Positions 1 to 64,000 of a DNA stretch of 64,000 nucleotides are shown here, one piece after another. The first letter of the stretch is position 1. Each line of letters opens with the position of its first letter. The DNA is from Antedon mediterranea. Its lineage: Eukaryota; Echinodermata; Crinoidea; Comatulida; Antedonidae. The translations under genes and the position numbers were made by a program. The DNA lies in NCBI RefSeq assembly GCF_964355755.1, contig NC_092679.1, forward strand, positions 1,612,001-1,676,000. Reading direction: 5' to 3'. The notes under the pieces were generated by a model. The model ran no database searches and was not told where the DNA came from. It saw nothing but the letters and a program-made list of their open reading frames with translations.

Positions 1-46
1 GTGATACGAATGATCAAAGATGGCGCATAGGTATGGGGCGCCGAAC

Positions 47-87
47 ATGTCACCACATAAAGTTTGATAGTGTAGACAGAACTTTAG
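47..87. mobile_element. Family A miniature element, right end only
   Basis: Ends with AAAGTTTGATAGTGTAGACA and a diverged GAACTTTAG terminus. The inner part is lost or rearranged. Lies in the intron after the last visible BUB1B exon. Confidence 0.7.
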
Positions 88-113
88 TCTATATAAACTT
101 TACACACACACAC

Positions 114-3100
114 CTTTCTTGTTGCATTTTGTGCTGAAACATAAGTCTTTCTTTCTCAAGTTCTTCTTGTTGTAGGCGTAATGCTTCTTTAGTTTTTATC
201 AACTCGTCTTTTTCTCTTTGAATTCTTTCTTGCTCTTCTGTAATAGCAATACATTTTTAAAAAGTGTGATGTGCCCAAATATGGCAGTGAAATGACATCA
301 TCGTGTCCATATATGGGCACATTACTCATACAGTTTGATAGTGTAGACAGATCCGCTTAATACAGTACAATGAATCATAATGGTGGCTAAGTATGGTTCA
401 ACCAGTGTAGCTGTGGTTTTCTAAGGACCATCATGGGCAGTAATATCAAAACTGAATACCTCTGAATCAGAAAAAAAAAATATAAAAAAAAAAAATCAAA
501 TTTTGGTACTCTGCTGTTACTAATCTATGCAGTGGGTTTAGTATGCTTACCAATTAATAACTGCTCCCTCTTCTTCTCCTTGTAGCGTATTGCTCTTAGT
601 TCTTCAAGTGACATCTCTGACACTCCTCCGTAGATAAGATGTTTAGGATACATAACTTTAGTTTTATCATCGGTTGTAGGGAACTGAAAAATAAATGATT
701 TATAAATGACCAGGCAATACTATAGCTGTAAAAGTTATTCCAAGGTACATTTGGTAGCAATCACATTGACACAGTACACATTTAACTATGGATATCTCAG
801 TATCTGTCTACACTCTATGCTTCCTATATGTTTGATAGGTACACTTACAGCATTAAGATATTGCACAGTTGTCCGTTTCTTCTCAGGCTTGCGAGCACTC
901 AGTACAGGATGGTTCATTGTAGGAGGCATGCGTGCCGCTCTGTAAGAAAACAACATCAAGTCAAGTATTGTTTATTGTCCTTTGTTTTAAGAAAAAACAT
1001 AGAAATTCTGTTTGCTAACATATTATTAATTATAATAGAATTTGTAGCAAGTACATACAGTAGATACATATCTTAGGAGGCAAGCATGCAGCTCTGTCTA
1101 CACTATCAAACTTTATGTGACAAAAAAATGTGATGTGTGCCCATATACGGACATGATGATGTGATATCACTAGCATATTTGGGCACATCACACTTTTTTG
1201 TCAAACTAGTTTGATAGTGTAGACAGAGCTTTAGTTAATAAAATCATGAATTATCTTACGTGATTTGATCGGTATCATCGTCAACGTGTACGACAACGGA
1301 TGGCCTTGATACTGGAGGTGGCATGGCTAGTCCATGCGGTGGAACCTGAATATTATAACAAGAATTATGTATATTATTCAATACAGTATATGCTTTATCT
1401 ATGTATAACATTTTTTCCTATTGTATATATCATTTTGATTTAATGTCTATGATTTTTAATTTGGTTACTGATACCCACAGCATTGTCATTTTTTCAATGC
1501 CTATTTTATTGGTATCTCCATTGAGATCCAGCCACTGATACCCATCCAGCATTGTCATTTTTCAGTAATTTGTCTTTGGATTAATAAAAATAAATTATGA
1601 ATATTATTCATATATGCTTTATCTATGTATAAAATTTTTCCCTATTGTATATATCATTTTGATTTAATGTCTATGATTTTTAATTTGGTTACGGATACCC
1701 ACATCATTGTCATTTTTTCAATGCTTATTTTATTGGTATCTCCATTGAGATCCAGCCACTGATACCCATCCAGCATTGTCATTTTTCAGTAATTTGTCTT
1801 TGGATTAATAAAAATAAATGACATACAAGCTAACTAATTAGCATACCTTATGTGATGTCCACTGTGACGGTTTCTGTACATTTTCTTTAGAGTCTACAGC
1901 ACGTGAAGGAACTGATGCCCATTGGCCAGTGGGATCTGGTACAACTGGAGCAGCAGCATTCTCATCATAGAACACAGCTATACGTTGGTTGCCAGCAAGT
2001 GGTTCTCTGCTACGAAGTCCTGTGAGGCCCTTGGGATCTTAACAAGAACAAATTTATACAGCTTATCTATAAATACTCATTTGTATTACTATTTATGTAT
2101 TCAATTCAATTTATTTTGCCATAAAGAAACACCTCAAAAAGCAAGTAATGGTAAGGAGAAATTTAGAATGAAAATTCTGAGTTGTTGTCTAACTTATCTG
2201 AATATTTCCCCCAATTTAAGCAACACAGTCAGGGGAAAAATGGCAAAAGGCTTCCTACTTTCTAGGAGTTTTATGTGGTTAAGTTATGAGATAGTCTATA
2301 GTGTTTTGGCAACTTTAACTCACTTTGTAACATGACCACAGCCATTTTTCAACAATTGAATGATTTAAAAACACTTGCAACCAAAAGCATACCTTTCTTT
2401 ACATGGCCTATTCTCTGCGTTCCCACTTTATGGTGCTTTCCTCGCCCTCTAAGTCCTCCTAACACAGTCCTTTCATCAGTCGCTGCTGAGTCATTAGTTT
2501 CCATAGACTCTATTGCACCTTCCATGGTTCCTCGTATAATCCTTGTTTGAAAATCTCTGAAAAAAAAAAAATCAGATGAAAAAAAAAACAGATTTAAATT
2601 AAATTAGGTTCTTAACCATGTCAATAAATATTTATCTAAATGTATTTTATTATGAATATATTTCCTTAAGGCAAGTATCAGCAAACATTACTAAATGTGT
2701 TTTGCAAACTAAAGTTTGCTAGTACAGTGTAGACTACTGTAAAGTTTTTTTTTGTTGCAGTTTACCAGAGTTTGTCAACCAGCTTGACAAACTTTGAAAA
2801 CAAAAGTTCGCTAGTGTAGACTAGGTGCATTCTTGACAACACTTACTTATGATATTTTACAAGCTGTTCAATAGGCGCTGCAAAACATTCAAGACCTCGA
2901 CTTAAAACAGCATCTGCTTTCTTTGTGTTACCCGCTTGTTCCAAGTTCCACGACCAGGCCTCGTAGAAGATAGTTAGGTTTGTACCAATGCCTTTATCAT
3001 GCATGAACTGAAAGGCTGTAGATGGCTCATCCAAGTAGTTGTTAGCCTGTAAAAAATAAAACAACTGAAATTAAGAAATGTTAGAAAACTAGTTTGATAG

Positions 3101-4054
3101 TGTAGACAGAGCTTTAGAAGAGAAACACCACTGCTGCAAGATAATATAGTTATTCATTAAATATTAATATTATCATAGTTACTGTGTAACATTCTTTTTT
3201 TTTATATTTATTTATTTATTTTTTTATTGCTGTGTAGCAATATTCTAACCATTTTAATCCATGCGTGTACGTATCTAGGATCATTGTGATACTTCTTATC
3301 ATCTTTGAATAAGCTGACGCATGTGTGAAGGATCTGCTCCAAGTTACTCTCCTTTCCACCTGTTGGATAGCTTTGTTCGGTCCAGTTAATGTATCTAGTC
3401 CAAACGCTGAGAGCATCATCTCCTTTGTAACTACGAAGTTCCTCTTCAAACTGTCTGTGTAGAAAACAAAAATAATCATTAATCTACACAATAAAAATTA
3501 CAATACAATCATTTTTTTATTTATTTAAATCCAAATGATTTAATAAAACATTTTTTATTAAAATAGACCATGGAATGGCATAGGCCTAGTTAACCTAAAG
3601 TTAATAGGCCTAGCTAGGCCTATTCAGTATTAATTAATTATAGATAGGGCCTAGGCCTAGCAGGGGCCTAAATAAAAAAGTTTTTTATTTATTTTTTAAA
3701 TTTTTTATTTTTAACATAAATAAAATAAAAATTTAAATAGGCCTATATGCCTAGCCTAGTCCCCTATACAATTTTAGGATAAGGCTAGAAATAGCCTAGA
3801 TATATGCTATCCCATACTGAATTATTGTAACATTTTTGGAGGCCTAAATATTCCTATCTAGGCCTAGCTAGCTAGGCCTAGCTTGAAACCAATACTTACT
3901 GCCGCTGTGCAAGTAGAGATCGTTGATGTTCGTCGTGATCAACATGCAGAGCCGATGTTAGACTTGTAAAGTTTCTTCCCTTTTTCAACGGCTGAACGTT
4001 CTCTTTGCAAAGTTCCCATTGATCTACACTTACTGCATTTACGCCTGAATCCAT
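114..4054 (-). CDS. BUB1B: BUBR1/Mad3-type spindle checkpoint protein, N-terminal part (gene continues beyond position 1)
   Basis: Exons in transcript order: 4054-3900, 3454-3250, 3046-2847, 2556-2393, 2037-1847, 1345-1260, 939-849, 683-551, 237-114; all junctions keep frame, giving 449 codons before a donor at 113. Visible: KEN box at residues 17-19 followed by VQPL; a TPR-like Mad3/BUB1 region at about 50-200 (VWTRYINWTEQSYP, GGKESN); a VFYDENA motif near 263; a second KEN box at 292-294; a GLEBS-type BUB3-binding motif at about 373-395 (KVMYPKHLIYGG, SLEELRA); then a basic, glutamate-rich helix. Two KEN boxes plus GLEBS is the BUBR1/Mad3 arrangement, the mitotic checkpoint complex subunit that inhibits APC/C-CDC20 at kinetochores. 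The C-terminus, where a kinase domain would be, lies outside the window, so a kinase-less Mad3 form cannot be excluded. Start: first ATG, directly before the conserved WEL-KEN segment. Confidence 0.93.
259..357. mobile_element. Family A miniature element, left end missing
   Basis: Contains the core AAGTGTGATGTGCCCAAATA, two perfect CArG decamers (CCAAATATGG and CCATATATGG) and the terminal GTTTGATAGTGTAGACAGA. BUB1B intron. Confidence 0.8.
1090..1233. mobile_element. Family A miniature element, full length
   Basis: Both terminal inverted repeats are present (GCTCTGTCTACACTATCAAA and its complement ending GAGCTTTAG). Its CArG positions are mutated. BUB1B intron. Confidence 0.9.
1364..1818 (+). 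repeat. Tandem duplication of about 220 bp in a BUB1B intron
   Basis: The segment from TATATGCTTTATCTATGTAT to GGATTAATAAAAATAAAT appears twice with few differences. Each copy itself contains two short repeats of GATACCCA...GCATTGTCATTTTT. Confidence 0.9.
2700..2826. repeat. Small inverted repeat resembling family A ends
   Basis: Contains AAGTTTGCTAGTACAGTGTA and AAGTTCGCTAGTGTAGACTA around TTGTCAACCAGCTTGACAA. Probably a separate miniature family with similar termini. BUB1B intron. Confidence 0.45.
3085..3117. mobile_element. Family A solo right end
   Basis: Only ACTAGTTTGATAGTGTAGAC plus AGAGCTTTAG remains, 39 bp upstream of BUB1B exon 3. Confidence 0.75.
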
Positions 4055-4424
4055 CACTTATTTATCATTATCTACAACTACTAAAAAAGAGTATTATTTG
4101 TTGACATATATTGAGACGAGAAAGTTTCAAGACAAATCTATCGTGTCGTGTCGCCGTTTATTTTTTAAATCTTCCGCGATCGAGAGTAGAAATAGAGTAC
4201 GCATGCGTTTACTGATAAAGAGTATTTCGGTTGAAATTAAATTGTGTATTTATAATTTTAATTATATTTAAAATTAAATTAAACATTTATTTTTAAATCA
4301 AAATATAATTTTTTGTACAAAGTATGAGAATGTTGATTTACAATGCTATATAATTTACACATTCTCTTTCCGGCCTCATATTTAAATTTATTTTTTATTC
4401 AATGTCGAAGGTCAACTATACAAT
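4055..4424. promoter_or_regulatory. Shared divergent promoter region of BUB1B and the DPF gene
   Basis: Only 370 bp separate the two opposite start codons, so core promoters and both 5' leaders must lie here or very close. A palindromic ACGCATGCGT at about 4199-4208 resembles an NRF1-type site, inside a locally CpG-containing patch (4140-4210). The DPF start codon sits in CAATATGGCTG, similar to the YY1 motif that often overlaps animal start codons. No TATA box can be assigned confidently in this AT-rich stretch. Transcription start sites are inferred, not seen. Confidence 0.5.
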
Positions 4425-7400
4425 ATGGCTGAAACTGGGACGGAGCAAAAAACAAACAAAACGAGGTTAATATTGGTTATTTCTGAGAAATTAGGTTTAT
4501 TAATTATATAGTTATTTTCTGTAATATATAGACTAGAACATTTTATGTTAACAGGCAATTATTACAGTGTTATAGTATCCGTTAACCACATAATTTTGGC
4601 TACCTATCTATCCTGGAAGGAACAAAAGAAATTACCGACGGCGGCGATGGCAAAAGAAGAAGCCGATAGCAGTTTAGGATGAAGTACGGGTCGGTTCGTC
4701 CTCATTAGTTTAATTAATGTTGTGTATGTTAGACTTCTAAATAGTACTAGCTGGGTAGAAGTAAAGTAGTATTCACTCAAAAATATTTATTTTATTTTAA
4801 TTTAATAAATTATAAAGAAAAAAAAGTGTGTATCAATAATATTAATATTAATAATAAAATTGTAAATATGTAAGCCTAGGGCCAGGCTCTCTGACTTGTT
4901 GTATAAATAATATTAATACAGCAACTTGTATTTTAAATCTTTTCAGTGAATATGAGCACTTTTACAAGGAAGCAATGGACAATGCAGCTCAGTACAATAC
5001 ACGTATGATGATAGAGAGACGCCTTCGACTGCCGTACCTAGACTCACAAACTGGGTTAGCACAGAGCAATTGCTACATATGGTTCGAGAAGAGGTTTCGC
5101 AGTCCGGGTCTTAACCCTGGGCAGATGTACACATATCCGTCTAAGAGATGGAGAAAGAAACGACGGCCCACTCCACCTCAACACGTACTCGTACCAAAGC
5201 CAACTGTGGACGGACAGAGTTCTGAAGGTATTATATCATTCATTCATCTTTATTTTATTGACCTAATTCATATAAAATTCAAAAAATCTTTGTTAATACA
5301 CTGTAGTTTACAATACATGGGAAATTTATAAAACAATAAAAAAATACAGACAATATTTAAAAGTTATAAAAAAAGATAAATATATACGATAAAAAAATTT
5401 GCCAAAATTCCTAAAAATTGATTTATAGTAAATTTATTTTTATTATTATTGATATAATATATTGCAGTGTAAAAAAATTGTAACTATATAAATATTGTTA
5501 CAATTTATAATTCAATTTTTGTTAGTGCAGTATCATGTAACTCCCTTGAATTAAATCACCAAACACTTGCACATTGCAAAACCATGTTTTAATACCAAGC
5601 CATGATGCCACACATGATATATACTTATGCTCACTGTATATACTTATTATTAGTTTCCAATCAACTTCTAATCAAAGGATTGTCTGAAGGCGTCAGTATG
5701 GATGAGAGTAGCATTCCAATCGAGACGAGACCAGATGCTGCTTTTTACAGTGATCTTGGACCTCAAGACGACTTCCCAGATGCTGGGGAGATTGATAACG
5801 TTGAAACAGAAAGTGATGAGGACTTTGTCCTTCCATCAAAGAGGAAGGCAAAAGCAAAGCCTAAGGTAATACAAGAAAAATTGTTTTTCTGGAACTTATC
5901 ATTAACTTTTCATCAATCATATTACACTTGTATCAACCTAATATATACCATGTTTGTTAATTTTATTGATATAATTTTAAACAAAAATGTCCTTCTTCTG
6001 TGTTTTTCACTAGAATTATCAATAATTATATCATCAATCATATTACACTTCAAAACCTAATTTTATACTATACCACGTTTGTTAATTTTATTGATGTAAT
6101 TTAAAAAAACAATTTAAAATTTGTCTCTCTTGGGCTATTTGCTAAATGTTTAATAAATAAAAACAAATTTCATAGGTTGTACTACACTGCTTTTACATGA
6201 CAAAGAAATTGGATATCTGAATCTCATAAAATTATTAAAAATGTATAAATTACCTCATTAATGATAAAATTGATCAATTAATATTAACTTTTTAAATGAA
6301 TTTGGTTAATGAAAATTATTATTATTATTATTATTACTAATTCTGTCTGCAGACTCCTGGTAGAAAGCGTAAGACTCAGGACCCTGACCATCAACAAATG
6401 ATACCACCTGAAGAAAAAGAAAAACCATTCGCTTGTAAAGGTAAATTAATATTGATATACACGATTGTACAGTATAATAAACATGAATTGAGCACACATA
6501 TTTCACCTTACTCTTTTTATACATTTTGTAGTGCATTTTTCATTCTCTTTTGTGTGTCACATGTTTTTCTTTTTTTATACAGAGTGTAATTATAAATGTT
6601 TAAATTTAAATGTTGTTTTAGCACAATAACAGAAAATATAAAATATTTGAAATTTTGTCAGTAGTATAATAACTAAAAATAACTCTCTACCTAGAAAATA
6701 ATTCTTACAAATTAACGAGTTTTTTGTAACAAATATAAATTTGTCTTATCAAATAAAATCCACAGTATCGATGTAATGCAGTATTTAAAATATCAAGGGA
6801 TTTTGAGGGAGTTCAAATAAATGAAACAATGTCTTTTATTTTTAATTAATGTATTAAAATGTTGTGTAGTGATCTTTGTTATTAATCTGTTGTTATTAAT
6901 TATTTATACTATTAAGGCTGTGTCTACACTATCAAACTATTTGACTAAAAAATATGTTGTGCCCAAATATGGTAGTGATATGCTCAAATATGGTAGTGTC
7001 ACATAGAGTTTGATAGTTTAGACAGAGCTTTAGAAATAACTTAAAGATGTATTGTCCCTTGAAACACAAAAAATGAAAAAAAAAATATTCTAAATTTAAA
7101 TTGGCCATATCAAAGTAATATTAAAGTTATTCACTTTAAGTCGAAAATTCGAGCCAAAAACAACAATTTTACGTAATTAACATGTAAATTAATTAGATTA
7201 CATTTCATCTGGGAAATCGTCGCAAGCGAAAGTAAACAAAGATTTCAAACCATGAGTATGCATTATGCATGATGCTAATTAGGATTGTTTACAACTTGTC
7301 ATGGTGGAGAAGGTGTTTTCACACAGATCGCGAGGAAGTTTTATGATTATGCATACAGAGTAGCCAAATAAGTGCGTTGCATTATGAGATATGTTTTGAT

Positions 7401-9888
7401 TGAAAACTTTGACTGGAAGTCTGTATTTCGGTTAAATTATTTTTCTTTTCGACTAATTTTTGGTGAAAGTTAATAACTATTATGATACTTCAAAATGACC
7501 CACTTTTTTTCAAAATTTGAAAAAAAATTTTTTTGGGGAATTAGTCAAAGGGACAATACATCTTTAAAGATAATATAACAAAGATGATGATATTATCATT
7601 GTTTCACACTTAAATCTTTAGTGTGTGTTTGTAGTGTTTTCTATGTAGTCTGTGTGGTTTCTTGTAGTGTGTGGCAAACGGTACCGCAATCGAGCCGGTT
7701 TGAACTACCACGTAACGCACACGCACCAAGACGAGGATGAGGAAGAAGAGCCGGAGGTTGTGCACAGTTCTCCCATGCCAATGCCATCGTCGAACCGCAG
7801 TGAGTTCGTTTGGCAAGCACAGTTAATAATGCAGGCATGCAGAACCATTAGTTTTGCTCTAACAAATTTCTTTTCACCGCAGATTTTTCTTTTCAGTAGC
7901 ATGCTTGGCGCTCTTGTTTGAGAAAAGCTAATATTTACGTTATTTTAACAGAATTTTGCATGGTTTGTTATTGTAACTGGAGCTTTTTGTGCAAAACTAA
8001 CATTTAATGTTTATTTCCTAACAATACATTTTATTTATCCCTGTAATTTTTTTTTTGATATCCACTATTTAAATTGAATTAAAAGTTCAGTTGCTGTTTG
8101 TGTTACAATGAGCAAAGCATGAAATCAGGTTGAATATACTCTTGTTTTCATTTTGTGGTAAAAGTTAAAAAGTAGTACAAAATAATGATTTCACTTATAA
8201 AAAAGATTTTAAGCAGAAACCCATTGATTTTTAGACAGGGTTTAAAACAACTTTTATTTAGATTTACTTGAAAAGTAACATTTTGAAATTGCATTTTTTT
8301 GCCTTGGAATGGCCGCACTGGTAATCATGCTTACATAGTGTAATGCCTATACTGTATTTCATTAGGCTTCCTATATAACATTACATAGTGGTTTCTGTGC
8401 ATGAAATTTAAATGTTGTTATTAATCATCATTATTAAAGTTACTTTATTCCATCATATTGTTTTAAATCAGAGTTAAGATAATTAGTTATTAATTTATCA
8501 GATGAACCACAAAAAACACCTTCATTTATGTTCATCATTTATTATTTATTTATATTACATTGTTGTAGTAACCACAAGCGGTAAAATGACATACTGTATA
8601 CTAATATACCAGTATTTAAAGGTGCATATATTAGCTTAAAGATCTGTGCTTTGTCTACACTATCAAACTAGTTTGACAAAAAAGTGTGATGTGCCCAAAA
8701 ATATCATAGTGATATGCCTAAATATGGTAGTGATATGACATCATGTCCATCACATACAGTTTGATAATGTAAACAGAGCTTTAAAATGTGCATCCTCCTT
8801 GTGATATGTGAAAATAAAATGAATTGAAACTATTTAAACCCTGGATGGTATACTAAATATTTTAATCTAGAAGCTTGATAAATGTTATAAAGATCGGTTG
8901 CTTAACTATTCAAGAAGAGGCTTAAGATAACATACATATTTTTACAACTACAACAGAAATAGCCCAATTCATAAATTAGTTATAATATTAATTTCTGTTA
9001 TTATTTGTTTGATAGCGCCCAAGAAGGTAAATGGCGTCCCTGAAGTTAGCAGCTATTGTGACTTCTGTCTTGGTGATGCTAAGAAAAATGTGAAGACGGG
9101 AGAAGCAGAGGTATTAGTGTCCTGTTCAGACTGCGGACGCTCAGGTCAGTCAAGCTCTATTTTACCCTATCTCGCTTTTAAGAATTACATAAATGCTGTT
9201 GCTTACTTACTCATGAAGCTAGGTTATAATTAATAGCTAGTTATAATTTAGTGTTCTTTTTCTTGTTCAGGTCACCCATCTTGTTTGCAGTTCACGGACA
9301 GAATGACAGCTAATGTAAAGAACTACAGGTGGCAGTGTATTGAATGCAAATCATGCACATTGTGCGGAACCTCAGATAATGATGTATGTTAAATCTAACA
9401 TTTTCAATCAAATTTAGTCAATATAAAGATCTGTCTGCACTATTTGTTTGACAAAAAAGTGTGATGTGCCAAAATATGATAGTGATATGGCATCATCGCG
9501 TCCATATATGGGAACATCACATTTTTTTGTCCCACAAAGTTTGATAGTGTTGAAAGAGCTTAAGATAGACAAATTCAATGTAAACTTAGTACATTGTTAG
9601 TATTATTAAACCATATTAATATTTTGTTTCCATCTGTATAGGATCAGTTACTGTTTTGCGATGACTGCGATCGTGGTTATCACATGTACTGCCTCACACC
9701 ACCGATGTCAGCGCCCCCTGAAGGTACCGTTACTACAATTCTTAAACTAACTATTTTAGGAGTAATTTTAATATTTTGTTTACCTAAACCTTTTTGTTTT
9801 GTTTTTAGGAAACTGGAGTTGTGCACTATGTCTTCAACAAGTAAAAGATGGATTGGTACCAGAGTCAGAACTCGGAGAGCAGCAGTAA
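4425..9888 (+). CDS. DPF2: D4/requiem family protein (DPF1/2/3; zinc finger ubi-d4-like), complete
   Basis: Exons: 4425-4465, 4947-5227, 5678-5865, 6353-6440, 7668-7799, 9016-9144, 9271-9383, 9642-9723, 9809-9888; in frame throughout, 377 aa (vertebrate DPF2 is about 390). Order: the requiem N-terminal domain at about 14-90 ([18 protein letters not shown], then RWRKKRR); an acidic and basic linker; one C2H2 finger (C198, C201, H214 and H217 or H219) with the family signature GKRYRNR; then tandem PHD fingers, PHD1 from C258 (YCDFCLGD) and PHD2 from about 315 ([16 protein letters not shown]). The double PHD module of this family reads acylated histone H3 tails as part of BAF (SWI/SNF) complexes in the nucleus. 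It is probably the single invertebrate counterpart of DPF1/2/3, so the symbol is family-level. Several miniature elements sit in the introns. Confidence 0.94.
6915..7033. mobile_element. Family A miniature element
   Basis: Short copy with both ends and two core units (one perfect CCAAATATGG). A family B element begins 8 bp downstream, so two elements abut in this DPF intron. Confidence 0.9.
7041..7567. mobile_element. Family B TTAA-flanked miniature element (527 bp)
   Basis: Left end TTAAAGATGTATTGTCCCTT and right end its exact complement AAGGGACAATACATCTTTAA region (right end reads GGGACAATACATCTTTAA). No open frame. TTAA at both borders fits a piggyBac-type target site. DPF intron. Confidence 0.88.
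8648..8785. mobile_element. Family A miniature element
   Basis: Both ends recognisable, diverged core with no perfect CArG box. DPF intron. Confidence 0.85.
9427..9563. mobile_element. Family A miniature element
   Basis: Left end diverged (ATCTGTCTGCACTATTTG); contains CCATATATGG; the right end terminates in GAGCTTAA. DPF intron. Confidence 0.85.
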
Positions 9889-9985
9889 AGAATGTGCTCA
9901 CTCATCTGTGACCAGCAGTAGATAGTGTGCTCACTCATCTGTGACCAGCAGTTGATATTGTGATCACTCATCTGTGACCAGATTC
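9889..9985 (+). repeat. Tandem ~31-bp repeat just after the DPF stop codon
   Basis: Three units containing CACTCATCTGTGACCAG follow the stop codon in the 3' UTR, spaced about 31-34 bp apart. Units differ by a few bases. No open frame continues through them. Confidence 0.8.
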
Positions 9986-10393
9986 AGTGCATAATATGAA
10001 TACTAAATTCATGTGATTTTATTGAACCCAAAAGGTGCTAATTTTTGCAGTCAACTTATTTATTACTCTGTATGATCATGGATGTGGTCATGTCTATAGG
10101 TGCTGATCCACTATTATTACCTTTGGGTATTACCGACGATTTTATTTCTTATCTTGTCTAATTTTATTCTAAACACATTTGTTGCATATACTGTTACATA
10201 ACAGAAACCTTTTTTATATAAAACATTTTTTAAACAACTCTTAATCATGTTGACCCAGTAAATGATGTTAGTTGCACTATAACACTTCATGTAACCTGTT
10301 ACATATCCACTACTAAACAAACTGTTGAATAGATATAATGTTAAACATACAGTGGTAGTATGTCTAGATTTTGTGTACAAAAAAAAAATCCAA

Positions 10394-10460
10394 ATAAATC
10401 TAAAGTCCGCAACTGCATTTCATGTGTATTTATTTTTCATAAAATTTAGAAATAAAATAT
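10394..10460. terminator. Overlapping poly(A) signals of convergent DPF and PNPT1 genes
   Basis: On the plus strand AATAAA occurs at about 10394 and again near 10451, suitable for the DPF transcript. On the minus strand AATAAA (read as TTTATT near 10430) suits PNPT1. The two 3' ends therefore probably meet or overlap here. Assignment is by motif and position only. Confidence 0.45.
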
Positions 10461-10799
10461 ATATTTTAAAGCAATGCTAATAGTTTTTACATCCAGTAAT
10501 TGGCGAGTTGCTTGCTGTTGTATGAAATTTTAAAGACACAGATAGCTTTTCACAATAATACAAGCTGTATTTATTATTGCAATAACATGAGAATTGGTGA
10601 CTGATGCATAGTTCAAATTGATGTAAACCTACACCATCTATGTGTAGTTGTCTCTTCCACAAGTGGAGTGGGATGACACAATCCTTCCTCTATCACTGCC
10701 CTTGTATTGCTTTGTACCACAGCACTATGTACACATGGTCCGCTCGATGCAACTATCCATGTCTTGATTTATTTCCCTCTTTAACCACTCTCCTCTCTC
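10461..10799 (-). other. PNPT1 3' UTR with a SINE-tail fragment
   Basis: This non-coding stretch lies between the PNPT1 stop and its likely poly(A) site. At about 10488-10525 it contains a diverged copy of the 3' tail (CATCCAGTAATTGGCGAG) shared with the tRNA-derived SINEs at 34.6 and 35.4 kb. No gene seen. Confidence 0.5.
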
Positions 10800-13700
10800 T
10801 CAAGATGCATTAGATGATGGTGGTCGGTTCTTTCCAAGACTCTTTATAACGGATGATGCTGGAGCCATGAGGACTTTGCGTGACAGACGCATTCTACCGC
10901 TGACTGGGTCACGACCAAAGTATTTCACGTGTATTTCTTGTCCAACCTCAAGTCCTAATGCACTTGGATGGCTAACCTTAAATAAAATTAAACACAAACA
11001 TAAATTTAAGAAATAAATTGTTGCTGCAATAAAAAAAAAGTAACTTTAGCCATGCAACCATTTAAACAATATTATAATATCAGCTATTTGATTACAAATT
11101 CTCACCTTTCTCTGGTCCAACTGTGAGACATGTAGCAGTGAAGGCGTCATGGTAGGATACAGCTTTATCATTACACCACTCTCCCTATGTCAAGCATGTA
11201 AGACAAACATAATCAAATTGTGTTTAGTAATGTGTGAATCTACTACGATGTGTTATACTATAAGATTATGCAATCTTCATTATAAGTTTGTCCAAAGTAA
11301 TTTCTGTATCAACAATGTAATGGGAATATGACTTTCAACAACATAAAAAGATACTGTTTTCTATACAGTATTCTTTTTACAGATACTGTAATATGATAAT
11401 AAAAAACTTCATACCTAATTTCATTGATTGTAGCTGTGTAAACGCCACCAAATTCCAAGTTTGGTTCTCTCTGTAACCAAAACAAAAGAAGTAATACACA
11501 GATATGAATTTGAAAAAAAAACTACAGTACAACAAATCACAATTTAAAATACAACTTAATTCTCACTTACATCATCTACTAACAGTTTTTCAATTTTCAG
11601 TTTGGCCTCATCCATTGCAACAGGGGAGGGTGCAAACACTTGGAAGTTGGTCTCATCAAGCTGTGTAATAGTAATACCAGTTTCTGCCCGTAACTTCTTA
11701 AGGTTGTAACCCCCTGGTCCTACAAAGTGGGATCTTCTTGCTATTGGTACCTCTAATGTTTCTGTGCAATAGTTGAGTTGATAAAATAAACATATGTTTC
11801 TATAGAATTTGAATTGTACTGTTTCTTAAGCTCTGTCTATACTATTGTGATGATCACTAAATGTGATGTGCCTATATGGACATGATGATGTCATATCACC
11901 ACCATATTTGGACATATCACTACCATATTTGGGTACATCACACTTTTTTTGTCAAACTAGTTTGATAGTGTAGACAGTGCTTAATAAACTCACTGACCAG
12001 TAAATGGACTATTACTCACTGACCTGTAACTGGACTATTAGCTTTCCTATCACTTCTAGGTTTGCTAATGACGTCACTCATAATTTTGATGATCTCAGAC
12101 TTAGCATGGGTTCCTTGTTGAACAGCCTCAGCAATTAACTTCATTGGAATTGGGAGTTTAAAATCTGCCTACAACACACAAGAATAAAAAAAAAAGATTA
12201 AAATAAACATTTACAAAGAGTAGAGTTCAAGTCCAACTTGACGGAGGTTCAGATCATGTTGATGATCTTTAGAGGGCGCTGTGCAGAACCAACAAATATA
12301 AAAAAAAGTCATACTCGCCTGTAATGCTGTAATTCCTTTTTTGGTTCCAGCTAATTTAAAATCCATATCACCCATGAAGTCTTCAATACCCTTTAAAACA
12401 AACAAAAAATTAATTATAAAAGAAAGTATACGAGTAATTAATAAATGTATTATTTGCGAAAAAAAAAATTAGCATAAACTAACCTGCTTGACAGTCTCTT
12501 ACGAAAAAGAAGTGATTGTTACAACATGAAATGAAGGCCTACTACTGTATTGTAATAAATAAATGTCTTACCAGAATATCAGTTAAAATTTTGTATTCTT
12601 CAATCTCGTTAGATTCCTCGTTAACGTTGGTCATTAAGCCAATGGCAACACCAGCGACTGCGTTTGATATTGGCACACCTATAATTAATAATTGATAATA
12701 ATTGACACGCCTGGGAACAAAGTGTGCATACAGTACACAAGAAATAAAGTTAGTGGTTGTTTTAGAGGCCACATAGGAATGCCTGAAACCGGTAAGTTCT
12801 AATGTCAAAGGCTGTGCTTAATCAATACATTTTCTTATTCTTCTAATGTAAGTTCTCAAACAATATCTAAAGCACTGTCTATATTATCAAACTTTATGTG
12901 ACAAAAAAATGTGATGTGGGCACAAACTAGTTTGATAGTGTATTCAGAGCTTTAGAAACTGATATTCTTACCTGCATCCATCATAGCCAAAGTACCTCCA
13001 CAAACTGACGCCATTGATGAGGAACCTAGAACAAGGAAACAATCAATAAAATAATAGGTTTCAGATTTTCTTTGTAGGACAGAAAAATAAGCTAAATCAA
13101 AATATAAAACTAAAATATAAATAAAACCCATTCACTGTCTTACCATTGGATTCCAAAACTTCTGACGTTAGACGAATCGTAAACGGGAAATCTTCTGGCA
13201 CCACAGACTTTAAAGCTTTCTCTGCTAAATTACCTAAAAAATAATTTTTACAAAAATAAATAATGTATGCAACATCTTATGTCTCTTACACAACAGCCTA
13301 TTAAAGAGTTTTAAAAACTGATCAAACAAAACTTACCATGACCTAGCTCCCTTCTTGACCCAGATTTGACCCGTCCTATTTCATTGGTTGCATAAGGTGG
13401 AAACTGCAAATTGAAACGACAAACATGTTTAACACTCAAATTGGACTATAATGAATCTAAATATTTACAGTATTTACATATTATTATATTTACAGTATTT
13501 ACATATTCCTTGCTTACCTCATAATGCAACATAAAATTCTTTTCCTTTACTCCACTAAAATAAATTAAATATTAATTAAATTAATACTGTATGTAACATA
13601 GCACATTCATTCATTGTCATTCAATTGTTTTTAAATGTTTTATAACAAACAAAACTGACTTACTCTAATGTGTCTGACAGCGAGTTTGTCCGCAATGCCG

Positions 13701-16700
13701 ATTCTATTGAATCAAATGTAACTGTACACAAAACCTGAAAACACAAGAATATGTCAGAAAGAAAGAAAGATTATAAAGAACCATGTACTGTTATGGCATT
13801 TGCCAATTATTAGTACACAAACAACAGAATGACATGACAGACTGTTAAGCTCTGTCTACACTATCAAACTTTATGCAACAAAAAAATGTGATGTGCCCAT
13901 TTATGGACATGACGATGTCCTGTATCACTACCATATTTGGGCATATCACTACCATATTTGGGCACATCACACTAGTAGACAGACTGTTACCTGTGTTTGA
14001 CCGCGTTGAAAGATCGCTGAACCATGTAAAGGTTTGTACATATCAACCTGACAACATATATTGCGCAATTCATCTAAATTTCTACCATCACACCTGAATT
14101 CAATATATATAATGTAATGGTTAAGATCTATATCACATACACTACATGCTGGGGATCCAGTTTTGTTGAAATGGGGATGGTTTTTATATTTAAAAAATGG
14201 GGGTGGGGGAAGTGGCTTTTTTTTATTTGATGTTATATAAAAAGAACAAAATTATAGCACACAGCTAAAACAGTTTGTATTAAAAATTTTAAAAATGAGT
14301 TAAAAATCTATAAAAATACAACTATATTACAAAACAACTTTCAGGTCAGGACTGTAGTAGTATGACTGAAAATCAAGTCAGCAAAACTTTACCTCTTCAT
14401 ACACAACCAAATAAAACGGTACCTTGTAAATTTAAGGTGTTCATCTATAAGGTTGAAAGAAAGTTCAGAACCATCAATCAAATCTATTAACATAATCTCA
14501 CCTTTTATCTTCATCTAATATAAGATTGCGAAAGATTTGCTTGGCTAATGCATAGAAAGTTTCAGTTATTATATAGTTTTCTTCATCTGGAAATACCTCT
14601 GTTTAAAAATGAAAGAAATGTTAGTAAAGTATCAACAATTGAAAAGGGTTATTATTATAATAGAGGAAAAATATTCTAAAATAGTATTGAAAATGGCAGA
14701 ACATACCTGCAACTTCTTTAACAACTTCATCTCGTACTAAACTCAATGCATTGTCCCGTGAAAACTAAAAAAACACACATAAGAGTAAGTACCAAAGATG
14801 ATATCTAGTAAGTAAAATAAAAACATTATTTCTAATTGCAGAAAACAATATTTTAGTTTATTTTACTGGAACAAGATGTACAGTATGTAATTTTACTAAG
14901 ATGGAAATTAGTTTAACATTATAACAATTTGTTAAAAATTAAATTGAAAGAATTTTAAAACCTTATCATGAGAGTCATCTGAAAAAACTCCATAAATCCT
15001 ATCATTTGCCAACCTAAAAAAAATAAAAATTGACCTTATATACTTGATTAATCCAAACATTCTATTATTATTTTATTTAATAGTACTTACATTACATACA
15101 GTATTCTATCGGATTTGTAACCAGATTATAATCAACTAGAGAGAGGCAATAGTAAATTGGGCAGGAACTCTTTGAATTTTAGCTACAGTATGAATACATT
15201 TGAATTCACTCTCTAGTTAATCAAATAAACTCTTTGTAACATACTCTTTTATTTTTGTTTGCAGTGCCTCTGATGGCAGCATCTCTGTCTGCATCGTTCT
15301 CTTTTCTTTCCCATGATTCTTTGCAAGGTTCTCAATGGCTTGAATAATTGGCTGGCAACCTCTGACCCCTAGACGTACTCCTTTCAAAAAGTCACTCTGT
15401 AACATGTTTTCTGCACTTGCCTCTATCATAACTAAAACAGGAAATGGAAATTATTTTTAGATATTGAAATGTATTTGCATGGGATAGGTGATTTATCTAA
15501 CTAATGACTACTAATTGTAAACTTAAGCTTACAGTACCTACATTGCTCTTTTTAGAGCCTGCTACCACCATATTTAAATCGCTATTTTTTAATTCTTCTC
15601 TTGTTGGATTCAAGATAAACTCCTCATCAACTCTTCCAACCCTGACTGCTGCTATAGGTCCATTCCAGGGGATGTCAGATAAAGAGATGGCCGCAGAAGC
15701 TGCAAAGACACAAAACAATAAATTTAGCTCTGTCTACAGTACCAAACTATAGTTTGACAAAAAAAGTGTGATATGCCCAAATATGGTAGTGATTTGATAT
15801 CATCGTGTCAATATAATGGGCACATCACATGTTTTTTGTCACACAATGTTTGATAGTGTAGATAAAACTTCAGTTTTTTCTATTTTTAATTTTTTTTTTT
15901 TTTAAATGCACATTCTCAAGCAAGAGCAACTCTATGAAGGTCTGCATATAAATAAATTAAAAGCAATAACATACCAGCATTGATACTAATAACATCTGGA
16001 TCATTATAGCCATCAACAGCTAATATATTACAGATTATCTGAAATAAGAACATTTAAAAAGTACTTGATGTTAATATGTAAATGTGTAGCCAAAAAAGAT
16101 GTGTGATCAGTTGTCTTTTGTCTACACTATCAAACTTTATGCGACAAACAAATGTAATGATGCCCCATGATGTCATATCACTACCACATTTGGGCATATC
16201 ACTACCATATTTGGGCACATCACACTTTTTTGTCAAACTAGTTTGAAAGTGTAGACAGAGCTTTAGTATTTGTTTTTCAGTCTTAAGAAATAACCTTCAT
16301 TTTGTTCTTAATTATTAAGTATGAGTGCTCTAAATCTCATATATAATGAAGAATACATTTAAAGAAGATGCCTACCTGTGTATCGTAGGAATATCCTTTT
16401 GGAAAAAGAGGTCTGATGCAACGATCTGTAAAGCAGATAAATTTCACTGAATAACTGACTACACAAGTTTTGTGTAAGATAGTTAGAAATTCTAGATTGT
16501 AGAATGTATCACATAGCATGAGCACATCACATTAACCACTATCTTTTCCTTTAACATTCCTTCATATTAAGAAGGTAGAAATTACAATGTAAACAATAGA
16601 ATATTATGTTAAGTGATCTTTGGTAGCGAGAACAGGATGATCATCAGGCCTTAAATGAAAGACTTACCAATAAGCCTACTCGTCAGTATTTCATTGTCTG

Positions 16701-17775
16701 TTTGTCCCATTTCCCTTCGAAGATGGTTTGTAGGAATTCTCCCAGCTGCTGCTGCCTTCTCCCTGTAGTCAACCTGCAAAATGAGGATTACATTTTAATC
16801 CATAGATAATCGAGAATAATCTGCACTTAATCTGACATACAAACATGCTGCCACTGAGTGAATAATACTCACTGTTAAAGGCATGAATCCAGACTGCATT
16901 GGTTTTGTTTTACTTACTGCTGTCACTAAAACTGATGTCTCACCAATCTGTGAAAAAGTAAAGGTCATTTTTAGCAATTGTGTTAAGGTATAAAAACATG
17001 GAAATATGGGTTTTTTTTCATTTAGTTTTTCTGGAAGATTACAGAACAATAATCGTGGGTCAAAGACCTAAAATTATATTATACTATTAAAAAATGTTTT
17101 TTTAATTTTTTTAAACTTAAAATTTAATTATAAGAGGATACTTAATAATTTAATTTTCTAACATGAGATGTCGATGAAATTTGTTGACAGACTATTATCA
17201 TCGTATGTTAGCGCTTTCCTGTTAAAAAAATTACCTGAACAACAGCTCCTCCATTTGCAAATCTTGCTAGTCTTCCAGAAGAAATCTTAATTGTCCTGAA
17301 AAGTAAACTTATTTTCAGCACTGTGACTCTGGTTAATAATAATATTGTCACAGTTGGCACACATATTAAAACAAAAAATTTATAATTTGATAATAAGTGG
17401 TAAATTTGCTTGCTAATATTTCATGTTTAATATATTGGTATTATTTAAACTTAAATCCACGTGTTTGGTACTGCATGCTTCTGACATTGACTATTTGTTA
17501 CTAGAACCTACCTTCCAGCATCCCACACATGTCAAGTACTTACTACTCTATCTACACACGTCACGTACGTACCTATCGCCAACTTTGGCCTCCGTTTCGG
17601 AAGAATCCCCTGAAACATCCCATGATGTTACATAATAATAACGTTTACTTTGTTGAATCAAACCCGCATTCTTTATACATCTCCCGATATTACACGATCG
17701 GTGACTAAATAACCGAAAACCATAATTCATGTGTTGTAAATACAACGAACATTTCGTTATCATGGAGGCAGCCAT
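10800..17775 (-). CDS. PNPT1: Polyribonucleotide nucleotidyltransferase 1, mitochondrial (PNPase), complete
   Basis: Exons in order: 17775-17573, 17295-17235, 16947-16873, 16773-16668, 16425-16376, 16038-15975, 15699-15538, 15431-15231, 15013-14961, 14764-14707, 14598-14502, 14093-13991, 13734-13664, 13554-13518, 13403-13337, 13233-13144, 13025-12972, 12678-12572, 12390-12319, 12168-12024, 11761-11571, 11470-11415, 11184-11106, 10976-10800; 792 aa (human 783). Residues 1-52 are basic with almost no acidic residue, fitting a mitochondrial presequence. First RNase PH domain about 68-200 ([11 protein letters not shown]); helical linker; second RNase PH domain from about 376 (CDGR), with NGSSSMAS near 500 and GDMDFKLAG at 560-568. 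D557, D563 and K565 match the catalytic residues of bacterial PNPase. KH domain with GPGG at 640-643; S1 domain about 695-765. It degrades RNA phosphorolytically in mitochondria. The start codon lies within AAGATGGCTGC, a YY1-like context. Confidence 0.96.
11826..11984. mobile_element. Family A miniature element with TTAA at both ends
   Basis: Left border TTAAGCTCTGTCTA and right border TAGACAGTGCTTAA. Two perfect CCATATTTGG boxes. PNPT1 intron. Confidence 0.92.
12868..12955. mobile_element. Family A miniature element, internally deleted
   Basis: Both ends are present but the CArG-containing core is deleted, leaving about 88 bp. PNPT1 intron. Confidence 0.88.
13845..13989. mobile_element. 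Family A miniature element abutting the PNPT1 exon 12 donor
   Basis: Left border TTAAGCTCTGTCTACAC, two perfect CCATATTTGG boxes and a shortened right end. On the minus strand its last bases supply most of the 5' splice site after exon 12 (which ends at 13991). Confidence 0.9.
15723..15871. mobile_element. Family A miniature element
   Basis: Both ends present, core with one CCAAATATGG. Only about 24 bp from PNPT1 exon 7 on its acceptor side. Confidence 0.88.
16116..16265. mobile_element. Family A miniature element
   Basis: Both ends recognisable, two core units (one perfect CCATATTTGG, one with an A/T to C change). PNPT1 intron. Confidence 0.9.
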
Positions 17776-19078
17776 CTTGTTTAATTGTAATCCTTGTTCA
17801 CAATAAAACACAATTATAATAAAATATACTTTTTTATTTTCGAGATAATATATCTAGATTACAGTAAAATTATTGCTTGTAATTTATATAATTTATTCTA
17901 TTTTTTTTATTCATTTGAATTGTGATTAAAATAAAAATATGACTTGTAAAATATACATAGAAAATACAATGATATGACACTTGTCAAATGTCAACATTTT
18001 TTAGGCCTACAGAGAGGTCACTCCTCGAAAAGTTGCTCTGATTTGTTTGATTAAACAGATTTTTAAAGAGTTTTTGATGTAAGATAAATTAGGGAACATT
18101 CAAAGGTACGTCCTGATATTATACTCTCTAATAATAATACTAGGATAAACTGATAAAGAATAATAAAGGACCTATTTAGTTAGGCTAGCCTCTCTCTCTA
18201 CTACTAGTAGGCTAGGGCCGCTAGGCTAGGCCTAGGCCTAGTCTCTATACTATAGGTAGGTTAAGCAGGGCTAGGCCTACCTAGTAGTAGTACTAGGCCT
18301 ATGTGCTAGGCCTAACTAAACTAGGCATTGCATACTATACTATAGCACATAGTGACATAGAGTAACCTACTAGGCCTAGACCTCTATTCTATTTATTCAT
18401 ATTGTTTAGACTGGTCTAGCTAGGCTAGCTACCTGTCGTCTGTAGAATGTCTTAGAGGTACATAATATTAATATCAGGCCTACTTATTTATTAGCCTTGT
18501 AATCTGTGTTATGTTAGTAGGCCTAGCTAATAATAAACCTCTTCAGTGAACATCTTTTAGTCTAGACTTGAAAACTATTTTTGGCTAGAAATGGAATCTA
18601 ATAGGCACTAGCCTAAACTATTTCCATCAAAACACCTTATTATATTATAATATATAAAGATATTGCCTAGTCTAGTTGAATCTATATAATAAATAAACTT
18701 ATTATTGTTTTATTGTTATTATTGGTTTTTTTTTCTTTCATTTCCATTTTTAATTAAATCAATTCTTTCTACAAACATCATGAATTATGATTTTTGTCTG
18801 GTTTGTAACAATAGAGAGTACTGCTGTGAATGGATAAAGACTGTATCATAATAGGTAATATTGTGAAAGTGAGCGTTTAAAGTCATTCATGTTATTTTTG
18901 TGTTAGAAAACCACCATTTTTAATGAAAATTATATTTGTTGAAAATTGTATATGCTACAATCATCATTAGACTTTTTGTTTAATAAAAAAATACAACAAA
19001 AACCAAACATATTTACCAAAGATACATATCTTCCCATCCACAGTAAACCTACTCTAAAACAACAACAATACAAAAAGT
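17776..19078. promoter_or_regulatory. Divergent PNPT1 / MSANTD3-like upstream region with a probable 5' non-coding exon
   Basis: The PNPT1 leader is at the left edge. For the plus-strand gene, a probable non-coding first exon ends near 18105 (TTCAAAG followed by GTACGT), and an acceptor (TCTTCCCATCCACAG) ends at about 19041, 37 bp before the ATG. The putative intron holds a dense cluster of AGGCCTA and CTAGGC motifs (18180-18540). Exon boundaries are inferred from splice motifs only. Confidence 0.45.
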
Positions 19079-20282
19079 ATGACGAGTGTTAATGAAAAAA
19101 AAAAATTTACCAAACAAGAGAAGGAATTTCTATTGGAATTAATCAACAAATACAAGGATGTAATAGAGAATAGAGAGTTGAAAATGATGGAGGAAAAGTG
19201 TATAGTTTGGGAAAACATTGCAAAAGAATACAATGATAGATTTCATTCAACGAGACGGTCTGACAGCCAATTACGCAAATTCTGGGCAAACATGAAGACT
19301 CGGGCAAAGAAAAGCTATTTGGATCACGTATATCGTAGTAACGAAGGAGAACCAGCCAAGGCTCTCCGCGACGAATATGCCACGATCATGCAGATATTGC
19401 CTAGCAAGTTCCCGGACAATGTAGTGTTTGCTCATTTCAAAGGTATTCTTTTATAATTTCAAAATAATAATCGATAATTTTAGTTGTTGCCATGCTATTT
19501 ATTGAATGCTTAATTTCTTCCAACTGATGGACATACAGTAAATGCACTGTACATTAATTATATGTGAAATAACTAAAACATAATGTAAAAATAGCCAACC
19601 TGTGCAATTGGTACTGGAACCTTTTATAGGTGTTTTCCACCTGTTGGTCCAGATCCTTCACTAACAGAGTTAGTGAGAAGTTGAATAAATAAAATAAATA
19701 AAATAATTTTTACAAACTACAAAGTGTCAAATTTTAATGATATAATACTTTGATTTGTTTGTAGCTGCTGATGCCAACATGTCCAGTAAAGAGTATGTTG
19801 TGATGCAAGAAGGTTGTGATAGTTCGCCAAAAAGAGATCAAGTTTTTTATGAAACAAATGAAACTGACGCGATGAAAACAGTTGTTCATGACAGAAACAA
19901 AGATCTGGTTATCATAAAAACAGAAGATGAGAATACTGATACTGAGATGGATGACTTTTTGGAAACGTCGTCTGATACTTCGTTGACTTCTCATTCTGGG
20001 AACAATATTACCGAGCAACCATCTTCAATCGATGAAGAACCAACTATTCAAATGCACAATCACATTCCGAATAAGAAAAACTGTTATTGTGAACAAGATA
20101 ATAAAACCCGTACTAAGAGAATCCAACTTTTAGAAGATAAAATACACTTTCAGGCAGAAAAACATAATAGAAAACTTCAGTTACTAAACAACCAAATAAA
20201 ACAAGCAGAAGAAGAACACCAATTAAAAATGTATTACTTGAAATTGAAATTAGAGAAATTAAGTAAAAAAAAATTACTTTAA
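19079..20282 (+). CDS. MSANTD3: Myb/SANT-like DNA-binding domain protein (MSANTD3-like), complete
   Basis: Two coding exons, 19079-19442 and 19765-20282, join in frame to give 293 aa (vertebrate MSANTD3 is about 275). Residues about 8-100 form a trihelix Myb/SANT-like domain (FTKQEKEFLLELINKYK; later LRKFWANMKTRAKK). An acidic serine- and threonine-rich linker follows. The C-terminal 75 residues form a charged helix with the phrase QAEEEHQLKMYYLKLKLEKL, closely resembling the AEEEH-containing end of MSANTD3, which is my main reason for this assignment over other SANT proteins such as NAIF1. Molecular role: likely a nuclear DNA-binding protein; the target is unknown. A poly(A) signal AATAAA lies at about 21069. 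SANT proteins of this kind can descend from Harbinger transposons, but the two-exon structure and intact frame look like a host gene. Confidence 0.85.
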
Positions 20283-21095
20283 ACTGTTATGTTATAATAT
20301 ACATTGACCAGAGGTGGATTTATGGGAAGCGGTTATGTTTATACTAGAAAGATACAAAGTAACATCATATCACTGCTTAATTTATTTTCTAAATTATAAA
20401 GTGATTTAGTCAATATCGTTCCTGGTTACCTGGATAAACTGACAATAGCCCTCTCTCTTGAGAGAGAATACAATTACGAAATGAAGAAAATCTGTTAAGC
20501 ACCCCTATCGGATTTCCTTTCATATCGCCGTGGTGTGTATATGTTTATTTATTATTAAAAGTCAAGATTACATAAAAATTGAATCAATTTTGGGTGGACA
20601 CAATTTGCATGATTCAACTTTTTTAATTAAGGACAAAATTGTTCATTACCTTAGGAATATTAAAGACCTGGTCCAAAACTGGTCTTTATTACACTATCAA
20701 AAAAATGTGATGTGCCCATAAATATAATGGACATGATGATGTCATATCACTACCATATATGGGCATATTACTACCATATTTGGGCACAAACTAGTTTGAT
20801 GGTGTAGTAGACAGAGCTTTAGGAAGAATTCCTCTGCTTTGTATTTGAGGTGTTTTGATCTGTTTAATACACACACCATCTAATCTTTGTATGTCAATTT
20901 AATATATTATCAGATTTATACAGTAGTTCAAATAACACCTGTTCCTAAGATTGTCTATAATTTTATACAATTGAAACTTTCCTGGGACCCTTAAAAGTAA
21001 AACAACCTTTTGCAGCTGTTTCTTATGGATATGTGAATGAACATTTGTTGTTAAATATTAAGTGCAGAAATAAACTCTGCAAAATACTGGAATTC
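20283..21095 (+). other. 3' UTR of the MSANTD3-like gene
   Basis: Non-coding stretch from the stop codon to AATAAA at about 21069, with GT-rich sequence just downstream. It contains one family A miniature element (20686-20822). The end point is inferred from the motif. Confidence 0.5.
20686..20822. mobile_element. Family A miniature element
   Basis: Left end degraded, right end intact (GACAGAGCTTTAG); boxes CCATATATGG and CCATATTTGG. In the MSANTD3-like 3' UTR. Confidence 0.85.
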
Positions 21096-23580
21096 CAGTG
21101 TTTTTATTTTAGGTTATTTTTCACTCTCTGATTTTATCAAATGAATGATAATAAAAAATGAAAGTTTATCTAAGACCTTCAAACGAATATGCTTTCATCA
21201 ATTTGTTTTTTTTATGTTATTGAACTTTCATATTATGTATTATATTGTAATTATATAACAAAAATTGTTTTAAAATAAAAAACAAATTCACTTAATCAAG
21301 CATGAGTATGTGTTGTTTATTATTCAAAGTGTTATTGTTGTAGTTCACATACATTATACATTTATACTTATAAGTACCTGTATTAATATACATTTGATTG
21401 TGTGTGGAGATTAAAATAAGCCAAATGTATCTAAATGCACAGAGGTATGTCTAGTATAATAACTTGTATGTAAATTTATTTGAATAAGTGAAGAATCTAC
21501 TAAGTTGTCTCTCATCCACATATCAATGACCTTTGACATCAATTTACCCACTATTCAATAATTAAAATTTGCTAAATATGTTAATGTGATGGCCTACCAC
21601 AGTCTTGATATTAGCTTAATGTTTCATGCATTTTAAGACCAAACTATACCTATTACTGTCTCGACCATTATACACTATACCTATTACTGTCATGGCCATT
21701 AGTGCCTATACAATCTCACATTTAAGAGTAAAGCGCAGGATTGGCTGTTTTGTATTTGTATCTGCTTTTTTCTGTCGCCTTAGTGACATTTAACTAGTGT
21801 TTCTTAACAGATTTAGGTTTATGCCAACTGATCTTGACTCAACAAGCTTATTGTGTATATTTTGCTAACTATATTGACAAGTGCTTTGTCCATTGTTGTG
21901 TATAATAGCACTGGTATTGTTAAACAGGATTGTAATATTTAAATCTATGGTAAGGCGTTGGTATATTGGATTACTATAAGTGTTATTCACCATACTGTTA
22001 GTCAGTTTATTACTAAAAATTGAGTGCCTTTTTTTTAGTACTTCTATTGATGTAGTTTCTGCATATTGACCAGTTGAACAGTTGTTGTTTACTATAAAGT
22101 CAGTATAATTTAAAGAAATTCTATTGTTATTAGTAGAGCAGAATAGTACACAGTAGTATACATACAGGTACAGTAGGTGAGTGTCAGCTGAAATAATATT
22201 TATATTTAATATATTTATTACTGTTGATTTTTGCATTTCTACTAAATGTACGATATAGGAAATGTTTTTTTTATGAAGCTCACTAGGTATGAGACTACTA
22301 CATCATTGTTGTGATTTGTCCTATGTTTTGGTTTCATATTTAATCAAATTTCATTTATGCTTAGTTATTGATCATTCACTAAGCATGACTCATCAAGATA
22401 GTAATTTATTCCTTCATAATGCGACCATGATGCAACTTATTTTAGAAGTAATCTTCAGTCAATATGCGATGCTCGGATGCAATTTCCAATGAATATCCAG
22501 TTTGATTTACAGTTAGTAGATGGTTTAGGTGTCTTAATAGTCTGTAAGTATCTTCCTAGAATATTCCAATTGCATTTTCTAAAAGAACATACCAGTAATG
22601 CAGACGAGGTCTGTATCTTTTTTATAGTGTTATTATGGTACAGTATCATTTTCTTTGTGTGTATCGCTGTGTGTGTCTCACTCAATATGTGTACCACCTT
22701 GTGTATAGGAGTGTCGCTGCATAGTCCCTAAATGTGACTCCCAAATTACTGTATGTCTTGTTAATCCATCAATAGGTGTGTTCTCGAGTTATTTTTTAAA
22801 GGACCGGTTTTGGTCTGTCTCCATACACACGTGGCATGTTTTGTGTTAGCATGATGTTTGTACCTTAGTAACGATACTATTAATAGCTAGATTTCCATCG
22901 CCACAGGGTTTCTGTCATGCTATCCGTTCTGTCTGCTGAAAGTGACTGAACTTGGCCTAAGTTCACCACGTTACAGCATCCAATAGGGAATCAGGAATGT
23001 CTTTGTTCATCAATGTTGTTGAGTAGGCCCAATAAGGTATTATAGATTCATACTTAATATTTAATCTTTTTTGTGGAGGTCATGTGGTTACTGTTTTGCC
23101 TTTTTAATTTTATTAACTTGTCAAAGAAAAACTTACACAATTACGCCTAATAAAAGATTGTACATTATTATATTATATAAAGTTTTTTAAAAAAATTATT
23201 AATTAATAGACGTATTGTAGTAAATAGCATCTTCTTTTTCTATTTATTGTAAAAAAAATGTATTATATTTAATAACCTCCAATATTAATAAGACATTTAA
23301 TATCATTTTATTTGTGTTTTACCTCGTAAAACATTCTGCTTACTAAAAAAACCTTTGTTGTTATTTTTGCATATCTTAGTACATTCCATACTTGACACTG
23401 GGAATTCCTTAGGCCTAAAGACTCAAATTACAATCACATTGCTGCCATATACTGCACAGTCTAAACTCAAGGTCCTCTCCAAGTCATACAAACTTTTTCT
23501 GTCTCCCATATTTTGCCAAACGTCACAAGTCCGAGTTTTGGTCATGTGACATAGTTTGGTGGCCAAGAGGATGTTTAGTC
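21096..23580. other. Intergenic sequence, no gene recognised
   Basis: AT-rich sequence between the MSANTD3-like and BTBD17-like genes. The short open frames here (for example near 21865-22236 and 22289-22731) have no domain, no splice context and AT-driven composition. No dispersed repeat from the families described here was recognised. Confidence 0.6.
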
Positions 23581-23894
23581 ACCAATCAAAATAGAGCGTT
23601 GACTTTCTGTAGACTATTCTTCCTGTGACCACTTTTGGAAATTGTTGCTTTTAATATTAAGGTTAGTTTTCCACAAATTGCCTCATTATCAATGCCTTTG
23701 TTTAGGACAGTGATTAGGATAGGGAATTCCACTTGATTGATACTGTATTTGTAAGCATTGTCTTTGTTTAGTGTTTGTAGTTTTTAGTCTCTTCTCCTGG
23801 CCACATCTATCTACCAGGGAATGTAGATTAGATTCTGTGTTGCTTGCTTAGTATTCTGCCACCATTCACTGAGGCGGTACCGGAAAACAACATG
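23581..23894 (+). promoter_or_regulatory. Candidate promoter and first exon of the BTBD17-like gene, possibly carrying the true start ATG
   Basis: ATG at 23892-23894 is followed directly by a consensus donor (GTATGT). Joined to the acceptor before 25070, it reads in frame through ten codons (TDPRVVGYRV) into the ATG at 25100. This would make the protein start one exon upstream (503 instead of 492 aa). The 5' limit of the exon cannot be seen. Confidence 0.35.
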
Positions 23895-25099
23895 GTATGT
23901 AGAAACAGAAATAGTAAATATTGTATTTATTTTATTTTTTTTTAAATATTATTTATAGCAGGGAAGAGTGAAATTTTACTCTTCCCAGATTTATAGTTTT
24001 ATAAGGAAATGTTATAATAGTTGAATAAGGTTTGCACTATGGTTTGCGATGTTCCAATCCATTTACTTTTGTGAAGTTGAGAATTTCTTTAAATATTTAT
24101 TTTTGTACTGTCTGCTGTATCAATGTGCAGAATGGGTTAGTATATTTACTTTACTGTGCAAAAAAATAAATTGTATGTTATAGATAGTAGTTAAACTTTT
24201 TAATTTCAGAACAATTATTTATTTTATTTTTTATATATTATTATAATGTCATTCACTCTTCCCTGATTGTGTCAATGTTGACATTTGTCCTAAGTAGACC
24301 ATCACATGGTATTACAATATTGTATACAATATTAACAATCAACTTCATAATTCATGCATGAACGGCTCCAAAAGCACTCAAGCATGACTCTCAATTGATT
24401 TTGAGTTCATCTTTGTCTACAACAAAAGCCAGTAGGCTAGTTTGTATACATTAATCCAGTACATAATGTCCTACAGTCTAGGAAGGACGTCGTCGACGAC
24501 ATTATACGTGTTGGAAGCAACATGTGAAATTCATAATTGAAGCAGTGGGGATCCTGCGGGTTTATCGGCATTGGGATAAGTCTGGTTTAGGAAATCCTTT
24601 GTTTCAGAGGAAACTTTGATGTCATCGATATTAATTTATTAGCTGGAATTTTTTCAGCTGTTCAATGTTTTCTTTTGTGTGCAATAATTATTTTTGTGGA
24701 ATATTATCAGCTAGTTTCATGTACAGTAGTTATAAGACTAAATATGGTAAGGTTTTATTTCATTGGATGTCTTTATTTTACAAAGAATGTAATATTAATG
24801 TTATTTGTAAATGATATTTGTCTAGTTTAGGAATGTCTTTGTTCCAGATGTATTCATGCGTGTGTCATTAGGAATGGTAGGTTTTGGGCTAACAATACAA
24901 TACATTTATTTTCACCTTTTTATCACTCACAAAGAATATGTAGAAATTTACATTCAAGATTTTTTTTAAATAACAAACTTTCTGGATTTGTGTTTTATTG
25001 TTGGAAAAATATAGAAAAAAAAATTGAAATCGATTATTATTGCATTAAAACGTTCTATTATTTTTTTAGACTGATCCTCGTGTTGTAGGCTATAGAGTC

Positions 25100-27911
25100 A
25101 TGGCTGCCGGTGGTGTAGGTGGAGGAGGAGGGGGGAATGTGGCTTTCCCTCATGGTGCCAATCTTAACGATATACCTGCCCTTCAAGCGATCTACATGGT
25201 CCCCCCAAACCAACAACCTCAACCGCCTGTCTCTATATCGTCCGTAAGCCAAGAACTCATTGACGAAGCAGACATTTCAAAATTAATGAGTGGTATGGAT
25301 TGCCATGGCGATGAACGACAATCCCTGAGTGATATGGAAAAGTTTTTTAACAACAGCCTGCTCAGCGATATAAAATTGCGTGTTGGAGAGGTTACATTTT
25401 TCGCTCATAAGCTGATTCTCGTCCGTTCAAGTGAAGTGTTTGAGAGAATGCTGAGTGCTGATTGGATTGATCCTAACAAAGGGGTAAGAAAAAAGTTTTG
25501 ATAATAATTGTCATCTAGAATCATAGAACAATGGCAAAAATATAATATTCTTTATACTTAAATGAAATGGTTAATATTACAATTATATGACTATGGTACT
25601 ACATGTACTATCAATAATTGTAGTTCAATTTCCCTGTTCAAATTGAGTATCAACATCTTATTTCTCATTGTATTTAAATTTCTATTGTTAATATGTGTTA
25701 GAAGAATTATTTACATTGTTCAAAGCTATTACTGTGTTTACTTTGCTATATTGATTTCTTGATGAAAGAAACTCTGTTACTATTGTAATATGTCAATATA
25801 TCTTAATAATTGTGATGACATCACAACTAATTTTGTGAGCTGATAACAATAGATATACATAGGTGTGCTGCAGACATTAAACGCTTGATTGCACATGACA
25901 ATAACAATTCTGGTGTCGATAAACAATGAATATGAAATAAAGGATATTTTTTATGGTCTGTGCATCTGAAATTACAGTCATTAATACTTGGTATCTTATT
26001 AAATTATACCAGTAAATATTAACGTAAAATTTAAAGCTAGAGGTACTTAGGATTAAAGTTTGCTAGATAACAAACCAAACTGTGCCAAATTCATAAGTAC
26101 AAATTGGCAAGAAGTGGAAACAGTTAATTGTTACTTGGCTTGTTTTCATTTAAACTGTTCCAAAACAAAATTCAGCAAATGCCAAACAAATTAATTGTTG
26201 GCATAAATAGAATTATATCATCACTGATATTCAGAATAAATTATCATTTGATATGTGTAGGAGGTAGATATGTAAACATTTCCTTTTCCTTTAAATATAC
26301 ATTTACAATTATAAATGTTATAAGAACAGGAGATGAGACCTTCTTTTAACCATGGTTAATTCTGAATCATTTTTATGTTAAAGATGTATTGTTTCCCATA
26401 AACATGAAAAATGAAAATTAATGAAATCAGACTTTTTGCAGTTTTAATAGAGTTTTTCTGTTCTTACTTCTGTAAAAAAACAATAATCATTTCACTTATA
26501 AAAAGACAAAATAAATGGTTATTTTCAACCAAAAGCCCATTATCTGACAGACAATTTAAGCATTTTTTGCTTTAAATTACATTTTTTTTCAGGTAATTTC
26601 TTCTTTTTTTTCGATCCAGTTTTTGGTCAAAGTGAATTAACTAAACTAAGTAACTATTATGTGACATTAAAATGGCATATTCAACAAATAAAATTTTTTT
26701 TTTAGGTTTCACAATAATGTTTAAATATTTCCATGTAATTTTATTTTTGAACAAAGAGCTTATCTAAAATTATTGTTAAATAAACTACTCGCACATGTTT
26801 TTTTATAATTTCATAGGAGTTGGAACTCGTCGAAGAACCAGAATGTCTTGATGTATTCCCATCATTTCTACGATTCTTGTACGGGTGCCACATAGTACTA
26901 ACAACTGAGAACACGCTACCGGCCCTCATGCTGGCAGACAAGTACAACGTCGCCGATCTACGAAGGGTATGCATTCATTTCGCAATGACCAATATAATAC
27001 CAAAACTTCAGCTTAAAGACGTATTTCATATTTGGTATCAGTATGCAACAAAGTGCTATCATCAGCGACTCATCACAAACTGTATACAAGCGCTCTCTCC
27101 GAAAGCTGACGACATCATGTCCATGCCGGAATGGACTCACGAATGGTTAAACCTTGATAAAGAACAATTGACAGAGTTTTTACGCAGCTCTGATTTGACA
27201 ATCCGAAACGAGATTACTTTATTTTATGCTGTAGTTAAGTGGATCGAGTCGGCAACACATCCTAATCGGATGCAAAACAGCGAAAAACTTCTACGCGAGC
27301 TGATGCATTTTATTCGGTTTCCGATGATGACGCCAGAACAATTAGATGCCCTTGAGCATCATAAGATTATTGAACAGCACAAAGATCTTTTTCTACCGTT
27401 ACTTCTACAAGCCTATAAATTCAACTCGCTAACACTGGAGCACCGCGCAAATAATAAAGACTTTACGACTTCATCCTTCTTACTGAGAAATTACACAGAC
27501 CTACGTTGGGATAAACGTATTGTTCTAACCGGTTATTCGCAGTATATAAAAGTCTCGGAAGTTATGCCTCGTTTCTCAACACGTTCCTCAGCCTATCCGC
27601 ACACAAGTTGGGACTGGGAAATTAAAATTTACCCTAAGGGGTCGTCGTCAACTAACGATGATTTCCGTGCCATCTTATATTCTAACGTGGTCCTAGATCA
27701 GCCTAGGCCAATGGAGTACTTGCTGTCGTTGGTGAGTAATAACGCCGTCTTGCGTACTGTATCAGGAAAAAAGAACTTTTCGAAAACGAGGTATCAAGTT
27801 GATACTGAGATTGATAAGAAAGTGACGTTGGAGGAGTTGATGGCTCCTGGTTGCCCGCTTCTTATCAATGATTCTGTTGTACTACAGGTTTCTATCAAGC
27901 CATTACAATGA
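25100..27911 (+). CDS. BTBD17: BTB/POZ-BACK protein, BTBD17-like
   Basis: Coding exons 25100-25483 (the exon opens at 25070) and 26817-27911 join in phase 0 to give 492 aa. The N-terminus has a glycine run and no signal peptide, unlike vertebrate BTBD17, which I recall as secreted-like. BTB domain about 80-185 (LSDIKLRVGEVTFFAHKLIL; VFPSFLRFLYG; ADKYNVADLRRVC). BACK domain about 190-300 (LRSSDLTIRNEITLFYAVVKW; FIRFPMMTPEQL). The rest matches the BTBD17 C-terminal region (LLLQAYKFNS, FLLRNYTDLRW, and the ending VSIKP). BTB-BACK proteins generally dimerise and may act as cullin-3 adaptors; no function can be assigned here. The second exon is noticeably GC-richer than its surroundings, as expected for coding sequence. 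A galectin-3-binding-protein-like relative is the main alternative name. Confidence 0.85.
26378..26705. mobile_element. Family B element, old and degraded
   Basis: Begins TTAAAGATGTATTGTTTCCC and shares scattered inner blocks (AACTATTATG, a T-rich tail); the right terminus is no longer recognisable. BTBD17-like intron. Confidence 0.6.
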
Positions 27912-28560
27912 ACTACAGCAGATTAAGGGGACACCTTCAGGACCCAACAAAATAACTTAATAGTGTCCTGGGGGTTTCTAATGAATATGGATATCTCATA
28001 GTGTTGAAAAATATATTGGCCCTCCTTTGTTCACTATTTATATTAAGAGGACACTGTCAAAACCCAACAATTGTCCCCTTAATTAGTGTCCCGGTTTTCA
28101 ATGAATAAGGATTTTCCGTAGTGTTAAAACATATATTGCCCCCCCCCCCCTTCGTTCATTACTAGGTGCCGCCTCTCCCCCTCCCCCTTAGAATAGTTTG
28201 TACTGCTCAATGTGAACTGATTTTCAAAATATTGAATACAAATTTAACAAACAAGATTAATGTTTGATTTGCCAAATTATTATGTAAAATATTAATTTTT
28301 AACATTAATATATAGAATATATTAATTGATTACAAACTTATTGAAAGTTTGCAGTTGTTTGTGAAGTTGTAGAAAAACTGTAACCATTTTATTATTTAAT
28401 GTGTGTTGGCTATTTTGGCGGATTTTTATCTATTATTTATTATCTATTTTAGAATATTATATAGATCTGTATGTCTTGGAATTAGTCATTGCAACATTCA
28501 GTATGAAATAAATTTAATAAATGGATCATCATCGATATGAACTGTTAAGTTAATTAACTT
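27912..28560 (+). other. 3' UTR of the BTBD17-like gene
   Basis: Runs from the stop codon to AATAAA near 28507. It opens with two diverged copies of a segment of about 110 bp (27925-28030 and 28043-28150) sharing GGACAC, ACCCAACAA, TAGTGTCC and ATATATTG blocks, then a C-rich tract (28140-28190). A related copy occurs near 40265-40390, so this is probably a dispersed repeat rather than a gene-specific element. Confidence 0.5.
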
Positions 28561-28580
28561 GTGTGTGCATTAGAATATAC

Positions 28581-29094
28581 TTAAAGATGTATTGTCCCTT
28601 AAAACACAAAAAATATCAAAAGGTCAAAATATTCTAAATTTAAATTGACCATATCAAAGTAATATTAATGTTATTCGCTTTTACGTAATTAACAGGTAAA
28701 TTAATTTGATTACATTTCGTCTGGAAATTCGTCGCGAGCGAAACTAAACAAAGATTTCAAACCACGAGTATGCATTATATACATTATTGCATTATTATGC
28801 ATGATGCTAATTAGGATTGTTTACAACCTCGTCACGGTTGAGAAGGTGTTTTCACACAGATCGCGAGGAAGTTTTATGATTATGCATACAGAGTAGCCAA
28901 ACAAACACGTTGCATTATGAGATATGTTTTGATCGAAACCTTTGACTGGAAGTCAAAGTTATTTTTTTTAAACAAAAAACGTCTGTATTTTAGTTAAATG
29001 ATTTTTTTTTCAGACTAATTTTTGGTGAAAGTGAACAACTATTATGATACCACTTTTTTTTTAAATATTTTATTTTAAGACAATACATCTTTAA
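28581..29094. mobile_element. Family B TTAA-flanked element (514 bp)
   Basis: Left end TTAAAGATGTATTGTCCCTT; right end GACAATACATCTTTAA. Inner sequence closely matches the copies at 7041 and 47685 (CACACAGATCGCGAGGAAG, ATTATGCATACAGAGTAGCC). Confidence 0.88.
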
Positions 29095-29158
29095 CTAACT
29101 CAAAGAATAAATGAAAATGAAAATAAATTGTTGTTTACGTTTTTCATTTGTTTTGCAT

Positions 29159-29315
29159 TCATTCCCACTAGAGACGCGACGCAAAGACCTACGCGCAACG
29201 ACATCGACTTGACCAATGACAAGCCACTGTTTGAATATTCCATCGCTTGTGATTGGTCAAAACACTTACGTTACGTTATGTCCTTGCGTTACGTTGCTAA
29301 TGGGAACCAAGCTTT
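29159..29315. mobile_element. Family F palindromic element, copy 1
   Basis: TTCCCACTAG at the left and GGGAACCAAGCTTTA at the right, with a near-complete palindrome between (TTGACCAATGACAAG against CTTGTGATTGGTCAA). Confidence 0.8.
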
Positions 29316-29463
29316 AGGCTTACAATCAATTACAGTATATCGTAGTATCAGCTATCAGGGGATATATTGTAGCGATTTTAAACTTTAGACCAATTGCTGT
29401 ACTACCAATTTCCTGATAATATTTGATATATGTTATTTATATTCTTCGACTCGAGCAAACTGA

Positions 29464-29645
29464 AGCGTGGTTCCCACTAGCGACGCAACGCAAGGACGTA
29501 ACGCAACGCAAGTGAATTGACCAATCACAAGCGATGGCTTATTCGCTTGTGATTGCTAACTTTCTATAACTTCGCTTGTCATTGGTTAAAACGCTTGCGT
29601 TGCGTTTATACGTCCTTGCGTTACGTTCTAGTGGGAACCAAGCTT
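29464..29645. mobile_element. Family F palindromic element, copy 2
   Basis: GTTCCCACTAGCGACGCAAC at the left; GTTCTAGTGGGAACCAAGC at the right; inner arms carry CCAAT and ATTGG. The spacer contains a small extra duplication of CGCTTGTGATTG. Confidence 0.85.
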
Positions 29646-29802
29646 TATTGGTGATAAAACGTAAACGAAAGTTTCGACCCATACAAATACAAAAATTCCG
29701 TAATACAGTACAGAACATAAGTATTTGCAAAAACCCCAACGCATTTCACACGTTTTCGTTGAGTTTGACGTGTGGTGTTTTAAGACGACCGTTCGCACTA
29801 AT

Positions 29803-29949
29803 GCTTGGTTCCCACTGGAGACGAAACGCAAGGACGTAACGCAACGTAAATGAGTTGACCAGTCACAAGCAATGGATTATTCCCTTGTCATTGGTCAACA
29901 CGCTTGCGTTTACGTCCTTGCATAGCGTCCTAGTGGGAACCAAGCTTTA
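29803..29949. mobile_element. Family F palindromic element, copy 3
   Basis: GCTTGGTTCCCACTGGAGAC at the left and CCTAGTGGGAACCAAGC at the right. Most compact copy. Confidence 0.85.
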
Positions 29950-31349
29950 ACTCATCCCATGATATTGCAAAACGTGGCACGGACTTTTCTCCGACAACTT
30001 GACCGCATTAGGGCTCAGTGTGAACGTAGTTTTAATTACACTTCAAGGAAAAAAAACAAAACAGAATTTACATCTTGTACTGATTGACCTAAATAGAAAA
30101 TCCCAAATTACAGATATGCTACAGTATTTATTGGTCCTATTGAAGATTAAATCTGAGATTTGATTCTAATCTATTGACCTTTCTCATACCAATAATCCGA
30201 CAATAGAACAACATCATTCCCCAGGGCTTACAACACCTGACCATAGGGTATTTCAATCCAGTATATTTTTCAACATGTATTATTTTAAGGCCCTGTATTA
30301 ACAGACGCAACGTATGTGAGATTCTTACAAATTATATAGCTATTAACTTTCCCAATATGGGAATTAATAAATACCTCCCCTGAAAAAAAGTTACGAAAAT
30401 AATCAGAAAGCACGATGTTCTGACATTTATTGATGTCCAACCCAATGATTGTGAATATTAGCTCTTATGACATCTTCGATTCAATATTTGGTCAGCAATT
30501 AATATTACCGTATTAGGTTATCTGCTACTTGGAAAATTTCTCTACAAAAAAAGTAATAAATATATTAAAATCCGCTGAAATATGTTTCTGCTATTAAAAA
30601 TTAAAATGTAGTTACTTGTGGATCACGTATAGTATTACTATTAGTAATGTAGTGTAGTGACCTTAAAATGCATTACTCGATGTATGCAGCTTTTCAAACT
30701 AAAATTAACGTTTCTTTGAGGTTAAACTGGCTTATACCAAACGAACTTAAGCCTATGAATCATTCAAAACAATACATCATTATAAGAAAAACGTGATCAG
30801 CCTGAATGCTCAATATTTAAATTTTTATCAACTTTTTTTACGATGGATAAAACGTCGCCCTCTATTGTCATGACCATAGCTACCATTCCGGTTACTTCAA
30901 AAACAAGTTTTCGTCGTGAATTTAGTTTTATTTATAGTTTGTTAAATCTTAATGAATAGAACCATTTCCAGTAAGTTTAATAATGTAGTCATAGTGAACT
31001 GCAATAACAGGATAGCTATTCACTAGCAGCTGGGCAGTTAAGTGGTGGTAGGCTAGGTAGGCCTGCCCTAGGCCTAGAAAAATAGGATCGGAGGATCGGA
31101 GAGGAGGAGGAGCAGACCAGGTGGTGCCACACACAGTCACAGTGTCAGTAGTTACTACTAGGCCTAGGCTAACTATACCCTCACATTCCGCTCCTAGCTA
31201 AGCATGAGCCTCATGTCTTAGTTGTATTGGTGGTGGGTGGTTCTCTATCGGTGCGGTAGGCCTATGAGTATGCCATTGAATGGACTAATATTAATAACAA
31301 TAATATAACAAGGTTTACCACAAGTTAGGGCTAAATAGAAATATAGTGT
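29950..31349. other. Intergenic sequence upstream of the CCDC175-like gene
   Basis: No gene seen. A cluster of AGGCCTA motifs and purine-rich GGAGGA sequence occupies 31030-31210. The promoter of the CCDC175-like gene is presumably in the right part, but no core element can be named. Confidence 0.5.
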
Positions 31350-31465
31350 GCGCGATGCCATGATGGGAGGATTTGGGAGCAAACGTCATGGTGCGTACAT
31401 ACGTTTTGTTGCCTGTTTTTACGCGCCGTGACGTTTGCTCTCAAATTCCTATCATGCATTGTGCA
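31350..31465. repeat. Inverted repeat (about 40-bp arms) upstream of the CCDC175-like gene
   Basis: Left arm contains GGGAGCAAACGTCATGGTGC, right arm contains CGCCGTGACGTTTGCTCTCA. Imperfect arms and a short loop suggest a hairpin-type miniature element; it sits just 5' of the first coding exon. Confidence 0.7.
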
Positions 31466-31550
31466 ATGACATTCCCTCGCGAAATCAAGCTATTTACAAT
31501 AAACCTTATATGAATAAAACAGTTTGTCAGACAATCAACACTACCGCAGC

Positions 31551-34500
31551 ATGGTGGATGACATGGATGGCCAATTTCAACCACTTGTTGTAGAGCTGCT
31601 CATAATCATAACCATACTTGACAACATACTTGTTATTATTCCTATAAGGTTCATGATGACAGCAGTAACAAAGGCACCCAATGTGAACAGCACTATTGAA
31701 CATCTACAAGAGTTAGGTAGGATAACCTCTCAATAACAAGAATAATAATAATGATATAGAATGATCATATAATATTAATAATGACAAGTTGATATTATAC
31801 ATAGCCTACTACTAAAAAGTGAACTTTTAAAAAGTATATATAATTTATAAAAAATATATTTCATGCATAGTAGTTGAGAGATGAGACATATACATGTGTT
31901 TAATTTCTTTTTTATTTCAAAAAAATTATTTAGGTGATCGTATGAGAACATCTGAATATACATTCCAAGATGCAGATGTGGATTTACTAAATGCTATCTC
32001 ACAATCAATAAAAGATTTGGTAAATATTTAATTTAAAGTTTATTTCTTGAATAAAACACAAGTTTTAATTAATTTAAGGGAAATTGGTAACTGATAATAG
32101 AAACTAATAACATAACCACTATACCAAGTTGTTTTCACACTCTGCGTAAACATTCATAGGATTAGTAGGCATTGGTTCACACAGAACCTAATCCGAATTT
32201 TCTCACTTAAATATTATGAAACAAACAGATAAAGGATGATCTAAAGCTCTGTCTACACTATCAAAAAGTGTGATGTGCCCAAACCTGGCAGTGATATTCC
32301 CAATATGGTAGTGATATGATGTCATCATGTCCATTATATGGGTACATCATATTTATATCACATACAACTTGATAGTGTAGACAGAGCTTTATTGTGTTAT
32401 GAACAATATAATATATTTGTAATGAAACAAGTTTTTTATTCACTGATTCTGCAACAGGATATAGAGCGTGTCCAGGTGCACAACACGCTTGAAATCGAGA
32501 CAATAGCCGCTAGTTTGCTAAGGAACAAGCTTCAATTCTTCCCATCAAGTATCAAGAGAGAGATCAAAGACGCTGTGGAGTCAGCTAGGTCTTCAAATGC
32601 GGAAGAGTTGAAAAATCTACAGGTATTATATTTACTTGTTTTTGTTACGTTTTGAACAAAACATTTATTACCACCAAGCTGTGCACTATTATATATATAC
32701 TATATATATCACTACTCCATAGACAAGTCTTTACCCCGATGACCTGATCTTGTCTAACCTCTGTCTACACTATTAAGTGTGATGTGCCTAAATATGGATT
32801 GGTAGTGATGTGCCTAAATATGGTAGTGATATGATGTCATTGTGTCCATATATGAGCACATCATCATTTTTTTGTCACATATATTTGATAGTGTAGACAG
32901 AGCTTAAGTCTCGGCTACTAGTTCAGAAACAAAGTGTAGTGTATTTGATTCATTTTCAGGATGAACTTACCGCTTTAAATGATAGCCTCATTTATCTTGA
33001 AGACAAACAGAAGAATTTAAGCAAAGAAAATGCCATCCTACAGTAAGTGTAAATTGGTTTGAATTTCTTACAAGTTAGATTCATATTAAAAACATTGCAT
33101 TACATAAGTAGTTATTATTAGTGATCTGTGGCATATATATGGCAACACATCATAAAGTATTTAACATCAGAAAATCATGACTGTAGTTTCAGTTCTAATT
33201 TCATCTGAAAACGGATTGGCAAAGAGAAGAATTTACTTGGTAGATAACTAGCTAGGTGTAATGTGAATTAACTTTAATATCATAATATACTATAGAGTAA
33301 ATAACTTTATGTGACAAAAAAATGTGATGTGCACAAAAAATGTAGTGTGCCCATATATTGACATGATGATGTTATATCACTACCATATTAGGGCATATCA
33401 CTACCATATTTGGGCACATCACTACCATATTTGGGCACATCACATATTTTGTCAGCTAGTTTGATGTGTAGACAGAGCTTAACATGTTTTGTGTTTATAA
33501 TATTCTTCTACAATAGTCCTGAACGTGATATGGTACGGCAACAACATGAAGAGGTCATCTCACAGCTTAACCAGCGTATGGCGGACAAAGCAAGGTATAA
33601 TTGTTGCCCTATCTCTGGTTTCATCATTCAATCATAATTAAAACTTTAATGTTGTCAGTTTGAAAGAGGCATTTTAATTTTTTTTAAACTAAAAATAGAA
33701 TCCAATGGTAACCGGACAGGGAATAATTTCGCCAGTGTAGCATAGCAAAAAGCTATACAAAACAACGTTATTGCTACACATTTGTACAATTGTGTAGCAA
33801 AAAATACAATACAAAACTATGTTTCTCGAATCAAAAATTAGTTTGATTAGCAATATTGCTAAACAGAATTTTGAAATGAAATTTTTCCCTAAACCACATT
33901 ACAGTGTTATTAGTAATTACCTGTTCAAGTAGGTCTTAGCTGTGTACATTACAGTGTTATTGTTAGCAAATACTTGTTTAATGTTATAATAATGTAATTT
34001 TTTCTTTGCTGCGTATTTCACGCATGTTGTTTTTGTATTTATTTTGTTTCACTTATTTGGACGCACTTTTATCATCAAAGTGTGCCACTGTTGTAAAAGT
34101 GAAAATAAATAGATTATTAAATTATAAAGGCCTGACTTGTCCACAATGTAAAAAAAATGTGTTTATTTATAGCAAGCAAATCACATTGAATGAAACCAGA
34201 GATCAGCTGAGAGACACCAATCAGAAGGTTAGTGACAATCATTGTGATATTGTCATCAATTTATAATTGACACTACTCACGACAATATAGCATAGTCAAT
34301 CTGTACATGCCCACAAAGTATTCCCTGTTGTGATTGTCATTACAATATTTTCCTGCTTGAAATATTGATGGTATTGGTGTAATTGAAAGTCTGTATTGTT
34401 TGATGTGCAGTATTATTATTATTACAAATTCATGGTTTATTTGATATAGTGCCCTCTATTGTTTTGGTTTACTTTCAAACCATGTACTGTAAGTATAATA

Positions 34501-37500
34501 ATTATGTCTAGTGGTTTTATTATTTCAAATCAATTAATATTCAGAATCACTGGGTGGTTTAGATTTTCTTCTATGCTTGTTAATAGTAGGCTGTATGCTT
34601 ACCTTCCAATCCCAAGGTCCGGGGTTCAATCCTGACCTAGTGCCAGGGTTCAATCCTGACCTAGTGCCAGGGTTGTAACTCACAACTGCACAAACAAGAG
34701 ACTTAGTTTATAAGCGCGATAAATTATATAGTTTAGTTAGTAGTATAATTTATCCATCCTGTAATTGGCGAGTTACTCGCTGTTGGATGCGTATAAAATA
34801 AAAAAATTAAAAAATTGATGTCCAAATATGAGTATTTTAACATTCATTTTAATTGGATAAAAAAAACTGTACAAAGCCAGACCCCCATTGTGTTAAAAAT
34901 GATTTAGCAAGGTCATAGAAATAGTGAGATAAGGGTAAGATCTGATCTGATCAAGGCCGTAGAATTAGTAATATAAGGGTAACTAAGGCTTTGTACTGGT
35001 CTATAATTCTTTATTGTCTCATTAAAGTTTGTTTCACAGGCTGTGTCTGTTTTTCATAGATTTTATGATATCTGGAAAAAAAATATGTAATGATATAATG
35101 GTGGAGATTTATATATGAATATGTGGTTGTAAATTTTATTTATTTCATTATAATGTCATTATAATCATCTTTTACATCATCATCATTACCATCATCATTT
35201 GCATCTTTTTTCATTATCAACAGCATAATCATTATCTTCATCCTTCTTACATCATGCATCATTTTCACTATCAATGTCATACTGCCACAATATAAAACAC
35301 TTTTTTTTTTCATATGCATCCAACAGTGAGTAATTCACCAATTACAGGATGGATAAACTATTTTATATTTTATCATGCTTAACTAAGTCTCATTTGAGGC
35401 TTAGGTAGTGTAGTTGAAAGAGTTGTGAGTTACAACACTGCACAAGGTAAGGATTGAACCCTGGACCTTAGGATTGGAAGGAAAGCATGTTAATCACCAA
35501 GCTCCACTACAACAGAAAATATCTGATGATATTCTGACAAATGCTACAGGTTAAAAATGTTGACTTTTGATTGTATAACAGATTGTAGACTTAGAGACAG
35601 GAATTATCATTCTGAAGGAGGATATGATACAGGAAAGAGCTGATGCAAGACAGGAGAAAAAACGACTCAAACAAGCTGTGGTAAGTCACTGCCATTCAGA
35701 CTACTTGGTTATCGCATCCGCCGTCTTGTGACCAAACTATGGCCACACTTTTTTTGTGTTATATGTAGTACGTTTGTTTTTGCAGATTTCTTTATTTGTT
35801 CAAGACATTTTAATTATTTTAATTTCAATGTGCTATTTTTTCTATCCAAATTTTTGTCGCTGAAACTAAGTTTGCCAAAATAACCAATTTAGTCCATCAT
35901 CTAATCACTAAAACTATGTTAGTCATTCACTAAAACCAAGTTAACCATTCACTAAAACCAAGTTAGCCAGCCACTAAAACAAAGTTAGCCAGTAACTAAA
36001 ACCAATTTAGCCAGTCACAAAACCAAGTTAGCCAGCCACTAAAACCAAGTTAGTCAATCACTAAAACCAAGTTAGTCAATCACTAAAACCAAGTTAGCCA
36101 GTCACTAAAACCAAGTTAGCCAGCCACTACAACCAAGTATACCCAGTCACTAAAACCAAGTTAGCCAGCCACTAAAACCAAGTTAGCCAGTAACTAAAAC
36201 CAATTTAGCCAGTCACTAAAACCAAGTTAGCCAGTCACTAAAACCAAATTAGCCAGTCACTAAAACCAAATTAACCAGTCACAAAAACCAAGTTAGCCAG
36301 CCACTAAAACCAAGTTAGCCAGTAACTAAAACCAATTTAGCCAGTCACTAAAACCAAGTTAATCAATCACTAAAACCAAGTTAGCAGCTACTAAAACCAA
36401 GTTAGTCAGTCACTAAAACTAAGTTAGCCAGCCACTACAACCAAGTTAGTCAGTCACTAAAACCAAGTTTGCCAGTAACTAAAACCAATTTAGCCAGTCA
36501 CTAAAACCAAGTTAGTCAATCACTAAAACCAAGTTAGCAGCTACTAAAACCAAGTTAGCCAGTCACTAAAACTAAGTTAGCCAGTCACTAAAACCAAGTT
36601 AGCCAGTCACTAAAAGTTGCTTGCATCTGTGTAGTGAGTCAGCTGACATCAGCTGATGCAATAAACTATGTTTATAAAGTTGACAACTTACTATTATACC
36701 TTAGTTACTAGCATATTTCACAACCTGAAATGAAAATGATTATAGTATATGTATATGTATCATCGTTGTCTTGTTCAACTTATCTACTGACCTGTACAGA
36801 GCCTCAAATTTATGTCAACTCATTAAACTGATATAAAATGTGTTACTAAGTTACTAAGGTGAACAGCAGATGATATTATTTTATTACCATCTACAAAGCA
36901 TTGGATTTTGAAAAAGGATTTCTTTTATACAGTATAGTAGGTTTATTTAGGAATGTGATTTATCATAAATTGACATTAGGCAGGTGGGTAATACTAAATA
37001 GTATTACGTTTTATTCTACCATAGATAAACTTGATTCAGCCAACTGTAAAACTGTATTAAGAATCCTCCCGATTTTAAATTCATAAATACAATTTTCTTT
37101 ATTCAAAATACAAGAAAATAAATAAGTACAAATATAAATAATTTACTTTTTAAAGTTTTTGTTTCTGTAGTTACAGTCTGACCTAACGTCACCTTTGAAA
37201 TTAGTTTTTTCAATTTACTTGTACCAACTGTTAACATATTATAGCTAAGGTATAATATAATATTTTGTCGTGGCTATGTCAATTAGTCTTACATTCATCT
37301 GAATGATGGATGACCTAAGGCAAAAATATTTAAAGCACCTTGATTGGTCCAATCATTGATCAAGGGCTTCTTTTGTCTAGTGCCTGCCTTGACCAGAGGA
37401 GAGTCAATACCTCAATACTAGATGAAGGGGCTGCCATAAGAGTCAGCAGTGCTGATTTCAAATGCCTAATGGGACCCCAGCTCCATATATACAGCACCCG

Positions 37501-40500
37501 ATATCCCCAGGTGGTCTCTCCCATCCAAGCTCTAACCCCGACTCACTGTTGCTTAACTTCTGTGATCTGACGAGAACCGGTGTTTCAACGCCTTTTAGGG
37601 ACTATAGTTTGAAATCAACTAATTGATAGTGAGATTTATTAATAGTCATAAAATGACAGTAAAGTTTGACACTTGATTTATTAGTTTGTCATTTTTTATG
37701 AGTCTTTTATGCTTTGAATGAATATTAACATCAACATCAACAAATCAATAATATTAATAGATTCAGATTTTTTCCCCAAAAAGTTTGCATAATAATATTC
37801 AGTATACATACAGTAATATTACCACTTCTTCACACCACCTAATAATAGCTTGGGATTTTCTAAGACCTAGAAACTAGTCATGTCATGTTAATTCATTGTG
37901 CGCATGCAGAGAAGATAAGATGTACTTCATTGCTCAATTCCTTGACAAAGTTTTGGCAAATTCTAAGTCCAGGGAATAATTTAATGAATGCATATGTTTG
38001 TAGGTCTTCGCAATGAAAAGCTCCTTAGTATGTTAGTTTGGAGTAATCTAGGCAATTTTTGCACAGCCTGCACACAGCTCTCTTAAGGTGCCCTCCAACG
38101 CTGAGTAGTTTCATTGGACTGCTGGGGTCTGAGCTCTGGGGCGTCTAGATTTAGCCAGTGAGCGCTCATAGCCGTTATGCCACAGCCCACACATTATTAT
38201 GTAAATCTGAGCGCAGTCATAAAAAATTGAAGAGAATCTATAGGTTTTTTAGGGTTTACGCACAAAAGCACTAACATTATCTATAATAATAATGGTTTTA
38301 ATAAATAAAGTCAGCAGTTAAACCTTTCTTGAGATTCTCAATACCTTAAAGAGTATTCTGAAAAGTGTAACTTGACTGTATGTAGTATGATTCATTTTTA
38401 GCATGACACGACAAAAAGGACAAAGAAACAAAAAGAAGCAAATATTGCCAAGAAAAAGGAATTGGACCAACTTCATGACCAGGTCTTGATCAGTGAGAAT
38501 CAGTTGTCAGATATTCGAAGGGTATAAACTACTTAAATGCTCATCTATGTTTTGTCATATTGTTAAGAAAAGTATATATTCTAAAAAAAATCAAACTACT
38601 TCGTGTAAAGCTCTGTCTACACTCAAACTTTATGTGATGTGCCCATGGACATGATGATGTCATATCACTATTATATTAATTTGAGCATATCACTACCATT
38701 TTTGGGCACATCATACTTTTTTATCAACTAGTTTGATAGTGTAGACAGACCTTTATACCAATTAATTCATTTTGCAATAATTGATGACTTGATTTTTTTT
38801 TAATTTCACTTTTGTGTATATTAATCATTCATGCAAGATTTTGAAGAATAACTTTTATGTAACATTGAAACAAAAAAATAAATAAAAGCTACTAACATTT
38901 AATTTGATTTTTTTGAGAGCACACATATGTATCTATACCATTCTATTTCAATCAATATAATATTTTATGAGGAGATTATTTTTTATGTTTTAAAATGGGT
39001 TTTGTTTTATTTCAAAGACGGTACGGCGCTATGAAACATCTAGGTTACGTTTGGAGGGTCAGGAAGAAGAGTTAACAATTCAATTAAACAAAGAACTTAA
39101 AGAAAATGAAGACCTGGTCCAAAAGGGGTAAATGATGACGACGATGATGATGATGATGATGATGATGATTCATCTTCTAATCATGACATCATTTTTTTAT
39201 CAATACAACATTGAAATTCATGCTCATGGTATAATTTTATCATCATGACATTATCTCATTGTCTATTTTATCTTCATTTTATCTCTTTTTTTTTAGGGAG
39301 GATCTTGCTAATATGCAACTGAAATTAACAAACAAATATGAAAGAAATAAACTTGAGCATAATGAAAACATGAAACAGGTTCGTCCGTCTGTCTGTGATT
39401 TCTTTCTTTCATTCATTCATTTCAGAATTGTATATTTACTATTTTAGCTTCCTGAGTACAATAATGTATTTATTTTGTTTATAGCTTCAATCAGAAATCG
39501 CCCAGACAAAAGTTGGATATGACAAGTTAGATGAGGAATGGAAAGACTTGCGAGTAGGTGAGTTACCAGATTGAGAAGAATAAGAAAATAACAAGTTTTG
39601 AATATTAAATGCACATGTGTGCTCTCAATGTGTACTATAGTAGAGCTATGCTAGAGTGATGTGTATGCAATGGGTCATATACCCCTTTCACACCAAAACT
39701 CCGGAGTGATCTCCGGAGACACCGCAGGGTTTATGACCATTCAAAACGTCGAGAAACTCCGGAGATACCCCTTTCACACCAACCTAGCAACACCGGGATT
39801 TATAAAATAAAATTGTAAATGTCGCCCTCTATTTTGTTTGTTTACATAGCGACGATCATTAGAATCATTTTAATTATATTTTAAATTTAATAATTACTTT
39901 CAAAAGTCTCAGAAGTAATATAATGTTTTATTGATACTACTTATTATTTACTAGACCCGCTATATATTTTATACAAATATTTAAAGTATTTTGAAATAAA
40001 ACTAAAGCAATGAGTGATCGTGTGAGGATGACCTTTTGACCCGAACACTCCGGAGTTTGATGTTGGTACCTTTCACACCAAAACACCAGAGTGTCCCCGC
40101 AGTTTGCTCTCCGGAGAATGTTCAGCTGTTCAACCCCGCAGTTTTAAACTCCGGAGTTGCTTGATTTTACCTTTCACACCAAACAGCGGGGCGTCAACTC
40201 TGGAGTGTCTCCGGAGTTTTGCTTTTGGTGAGAAAGGGGTAATATTTACCTATCATATCATAGTATACCTGTGTGACCCAACAATGTCTTAATAGTGTAT
40301 GTATCTCCTGAATAGCAGTTTCTTGTAGTGTTAAAACATATATGGCGTATAATCCTTTTCAAAGTGTCTCCTTATATTTTAATAGTGATGTCCCTTGAAC
40401 AGAGGTATCCCACAGAAATAGTAGTTCAATTTATATTCAGATAATTGTCCCCTTGACAATTGACAATATACGCTAGGCCATATGAGGCCTAACGGTCCTG

Positions 40501-43500
40501 TTTTGTTTACACTCCATCACGGTCGAAAATCGCTTCACACACGACGCTCGAATCACAAGTCGCCAAAACGGAAAACCCCTATTTGGTATCGGCTGCCATA
40601 AACAAGCTTATTAAATTTCTTTGGTACATTTCTATCTAACGAACATTGTATACTTGCTTTTCTGCTTGATGAATTCTTGTTGTTTAAAATAAGATATTCT
40701 TCGTCGTACACGTCGCAACACCTTGTGAGGGCGCTCGCATGGTGGTTTCAGAGGAGGAATGTCCATGATTGAATACACAGTACATGTGCTGTTTTTGACG
40801 ATCTGCATTTTTGGATCCTCGGGTATAAGCCCACCCCCCAAACTTGACGTGATTTCATGTTCAAGGGGGGTGGGCTTATACCCGCGTCAGTACGGTATAT
40901 ATACTTTTTATTCAAATGAAACAATTAGATGAAAACCATCAGTATGTTGAATATGTACCTTGAACAGGGTATCCCACAAAAATAGTAGATCAAGTTAACA
41001 TTACTAACACATTTTATTATGTACCAGCAAGACTGCTGCATTCTGTCATGTTTTGTTTTCAATCACACTCTTGGCTGGTGAGAAGATATAAAACAAGTCA
41101 TTATGCCAAATTTGTGTCACATTTTTCTCGTCAAGATGTAAACATCTAAATAAAACTATTATGATTTATTGTATTATCTTTATTCTTATGTTATCTTTAT
41201 TTCTTATAACCAGATGAAGCGACTGCCTCTGATATTCAAAAGAGAGAAGGCGTCAAAGTTAAAGAATTAGATGATGCGTGAGTTTGATTAAATTAATTTT
41301 AAATTAAATTAATGTCTGTATGAATGAATATCAAGAATATTGAATTAAATTACATACAATATTTTAAATATTAGTCAAGCTACACTTGAAAGGGAACACC
41401 ATCGAGATACAATAAACACATTGTTTGTATCACATGAAACCTCCCTAATAGGGGAGTCCCATAAGAGACATTTTAAAGCCTTGTCTACACTACCAAACTG
41501 TAAAAAAAAAATAGACTGTACCTTTATAATGGACATGGTGATGTCATATCACTACTGGATTTGGGCATATAAATATGAAATTTTTGGGCACATCACACTT
41601 TTGTTGTTAAACTAGTTTGATAGTATAGACAGAGCTTTATGTAGTTAATTTTAATGCATGTATAAAAACCAATCATCCCTTCTGAATGACCAAATAAAGG
41701 TTTTTTTTTCAGATTACAAAGCAAAAAATCTGAATTAATGACGAAAGCAAATGAGACGGCAAGAATGAAGCAAGAAAATGACGTAATGGAAATGCAAATG
41801 AAACAATTAGATGAAAACCATCAGTAAGTTGGGAAAATGATGACACTAGTGTAAAGATACTTTCACATCGCGCCTCGATTCGGTCCAGTGCCGTGAGGAA
41901 AATATCGCGAGTGTTGAGTGTGCTTTCACATCGAGCACAAATTTGATTTTGGTCAAGCGAGGTCATTCATGCTCACTGCTAATTGGATGTAAGTAAAAAA
42001 TTGTACGATTTTTAAATAAAAAATGGCCTCTTGATCCATTTTCCACGATATTTTTCTCGGGGCACTGGAGCGAATCTGGCGCAATGTGAAAGCACCTTAA
42101 GCCTTTAGATAGAATGTCACTCTCTAGACTTTCAAATCCTGCCAATTTATACCTCTTTAATTTAAAAATACCTTTTGTGCCACAGGATTACAATTCAACT
42201 GCTACAGAAGCAAATCGAGGATTTTCGAAATCAACTTGCGAAAGAAAGAAAAGAACGCTTTGACCTTCAGGAAAAACGGGATGCACTCAGTCGTGAAGTG
42301 GAAGATTTTCGCTCAGGTTTTAACAAATTTATGCATAATATCAACGAAAGAATGGACAAAGCAAAGACCGATCACAGAGATCTGAAAAATGAGGTGCTTA
42401 TACATACAATTGTCAAAACACCCTTAGAGTTGCCCAAAATGACCCAGTTTTCAAAATATTTATTTTAACGATAACAATTTAATTAGGCTTTATATAAAGT
42501 TATGGTTTTGGGAAAGTATTACAAATATCCCCTGAAAAAAATAATTTTTGAAATTTTTTTTTTTATTACTCTTCGTTTTTCTATGTTTTTGGGGGACAAT
42601 ACATCTTTAAACTTGGATTGATTTTCATTGTTAAGTTTTATTTTATTTACAGGCGATTCAGCTTAAGAAAAATATTGGACAGGATGAAATAGATATGGAA
42701 ACACTGGGATCAGAATTACATACATCAGAGAATGCATTTGGGAAGATGAAGTCACAACTTGAAAATGTTATTGGTCACTTACAGGTAAGATTCTTATCAA
42801 AACAAGTCTCGATTTTATTGACCATTCAAATTATTGACCATTCCAATTACTGACCATTCCAATTACTGAAATAAGAAAAAACTCATTAATTTAAATTTAT
42901 AATTCAGGGTGAAATTGAAGAACTAGAAAACCAACTAGCAGAAAAGATACATACTATTGAAGAAAGGACACCAGCATATGAGAAACTGGAAAATACATAT
43001 ATGGAAGAAGTTAAAGAATATGAAGATAAGAAGAAGAAAATTGTCAGTAAGTACAAACAACTATATAGAAGATCATCATCATTTATGTGCACCTCCAACA
43101 CATTTAAAAAAAATGTTATTTATCAGTTTTGGCACAAAATAGAATTTATAGAAACATTGAAACTACTCAGCTTGTAAAATAATGTGTTTGTAATTGAAGG
43201 TGTTACTGTGATCATTTTCATACTAGCAAACAGGCCATCCTGTCTGTATGTGCTTCATATTATAACAATACTCTTTAAAATAATAACCTTTGAACTTTGG
43301 TGTTCCATTGGTGTTTGTTTGTTTGTAGTTAAGTAATGTGCTAACGGAGTCTTTTTAATTGTTTTTGAAGCTGTATTCTGTAAATGAAATAAAAAAACTT
43401 TAAAAAAAACAACAAATAATCAAAATTTTTAGCTAAAAAAACATATATGGTCTACTACTACTACTGGTCTTTATTTAAAGCTTGTACTTTTACTGAAGTT

Positions 43501-43741
43501 GTTGCAGTTCTTAGAAAATCAGTAAGAAAAAAGGAGAAATTATTCAGAAAAACAATAATTACATTAAAAGAAAATGGCAAAAAAATGTTAAATGTATAAT
43601 TGAAACCATATGTTTACTTTAGTATCTTACAATAATCGAACAAAGGAACTCAAACTTGCATTTAAAGAGGAAGATCCACCTTATTTTATCCTGCTCCTAA
43701 ACCCATTTAACCTGTTTTTCCACAGCAAATATCCATCATAA
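31551..43741 (+). CDS. CCDC175: CCDC175-like coiled-coil protein (C-terminal end uncertain)
   Basis: Exons: 31551-31716, 31934-32019, 32458-32622, 32960-33042, 33517-33594, 34173-34227, 35582-35680, 38402-38521, 39018-39127, 39297-39378, 39485-39557, 41214-41277, 41713-41823, 42186-42393, 42653-42784, 42908-43046, and probably a terminal exon 43623-43741. All joins keep frame; about 629 aa. The product is almost entirely charged coiled coil. The family signature is at residues 84-135: an LEIETIAA...FFPSSIKREI stretch matches the LLEIES...LPNSIKREL segment of vertebrate CCDC175, and KKKELDQLHDQ matches a later block. The cellular role of the family is unclear to me. Oddities: residues 12-34 are hydrophobic if translation begins at 31551, and ATGs at 31653/31656 are alternatives; the vertebrate protein is longer (about 790 aa), so further exons may exist. 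Confidence 0.8.
32241..32391. mobile_element. Family A miniature element
   Basis: Both ends complete (AAGCTCTGTCTACACTATCA and complement). CArG positions carry indels. CCDC175-like intron, 66 bp before an exon. Confidence 0.9.
32756..32907. mobile_element. Family A miniature element
   Basis: Both ends present; two diverged core units. CCDC175-like intron, about 50 bp before the next exon. Confidence 0.88.
33302..33481. mobile_element. Family A miniature element, expanded core
   Basis: Has three successive CArG units: CCATATTAGG (the c-fos SRE core sequence) and two CCATATTTGG. Left tip missing. Lies 35 bp before a CCDC175-like exon. Confidence 0.88.
34553..34800 (+). mobile_element. tRNA-derived SINE, forward copy
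   Basis: The head resembles a tRNA with a B box (GGGGTTCAATCCTGACC, duplicated once in tandem). The tail reads CATCCTGTAATTGGCGAG with TACTCGCTGTTGGATG and ends in A-rich AAATAAAAAA. Same intron as the inverted copy at 35308. Confidence 0.75.
35308..35515 (-). mobile_element. tRNA-derived SINE, reverse copy
   Basis: Read on the minus strand: an A-box-like TGGTGATTAACATGC, a B box GGTTCAATCC, then the shared tail CATCCTGTAATTGGTGAATT. Oriented opposite to the copy at 34553. Confidence 0.75.
35875..36616 (+). repeat. 22-bp minisatellite
   Basis: About 33 tandem units of consensus AGCCAGTCACTAAAACCAAG plus TT. Variants (CCAGCCAC, CAGTAACT, CAATTTAG, TAGTCAATC, GTTAGCAGCTAC) recur in the same order, showing higher-order duplication. 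Confidence 0.95.
37490..37600 (-). mobile_element. 5S rRNA-derived sequence (SINE3-like or 5S pseudogene)
   Basis: Read on the minus strand it follows 5S rRNA: GGTTCTCGTCAGATCACAG, AAGTTAAGCAAC, GCTTGGATGGGAGA, CACCTGGGGATATCGGGTGC. It has small insertions and substitutions, so it is not a functional gene. Sequence continues toward 37340 without 5S similarity, as a 5S-headed SINE would. Confidence 0.75.
38605..38755. mobile_element. Family A miniature element
   Basis: Both ends present; one CCATTTTTGG box. CCDC175-like intron. Confidence 0.88.
39131..39172 (+). repeat. (GAT)n microsatellite beside a CCDC175-like splice donor
   Basis: GATGATGAT run beginning about 4 bp after the donor at 39128. 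Confidence 0.9.
39680..40241. mobile_element. Family E miniature element with CCGGAG blocks
   Basis: Left end TACCCCTTTCACACCAAAAC, right end TTTTGGTGAGAAAGGGGTA. CTCCGGAG occurs repeatedly inside and CCTTTCACACCAA recurs four times, so it may be nested copies. CCDC175-like intron. Confidence 0.75.
40821..40883. repeat. Perfect 19-bp inverted repeat with 25-bp loop
   Basis: GGGTATAAGCCCACCCCCC and its exact complement GGGGGGTGGGCTTATACCC flank a short loop. CCDC175-like intron. Confidence 0.9.
41473..41640. mobile_element. Family A miniature element, diverged
   Basis: Ends TTAAAGCCTTGTCTACAC and TATAGACAGAGCTTTA; core heavily mutated. CCDC175-like intron. Confidence 0.85.
42460..42609. mobile_element. 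Family B element, right-end fragment
   Basis: Ends GGGGACAATACATCTTTAA with the family's T-rich tail upstream; the left end is absent. CCDC175-like intron. Confidence 0.6.
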
Positions 43742-46345
43742 AACGTTATAGGAAACGTTTCAAGTTTTGTGTTATTATCAACACCAAACTCATAAATTAT
43801 AGTGAAGTTTCCTGTTTTTTAAATTAGAATGTTTTGATAGCTTGTGTTTGTTTGATATCAGATAGGATGTGGTTAACTTATAGTGGTCAACCATGTGCCA
43901 AACCTGAGGGGAGGTGTACATTGTTTTAAATCCCTTTTGTATATAACTGCATCATATTGGTTAACAACCTATTGCCCACTGCCTGTACAAATTTTTCCTA
44001 GAATTGCCTTTAACTTTTATTGATGACGTAATTTCAACTCATATGCATATTCTGATAACAGATAGTAATTATTATAAGTTGTTGTTTACAATGTGTACTG
44101 ACCATTTTCAATACAATTACTTTAGAGTTGGAAAAAACATTAACTAAACTTTCTATATTACTCCTTGGCGCAAAGTTACTTCGTATAGCTAAAATAATTG
44201 TCATTATAATATTTAATTAACCCATTGTTAGTGTACAATAATTAGGGAATAAAGAATTGTTTGATTTTAAGTGGGCAGAATGGAAGTGTTGTGCTGCAGC
44301 TGTTTCCGAGGAAGTGTACTGTAAATCTAGACACTATATGTTGTCAATGTCATATGGGATTTTGACTGTTTTATGTTCTATTCAAACATTAGTAAAAAAA
44401 ACTGTCTTTTTTTTTTTAAAGATAGACCATATAATGTAAATTTGGATTCATTCTAAGAATATGAATTTTTTTAAGATAAGGATTATTAAATTCATTATTT
44501 GAAGGTGGTGTGGGAAGACAATATAATTTCTGTAGGTCATCTAAATGTCATAGTTTAAACTTTTGTTTTTTTCACTATAAAGTTATCATCTATTATTATA
44601 AGCTCTTTAACTCCAACTATGGTTTACGGTTTCTCCTTGGCCTTATCCGCGGCTAATACAGATACACCTTATTGGCTTTGAGTTCCTAGACTTGTTTATA
44701 ACTCCATGTTTAGGATATTGATTTATTTGTTGGTATCTTAAATCTTTAACAAAATTAAGAGTATAATACAATACAATTATATTAGAAACGTTTACAGTAC
44801 TGTGCCAGATAGAGTAACTAATAAAATTGATTCATTAGAAAATTAAAGGAAGCAATATATAGCGGTGTATTGAATCAGAGAAATGAGTTATCTACCAGCA
44901 AATATTAAGACCTGCCAAGTGTAGATGACCTTAGGGGCAAGGAAAAGGATATGTGGGATCATTCTAATACTAGTTAACAATAACAAATAATAATCCTTGT
45001 ATATCGGAACTCCCCAAGTTGCAATAAAAAATGATCTTGTTTAATAATCACATAAATAAAGAGATAGCCAATTTGCATAGCTATTTTTATTAGAATTATC
45101 ACAGATGACCAGAAAATAAATAGGATAATGACATTGATGCTTTCAAACAAATATGAGTTTATGTCGTTCTGCTCATGTGCATATAGGAGTCACATGACAT
45201 GTCATGAAATAACGAAAAGCTACCTTGCGGTGTTATTTAACGCTCATTGTAAATCCAGATAAAGAACTTTTTATGGTGGATGGGCCGTTGCTTTGGCTTA
45301 AAGATAATTGTAGACGACAGTAAATCATAATTTAGCCAGTTTGTATATATTGTCGTAGGTATTTATTTGAATTTCCAATGGTTGTCCATAGCTAGACCGA
45401 ATTTGCATAGTATTCACTCACCTTTCATATTACTTGAGGACCGTGTGATGATAAAGAACAATAACATGTTTTAACACAATGTAAGATCTGATAGAACTTA
45501 TATGCCTACATCTGACCGATTCAACTCGGCTAATTTAGTGGTTTTGAAAGACTGCAAGATGCAGTTATTTTCAACAAGTTGTTAAACATAGTTGATGAAT
45601 GTGTGGGCAGTTGACAATCAGAAAAACATCCATCAGCCCCAAAGCTCATAATTTTATTTCATGCAAGAGTGATTACTCGAGATGCTTTAAAGTACAATAT
45701 ACATTCACTTCCATGATGCAATGTATGTTAAATTGTTACAGCAATACAGCAAGAGTGAGGTAGGATCTTTTGCATGATTTACTAGATTAAAATTTTGCCT
45801 TTTGATTTACATGTTTAAAGCTCTGTCTACACTATCGAACTTTATGTGACAAAAAATTGTGATGTGCCCATATATGGACATGATGATCACATCACTACCA
45901 TATTTAAGTATACTGTATCACTACCATATTTGGGCACACTTTTAGCTAGTTTGATAGTGTAAACAGAGCTTTAAATAAACATGAAAAATTTAATTAATCG
46001 TATGGAACATCAAATTTGGAAAGCTTAGCTGCATAATGTGACCACCCACTGCATATGCAACTCACAAAAGATCTTTCCTAGAGAAGATGATAATTATGAT
46101 ATTTTGTCTTGGTTAGTCATTGCGTTGGGTGTTGTGTTTGATGACAATTAGACATGATTTGTTTTGATAAACAAGCTTTTAATGGTTAGTTATATTGTTT
46201 ACATACCAGCTTAACAGGTAACTGAAACATGTGAGATCATTAGTACATTTAATTGTTATGACGATAAAGATTGACGTGAAGTGCATGTAATGTGACACTG
46301 TGTGATGGATATCATGTCCTAGTTTCCAATTGGTGATCTCAATAA
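43742..46345. other. Sequence after the CCDC175-like gene, no gene recognised
   Basis: AT-rich, one family A copy (45814-45975). I looked for further coiled-coil exons to complete CCDC175 and saw none that I could support. Confidence 0.5.
45814..45975. mobile_element. Family A miniature element with TTTAAA borders
   Basis: Symmetrical borders TTTAAAGCTCTGTCTAC and GTAAACAGAGCTTTAAA; boxes CCATATATGG and CCATATTTGG. Confidence 0.9.
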
Positions 46346-49300
46346 TAGACTAGTCCAGATAGTCATGTTTCCACTCTAATAAGATGCTGTAGGCATTTCG
46401 TGTTAAAAGCGAATAAACATGTGTTTTAGGGTAATTTTGGGGTGCTGAATTCAAATTTGCTGTTTACCCAGCTCAATTTTTAGATCTTCACCCTTAAAAT
46501 GTGAAAAACAAAATGGCCGCCATTTCAGACTTATTTTGGCTTATAACTTGACTTTTAAGTGACGTAGCAAGTTAAAAATGGTGTCTATACCTATGTTTGT
46601 GATAGTGAAGATTCCAACTATATTGTTATTAAAGTTGGAAATATTCCATTTCAGCCGCCATGTTGAAATCCAAGATGGCCGCCATTTTAAACGTATTTTG
46701 GCTTATAACTTAACTTTTAATTAACATAGCAAGTTAAAAATAGTTTCTATACCTATGTTTGTGATACTGAGGATTCCAAATATATTGTTATTAAAGTTGT
46801 AAATATTCTATTTCAGCCTCCATGTTGGAATTCAAGATGGTCGCCATTTAAAACGTATTTTGGCTTATAACTTAACATATAAGTAACATAGTAGGTTAGA
46901 AATGATGTCTATACGGTACCTATATTTGTGATACTGAGGATTCCAAATATATTGTTATTAAAGTTGTAAATATTCTATTTCAGTCACCATGTTGGAATTC
47001 AAGATGGTCGCCATTTAAAACGTATTTTGGCTTATAACTTGACATATAAGTAACATAGTAGGTTAGAAATGATGTCTACACAGTACCTATGTTTGTGATA
47101 CTGAAGATTCCAAATATATTGTTATTAAAGTTGTAAATAGCCGCCATGTTGAAATCAAAGATGGCGCCTATTTTAAACACACACACACAGGGTAGTTACA
47201 AAGTGCGAGGCAAACAAACAAATGAAAATGAAAAACTCACAAAGGGATTGTTCTTTATGTGTAAAATATTTTAAAACGAGATAGATGATAATGATGATCA
47301 TTGTCAAGTGTTTAGACAAATTTATGAAAAAAGGAGGTAATACGGAATTCATAAATGTAAAAATGTTACGATTGTTTTTTTCATTCAAGTCATATGGTAT
47401 TTACTATAAGTTGACTACAATGTTCAAATTGTTTGTTCATAATGATAATGAAAGAGTTGGTCAAAAAGACTTCACAGAATTAATTCAATACAACAACAAC
47501 GTATTTATATCAAAACATTTCTCGGAATAGAAATAGATTGTAAAATTGGTAAAAAAACAAACATGTTAAATGTATACAAACAACAATTGATAAAGACATC
47601 AGTATAATAATAATATATAAATTGAGAAAACTGCTAAAAAATAGTGTATAATTTATTTTATTTATGCATTGATATTACCATATATTAAAGATGTATTGTC
47701 CCTTGAAACACAAAAAAATGAAGGTCAAAATATTCTAAATTTAAAGTGGCCATATCAAAGTAATATTAAAGTTATTCACTTTAAGTCGAAAATTTGAGCC
47801 AAAAACAACAAGTTTACATAATTAACAGGTAAATTAGTTTGATTACATTTCATCTGGAAAATCGTCACGAGCGAAAGTAAACAAAGATTTCAAACCATGA
47901 GTACGCATTATGCATATGCTAAATTAGGATTGTTTACAACTCGTCACGGTTAAGAAGGTATTTTCACACAGATCATGAGGAAGTTTTATGATTATGCATA
48001 CAGAGTAGCCAAACAAGCGCGTTTCATTATGGGATATGTTTTGATTGAAAACTTTGACTGGAAGTCAAAGTTATTTTTTTACCAAAAAAACGTCTGTATT
48101 TCAGTTAAATTTTTTTTTTTTCGAAAAATTTTTGGTGATAGTTAATAACTATTATGATACTTCAAAATGACCCACCTTTTTTCGAAATCTATTATTTTTT
48201 ATTTTTTTGGAATTAGTCAAAGGGACAATACATCTTTAATGATTGTTGTGAAATTTGGGTGTAACACTTATAAAAGTACAGTACAAAATGTTTATAAAAA
48301 AAAGGTACTGTAATTTATAAAATTATCAATAGTGTAAGATGATAGCATTAGCCATAGTAGTAAATGATACTGGATACCAGAGGAAGTAGAGGATTCGTTT
48401 TGAGGTATTTTCATCTACAGTATTATATATAATGCCTTCAATTCAGAATAAGGAAATAGAATTAACTAGCTTCACGGCCAAAATGATAATAGAGGACTAA
48501 AACAAAGTGGAATGCGTCAATTTCTCATGCATTTATTGGTGAAAAACACGTTTAATCTCAATATATTTGTTAATTTGTCAATAAAAATGCTGTAATATGT
48601 TACTGCTGATACTGTTCTGTTTTCAAAGAATAATAATCGATCCTAAATTTTGGGAAATGATAAAATGATGCCTCGCATTTTTTGATGATGGTAAAACGAT
48701 GCCTCGCATACATTTCTGACTTGCCTTGCTTTTGCGCATATCCTAGGCCTGTTGTGCATGTAGTTCTCTGTGCCCTGGGGACCTGTGAACAACTGCACAT
48801 AGCCGGCCTAGCCCATTAAACAATTATTACGCAATAAACATTAAGCTATATATGCTTTGCAATTAGTGGTAATATGTAGGCCTACACACATAAATATAAG
48901 TTTAATTTATAGTATAATAATTAGATATCAAATTAATAGTTTTCATACAATACTATCGTTGATTTATATAGCGCCTAATGTTGTGAAACATTATTACCCC
49001 AGTCTATTGGATCAAACGTGTATGGAAACATCCAAAATTGAAATGACACATGAAATAAATAATTTCATATTGCAGTTTTTGGTATAACAAGTGAGCATCT
49101 TCATCTGCAATCAAAGTTGCTATTTCATTGCCAGAATTTTACCTGTTTGGTGACCAAGTCAACAACTTTTTTGGCTTATATTATAATGCTGTTTCCAAGA
49201 TTCATCGAGCATAAAGGACATTATATTGTGCCAACAAGGATGAAGAACCATCAGTTAAAGATACTGCATATCAACGGTATTCAAAGGGTTTGGGTAATTT

Positions 49301-50413
49301 TCTAACTTGCCATCACTACCGGTGACCGGTAAACAAGCTTTGTTCATCCACACCAGCATTTGTTATAAATCTTTATGAATTTGAAATAATTAGAAATGGT
49401 GAATAAATTGATAATTGGTACTTAATTACAGTATTTAAATTTCTACAACAAGCAGTATTTAACTTCCTTGGCAAAAAATTTCAGGAAATGGAATCGAAAC
49501 TTTGAATGCAGATGGAGCATTAAATCTATTAGGGGCCTACTATTACTTTGTTATCATTAACAAAATATTTTAAGACAGAAGAAGCAATATAGTGGAAAAA
49601 TCTGTAGTTAAGGAAAACACTGGGGAGCAAATGGCAACATCTTCAATGGCATTTCGAATGAGAAACGATCTGTACTTGCAAAGAAACAAAGATATGAATT
49701 ATGAATGAATTCGAAACATGCATCTTTTGTTCAGTCCAAAATTAACAAGACATCTGATTAATAATAATTAATAGTAATTCACTTACAGTAGGTGGTCTAT
49801 AAGTAAAACCAACTGTTAAGGAGATAATATACAGGGCTTCAAAATGGTAAATGGCGGCCATTTTTAATTTATGCTAATGAACCCACTTCACGATGTCCGA
49901 TTTTGGTAAACTTTGGATATGATGTTAATTTGGACCATATCAACCAGACAAAACAAAAACAAATTATGTTGCAATTTGTTCTAGGTTCAACCATACTTTT
50001 ACTGGACTATAGGTAGAAACCATTTTTAACTTGCTATGTTAATTAAAAGTCAAGTTATAAGCCAAAATACGTTTAAAATGGCGGCCATCTTGGATTTCAA
50101 CATGATGGCTGAAATAGAATATTTTCAACTTTAATAACAATATAGTTGGAATCTTCACTATCACAAACATAGGCATAGACACCATTTTTAACTTGCTACG
50201 TCACTTAAAAGTCAACTTATAAGCCAAAATAAGTCTGAAATGGCGGCCATTTTGTTTTTCACATTTTAATGGTGAAGATCTAAAAATTGAGCCGGCTAAA
50301 CAGCAAATTTGAATTTAGCACCCCAAAATTACCCTAAAACACATGTTTATTCGCTTTTAACACAAAATGCCTACAGCATTTCATTTTTCTCAAATCTGGA
50401 CTACCGTAGTCTA
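46346..50413. mobile_element. Foldback-like element D with long, tandemly repeated inverted arms
   Basis: Termini TAGACTAGTCCAGAT (left) and the complementary ATCTGGACTACCGTAGTCTA (right). The left arm (to about 47170) holds four or five tandem units of about 162 bp; the right arm (from about 50015) holds about two in inverse orientation. Each unit opens with an ATGGCCGCCAT-like palindrome. Flanking TA is compatible with a Tc1/mariner-like target. The middle has no transposase frame and carries a nested family B copy. Inferred non-autonomous. Confidence 0.75.
47685..48239. mobile_element. Family B TTAA-flanked element (555 bp), nested in foldback element D
   Basis: TTAAAGATGTATTGTCCCTT at the left and the complementary end at the right with TTAA on both sides. 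It lies between the two arms of the foldback element, so it inserted later. Confidence 0.88.
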
Positions 50414-50659
50414 TAATGCATTCTTGATGCATCATACAAGAAATATTATTAGTATACAAATAATGCACAAGTCAGAGTGCGTTAGTGGAGATGTGGCGCA
50501 CTAAAGGGTATTTACAATGGTGCGATATGCACTAGGGAAAGTATCATGCAAAGTGCATGATAGTGAAAAAATAAAGAGTGCACACGTAAGTCATTTCAGC
50601 TCGTCTTATTGGCTACATCCTTGAACCCATTTTATAATTGCTTTTAATTTAATATTCCT

Positions 50660-50735
50660 ATCTTCATCATCAGTATCATCATCATCATCGTCATTATCAT
50701 CATCTTCATCAGTATCAACTATCATCATCATCATA
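50660..50735 (+). repeat. (ATC)n microsatellite
   Basis: Imperfect CATCATCAT run; it produces an acidic low-complexity frame on the minus strand that is not a gene. Confidence 0.9.
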
Positions 50736-50877
50736 CTTGTCAAAATAGCAAGTATATATTGCTTGCTTTGTTGATTTTTTTGCACGATAACGTCCGCAAT
50801 TTTCAAGTTGTCGTCCTAAATTGATTTTTTAAGAAAATCGATATCTTGATTTAATGTCATAAAAGCTTATTAAAATA

Positions 50878-51065
50878 TCAGGTTATTAATATTATATCTG
50901 CATCTTCAATATGAGATGAAAATGTTAAATACTCTCTGTTGCTACTGCATTTTGACAAGTATTTTTTTTGGTTTGAATGCGAAAATGTATGAATATGTTC
51001 ATCTGCATTGATCATATTCTTTAATTTTTCCTCAAATGTTGCTGCAGCCTCATTTTCAACTGTTT
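50878..51065 (-). CDS. Orphan exon candidate, unidentified
   Basis: On the minus strand an acceptor-like stretch (TTCTCTCTAAAAACAG) ends at 51066 and opens a frame of about 62 codons to a TGA at 50880. The peptide is mixed and charged (TVENEAAATFEEKLKNM; later LSKCSSNREYLTFSSHIED), unlike the low-complexity frames nearby. It could be the last exon of an undetected minus-strand gene, a pseudogene fragment or chance. The TTAA-flanked element C begins about 50 bp upstream, so an earlier exon could be separated by that insertion. No family recognised. Confidence 0.25.
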
Positions 51066-51112
51066 CTGTTTTTAGAGAGAATGATACAAAATATGGCAAC
51101 TTATTGTAATGT

Positions 51113-51745
51113 TTAAAGCCCCATTCCCTACGTTTTTTAGATCTAATTTAAGATCACAAACTATATTTAATGTAAAAATAATACTATATGGTCCTATTGC
51201 GATAACTTTTTTCGTCTTTTAAACAGTTAAAAATGTGAAAAATAAATCGATTCTAATAATTATAGCGGCCCGCTATAAATCCCAAAATGCATTGCGCGCG
51301 GATTGATATTTTTGTTTTTCACCTGTAATTCGCCCACTTTTCGATCGATCGTGAAGCCAAAACAAATGGAAGACTCCTAACTTTTCAGCGAAAATACCGG
51401 GTTTTCCCCAATTTGTATCAACGGAGTCTGGCAAAAATAGAAAGACAATTAATGCAGCAACTATACAACGTCAGGCTAGGTATATAGCTAGCGTACGATG
51501 TTCGTACGTTATCGATGTTTACCAGCTAGGCCTACAAAACTAAGCCTAGCTAGGCCAGGCCTAAGACCGTCCACAAGAGGTCGATCGCCGCGAGCTACTT
51601 AGGTAGTGCATTGTTTCTCACTTTTTATCATAATTTACCATAAAACGTACATTTAAGACAAGGAATGACATGGTTTAATGTTTTTAAAGTGATATATTTA
51701 TTATTTTCCAAAAAACGTCCAAAATTGCAGGGAAGGGGTCTTTAA
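51113..51745. mobile_element. Family C TTAA-flanked element (633 bp)
   Basis: Borders TTAA-AGCCCCATTCCCT and AGGGAAGGGGTCT-TTAA form imperfect terminal inverted repeats. Inside are an AGGCCTA cluster and CG-rich patches (TTGCGCGCGG, TCGCCGCGAG). No transposase frame. Confidence 0.75.
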
Positions 51746-54700
51746 GAATTGTTACAATAAGTGTTGCAGTTTTTCTTTTAAACCGTTTCTGTTCTAGTAA
51801 AATTGTTTGTGGTAAGCAACAATGTTCCTTAATGTCATAGTTCGAGTCTGATAGTCATTAGTTGGTTCCTCACAAAACCATTGTCAATTTTTGACATCCT
51901 TTCGTTTTCTTTTTATTTTGTACTTTAATTTCATCTATTACCACAGATATTATTGTATTGTCTTCCTTGTTCACACTAAGGTAATAATGTCTGGCAACCC
52001 AACTTTATTATTAGTTTGTTGTGGTCCATATCCTTCTGAAATAACCATCTTCTTTATAGCAATTAATTCTGTAGTCATTGTCTTGCTGAACTTAACATAT
52101 ATGTAATATACTGATTTTGTTACTTAATTTTAGAGACCACCATCAAAATGTTAACCAGACACACTGAGCTGTACTATGTAAATTTAATCTGTGTTAATGA
52201 TTTAATAGTAGCAGTAATAAGTCAACTTTAGATTATTCGTTTATTCATAGTGGTTGATTAGAGAACTGTACTGTAAGTAAATTAATCTTTTCAAAAACTG
52301 CTTTAGGATGGATGGCTTATTGATTTTCTGAAATAGATTATTAAACGCTAGAAATAAAATGTATTACGACAGGTGTGTGGCGAAGATTTCTTATGTGAAC
52401 ATGTATGCCCTTGGTCAATACTAGATTACTGTACTGTACAAGTTTTCTTGTTTTCTTGTTTTCTAACTTGGATTTGAAACCTATAAACCTAAGTATAAAA
52501 CAACAAAAAAAATGATGAAATACATTTTTGTGATAAAATTCAAATATGCGTTTTCAATTTATTTGAAAAAGTAGTTTTATAATAATGGCTCCATCTCAAT
52601 ACTTTCAGTGATTGCTATTCTATTCTTTCTTTTCACACCTATTAAAGTTTATTATCATATACACTCTAATGTTTTTCTTTGGCTTTTTATTCTCTATAGC
52701 TTGAATATGATGAGTCATCATTATTGAATTGTTAGTTTCCACCCCCAATTTATTCCACCCTTTATACTAACAAGTTATTGTATATTAACCCTTGATCCTG
52801 TGCATTTTGTTTTCCAAATAACAATGAAAGCGTAGATACTGTAGTTGCTCTAGATACCCTTTTATTTTGAACTAAATTTTTACAAAAGTTGAATGATTCC
52901 GAAATTGAATGCTCAACCCTAAGGACAATCAAAGTATATCGAAACATCAATAAACTCGACAATTCTTTTTAGAAATGTACACATTTGCCATGGCAACCTT
53001 CAAACAATAATATAACAATATATATGATATATGAATCGTAACAAAAAATGTCAATAAGTCAACATCTATTACTCATAAAGCGCGTTTGTGGTTTTAAAAA
53101 CTTTTTGTGAGTCATTATGATAAACTAACAATAGGCCTTTTTACAACAAACATTTGTTTTGGTAATGAATGCATCTGATAAAAGAACAACTCTTTATTGA
53201 TAAAAGACATCTATTTACAGAGGGAAGTTTTGTTTTACAGAATAATAGTTAAGAGATGGGCGCCAAATTCTATGGTTTGGAGGATTATTTTATTATTGTA
53301 TTTGTAAAAATCAGGTCCGTTAAAAATGAGGAAAAAGCTTACAGTTTCAAGAGTCTTTGATATAAGTGTTAAAAATGGTTTTGTTGTTTAGAGAAATAGA
53401 TTTTATCATAAATACTGTATAAATTGTGATATGAGGTTACGTAGTAGAGATTTTACTTTTTTTTTGAGTGCTGCCATTTATCCTCATCTAGCTGTAATAG
53501 TATTTTTGACTTCAAAATTATTTAAACCCAATAGCTTTTACATACTCTTATTACACAATTAAAGAATAGGTTTCCTTAACTGATAAATTATAAACTGCTC
53601 TTTTAACTGCTATCCAGGCATTATAATACTTTACATTATGTAAGTTGTGATTTGTTACAAAAGTGTGAACAGGCTTTCACCGTCTCCACCATTGACTGTT
53701 TTGATGGTTTCTGGGTCCAGGCGATGATCTAGTATTGATATGACCCACCTTGTTCCTTGAAAAGATTTTAACTATTAATATTATCCTACAAGTTTTTTTT
53801 TAGGGATGTTATATTTTCGTGTGATTAAATCTTTGATACAGCTTTAATCCCTATTTCAACTTGTTCCTGTGTGTGTACTGTATTAGGTTTTAGTTTTGGC
53901 TTTGATCCTATTGTTATCCAGGATATGTAACCAGTCTGTTAAAGTAATTAACTCAAGAGCCATATGCTTTAAAAACACTTCTATATACAAACATTTGACA
54001 AACACTTTCCTATTCAAACATTTCATGAAAAGTTTTCTTTTCTGAATGAAAAGAAAGAAATACTTTATCTGGGATAATAGCTATTTGAATAATGATAAAT
54101 GCAGTATCATTGTTTGTAGTGTGTTTATTATCTAAATGCAAAGAAATTCAAAAACTTCCTAGCATTAAAATATTGAAGATCAAAGAGTGCAAAAAGTTTC
54201 CCTGGCAACTAAATAAATATTATGCTTCTGCTACATAGTGCCGAATAAACCGATTATTTAAAAAATCTAATTTTTATATGGATTGCATTTCTGCTCAATT
54301 TTTTTATCCAAAATAACTGTTTAATTTAAATCAGTTGGTATTAATTGTTAGAATTACCAATTTTATGCAGCAGAAACAGGGCCTACAAGTGTCAGATCAA
54401 GTCTCTTTCAACACTGAGTTACTCTAGACACTGCCTTTATATTACATAACTTGCAAACATAATGTTAAGTTATTTACCATTATTAATAGTTTTATGATCA
54501 TGGAAGAAAAGGAGAAAATACATTCAAATTGAATTGAGTTTTAAAATTCTCTCCTCAACTAGCAATTATGAAATCTACCATTAATTTTAATTAATTTTGA
54601 GTACTAAGTTATTTACTGTAAACACTGCCTTTATACAAAACGGTCAAGAAGACACTACTTTAAAAAGGTTATTCAGAGGTTTCTTTCTCCCTTTCACTCT

Positions 54701-55558
54701 AACAACTTCCTCACTGTCTATTAAAATATTGGTTTTAAACTATTTTGGCAGATGATAAAAAAGGAAGAAAAACACTGTAAAACCAAAGCTACTTTTCCTT
54801 GTGGAATTACTTTCAAGTTATAAAAACCCTTTTTTTTTGTTCAAGGCCTAGTATCGTTATCATGTGCTTTTGGCAATAGTTAATAGAATATTATGTCAGG
54901 TTTTCTTGAAGAACCATGTAATTTGGCTGAAGTTCTATGTTTACCAGTTCTGTTCTAAAGAGGTAATATTGTTCAAGTGGTTTGGCCCGTATGTCCTTAT
55001 TTCCTTTTCGAATAATCTTCGAAACAATCGCAATATGGTACCATGTTACAATACATAAGGAAGTGTTTTTAAAATGAACTGTAAACATGCCCTTTATCAT
55101 CCATACTGTTGTTTAAATAAAGTACATTTTAAGGTTAGGTGTTATTGTTTTTTCGCACTCTTTTATACCAAAAATCTGTAACTGAATGCTTATAAGAGGC
55201 CACAGATTTCAACCCAAATAGAAAATATACATTAACCTTCTGTTGATGAACTGTGTTGAATATTATTACATCACGTTCGACACTTAGTACTGTTTTTGAT
55301 ACAGTATTAATTTGTTTGTTTTATACAGTATAATAGTAGATGCCAGAAATCTTTTCAATATTAACATTACATGGATTATAGTAGCATGGATTCCATATTT
55401 TGTTATTATTTATCTGGACCTAATTGAGTACAATTTGAGTACAAATATTTCAATTTACTGTTAGATAACCATAATAAATGCACTCGCTCTCAAAGTAATA
55501 ATGACTTATCTATTCTGTTATGGAATAACTCTCATGGTAAAAGAACTTTTGTTTATAG
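51746..55558. other. Gene-free AT-rich sequence
   Basis: Only short, AT-driven open frames without domains or splice context. No repeat family apart from the solo terminus near 54369. Confidence 0.55.
54369..54386. mobile_element. Solo terminus matching the Harbinger-like element
   Basis: GCAGCAGAAACAGGGCC matches the right end of the element at 55559-56362. No matching left end is clear, though TTCTGCTACA near 54226 may be a remnant. Confidence 0.4.
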
Positions 55559-56362
55559 GGGCCTGTTTCTGCTGCAACTGCTCAAAATACGGTATAAAAA
55601 TACGGTATTTTTTAGTATCCCGTTTCTGCTAACAATACTTCTTGGGTGGTCGTGTTAAATTTCATCCTTTTTACCCAAATTGCAATTCATTTATTTGGTC
55701 GATAATTAAAAGTCGCAATAAAGGAAGTTTTACGTCTCACTTTCAACAGCCTAGCCCTAGTGATAGAGATGTTGTGAGAGCACAGAAAACATCGTAATGG
55801 GGACAAGTAATTCATTCCCTCCACGAGTTATTTTCTTTTGCAATGTTGTACTGCTTCGCAGGCTCTTTAGCCTTGAATTTACTTGCTTTGGAGACAAGTC
55901 TATTCCGTACTCCTGCTGATTTATTTTTTTAGAAATGTCTTTATAAATGTGGTTGTCCCTTTTATTACCTTTTAGTTGGCCGGACATTTTAGCTCCTTCC
56001 CCACACAGATTTATATAGTAAATACTGTGACGTCTTCGCTCCACATTATCGCCGAATATATCTATACACGTGTCTGACAGCGACAGAAAATAAAAACACG
56101 ATGTTGTCCTCATGTCATAGGTAAAAAAAAAAACGGTATTTTTTATTGGCAGCAGAAAAGGGTACAAAAAATACGGTATAAATTTGTAAATACCGTATTT
56201 TATCCACAAATTTTGTTGGAAAAATACGGTTTACAAAATACGGTATTTTTTTATGAGCGCAGTTTCTGCTGACAAAAAATATGGTATATATTATATATTT
56301 TATACAGTATTTTTTGAATACCGTATAAAATACGGTATTTTCTTGGCAGCAGAAACAGGGCC
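55559..56362 (-). mobile_element. Harbinger-like element remnant with Myb/SANT fragment
   Basis: Terminal inverted repeats GGCCTGTTTCTGCTGC (left) and GCAGCAGAAACAGGGCC (right). Subterminal zones are packed with AAAATACGGTATTTT-like palindromes. A minus-strand frame (56209-55757) includes a short Myb/SANT-like stretch (IYKDISKKINQQEYG, LSPKQVNSRLKSL), as in the DNA-binding protein of PIF/Harbinger transposons. The frame lacks the first helix and a sensible start, so it is a decayed remnant. Confidence 0.6.
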
Positions 56363-57779
56363 AATATCAACTAAACTATGGAATTCTCTACCAAATAACA
56401 TAAAATCAGAACCCCATGTCTTTGGCAACTTTTAAATCTTCACTATAGAAAACATATGTATTAACCTTTTTGCCTCATAGTTGTAAATAGTTTTATATCT
56501 CTTTTCTTTCTTTTTGCTTTTTTTTTTATATTTTATTTTTGTTATAAATATGTTTACTGTTTAATGTTTAATTTGTATTGAAAGTGTATTTCAGTTTAAA
56601 GAAAGAACAAATAAATAAATAAAATGTATATTTTGTCTTTCAAATTTAACCATAGTTCATCAATTATTATAAATGAGCAGATTGTATTTACCAGGAATTA
56701 TCTTTGTACCTCCAGGCGCTTACAATATTTACTTAATCAAAATGGATTTCTGTAAATTGTTTCCGTAATCCTTCAATATTTTTTTCTTCTACCGTACCTT
56801 TCAATCTTCAAACTATGTACTATTATTACGATATTGATAGCGAATTTGTTTGATTCTTTTCTGCCTCAGTGTTGTACAATCAATTATGAAAACATGTTGG
56901 AAAAATTGTTATTTGTTTCAGTTTTGAAATAGAGTATGCTTAATTAATAATAGTTTTCTAAGTACAGTGAAGGAGGAATAGATTAACATTATTTTACGCA
57001 CTGAATTGTAGGGCCCACACAGAGAGAGAAACACGCACACACTTTATACCATGCCTAGTTAAATTAATTTAACATACTAAATGATGTTTAAGCCATTACA
57101 ACCCCTGATGTACACATCCTGATGCGTGTTAACAATTTGCTTATTATACAGAATCTTACAATATCTAATAGACCTCAATATTCGATCTTTCATACAATAT
57201 AAAAAAGCTCTTTTTTGGTAAAATTTACACTGAATTAGATTTAGTTGTACAATATTTAATTACATTGATGGTAAAAATATAATCAAAATTTGGGATTGCC
57301 CATAATACATTAACAAAAAAAAGTAAACACTGTACATAAACAATTTTCAAGGAAGATACTAATTAAAATTAATATCTATCATTAGAAAAAATGCATTTAA
57401 AAAAAGCAGTAGTGAAGGTAAATCTGTATCAGTTACTTATAATTACAGACCCCTATTAATTATTTTGTATATACTTACTGTATATCCAATCTTCACCAGC
57501 TTGTTATGTATAACTACAAACAATTACACCTGGACATCAAATGTTTAATATTTGATAACACCTGGTTTATGTTAATTATATTTTTGACAGATGGTGAGTT
57601 TCCCAGATGTTTAAGCTTTGCTTTTTAAGATGTAACAATTACAAATAGTTGTTAATTAGTAGATATTTGTGATGAACAATCCTGGGGTCTATGACAGACG
57701 TTTCAACAAACTTAGCTTCTAATTTAAACAATGACAAATCATTTAAACAAATAAAATCAAATGAAATGCTAGGTGAGCA

Positions 57780-58145
57780 AGACAAATATACAAATTCACA
57801 CACGAGTTAACCGAGTCGCTTACTACAAAAGACCTGATAGATAACAATGCGCAAAGATAACACGCGATAACACAAAGTGATTACGCTCCGCACTCGTGAT
57901 TCACGCACCAGACACACCTCACTCAAAGCCGACGCACAACCGGCCTTGTGAGACTGATTTACACGATCCAATGAAGTTTTGCAGTTTATCCACTCACCCT
58001 ATTTATCGAGGGTTATTCGACTTATTGCTCAATGAAGCGTGTCATCTGCTTTGTCATACTCTTGATCAATGAGAGTTTCACAGTACGGTTGAATAATCGC
58101 GGATAGCTTCGCATTTCTGTCAAATCTGGCCTCGTAAATATTAGT
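57780..58145. promoter_or_regulatory. GC-richer island, possible promoter or first exon
   Basis: This stretch is clearly richer in CG dinucleotides (ACACGCGATAAC, CCGACGCACAACCGG, ATCGCGG) than the surrounding DNA. No convincing open frame. It could be a promoter or 5' exon of a gene with long introns extending past the window. Confidence 0.2.
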
Positions 58146-58536
58146 TTTTGTCGGTGGATAGTTTATTTAAGTGATGCAATGGAAATATAAATAAACCCAC
58201 TGAATTGATTTGATGATGTTCACCAATTATTGTCATATTGTGAGATTTGAGTAATATACATCTGTTTGCTTCCCACCTATACTTTGTTTTTCTAGCTTCT
58301 CTGCTTGATAATTTGGTTATAAATGTGTAGGTTTGTTGTCACGATTAAAACTTTTTAAAGTTATCATATATATTATAGTTTGAAATGCTTTAATATTTCT
58401 CTATATATGTTACCATACTGATTTTGATTAAAATTGTAATTGAATTATTGTATGTTCTTATTGAGTACCAAATCAGTCTAATCAAAACGTATACTTATTG
58501 AATTTGGATTTCTTTTTCTTGCTTGTAATTTATGTG

Positions 58537-58691
58537 CAAGCTCTGTCTACACTAAACTTTATGTGACAAAAACATTTTTATATATCCATATATGGACATG
58601 GTGATGTCATATCACTCTACTACATTTGGGTATATCACTACCATATTTGGGCATATCACAAACTAGTTTGATAGTGTAGACAGAGCTTTAG
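58537..58691. mobile_element. Family A miniature element
   Basis: Both ends present; boxes CCATATATGG and CCATATTTGG. The only copy seen in the right 18 kb. Confidence 0.9.
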
Positions 58692-59044
58692 ATTAAATTG
58701 TAATCATACATACCTCCTAAAATCAGAAGGGCGTCAGTCATGTTCAAAATTCATTTCAAATTTTCTCAGAACGCACGGTATTAGCAATGTCTGTTTTCTG
58801 TTGATTTATTTATGATGTTTTTTGCAATATTGTTATCTATAATTTAACATGTTTTTGAGGTATATAATAATATGTTTTAAACAAATCTGAATTATAATAA
58901 TGTAATGTTAAACATCGGCTGATGAAAGAAAAACGTGATGAAAACCAAAGTCAATGTAGCGTAGAATGACATCAGTACATTGTATAACCTTCAAACAATT
59001 TATGTAATAGTTGGTAAAAATGGTTTATATAATGTGCTTTATAT

Positions 59045-59210
59045 ACTCACGCGTGGGGAAAGGGTGGCATAAGTCGTCATCGCATAGAACTTACCGTGAC
59101 GGTGATCGTAAAACTCACCGAGCCAAGAAAGTCTTTGTCTTCCTGAGATCCAGATAATAACAAGTTGAGTGCGGTTGCGGGTTTAGAGCTCGCTCGTCCC
59201 AAGGTACTTT
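59045..59210 (+). promoter_or_regulatory. GC-richer patch ending in a donor-like GGTACTTT
   Basis: A short CG-containing patch (TCACGCGTGGGG to CTCGCTCGTCCCAAG) is followed by GTACTTTT, which could be the 5' splice site of a non-coding exon. No coding frame identified. Confidence 0.18.
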
Positions 59211-61261
59211 TAAATGGAATTGAAAGTAAATTTATTATTGTTCAAGCAATTTTTTTTCGAAAGGCCAAACATGAAAAAAAGAGATGGAATTTTAAATAAA
59301 TCATTGAACATAAACTTTCTCTTGTTGAAAGTTCGTTGTACTATTTGTGATTGGATAAACAGTTTTACAGATTTACCCTCTACAGTTTAAGCGATAATCC
59401 ATAGCGTTTAAACGTTGATTATAAATGTTGCACGATGTTTTGCAATTTTAAGCTTCCATACAAATGGCGTATCAAAAGTACAATTAAAAACCACCCTATA
59501 GTAACTGATAAAAGGGGCAAATACACAGCAATGAATTTTAGTACATGTGCCTCTCCATATTTCAATGTCCACATGATTGTGATACTGAATGATACTGAAT
59601 TATATATTTATTAATATCCATGCCAAAGCTGTAAAATAATGATATCTACAAAATTTAATATTAAAATAGAAGTTATTGATTGTCATAGGAAACTGAGGTT
59701 ACAGTTTTGACATTACACGCATATTGATGTATGTTGGTGATATCAAGCATTCTCAGAAAATACCTATTAATTTATTCATTAATGTATCAAGTATTCATTT
59801 GCTTTTCTTTCATCCGTTTTCTAATCCGGTCATTCACTCATAATTTTGTTCATTTATTTTATTCAATGATAGATATTCATTTGTTTGCTTATGCCTTCAT
59901 TCTATCCCTGTTTTCCCCTTCATTTCTCTCTTTCCTTTATTAATTTAAATCATCAATTATTTCCACATTCGTTTATTCTTACTCTTTTCATAAATGGACC
60001 GTCGGTGTTGTCAAATTGAAATTGCTAAAATATATTAATATTAAAATCATTATCTTTTGGATGTTACACATACAATATTTCCTTGGTATTTTCAAAGATA
60101 CCCCAGTCTTTTAACACAAAGCTTACAGAATAAACACATTTATGCATGACCATCATGCACCTCAATCTGTTATTTCTGAGCAGACCACCAGAATGAATAC
60201 ATCACCAGATATGCATTAACTGGTCTAAATACCAAATGCACACTCTGCTGGTGTAATGTATATTGTGGCTTGTTGATGTTGAAACTTAAAACGTTCTCAT
60301 TGTGAAGGCTAAATGAACTTTTAGCATACAATAATATTATCATGCAATCTATTTTCCCAAAAAACTGTAGTATGTTTTTAAACCAACTATTTTCTTATAA
60401 ATAATACCATAAATAAAAATACTAATTTTCTGTTTAAATTTTCTATTATGATTTCTGAACTATACAGTAGGTCTGCATCGAACTTCTATAATAATAGAGT
60501 ATTGTATTTTTGATAGCAAATTATACCAATTATATTTATTACATCATAAAATTGTTAAATTATTGCCTAGGAATAATTCAATGTGCAAATAATAATTTAT
60601 ATGTTAATTTGATTCTTAGAAAATGTTTTTTATATATAGTATCTTAATTTATTTTTGCCTCTTAAATTGACATTGGTGATGTGTAATGCACTTTTGCTTT
60701 GAATAAAAACACAGTAATATTTTCTTAGGTTTCCTTACAGATGAACATTAAAAACACAAAAAGAGAAACTATATTATGTTTTATAAATTGAAACTGTTTT
60801 TCTAGGCTCAATATCCATCATCAAAGAATGTTGTTTCAAGATAATTTTTAAAAACCAAACTGCTATTCTGTACCGTATTAATACTAATACGATATGACAC
60901 ACGTCCATTTATGCAATCAAATGATATAAAAGTATGAGTTCCTTTTTTAACATAATATGTAAGAAATAAAAAATAATTGAAAATTTATATTGATTTTGAA
61001 CGTCTGATCACGACGTGTACATGACTCTATAGCTGTGAAACTGAGGCCTTTTGAAGGATAGCTAGGAGAAGAGGTATCTCTTGTCACCTATTAGTGTAAA
61101 GAGTACACAGTATATTGACGACAAGATATTGATTCAGAACTAAGCAATCGTAATACTAAGCTAACTTATGGTAATATTAGAATTCAGAATGTTTTGTAAC
61201 TAGACAAGAATATTTTAAGCGTACATCCAGCAATTAATTAAATCACAAATAATAGCTAATT

Positions 61262-61340
61262 AATAATAATAATAATTGTCTTTTATATAGCGCCTAACCA
61301 AAATAAATGTTCTCCAAGGCGCTACGACCGCAAGGCTTGA
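61262..61340 (+). mobile_element. Possible SINE tail with (AAT)n
   Basis: (AAT)n followed by TTTTATATAGCGCCTAACCA and CCAAGGCGCTACGACC. A similar TTTATATAGCGCCTAATG occurs near 48963. The head is not identifiable. Confidence 0.35.
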
Positions 61341-64000
61341 ACTAGGTAGAAATTACGTCATTGCATATGCTATGCAAAAGAGATGGTTTTTTAGCATTAT
61401 GTTGGACATGTGAGAACAATCATAGATTTGAACCCATAACTTTATATTGCTTCAATTCAAGTCTACAATACCACAAATGCAAATGCTATTGTGGCGATAG
61501 GATTAGGAGTAGGGAAAGATTACATAAAGAACAATTAATTCTTATTTAGTATATAAAACATAAAAGTAGATTAAGTTTTGACTCCTGACATGATCTGATA
61601 AAGTGTCAATTGAAACTATTGTGCGGTTTATAAGCCTGTGGACTAAAAGAATTTGGACTATAATTCCAGCATTGAACGGCTCACTATGCATAGATATAGA
61701 ATCCATAATATATGTCATCATTGAAGATGATAAGCCATAAATTAATGCCAATTTTTGTGCAAGTGACAGTTAATTCACACTTTGCGAATGTCAAGAATGG
61801 TGAATGACACTAAATTCCCCTTTGCTCTATGGCTTACATCATTTCAGTTTACTGTACCTAAACGATTTCCTCATTATCAGATCAATTCAAATAACTGATG
61901 CGGATCGATTACATCTTAAACTCAATTCAACACGAGTGGCTATTTACTAGTATCTAGAGTAGTTTTAATTTGAATACATTAATATTAACTAAAAGAGAAA
62001 AAAATATCATTCTTAAAGGTACTAATTATTAAAATTGCTTTCATTCAGGGTCGATTATGCTCTAACATTTTTTGTTTTCTGTTTTTAATACAGTTAGACC
62101 TACATTTTACATTTGGTAAGGGACCAAAAACATGGGGTTTGTAAAATCCAAGTTCACATTAAATTTACCCCACCACCTCCACCAAACAAATACTGGATTC
62201 TAGCTAAGGCTGTAGTAATATTTTGTGTACAGCTAGGCCTAGATAAGACAACCACCAGGAAGACCCACAAAACTGGATAAATCAAATAAAAAAAGTAGAA
62301 TTTAGCACAATAACAAACCATCCTGCTCAAAACATAAAATATGGAAACAAATTGTGGAAAGCGTAATGTCGCATTGACGGAAAATGTTTGAAAAGGAAGA
62401 GTAGGCCTAGAAAAGCACAAACTTTACATAAATGAAAAATACACAGAAAACAATATAGTATTATTATTAGTATTGTATTAAATCACTCAAAATGATATGT
62501 TGTCAGTCATTTTATGATAACATAAAATCCAGTGAACGGAAAATCAGGGTACGTAAAATCCTACTGTAATTGAAAACAATAAAGTTGTTGACGAAATAAA
62601 GTGTAATATTTTAATATCTTTACAGTTTCCCGAGAGCAAAGTCATTAAGTTGATGTAGTGGTAATTCTCAATCAAAATTAATTAAGAAACTGCGATCTGT
62701 CATCTCAAATTAGCAGTAAAATGCCAGATTAGAAGTTAGATTTCAACTGAATATACAGTAGATATTATTGAGAAAATATGGGTGAAAATAAGATTCTTAA
62801 TACTAGATGCTTAATAAGATTCTTAATCAATGTAAACTGATCGTATCAACGTTGAAAGCTAATGACATGGAACTGTAAAACACCTTTTACTGGTACTTGC
62901 ACGTGAGTGACTCTAAACGCAGTTTATCCTCGTTTCAGCTTTGCATAACGATTTCTTCAAACACTGTCATCAGTTTGATATCCTATAGTAGTATGATTGA
63001 CTTTATTGCAACAACAAAAAAAACAAGGTTTTTCTTCTTAGAAAGATGATAAAATCAAATATAGCTATGTATTATATTTGTTCAATTTCCTTTCAAATAT
63101 ATCATCATTTTTAGTTTATGCATGGTTTTGTTTGTTTGTTAAATTTGAATTGGTAAAAACAATTGAATTTTAATTCTCTGCATATTTAAACTCCTCAAAC
63201 AGCCTATAATTCAATATAAAGCTGTAGGATGTTACTAATGTGGGGTGTTTAAACACCCTAGTTGAGGCTTATTGACAGCAGGCCTAATGACTTGTAGGCC
63301 TAATGACTTCTAGGCCTATTGGTATTTCAACACTCCTTTAAAAGCTATTTGACTTCAAAAGCTGGTAACGATTCAAAGATGTCATTACTTTTGAATATCT
63401 GTCTAACTCGCTGACTCTTGCTTCTGTCTGTTTTATATAGCAGCTTATCGGTTGCTGAATATTCTTCATTTAATTAATATTGACCCAAATATTATTCGAT
63501 TACGGTATGTGCTTAGTGTGCATATCACAATTTTTTATATGCATTGTGACATGTTCATAACCTGGAGCAGTCAAAAGTAAATCTAGTCAGTCAGTTTAGA
63601 CAATTAGTGGGGAATCAGATTAAGTTTAGTAATTTTAAGTTAAAAAAATTAAAAATTAATAAATCTAGTCAATCAGTTATAAATAATTCAGTTTAGACAA
63701 TTAGTAGGGAATCAGATTAAGTTTAGTAATTTTACGTTAAAAAAATTTAAAATTAAGAAAAAAAAATTGTCTCTATATTAAAATCCTGAGTCCGTCACAA
63801 AATGTTGGTTTCCGCAAATAAACATAAAAGCATTGATGATTATAATAATAACATTTCTTTTATTTAGCAAAAAAAAGTATTTATATGATAATAATGTTTT
63901 CTTACAGTAACTTGAATAAAACAAATACATGATGTACCATAAACTAGGCCCAAACATATTGATTTTGTTCGGTAAACATACAAATACTGTTGCACACCAT

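Follow-up and report, generated by a model that had tools for sequence, protein, structure and literature searches.

The 64,000-bp stretch of the Antedon mediterranea genome analysed here (the window) raises the question of why a miniature element should carry so many perfect CArG boxes, the SRF-type decamers of pattern CC(W)6GG. A sequence-only reading of the window had described a 20-copy family of such elements, with about 20 perfect decamers spread over 12 of the copies, and had suggested that the family scatters SRF-responsive modules across the genome.

Copies of the element and CArG boxes in the window

The 20 copies were all recovered by merging blastn matches, and perfect CArG boxes were located in them by a decamer scan. 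The copies are:

54–86, plus strand, 3′ end only, no CArG
259–362, minus strand, CArG CCAAATATGG (275) and CCATATATGG (307)
1090–1250, plus strand, both terminal inverted repeats (TIRs), perfect CArG absent
3086–3116, plus strand, 3′ end only
6908–7039, minus strand, CArG at 6963
8648–8785, minus strand, no perfect CArG
9422–9571, minus strand by content (plus in the blastn merge), CArG CCATATATGG at 9502
11826–11990, plus strand, two CArG at 11902 and 11923
12868–12960, plus strand, internal deletion, no CArG
13841–13990, plus strand, three CArG at 13897, 13931 and 13952
15722–15870, minus strand, CArG at 15777
16119–16265, plus strand, CArG at 16205
20698–20821, plus strand, two CArG at 20753 and 20774
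32239–32392, minus strand, no perfect CArG
32775–32907, minus strand, no perfect CArG
33281–33485, plus strand, best fitted by the three-unit form, with three CArG, CCATATTAGG (33383) among them
38603–38758, plus strand, CArG CCATTTTTGG at 38696
41472–41640, plus strand, no perfect CArG
45811–45990, plus strand, two CArG at 45868 and 45924
58538–58696, plus strand, two CArG at 58586 and 58641

Several of these copies sit between open reading frames (ORFs) resembling exons of DPF- and PNPT1-like genes. The exon-like ORFs gave one strong Pfam match, to DPF1-3_N; in a further Pfam search, of 10 window ORFs, seven had no match and one matched RNase_PH at a score under the RNase_PH cut-off. PNPT1 is the presumed name of the second gene.

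The window contained 22 perfect CArG decamers, 21 of them inside 12 of the 20 copies and the other at position 12335; the reversed pattern GG(W)6CC, used as a control, occurred once. The sequence-only reading had predicted only a handful from base composition, and a first-order Markov model gave 5.6 ± 2.4 (maximum 12 in 50 simulations). The CCATATTAGG decamer it had singled out was present once, in the copy at 33281–33485. The 21-bp internal unit that it had described as common to the elements was equally evident: exact matches to the 21-mer ATATCACTACCATATTTGGGC numbered five in the window and 7,699 genome-wide, versus 0 for its reversed control. The CRE variant TGATGTCA had 16 sites in the window, 10 inside copies of the element, and the true CRE TGACGTCA had one, outside every copy.

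Genome-wide, 66,066 perfect CArG decamers were counted versus 20,116 occurrences of the reversed pattern. Two decamers typical of the element, which contains both (CCATATTTGG and CCATATATGG), made up 34,897 of the 66,066, in agreement with the claim that the family scatters CArG decamers across the genome; CCATATTTGG alone was present 23,381 times, versus 513 for its reversed form. Perfect CArG decamers are far above chance in this family. The A+T content of the window (∼68% from base counts) would favour an excess arising by chance from AT-rich composition, but this reading is refuted by the window, genome-wide and CCATATTTGG counts, and we give it practically no weight.

Architecture and superfamily of the element

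The element (hereafter the MITE) is a foldback of ∼140–180 bp, with ends and interior common to the 20 window copies and to two genomic sets of 100 and 60 copies. Its termini are AGCTCTGTCTACACTATCAAAC, and its perfect 22-bp TIR runs on into arms of ∼59 bp; in the consensus, the arms are unchanged over 22 bp and match almost completely through 59 bp. The interior is made of 21-bp units, from one to three or more, the consensus lengths of the one-, two- and three-unit forms being 140, 161 and 182 bp. When copy L101 was folded with its flanks, a foldback z of −10.8 was obtained, and none of 100 shuffles did as well. It is the inner tips of the arms (CCATATATGG and CCATATTTGG), together with tandem copies of those tips, that form the CArG decamers, which were therefore multiplied along with the element. 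A 26-mer from the 3′ end had 3,104 exact occurrences in the genome, and a 32-mer from the 5′ end had 1,780; these counts and the consensus lengths describe a short, non-coding, high-copy family. At three places, two fused TIRs formed a near-perfect palindrome.

Both ends could be placed in 108 of 160 copies, and in 40 of these the three bases adjoining the TIRs were identical on both sides, versus 29.4 ± 3.6 after shuffling. This value was reached in 13 of 5000 shuffles, and the W position alone gave z = 3.0. A smaller, earlier count agreed (27 of 64 identical, versus 18.3 ± 3.0). The target duplication is TWA, a signal of moderate strength, with TAA...TTA instead of a true duplication in 29 of the 108 copies. 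The insertion preference extended beyond 3 bp (CTWAG), with C at −5 in 32 of 80 cases and G at +5 also in 32 of 80. A TA-only duplication, of the mariner kind, was ruled out since the W positions of both sides agree above shuffles.

Judged by its sequence, the MITE family is PIF/Harbinger-like. It shares with the Tourist-like MITEs and PIF/Harbinger elements, as presented in PMC2836001, a 3-bp TWA duplication, a perfect TIR, an extended insertion preference, a non-coding nature and a high copy number. Unlike those elements, the crinoid MITE has ∼59-bp arms and tandem 21-bp units, and no autonomous partner was found in the loci inspected below; this negative result and the 29 TAA...TTA copies count against the Harbinger label.

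Search for an autonomous partner

Six 6-kb stretches were inspected upstream of MITE 3′ ends whose interior was truncated or unusual, and no transposase was recognised by eye among their longest ORFs (at least 110 aa, at most four per stretch). Two of these stretches contained reverse-transcriptase-like ORFs (L123 and L126), and another a long host-like ORF (L128). A profile search of the genome for PF13359 (DDE_Tnp_4), which we take to be a mark of Harbinger transposases, gave 150 scored matches. In the loci around 40 of these 150 matches (159,368 bases, with about 1.5 kb per side for half of the loci), no paired AGCTCTGTCTACACTATCAAAC-like TIRs were found; the loci yielded two unpaired TIR-like words, 5 edits off (L209 and L211), plus three blastn matches with an E value of 0.82. 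One PF13359 locus (L208) had perfect TIRs beginning AGC within a TAA duplication; this TIR, AGCCTATTTTCCAC, differs from that of the MITE.

Decay of the CArG positions

Decay was measured in 160 copies picked irrespective of the CArG motif. The idea that CArG positions are kept above their neighbours was not borne out at C/G sites, 127 of 1139 having changed (11.2%) versus 334 of 2778 other interior C/G (12.0%); the odds ratio of change for the first and last CArG versus other interior C/G was 0.92 (0.74–1.14). Gains of C/G were rarer at the A/T sites of the CArG boxes than at other interior A/T (55 of 2285 versus 177 of 4210; P = 0.00015), and the difference from the adjoining ATAT of the same unit (33 of 967) was not significant (P = 0.12). 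For the last unit, fewer CArG C/G than other C/G had changed in the 5′-selected set (19 of 216 versus 38 of 225; P = 0.015), and no deficit was seen in the 3′-selected set (50 of 372 versus 47 of 364). In one-unit copies, CCATATTTGG ranked second in retention among 23 four-C/G decamers. At the final GG of the CArG box, the inner units had GG in 42 of 100 cases and the CArG-destroying AA in 29, and therefore a CArG-less unit had itself been multiplied; the last unit had GG in 105 of 156 cases and AA in 5. In 44 of the 160 copies, the aligned part lacked a perfect CArG.

In anchored copies genome-wide, the CArG-type decamer was kept in 2,851 of 4,726 (60.3%), versus 2,402 of 4,726 (50.8%) for a nearby control decamer of equal C/G number that was poorly chosen, its last base bordering a T-run. 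Part of this excess is due to the position of the control edge on the T-run: in 100 listed copies, CArG was kept in 58 and the control in 51, or 55 when the T-run edge was disregarded. An unexplained remainder of the genome-wide excess may be left. There is no clear sign that CArG is kept for function in the MITE and, mostly, the decay argues against the SRF-module reading.

Origin of the CArG abundance

We consider it probable that a foldback MITE of PIF/Harbinger type spread in trans, and that its CArG boxes are arm tips which were multiplied with the element and are now decaying. The high-copy, non-coding element would have been mobilised by a transposase encoded elsewhere, the abundance of CArG would follow that of the element during its spread, and most CArG decamers would now erode at the pace of the element sequence around them, as the C/G positions of the sample do. 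The inverted, repeated internal motif would be a remnant of transposition structure, for example a hairpin arm or sites for a transposase or Myb-like partner, which is more likely than its being an SRF module. The SRF encoded by this genome could still bind single copies or co-opt them. A refinement compatible with this explanation is that transposition keeps the internal motif as a putative transposase or Myb-like partner site, its likeness to CArG being accidental. The motif is inverted at both ends and tandemly repeated, its final GG is commoner in the last unit than in inner ones (and AA rarer), and the Myb-like ORF1 protein of PIF/Harbinger is thought to bind DNA, according to PMC2836001; however, a cognate transposase or Myb-like protein was not identified, and we regard this refinement as tentative.

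That the family spreads functional SRF-binding modules, with many copies bound and some co-opted as enhancers, as with the Arabidopsis Helitrons bearing PHERES1 sites (PMC6914339), appears unlikely. The genome does encode SRF MADS exons and one MEF2-like MADS exon, over half of its perfect CArG decamers are of the two MITE-typical forms, and CArG retention exceeds that of one control decamer genome-wide. Nevertheless, the CArG C/G positions decay as their neighbours do and the CArG-destroying AA is present in 29 of 100 inner units, and the claim of SRF-responsive modules was not supported. It is slightly less probable again that the MITE, as the source of about half of the genomic perfect CArG, has a large share of its intact copies bound by SRF (or MEF2), which would rewire part of the SRF network or act as a genome-wide sink titrating SRF.

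The Arabidopsis RC/Helitrons, which carry PHERES1 CArG boxes, likewise represent a TE family that spreads CArG-like MADS-box sites through a genome (PMC6914339), although that case concerns Helitrons of a plant, with ChIP-seq and expression data, and the present one an animal DNA-transposon MITE known from sequence alone. In the carrot DcTourist_15 MITEs (PMC13102513), a Tourist-type MITE is also rich in an AT-rich transcription factor motif; there, binding to the LHY/RVE sites was seen by DAP-seq, whereas the sites described here are predicted and the factor would be SRF. Among the matches listed, the Arabidopsis PHERES1 case was the only direct precedent recognised for TE-borne CArG/SRF sites, and animal cases may be in print. 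A full-text literature search with four element words (13–15 letters) returned only one match, apparently unrelated. The MITE family is new, relatives having been sought within its own genome; TE-borne CArG is already documented in plants.

If SRF binds the copies, about every second perfect CArG decamer in an animal genome would have come from one transposon family, making it a clean natural experiment on whether a network is rewired by thousands of ready-made sites or ignores them. Should SRF not bind them, the MITE would stand as a cautionary case in which the abundance of a motif in a repeat follows copy number.

The CArG decamers lie in a foldback miniature element

The window contains 22 perfect CC(A/T)6GG decamers (CArG, the SRF-type site) against 5.6 ± 2.4 expected under a first-order Markov model, while the reversed control pattern, GG(A/T)6CC, occurs once. 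Merged blastn matches revealed 20 copies of one repeat, a miniature element (MITE) of ∼140–180 bp. Twenty-one of the decamers lie inside MITE copies, 12 of the 20 copies bearing them; the count made by eye in the sequence-only reading was correct.

To describe the element, 160 copies were sampled, all from contig C1: the 100 listed matches of the exact 3′-end 26-mer, and 60 of the 100 listed matches of the exact 5′-end 32-mer, chosen to avoid overlap with the 3′ set. Their median divergence from the consensus was ∼6%. Consensus forms with one, two or three copies of the internal ∼21-bp unit gave the best fit for 71, 78 and 11 copies, respectively; some, such as locus L011, exceed the three units modelled. 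The consensus ends are perfect inverted repeats over 22 bp, and the arms are near-complementary over ∼59 bp, their inward ends being CCATATATGG in one arm and CCATATTTGG in the other, both of which match the CArG consensus. Folding of a 346-nt stretch comprising one copy and its flanks gave −67.1 kcal/mol, compared with −28.6 ± 3.6 for 100 shuffles. The CArG decamers therefore form the inward tips of the hairpin arms and recur with the tandem copies of the 21-bp unit.

Abundance in the genome

The 354-Mb genome (18 contigs), of which the window is part, holds 66,066 perfect CArG decamers and 20,116 occurrences of the reversed pattern. Of the 66,066, two decamers account for 34,897: CCATATTTGG, with 11,702 + 11,679 occurrences against 255 + 258 of its reversed control, and the palindromic CCATATATGG, present at 11,516 places against 531 for its control. 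Since the reversed controls are so low, most of these occurrences would be attributable to the MITE, as judged from counts rather than copy by copy. The unit's 21-mer was matched exactly 3,807 + 3,892 times, and its reversed control not at all. Scaling from few window matches (3,104 in the genome to 3 in the window for a 26-mer; 7,699 to 5 for the 21-mer) suggests roughly 20,000–31,000 MITE copies. At G000:C1:89283-89444, CCATATTTGG recurs five times at an exact 38-bp spacing, perhaps as a satellite derived from the MITE.

Target site and superfamily

The flanks follow the pattern C-TWA-[AGCTCTG...CAGAGCT]-TWA-G. Among the 80 of 117 copies in which both ends could be placed, 32 had C at −5 and 32 had G at +5. 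Among the 108 of 160 copies with both ends placed, the three-base flanks were identical in 40 (29.4 ± 3.6 on shuffling), although 29 of the 108 combined a left TAA with a right TTA. In this the MITE resembles PIF/Harbinger elements, which make a 3-bp duplication and show a wider target preference (PMC2836001). The genome yielded 150 scored DDE_Tnp_4 matches; in loci around 40 of them no pair of MITE TIRs was found, only two lone TIR-like words with 5 edits each, so membership of the PIF/Harbinger superfamily is likely, not proven. One such locus (L208, 1304–4376) holds a 3.07-kb Harbinger-type element flanked by TAA duplications, with perfect AGCCTATTTTCCAC repeats at its ends and the inverted ends identical over 37 bp.

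Other features in the window and in one fetched locus
19058–19456 (+): ORF matched by a Myb/SANT-like DNA-binding domain (PF13873, E 1.5e-14); it may be a domesticated gene or a transposon accessory
19746–20282 (+): second ORF, no Pfam match
55757–56230 (−): ORF with a weak Myb_DNA-bind_4 match
46378–47083 / 50014–50385: large inverted repeat whose arms, 372 nt long and separated by 3,264 nt, are 96% complementary; tandem 162–167-nt copies surround the left arm
35852–36665: tandem array of 22-bp units, ∼800 bp
7068–7516, 28620–29078, 47713–48188: second interspersed repeat, ∼450 bp; the first copy begins ∼30 bp past a MITE copy
Locus L126, 4247–6001: reverse-transcriptase-like ORF (468 aa) flanked by ends resembling the two MITE TIRs, perhaps a LINE inserted into a MITE copy

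Retention of the decamers

The check suggested in the sequence-only reading, whether CArG is kept better than the bases around it, gave a divided answer in the 160 copies. At C/G positions there was no excess retention: changes affected 127/1139 in the first and last CArG and 334/2778 elsewhere in the interior (odds ratio 0.92, 95% interval 0.74–1.14). In favour of retention, A/T to C/G gains were rarer in CArG (55/2285) than at other interior A/T (177/4210), although not significantly fewer than in the same unit's ATAT (33/967; p = 0.12, the retention p-values being guides only because the copies share descent and subfamily variants are counted many times). Inner units showed the opposite, with changes at 102/381 of CArG C/G against 43/380 of their other C/G, largely owing to the AA that 29 of 100 such units carry in place of the terminal GG. 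In the last unit, again favouring retention, CArG C/G changed less than the unit's other C/G in the 5′-selected set (19/216 versus 38/225), with no such deficit in the 3′-selected set (50/372 versus 47/364). Ranked for retention among four-C/G decamers, the CArG sites took places 2 and 8 out of 23 where copies have one unit, and places 10, 19 and 29 out of 35 where they have two.

A paired comparison used 4,726 genome places with intact anchors and, as control, a nearby decamer of equal C/G number; the CArG-type decamer was kept at 2,851 and the control at 2,402. Among 100 listed matches, CArG was kept in 58 and the control in 51, with C/G losses of 41/400 and 49/400, respectively. Ignoring the control's last base, which adjoins a T-run, raised its figure to 55; part of the excess is therefore an artefact of the control, and a small genuine remainder is possible.

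Are the elements SRF-responsive modules?

A genome search returned a MADS box split across two matches, which we take to be SRF-type, and one MADS exon that is presumably MEF2-like, both named from sequence features. Transposable elements carrying MADS-box sites have a precedent in plants, and carrot has Tourist MITEs bearing LHY/RVE sites (PMC6914339 and PMC13102513, respectively). The CArG enrichment is real and large, and it follows from the amplification of a Harbinger-like MITE bearing the decamers in its arms. The proposal that the family scatters SRF-responsive modules is unsupported family-wide; some MITE copies may possibly act as SRF modules.
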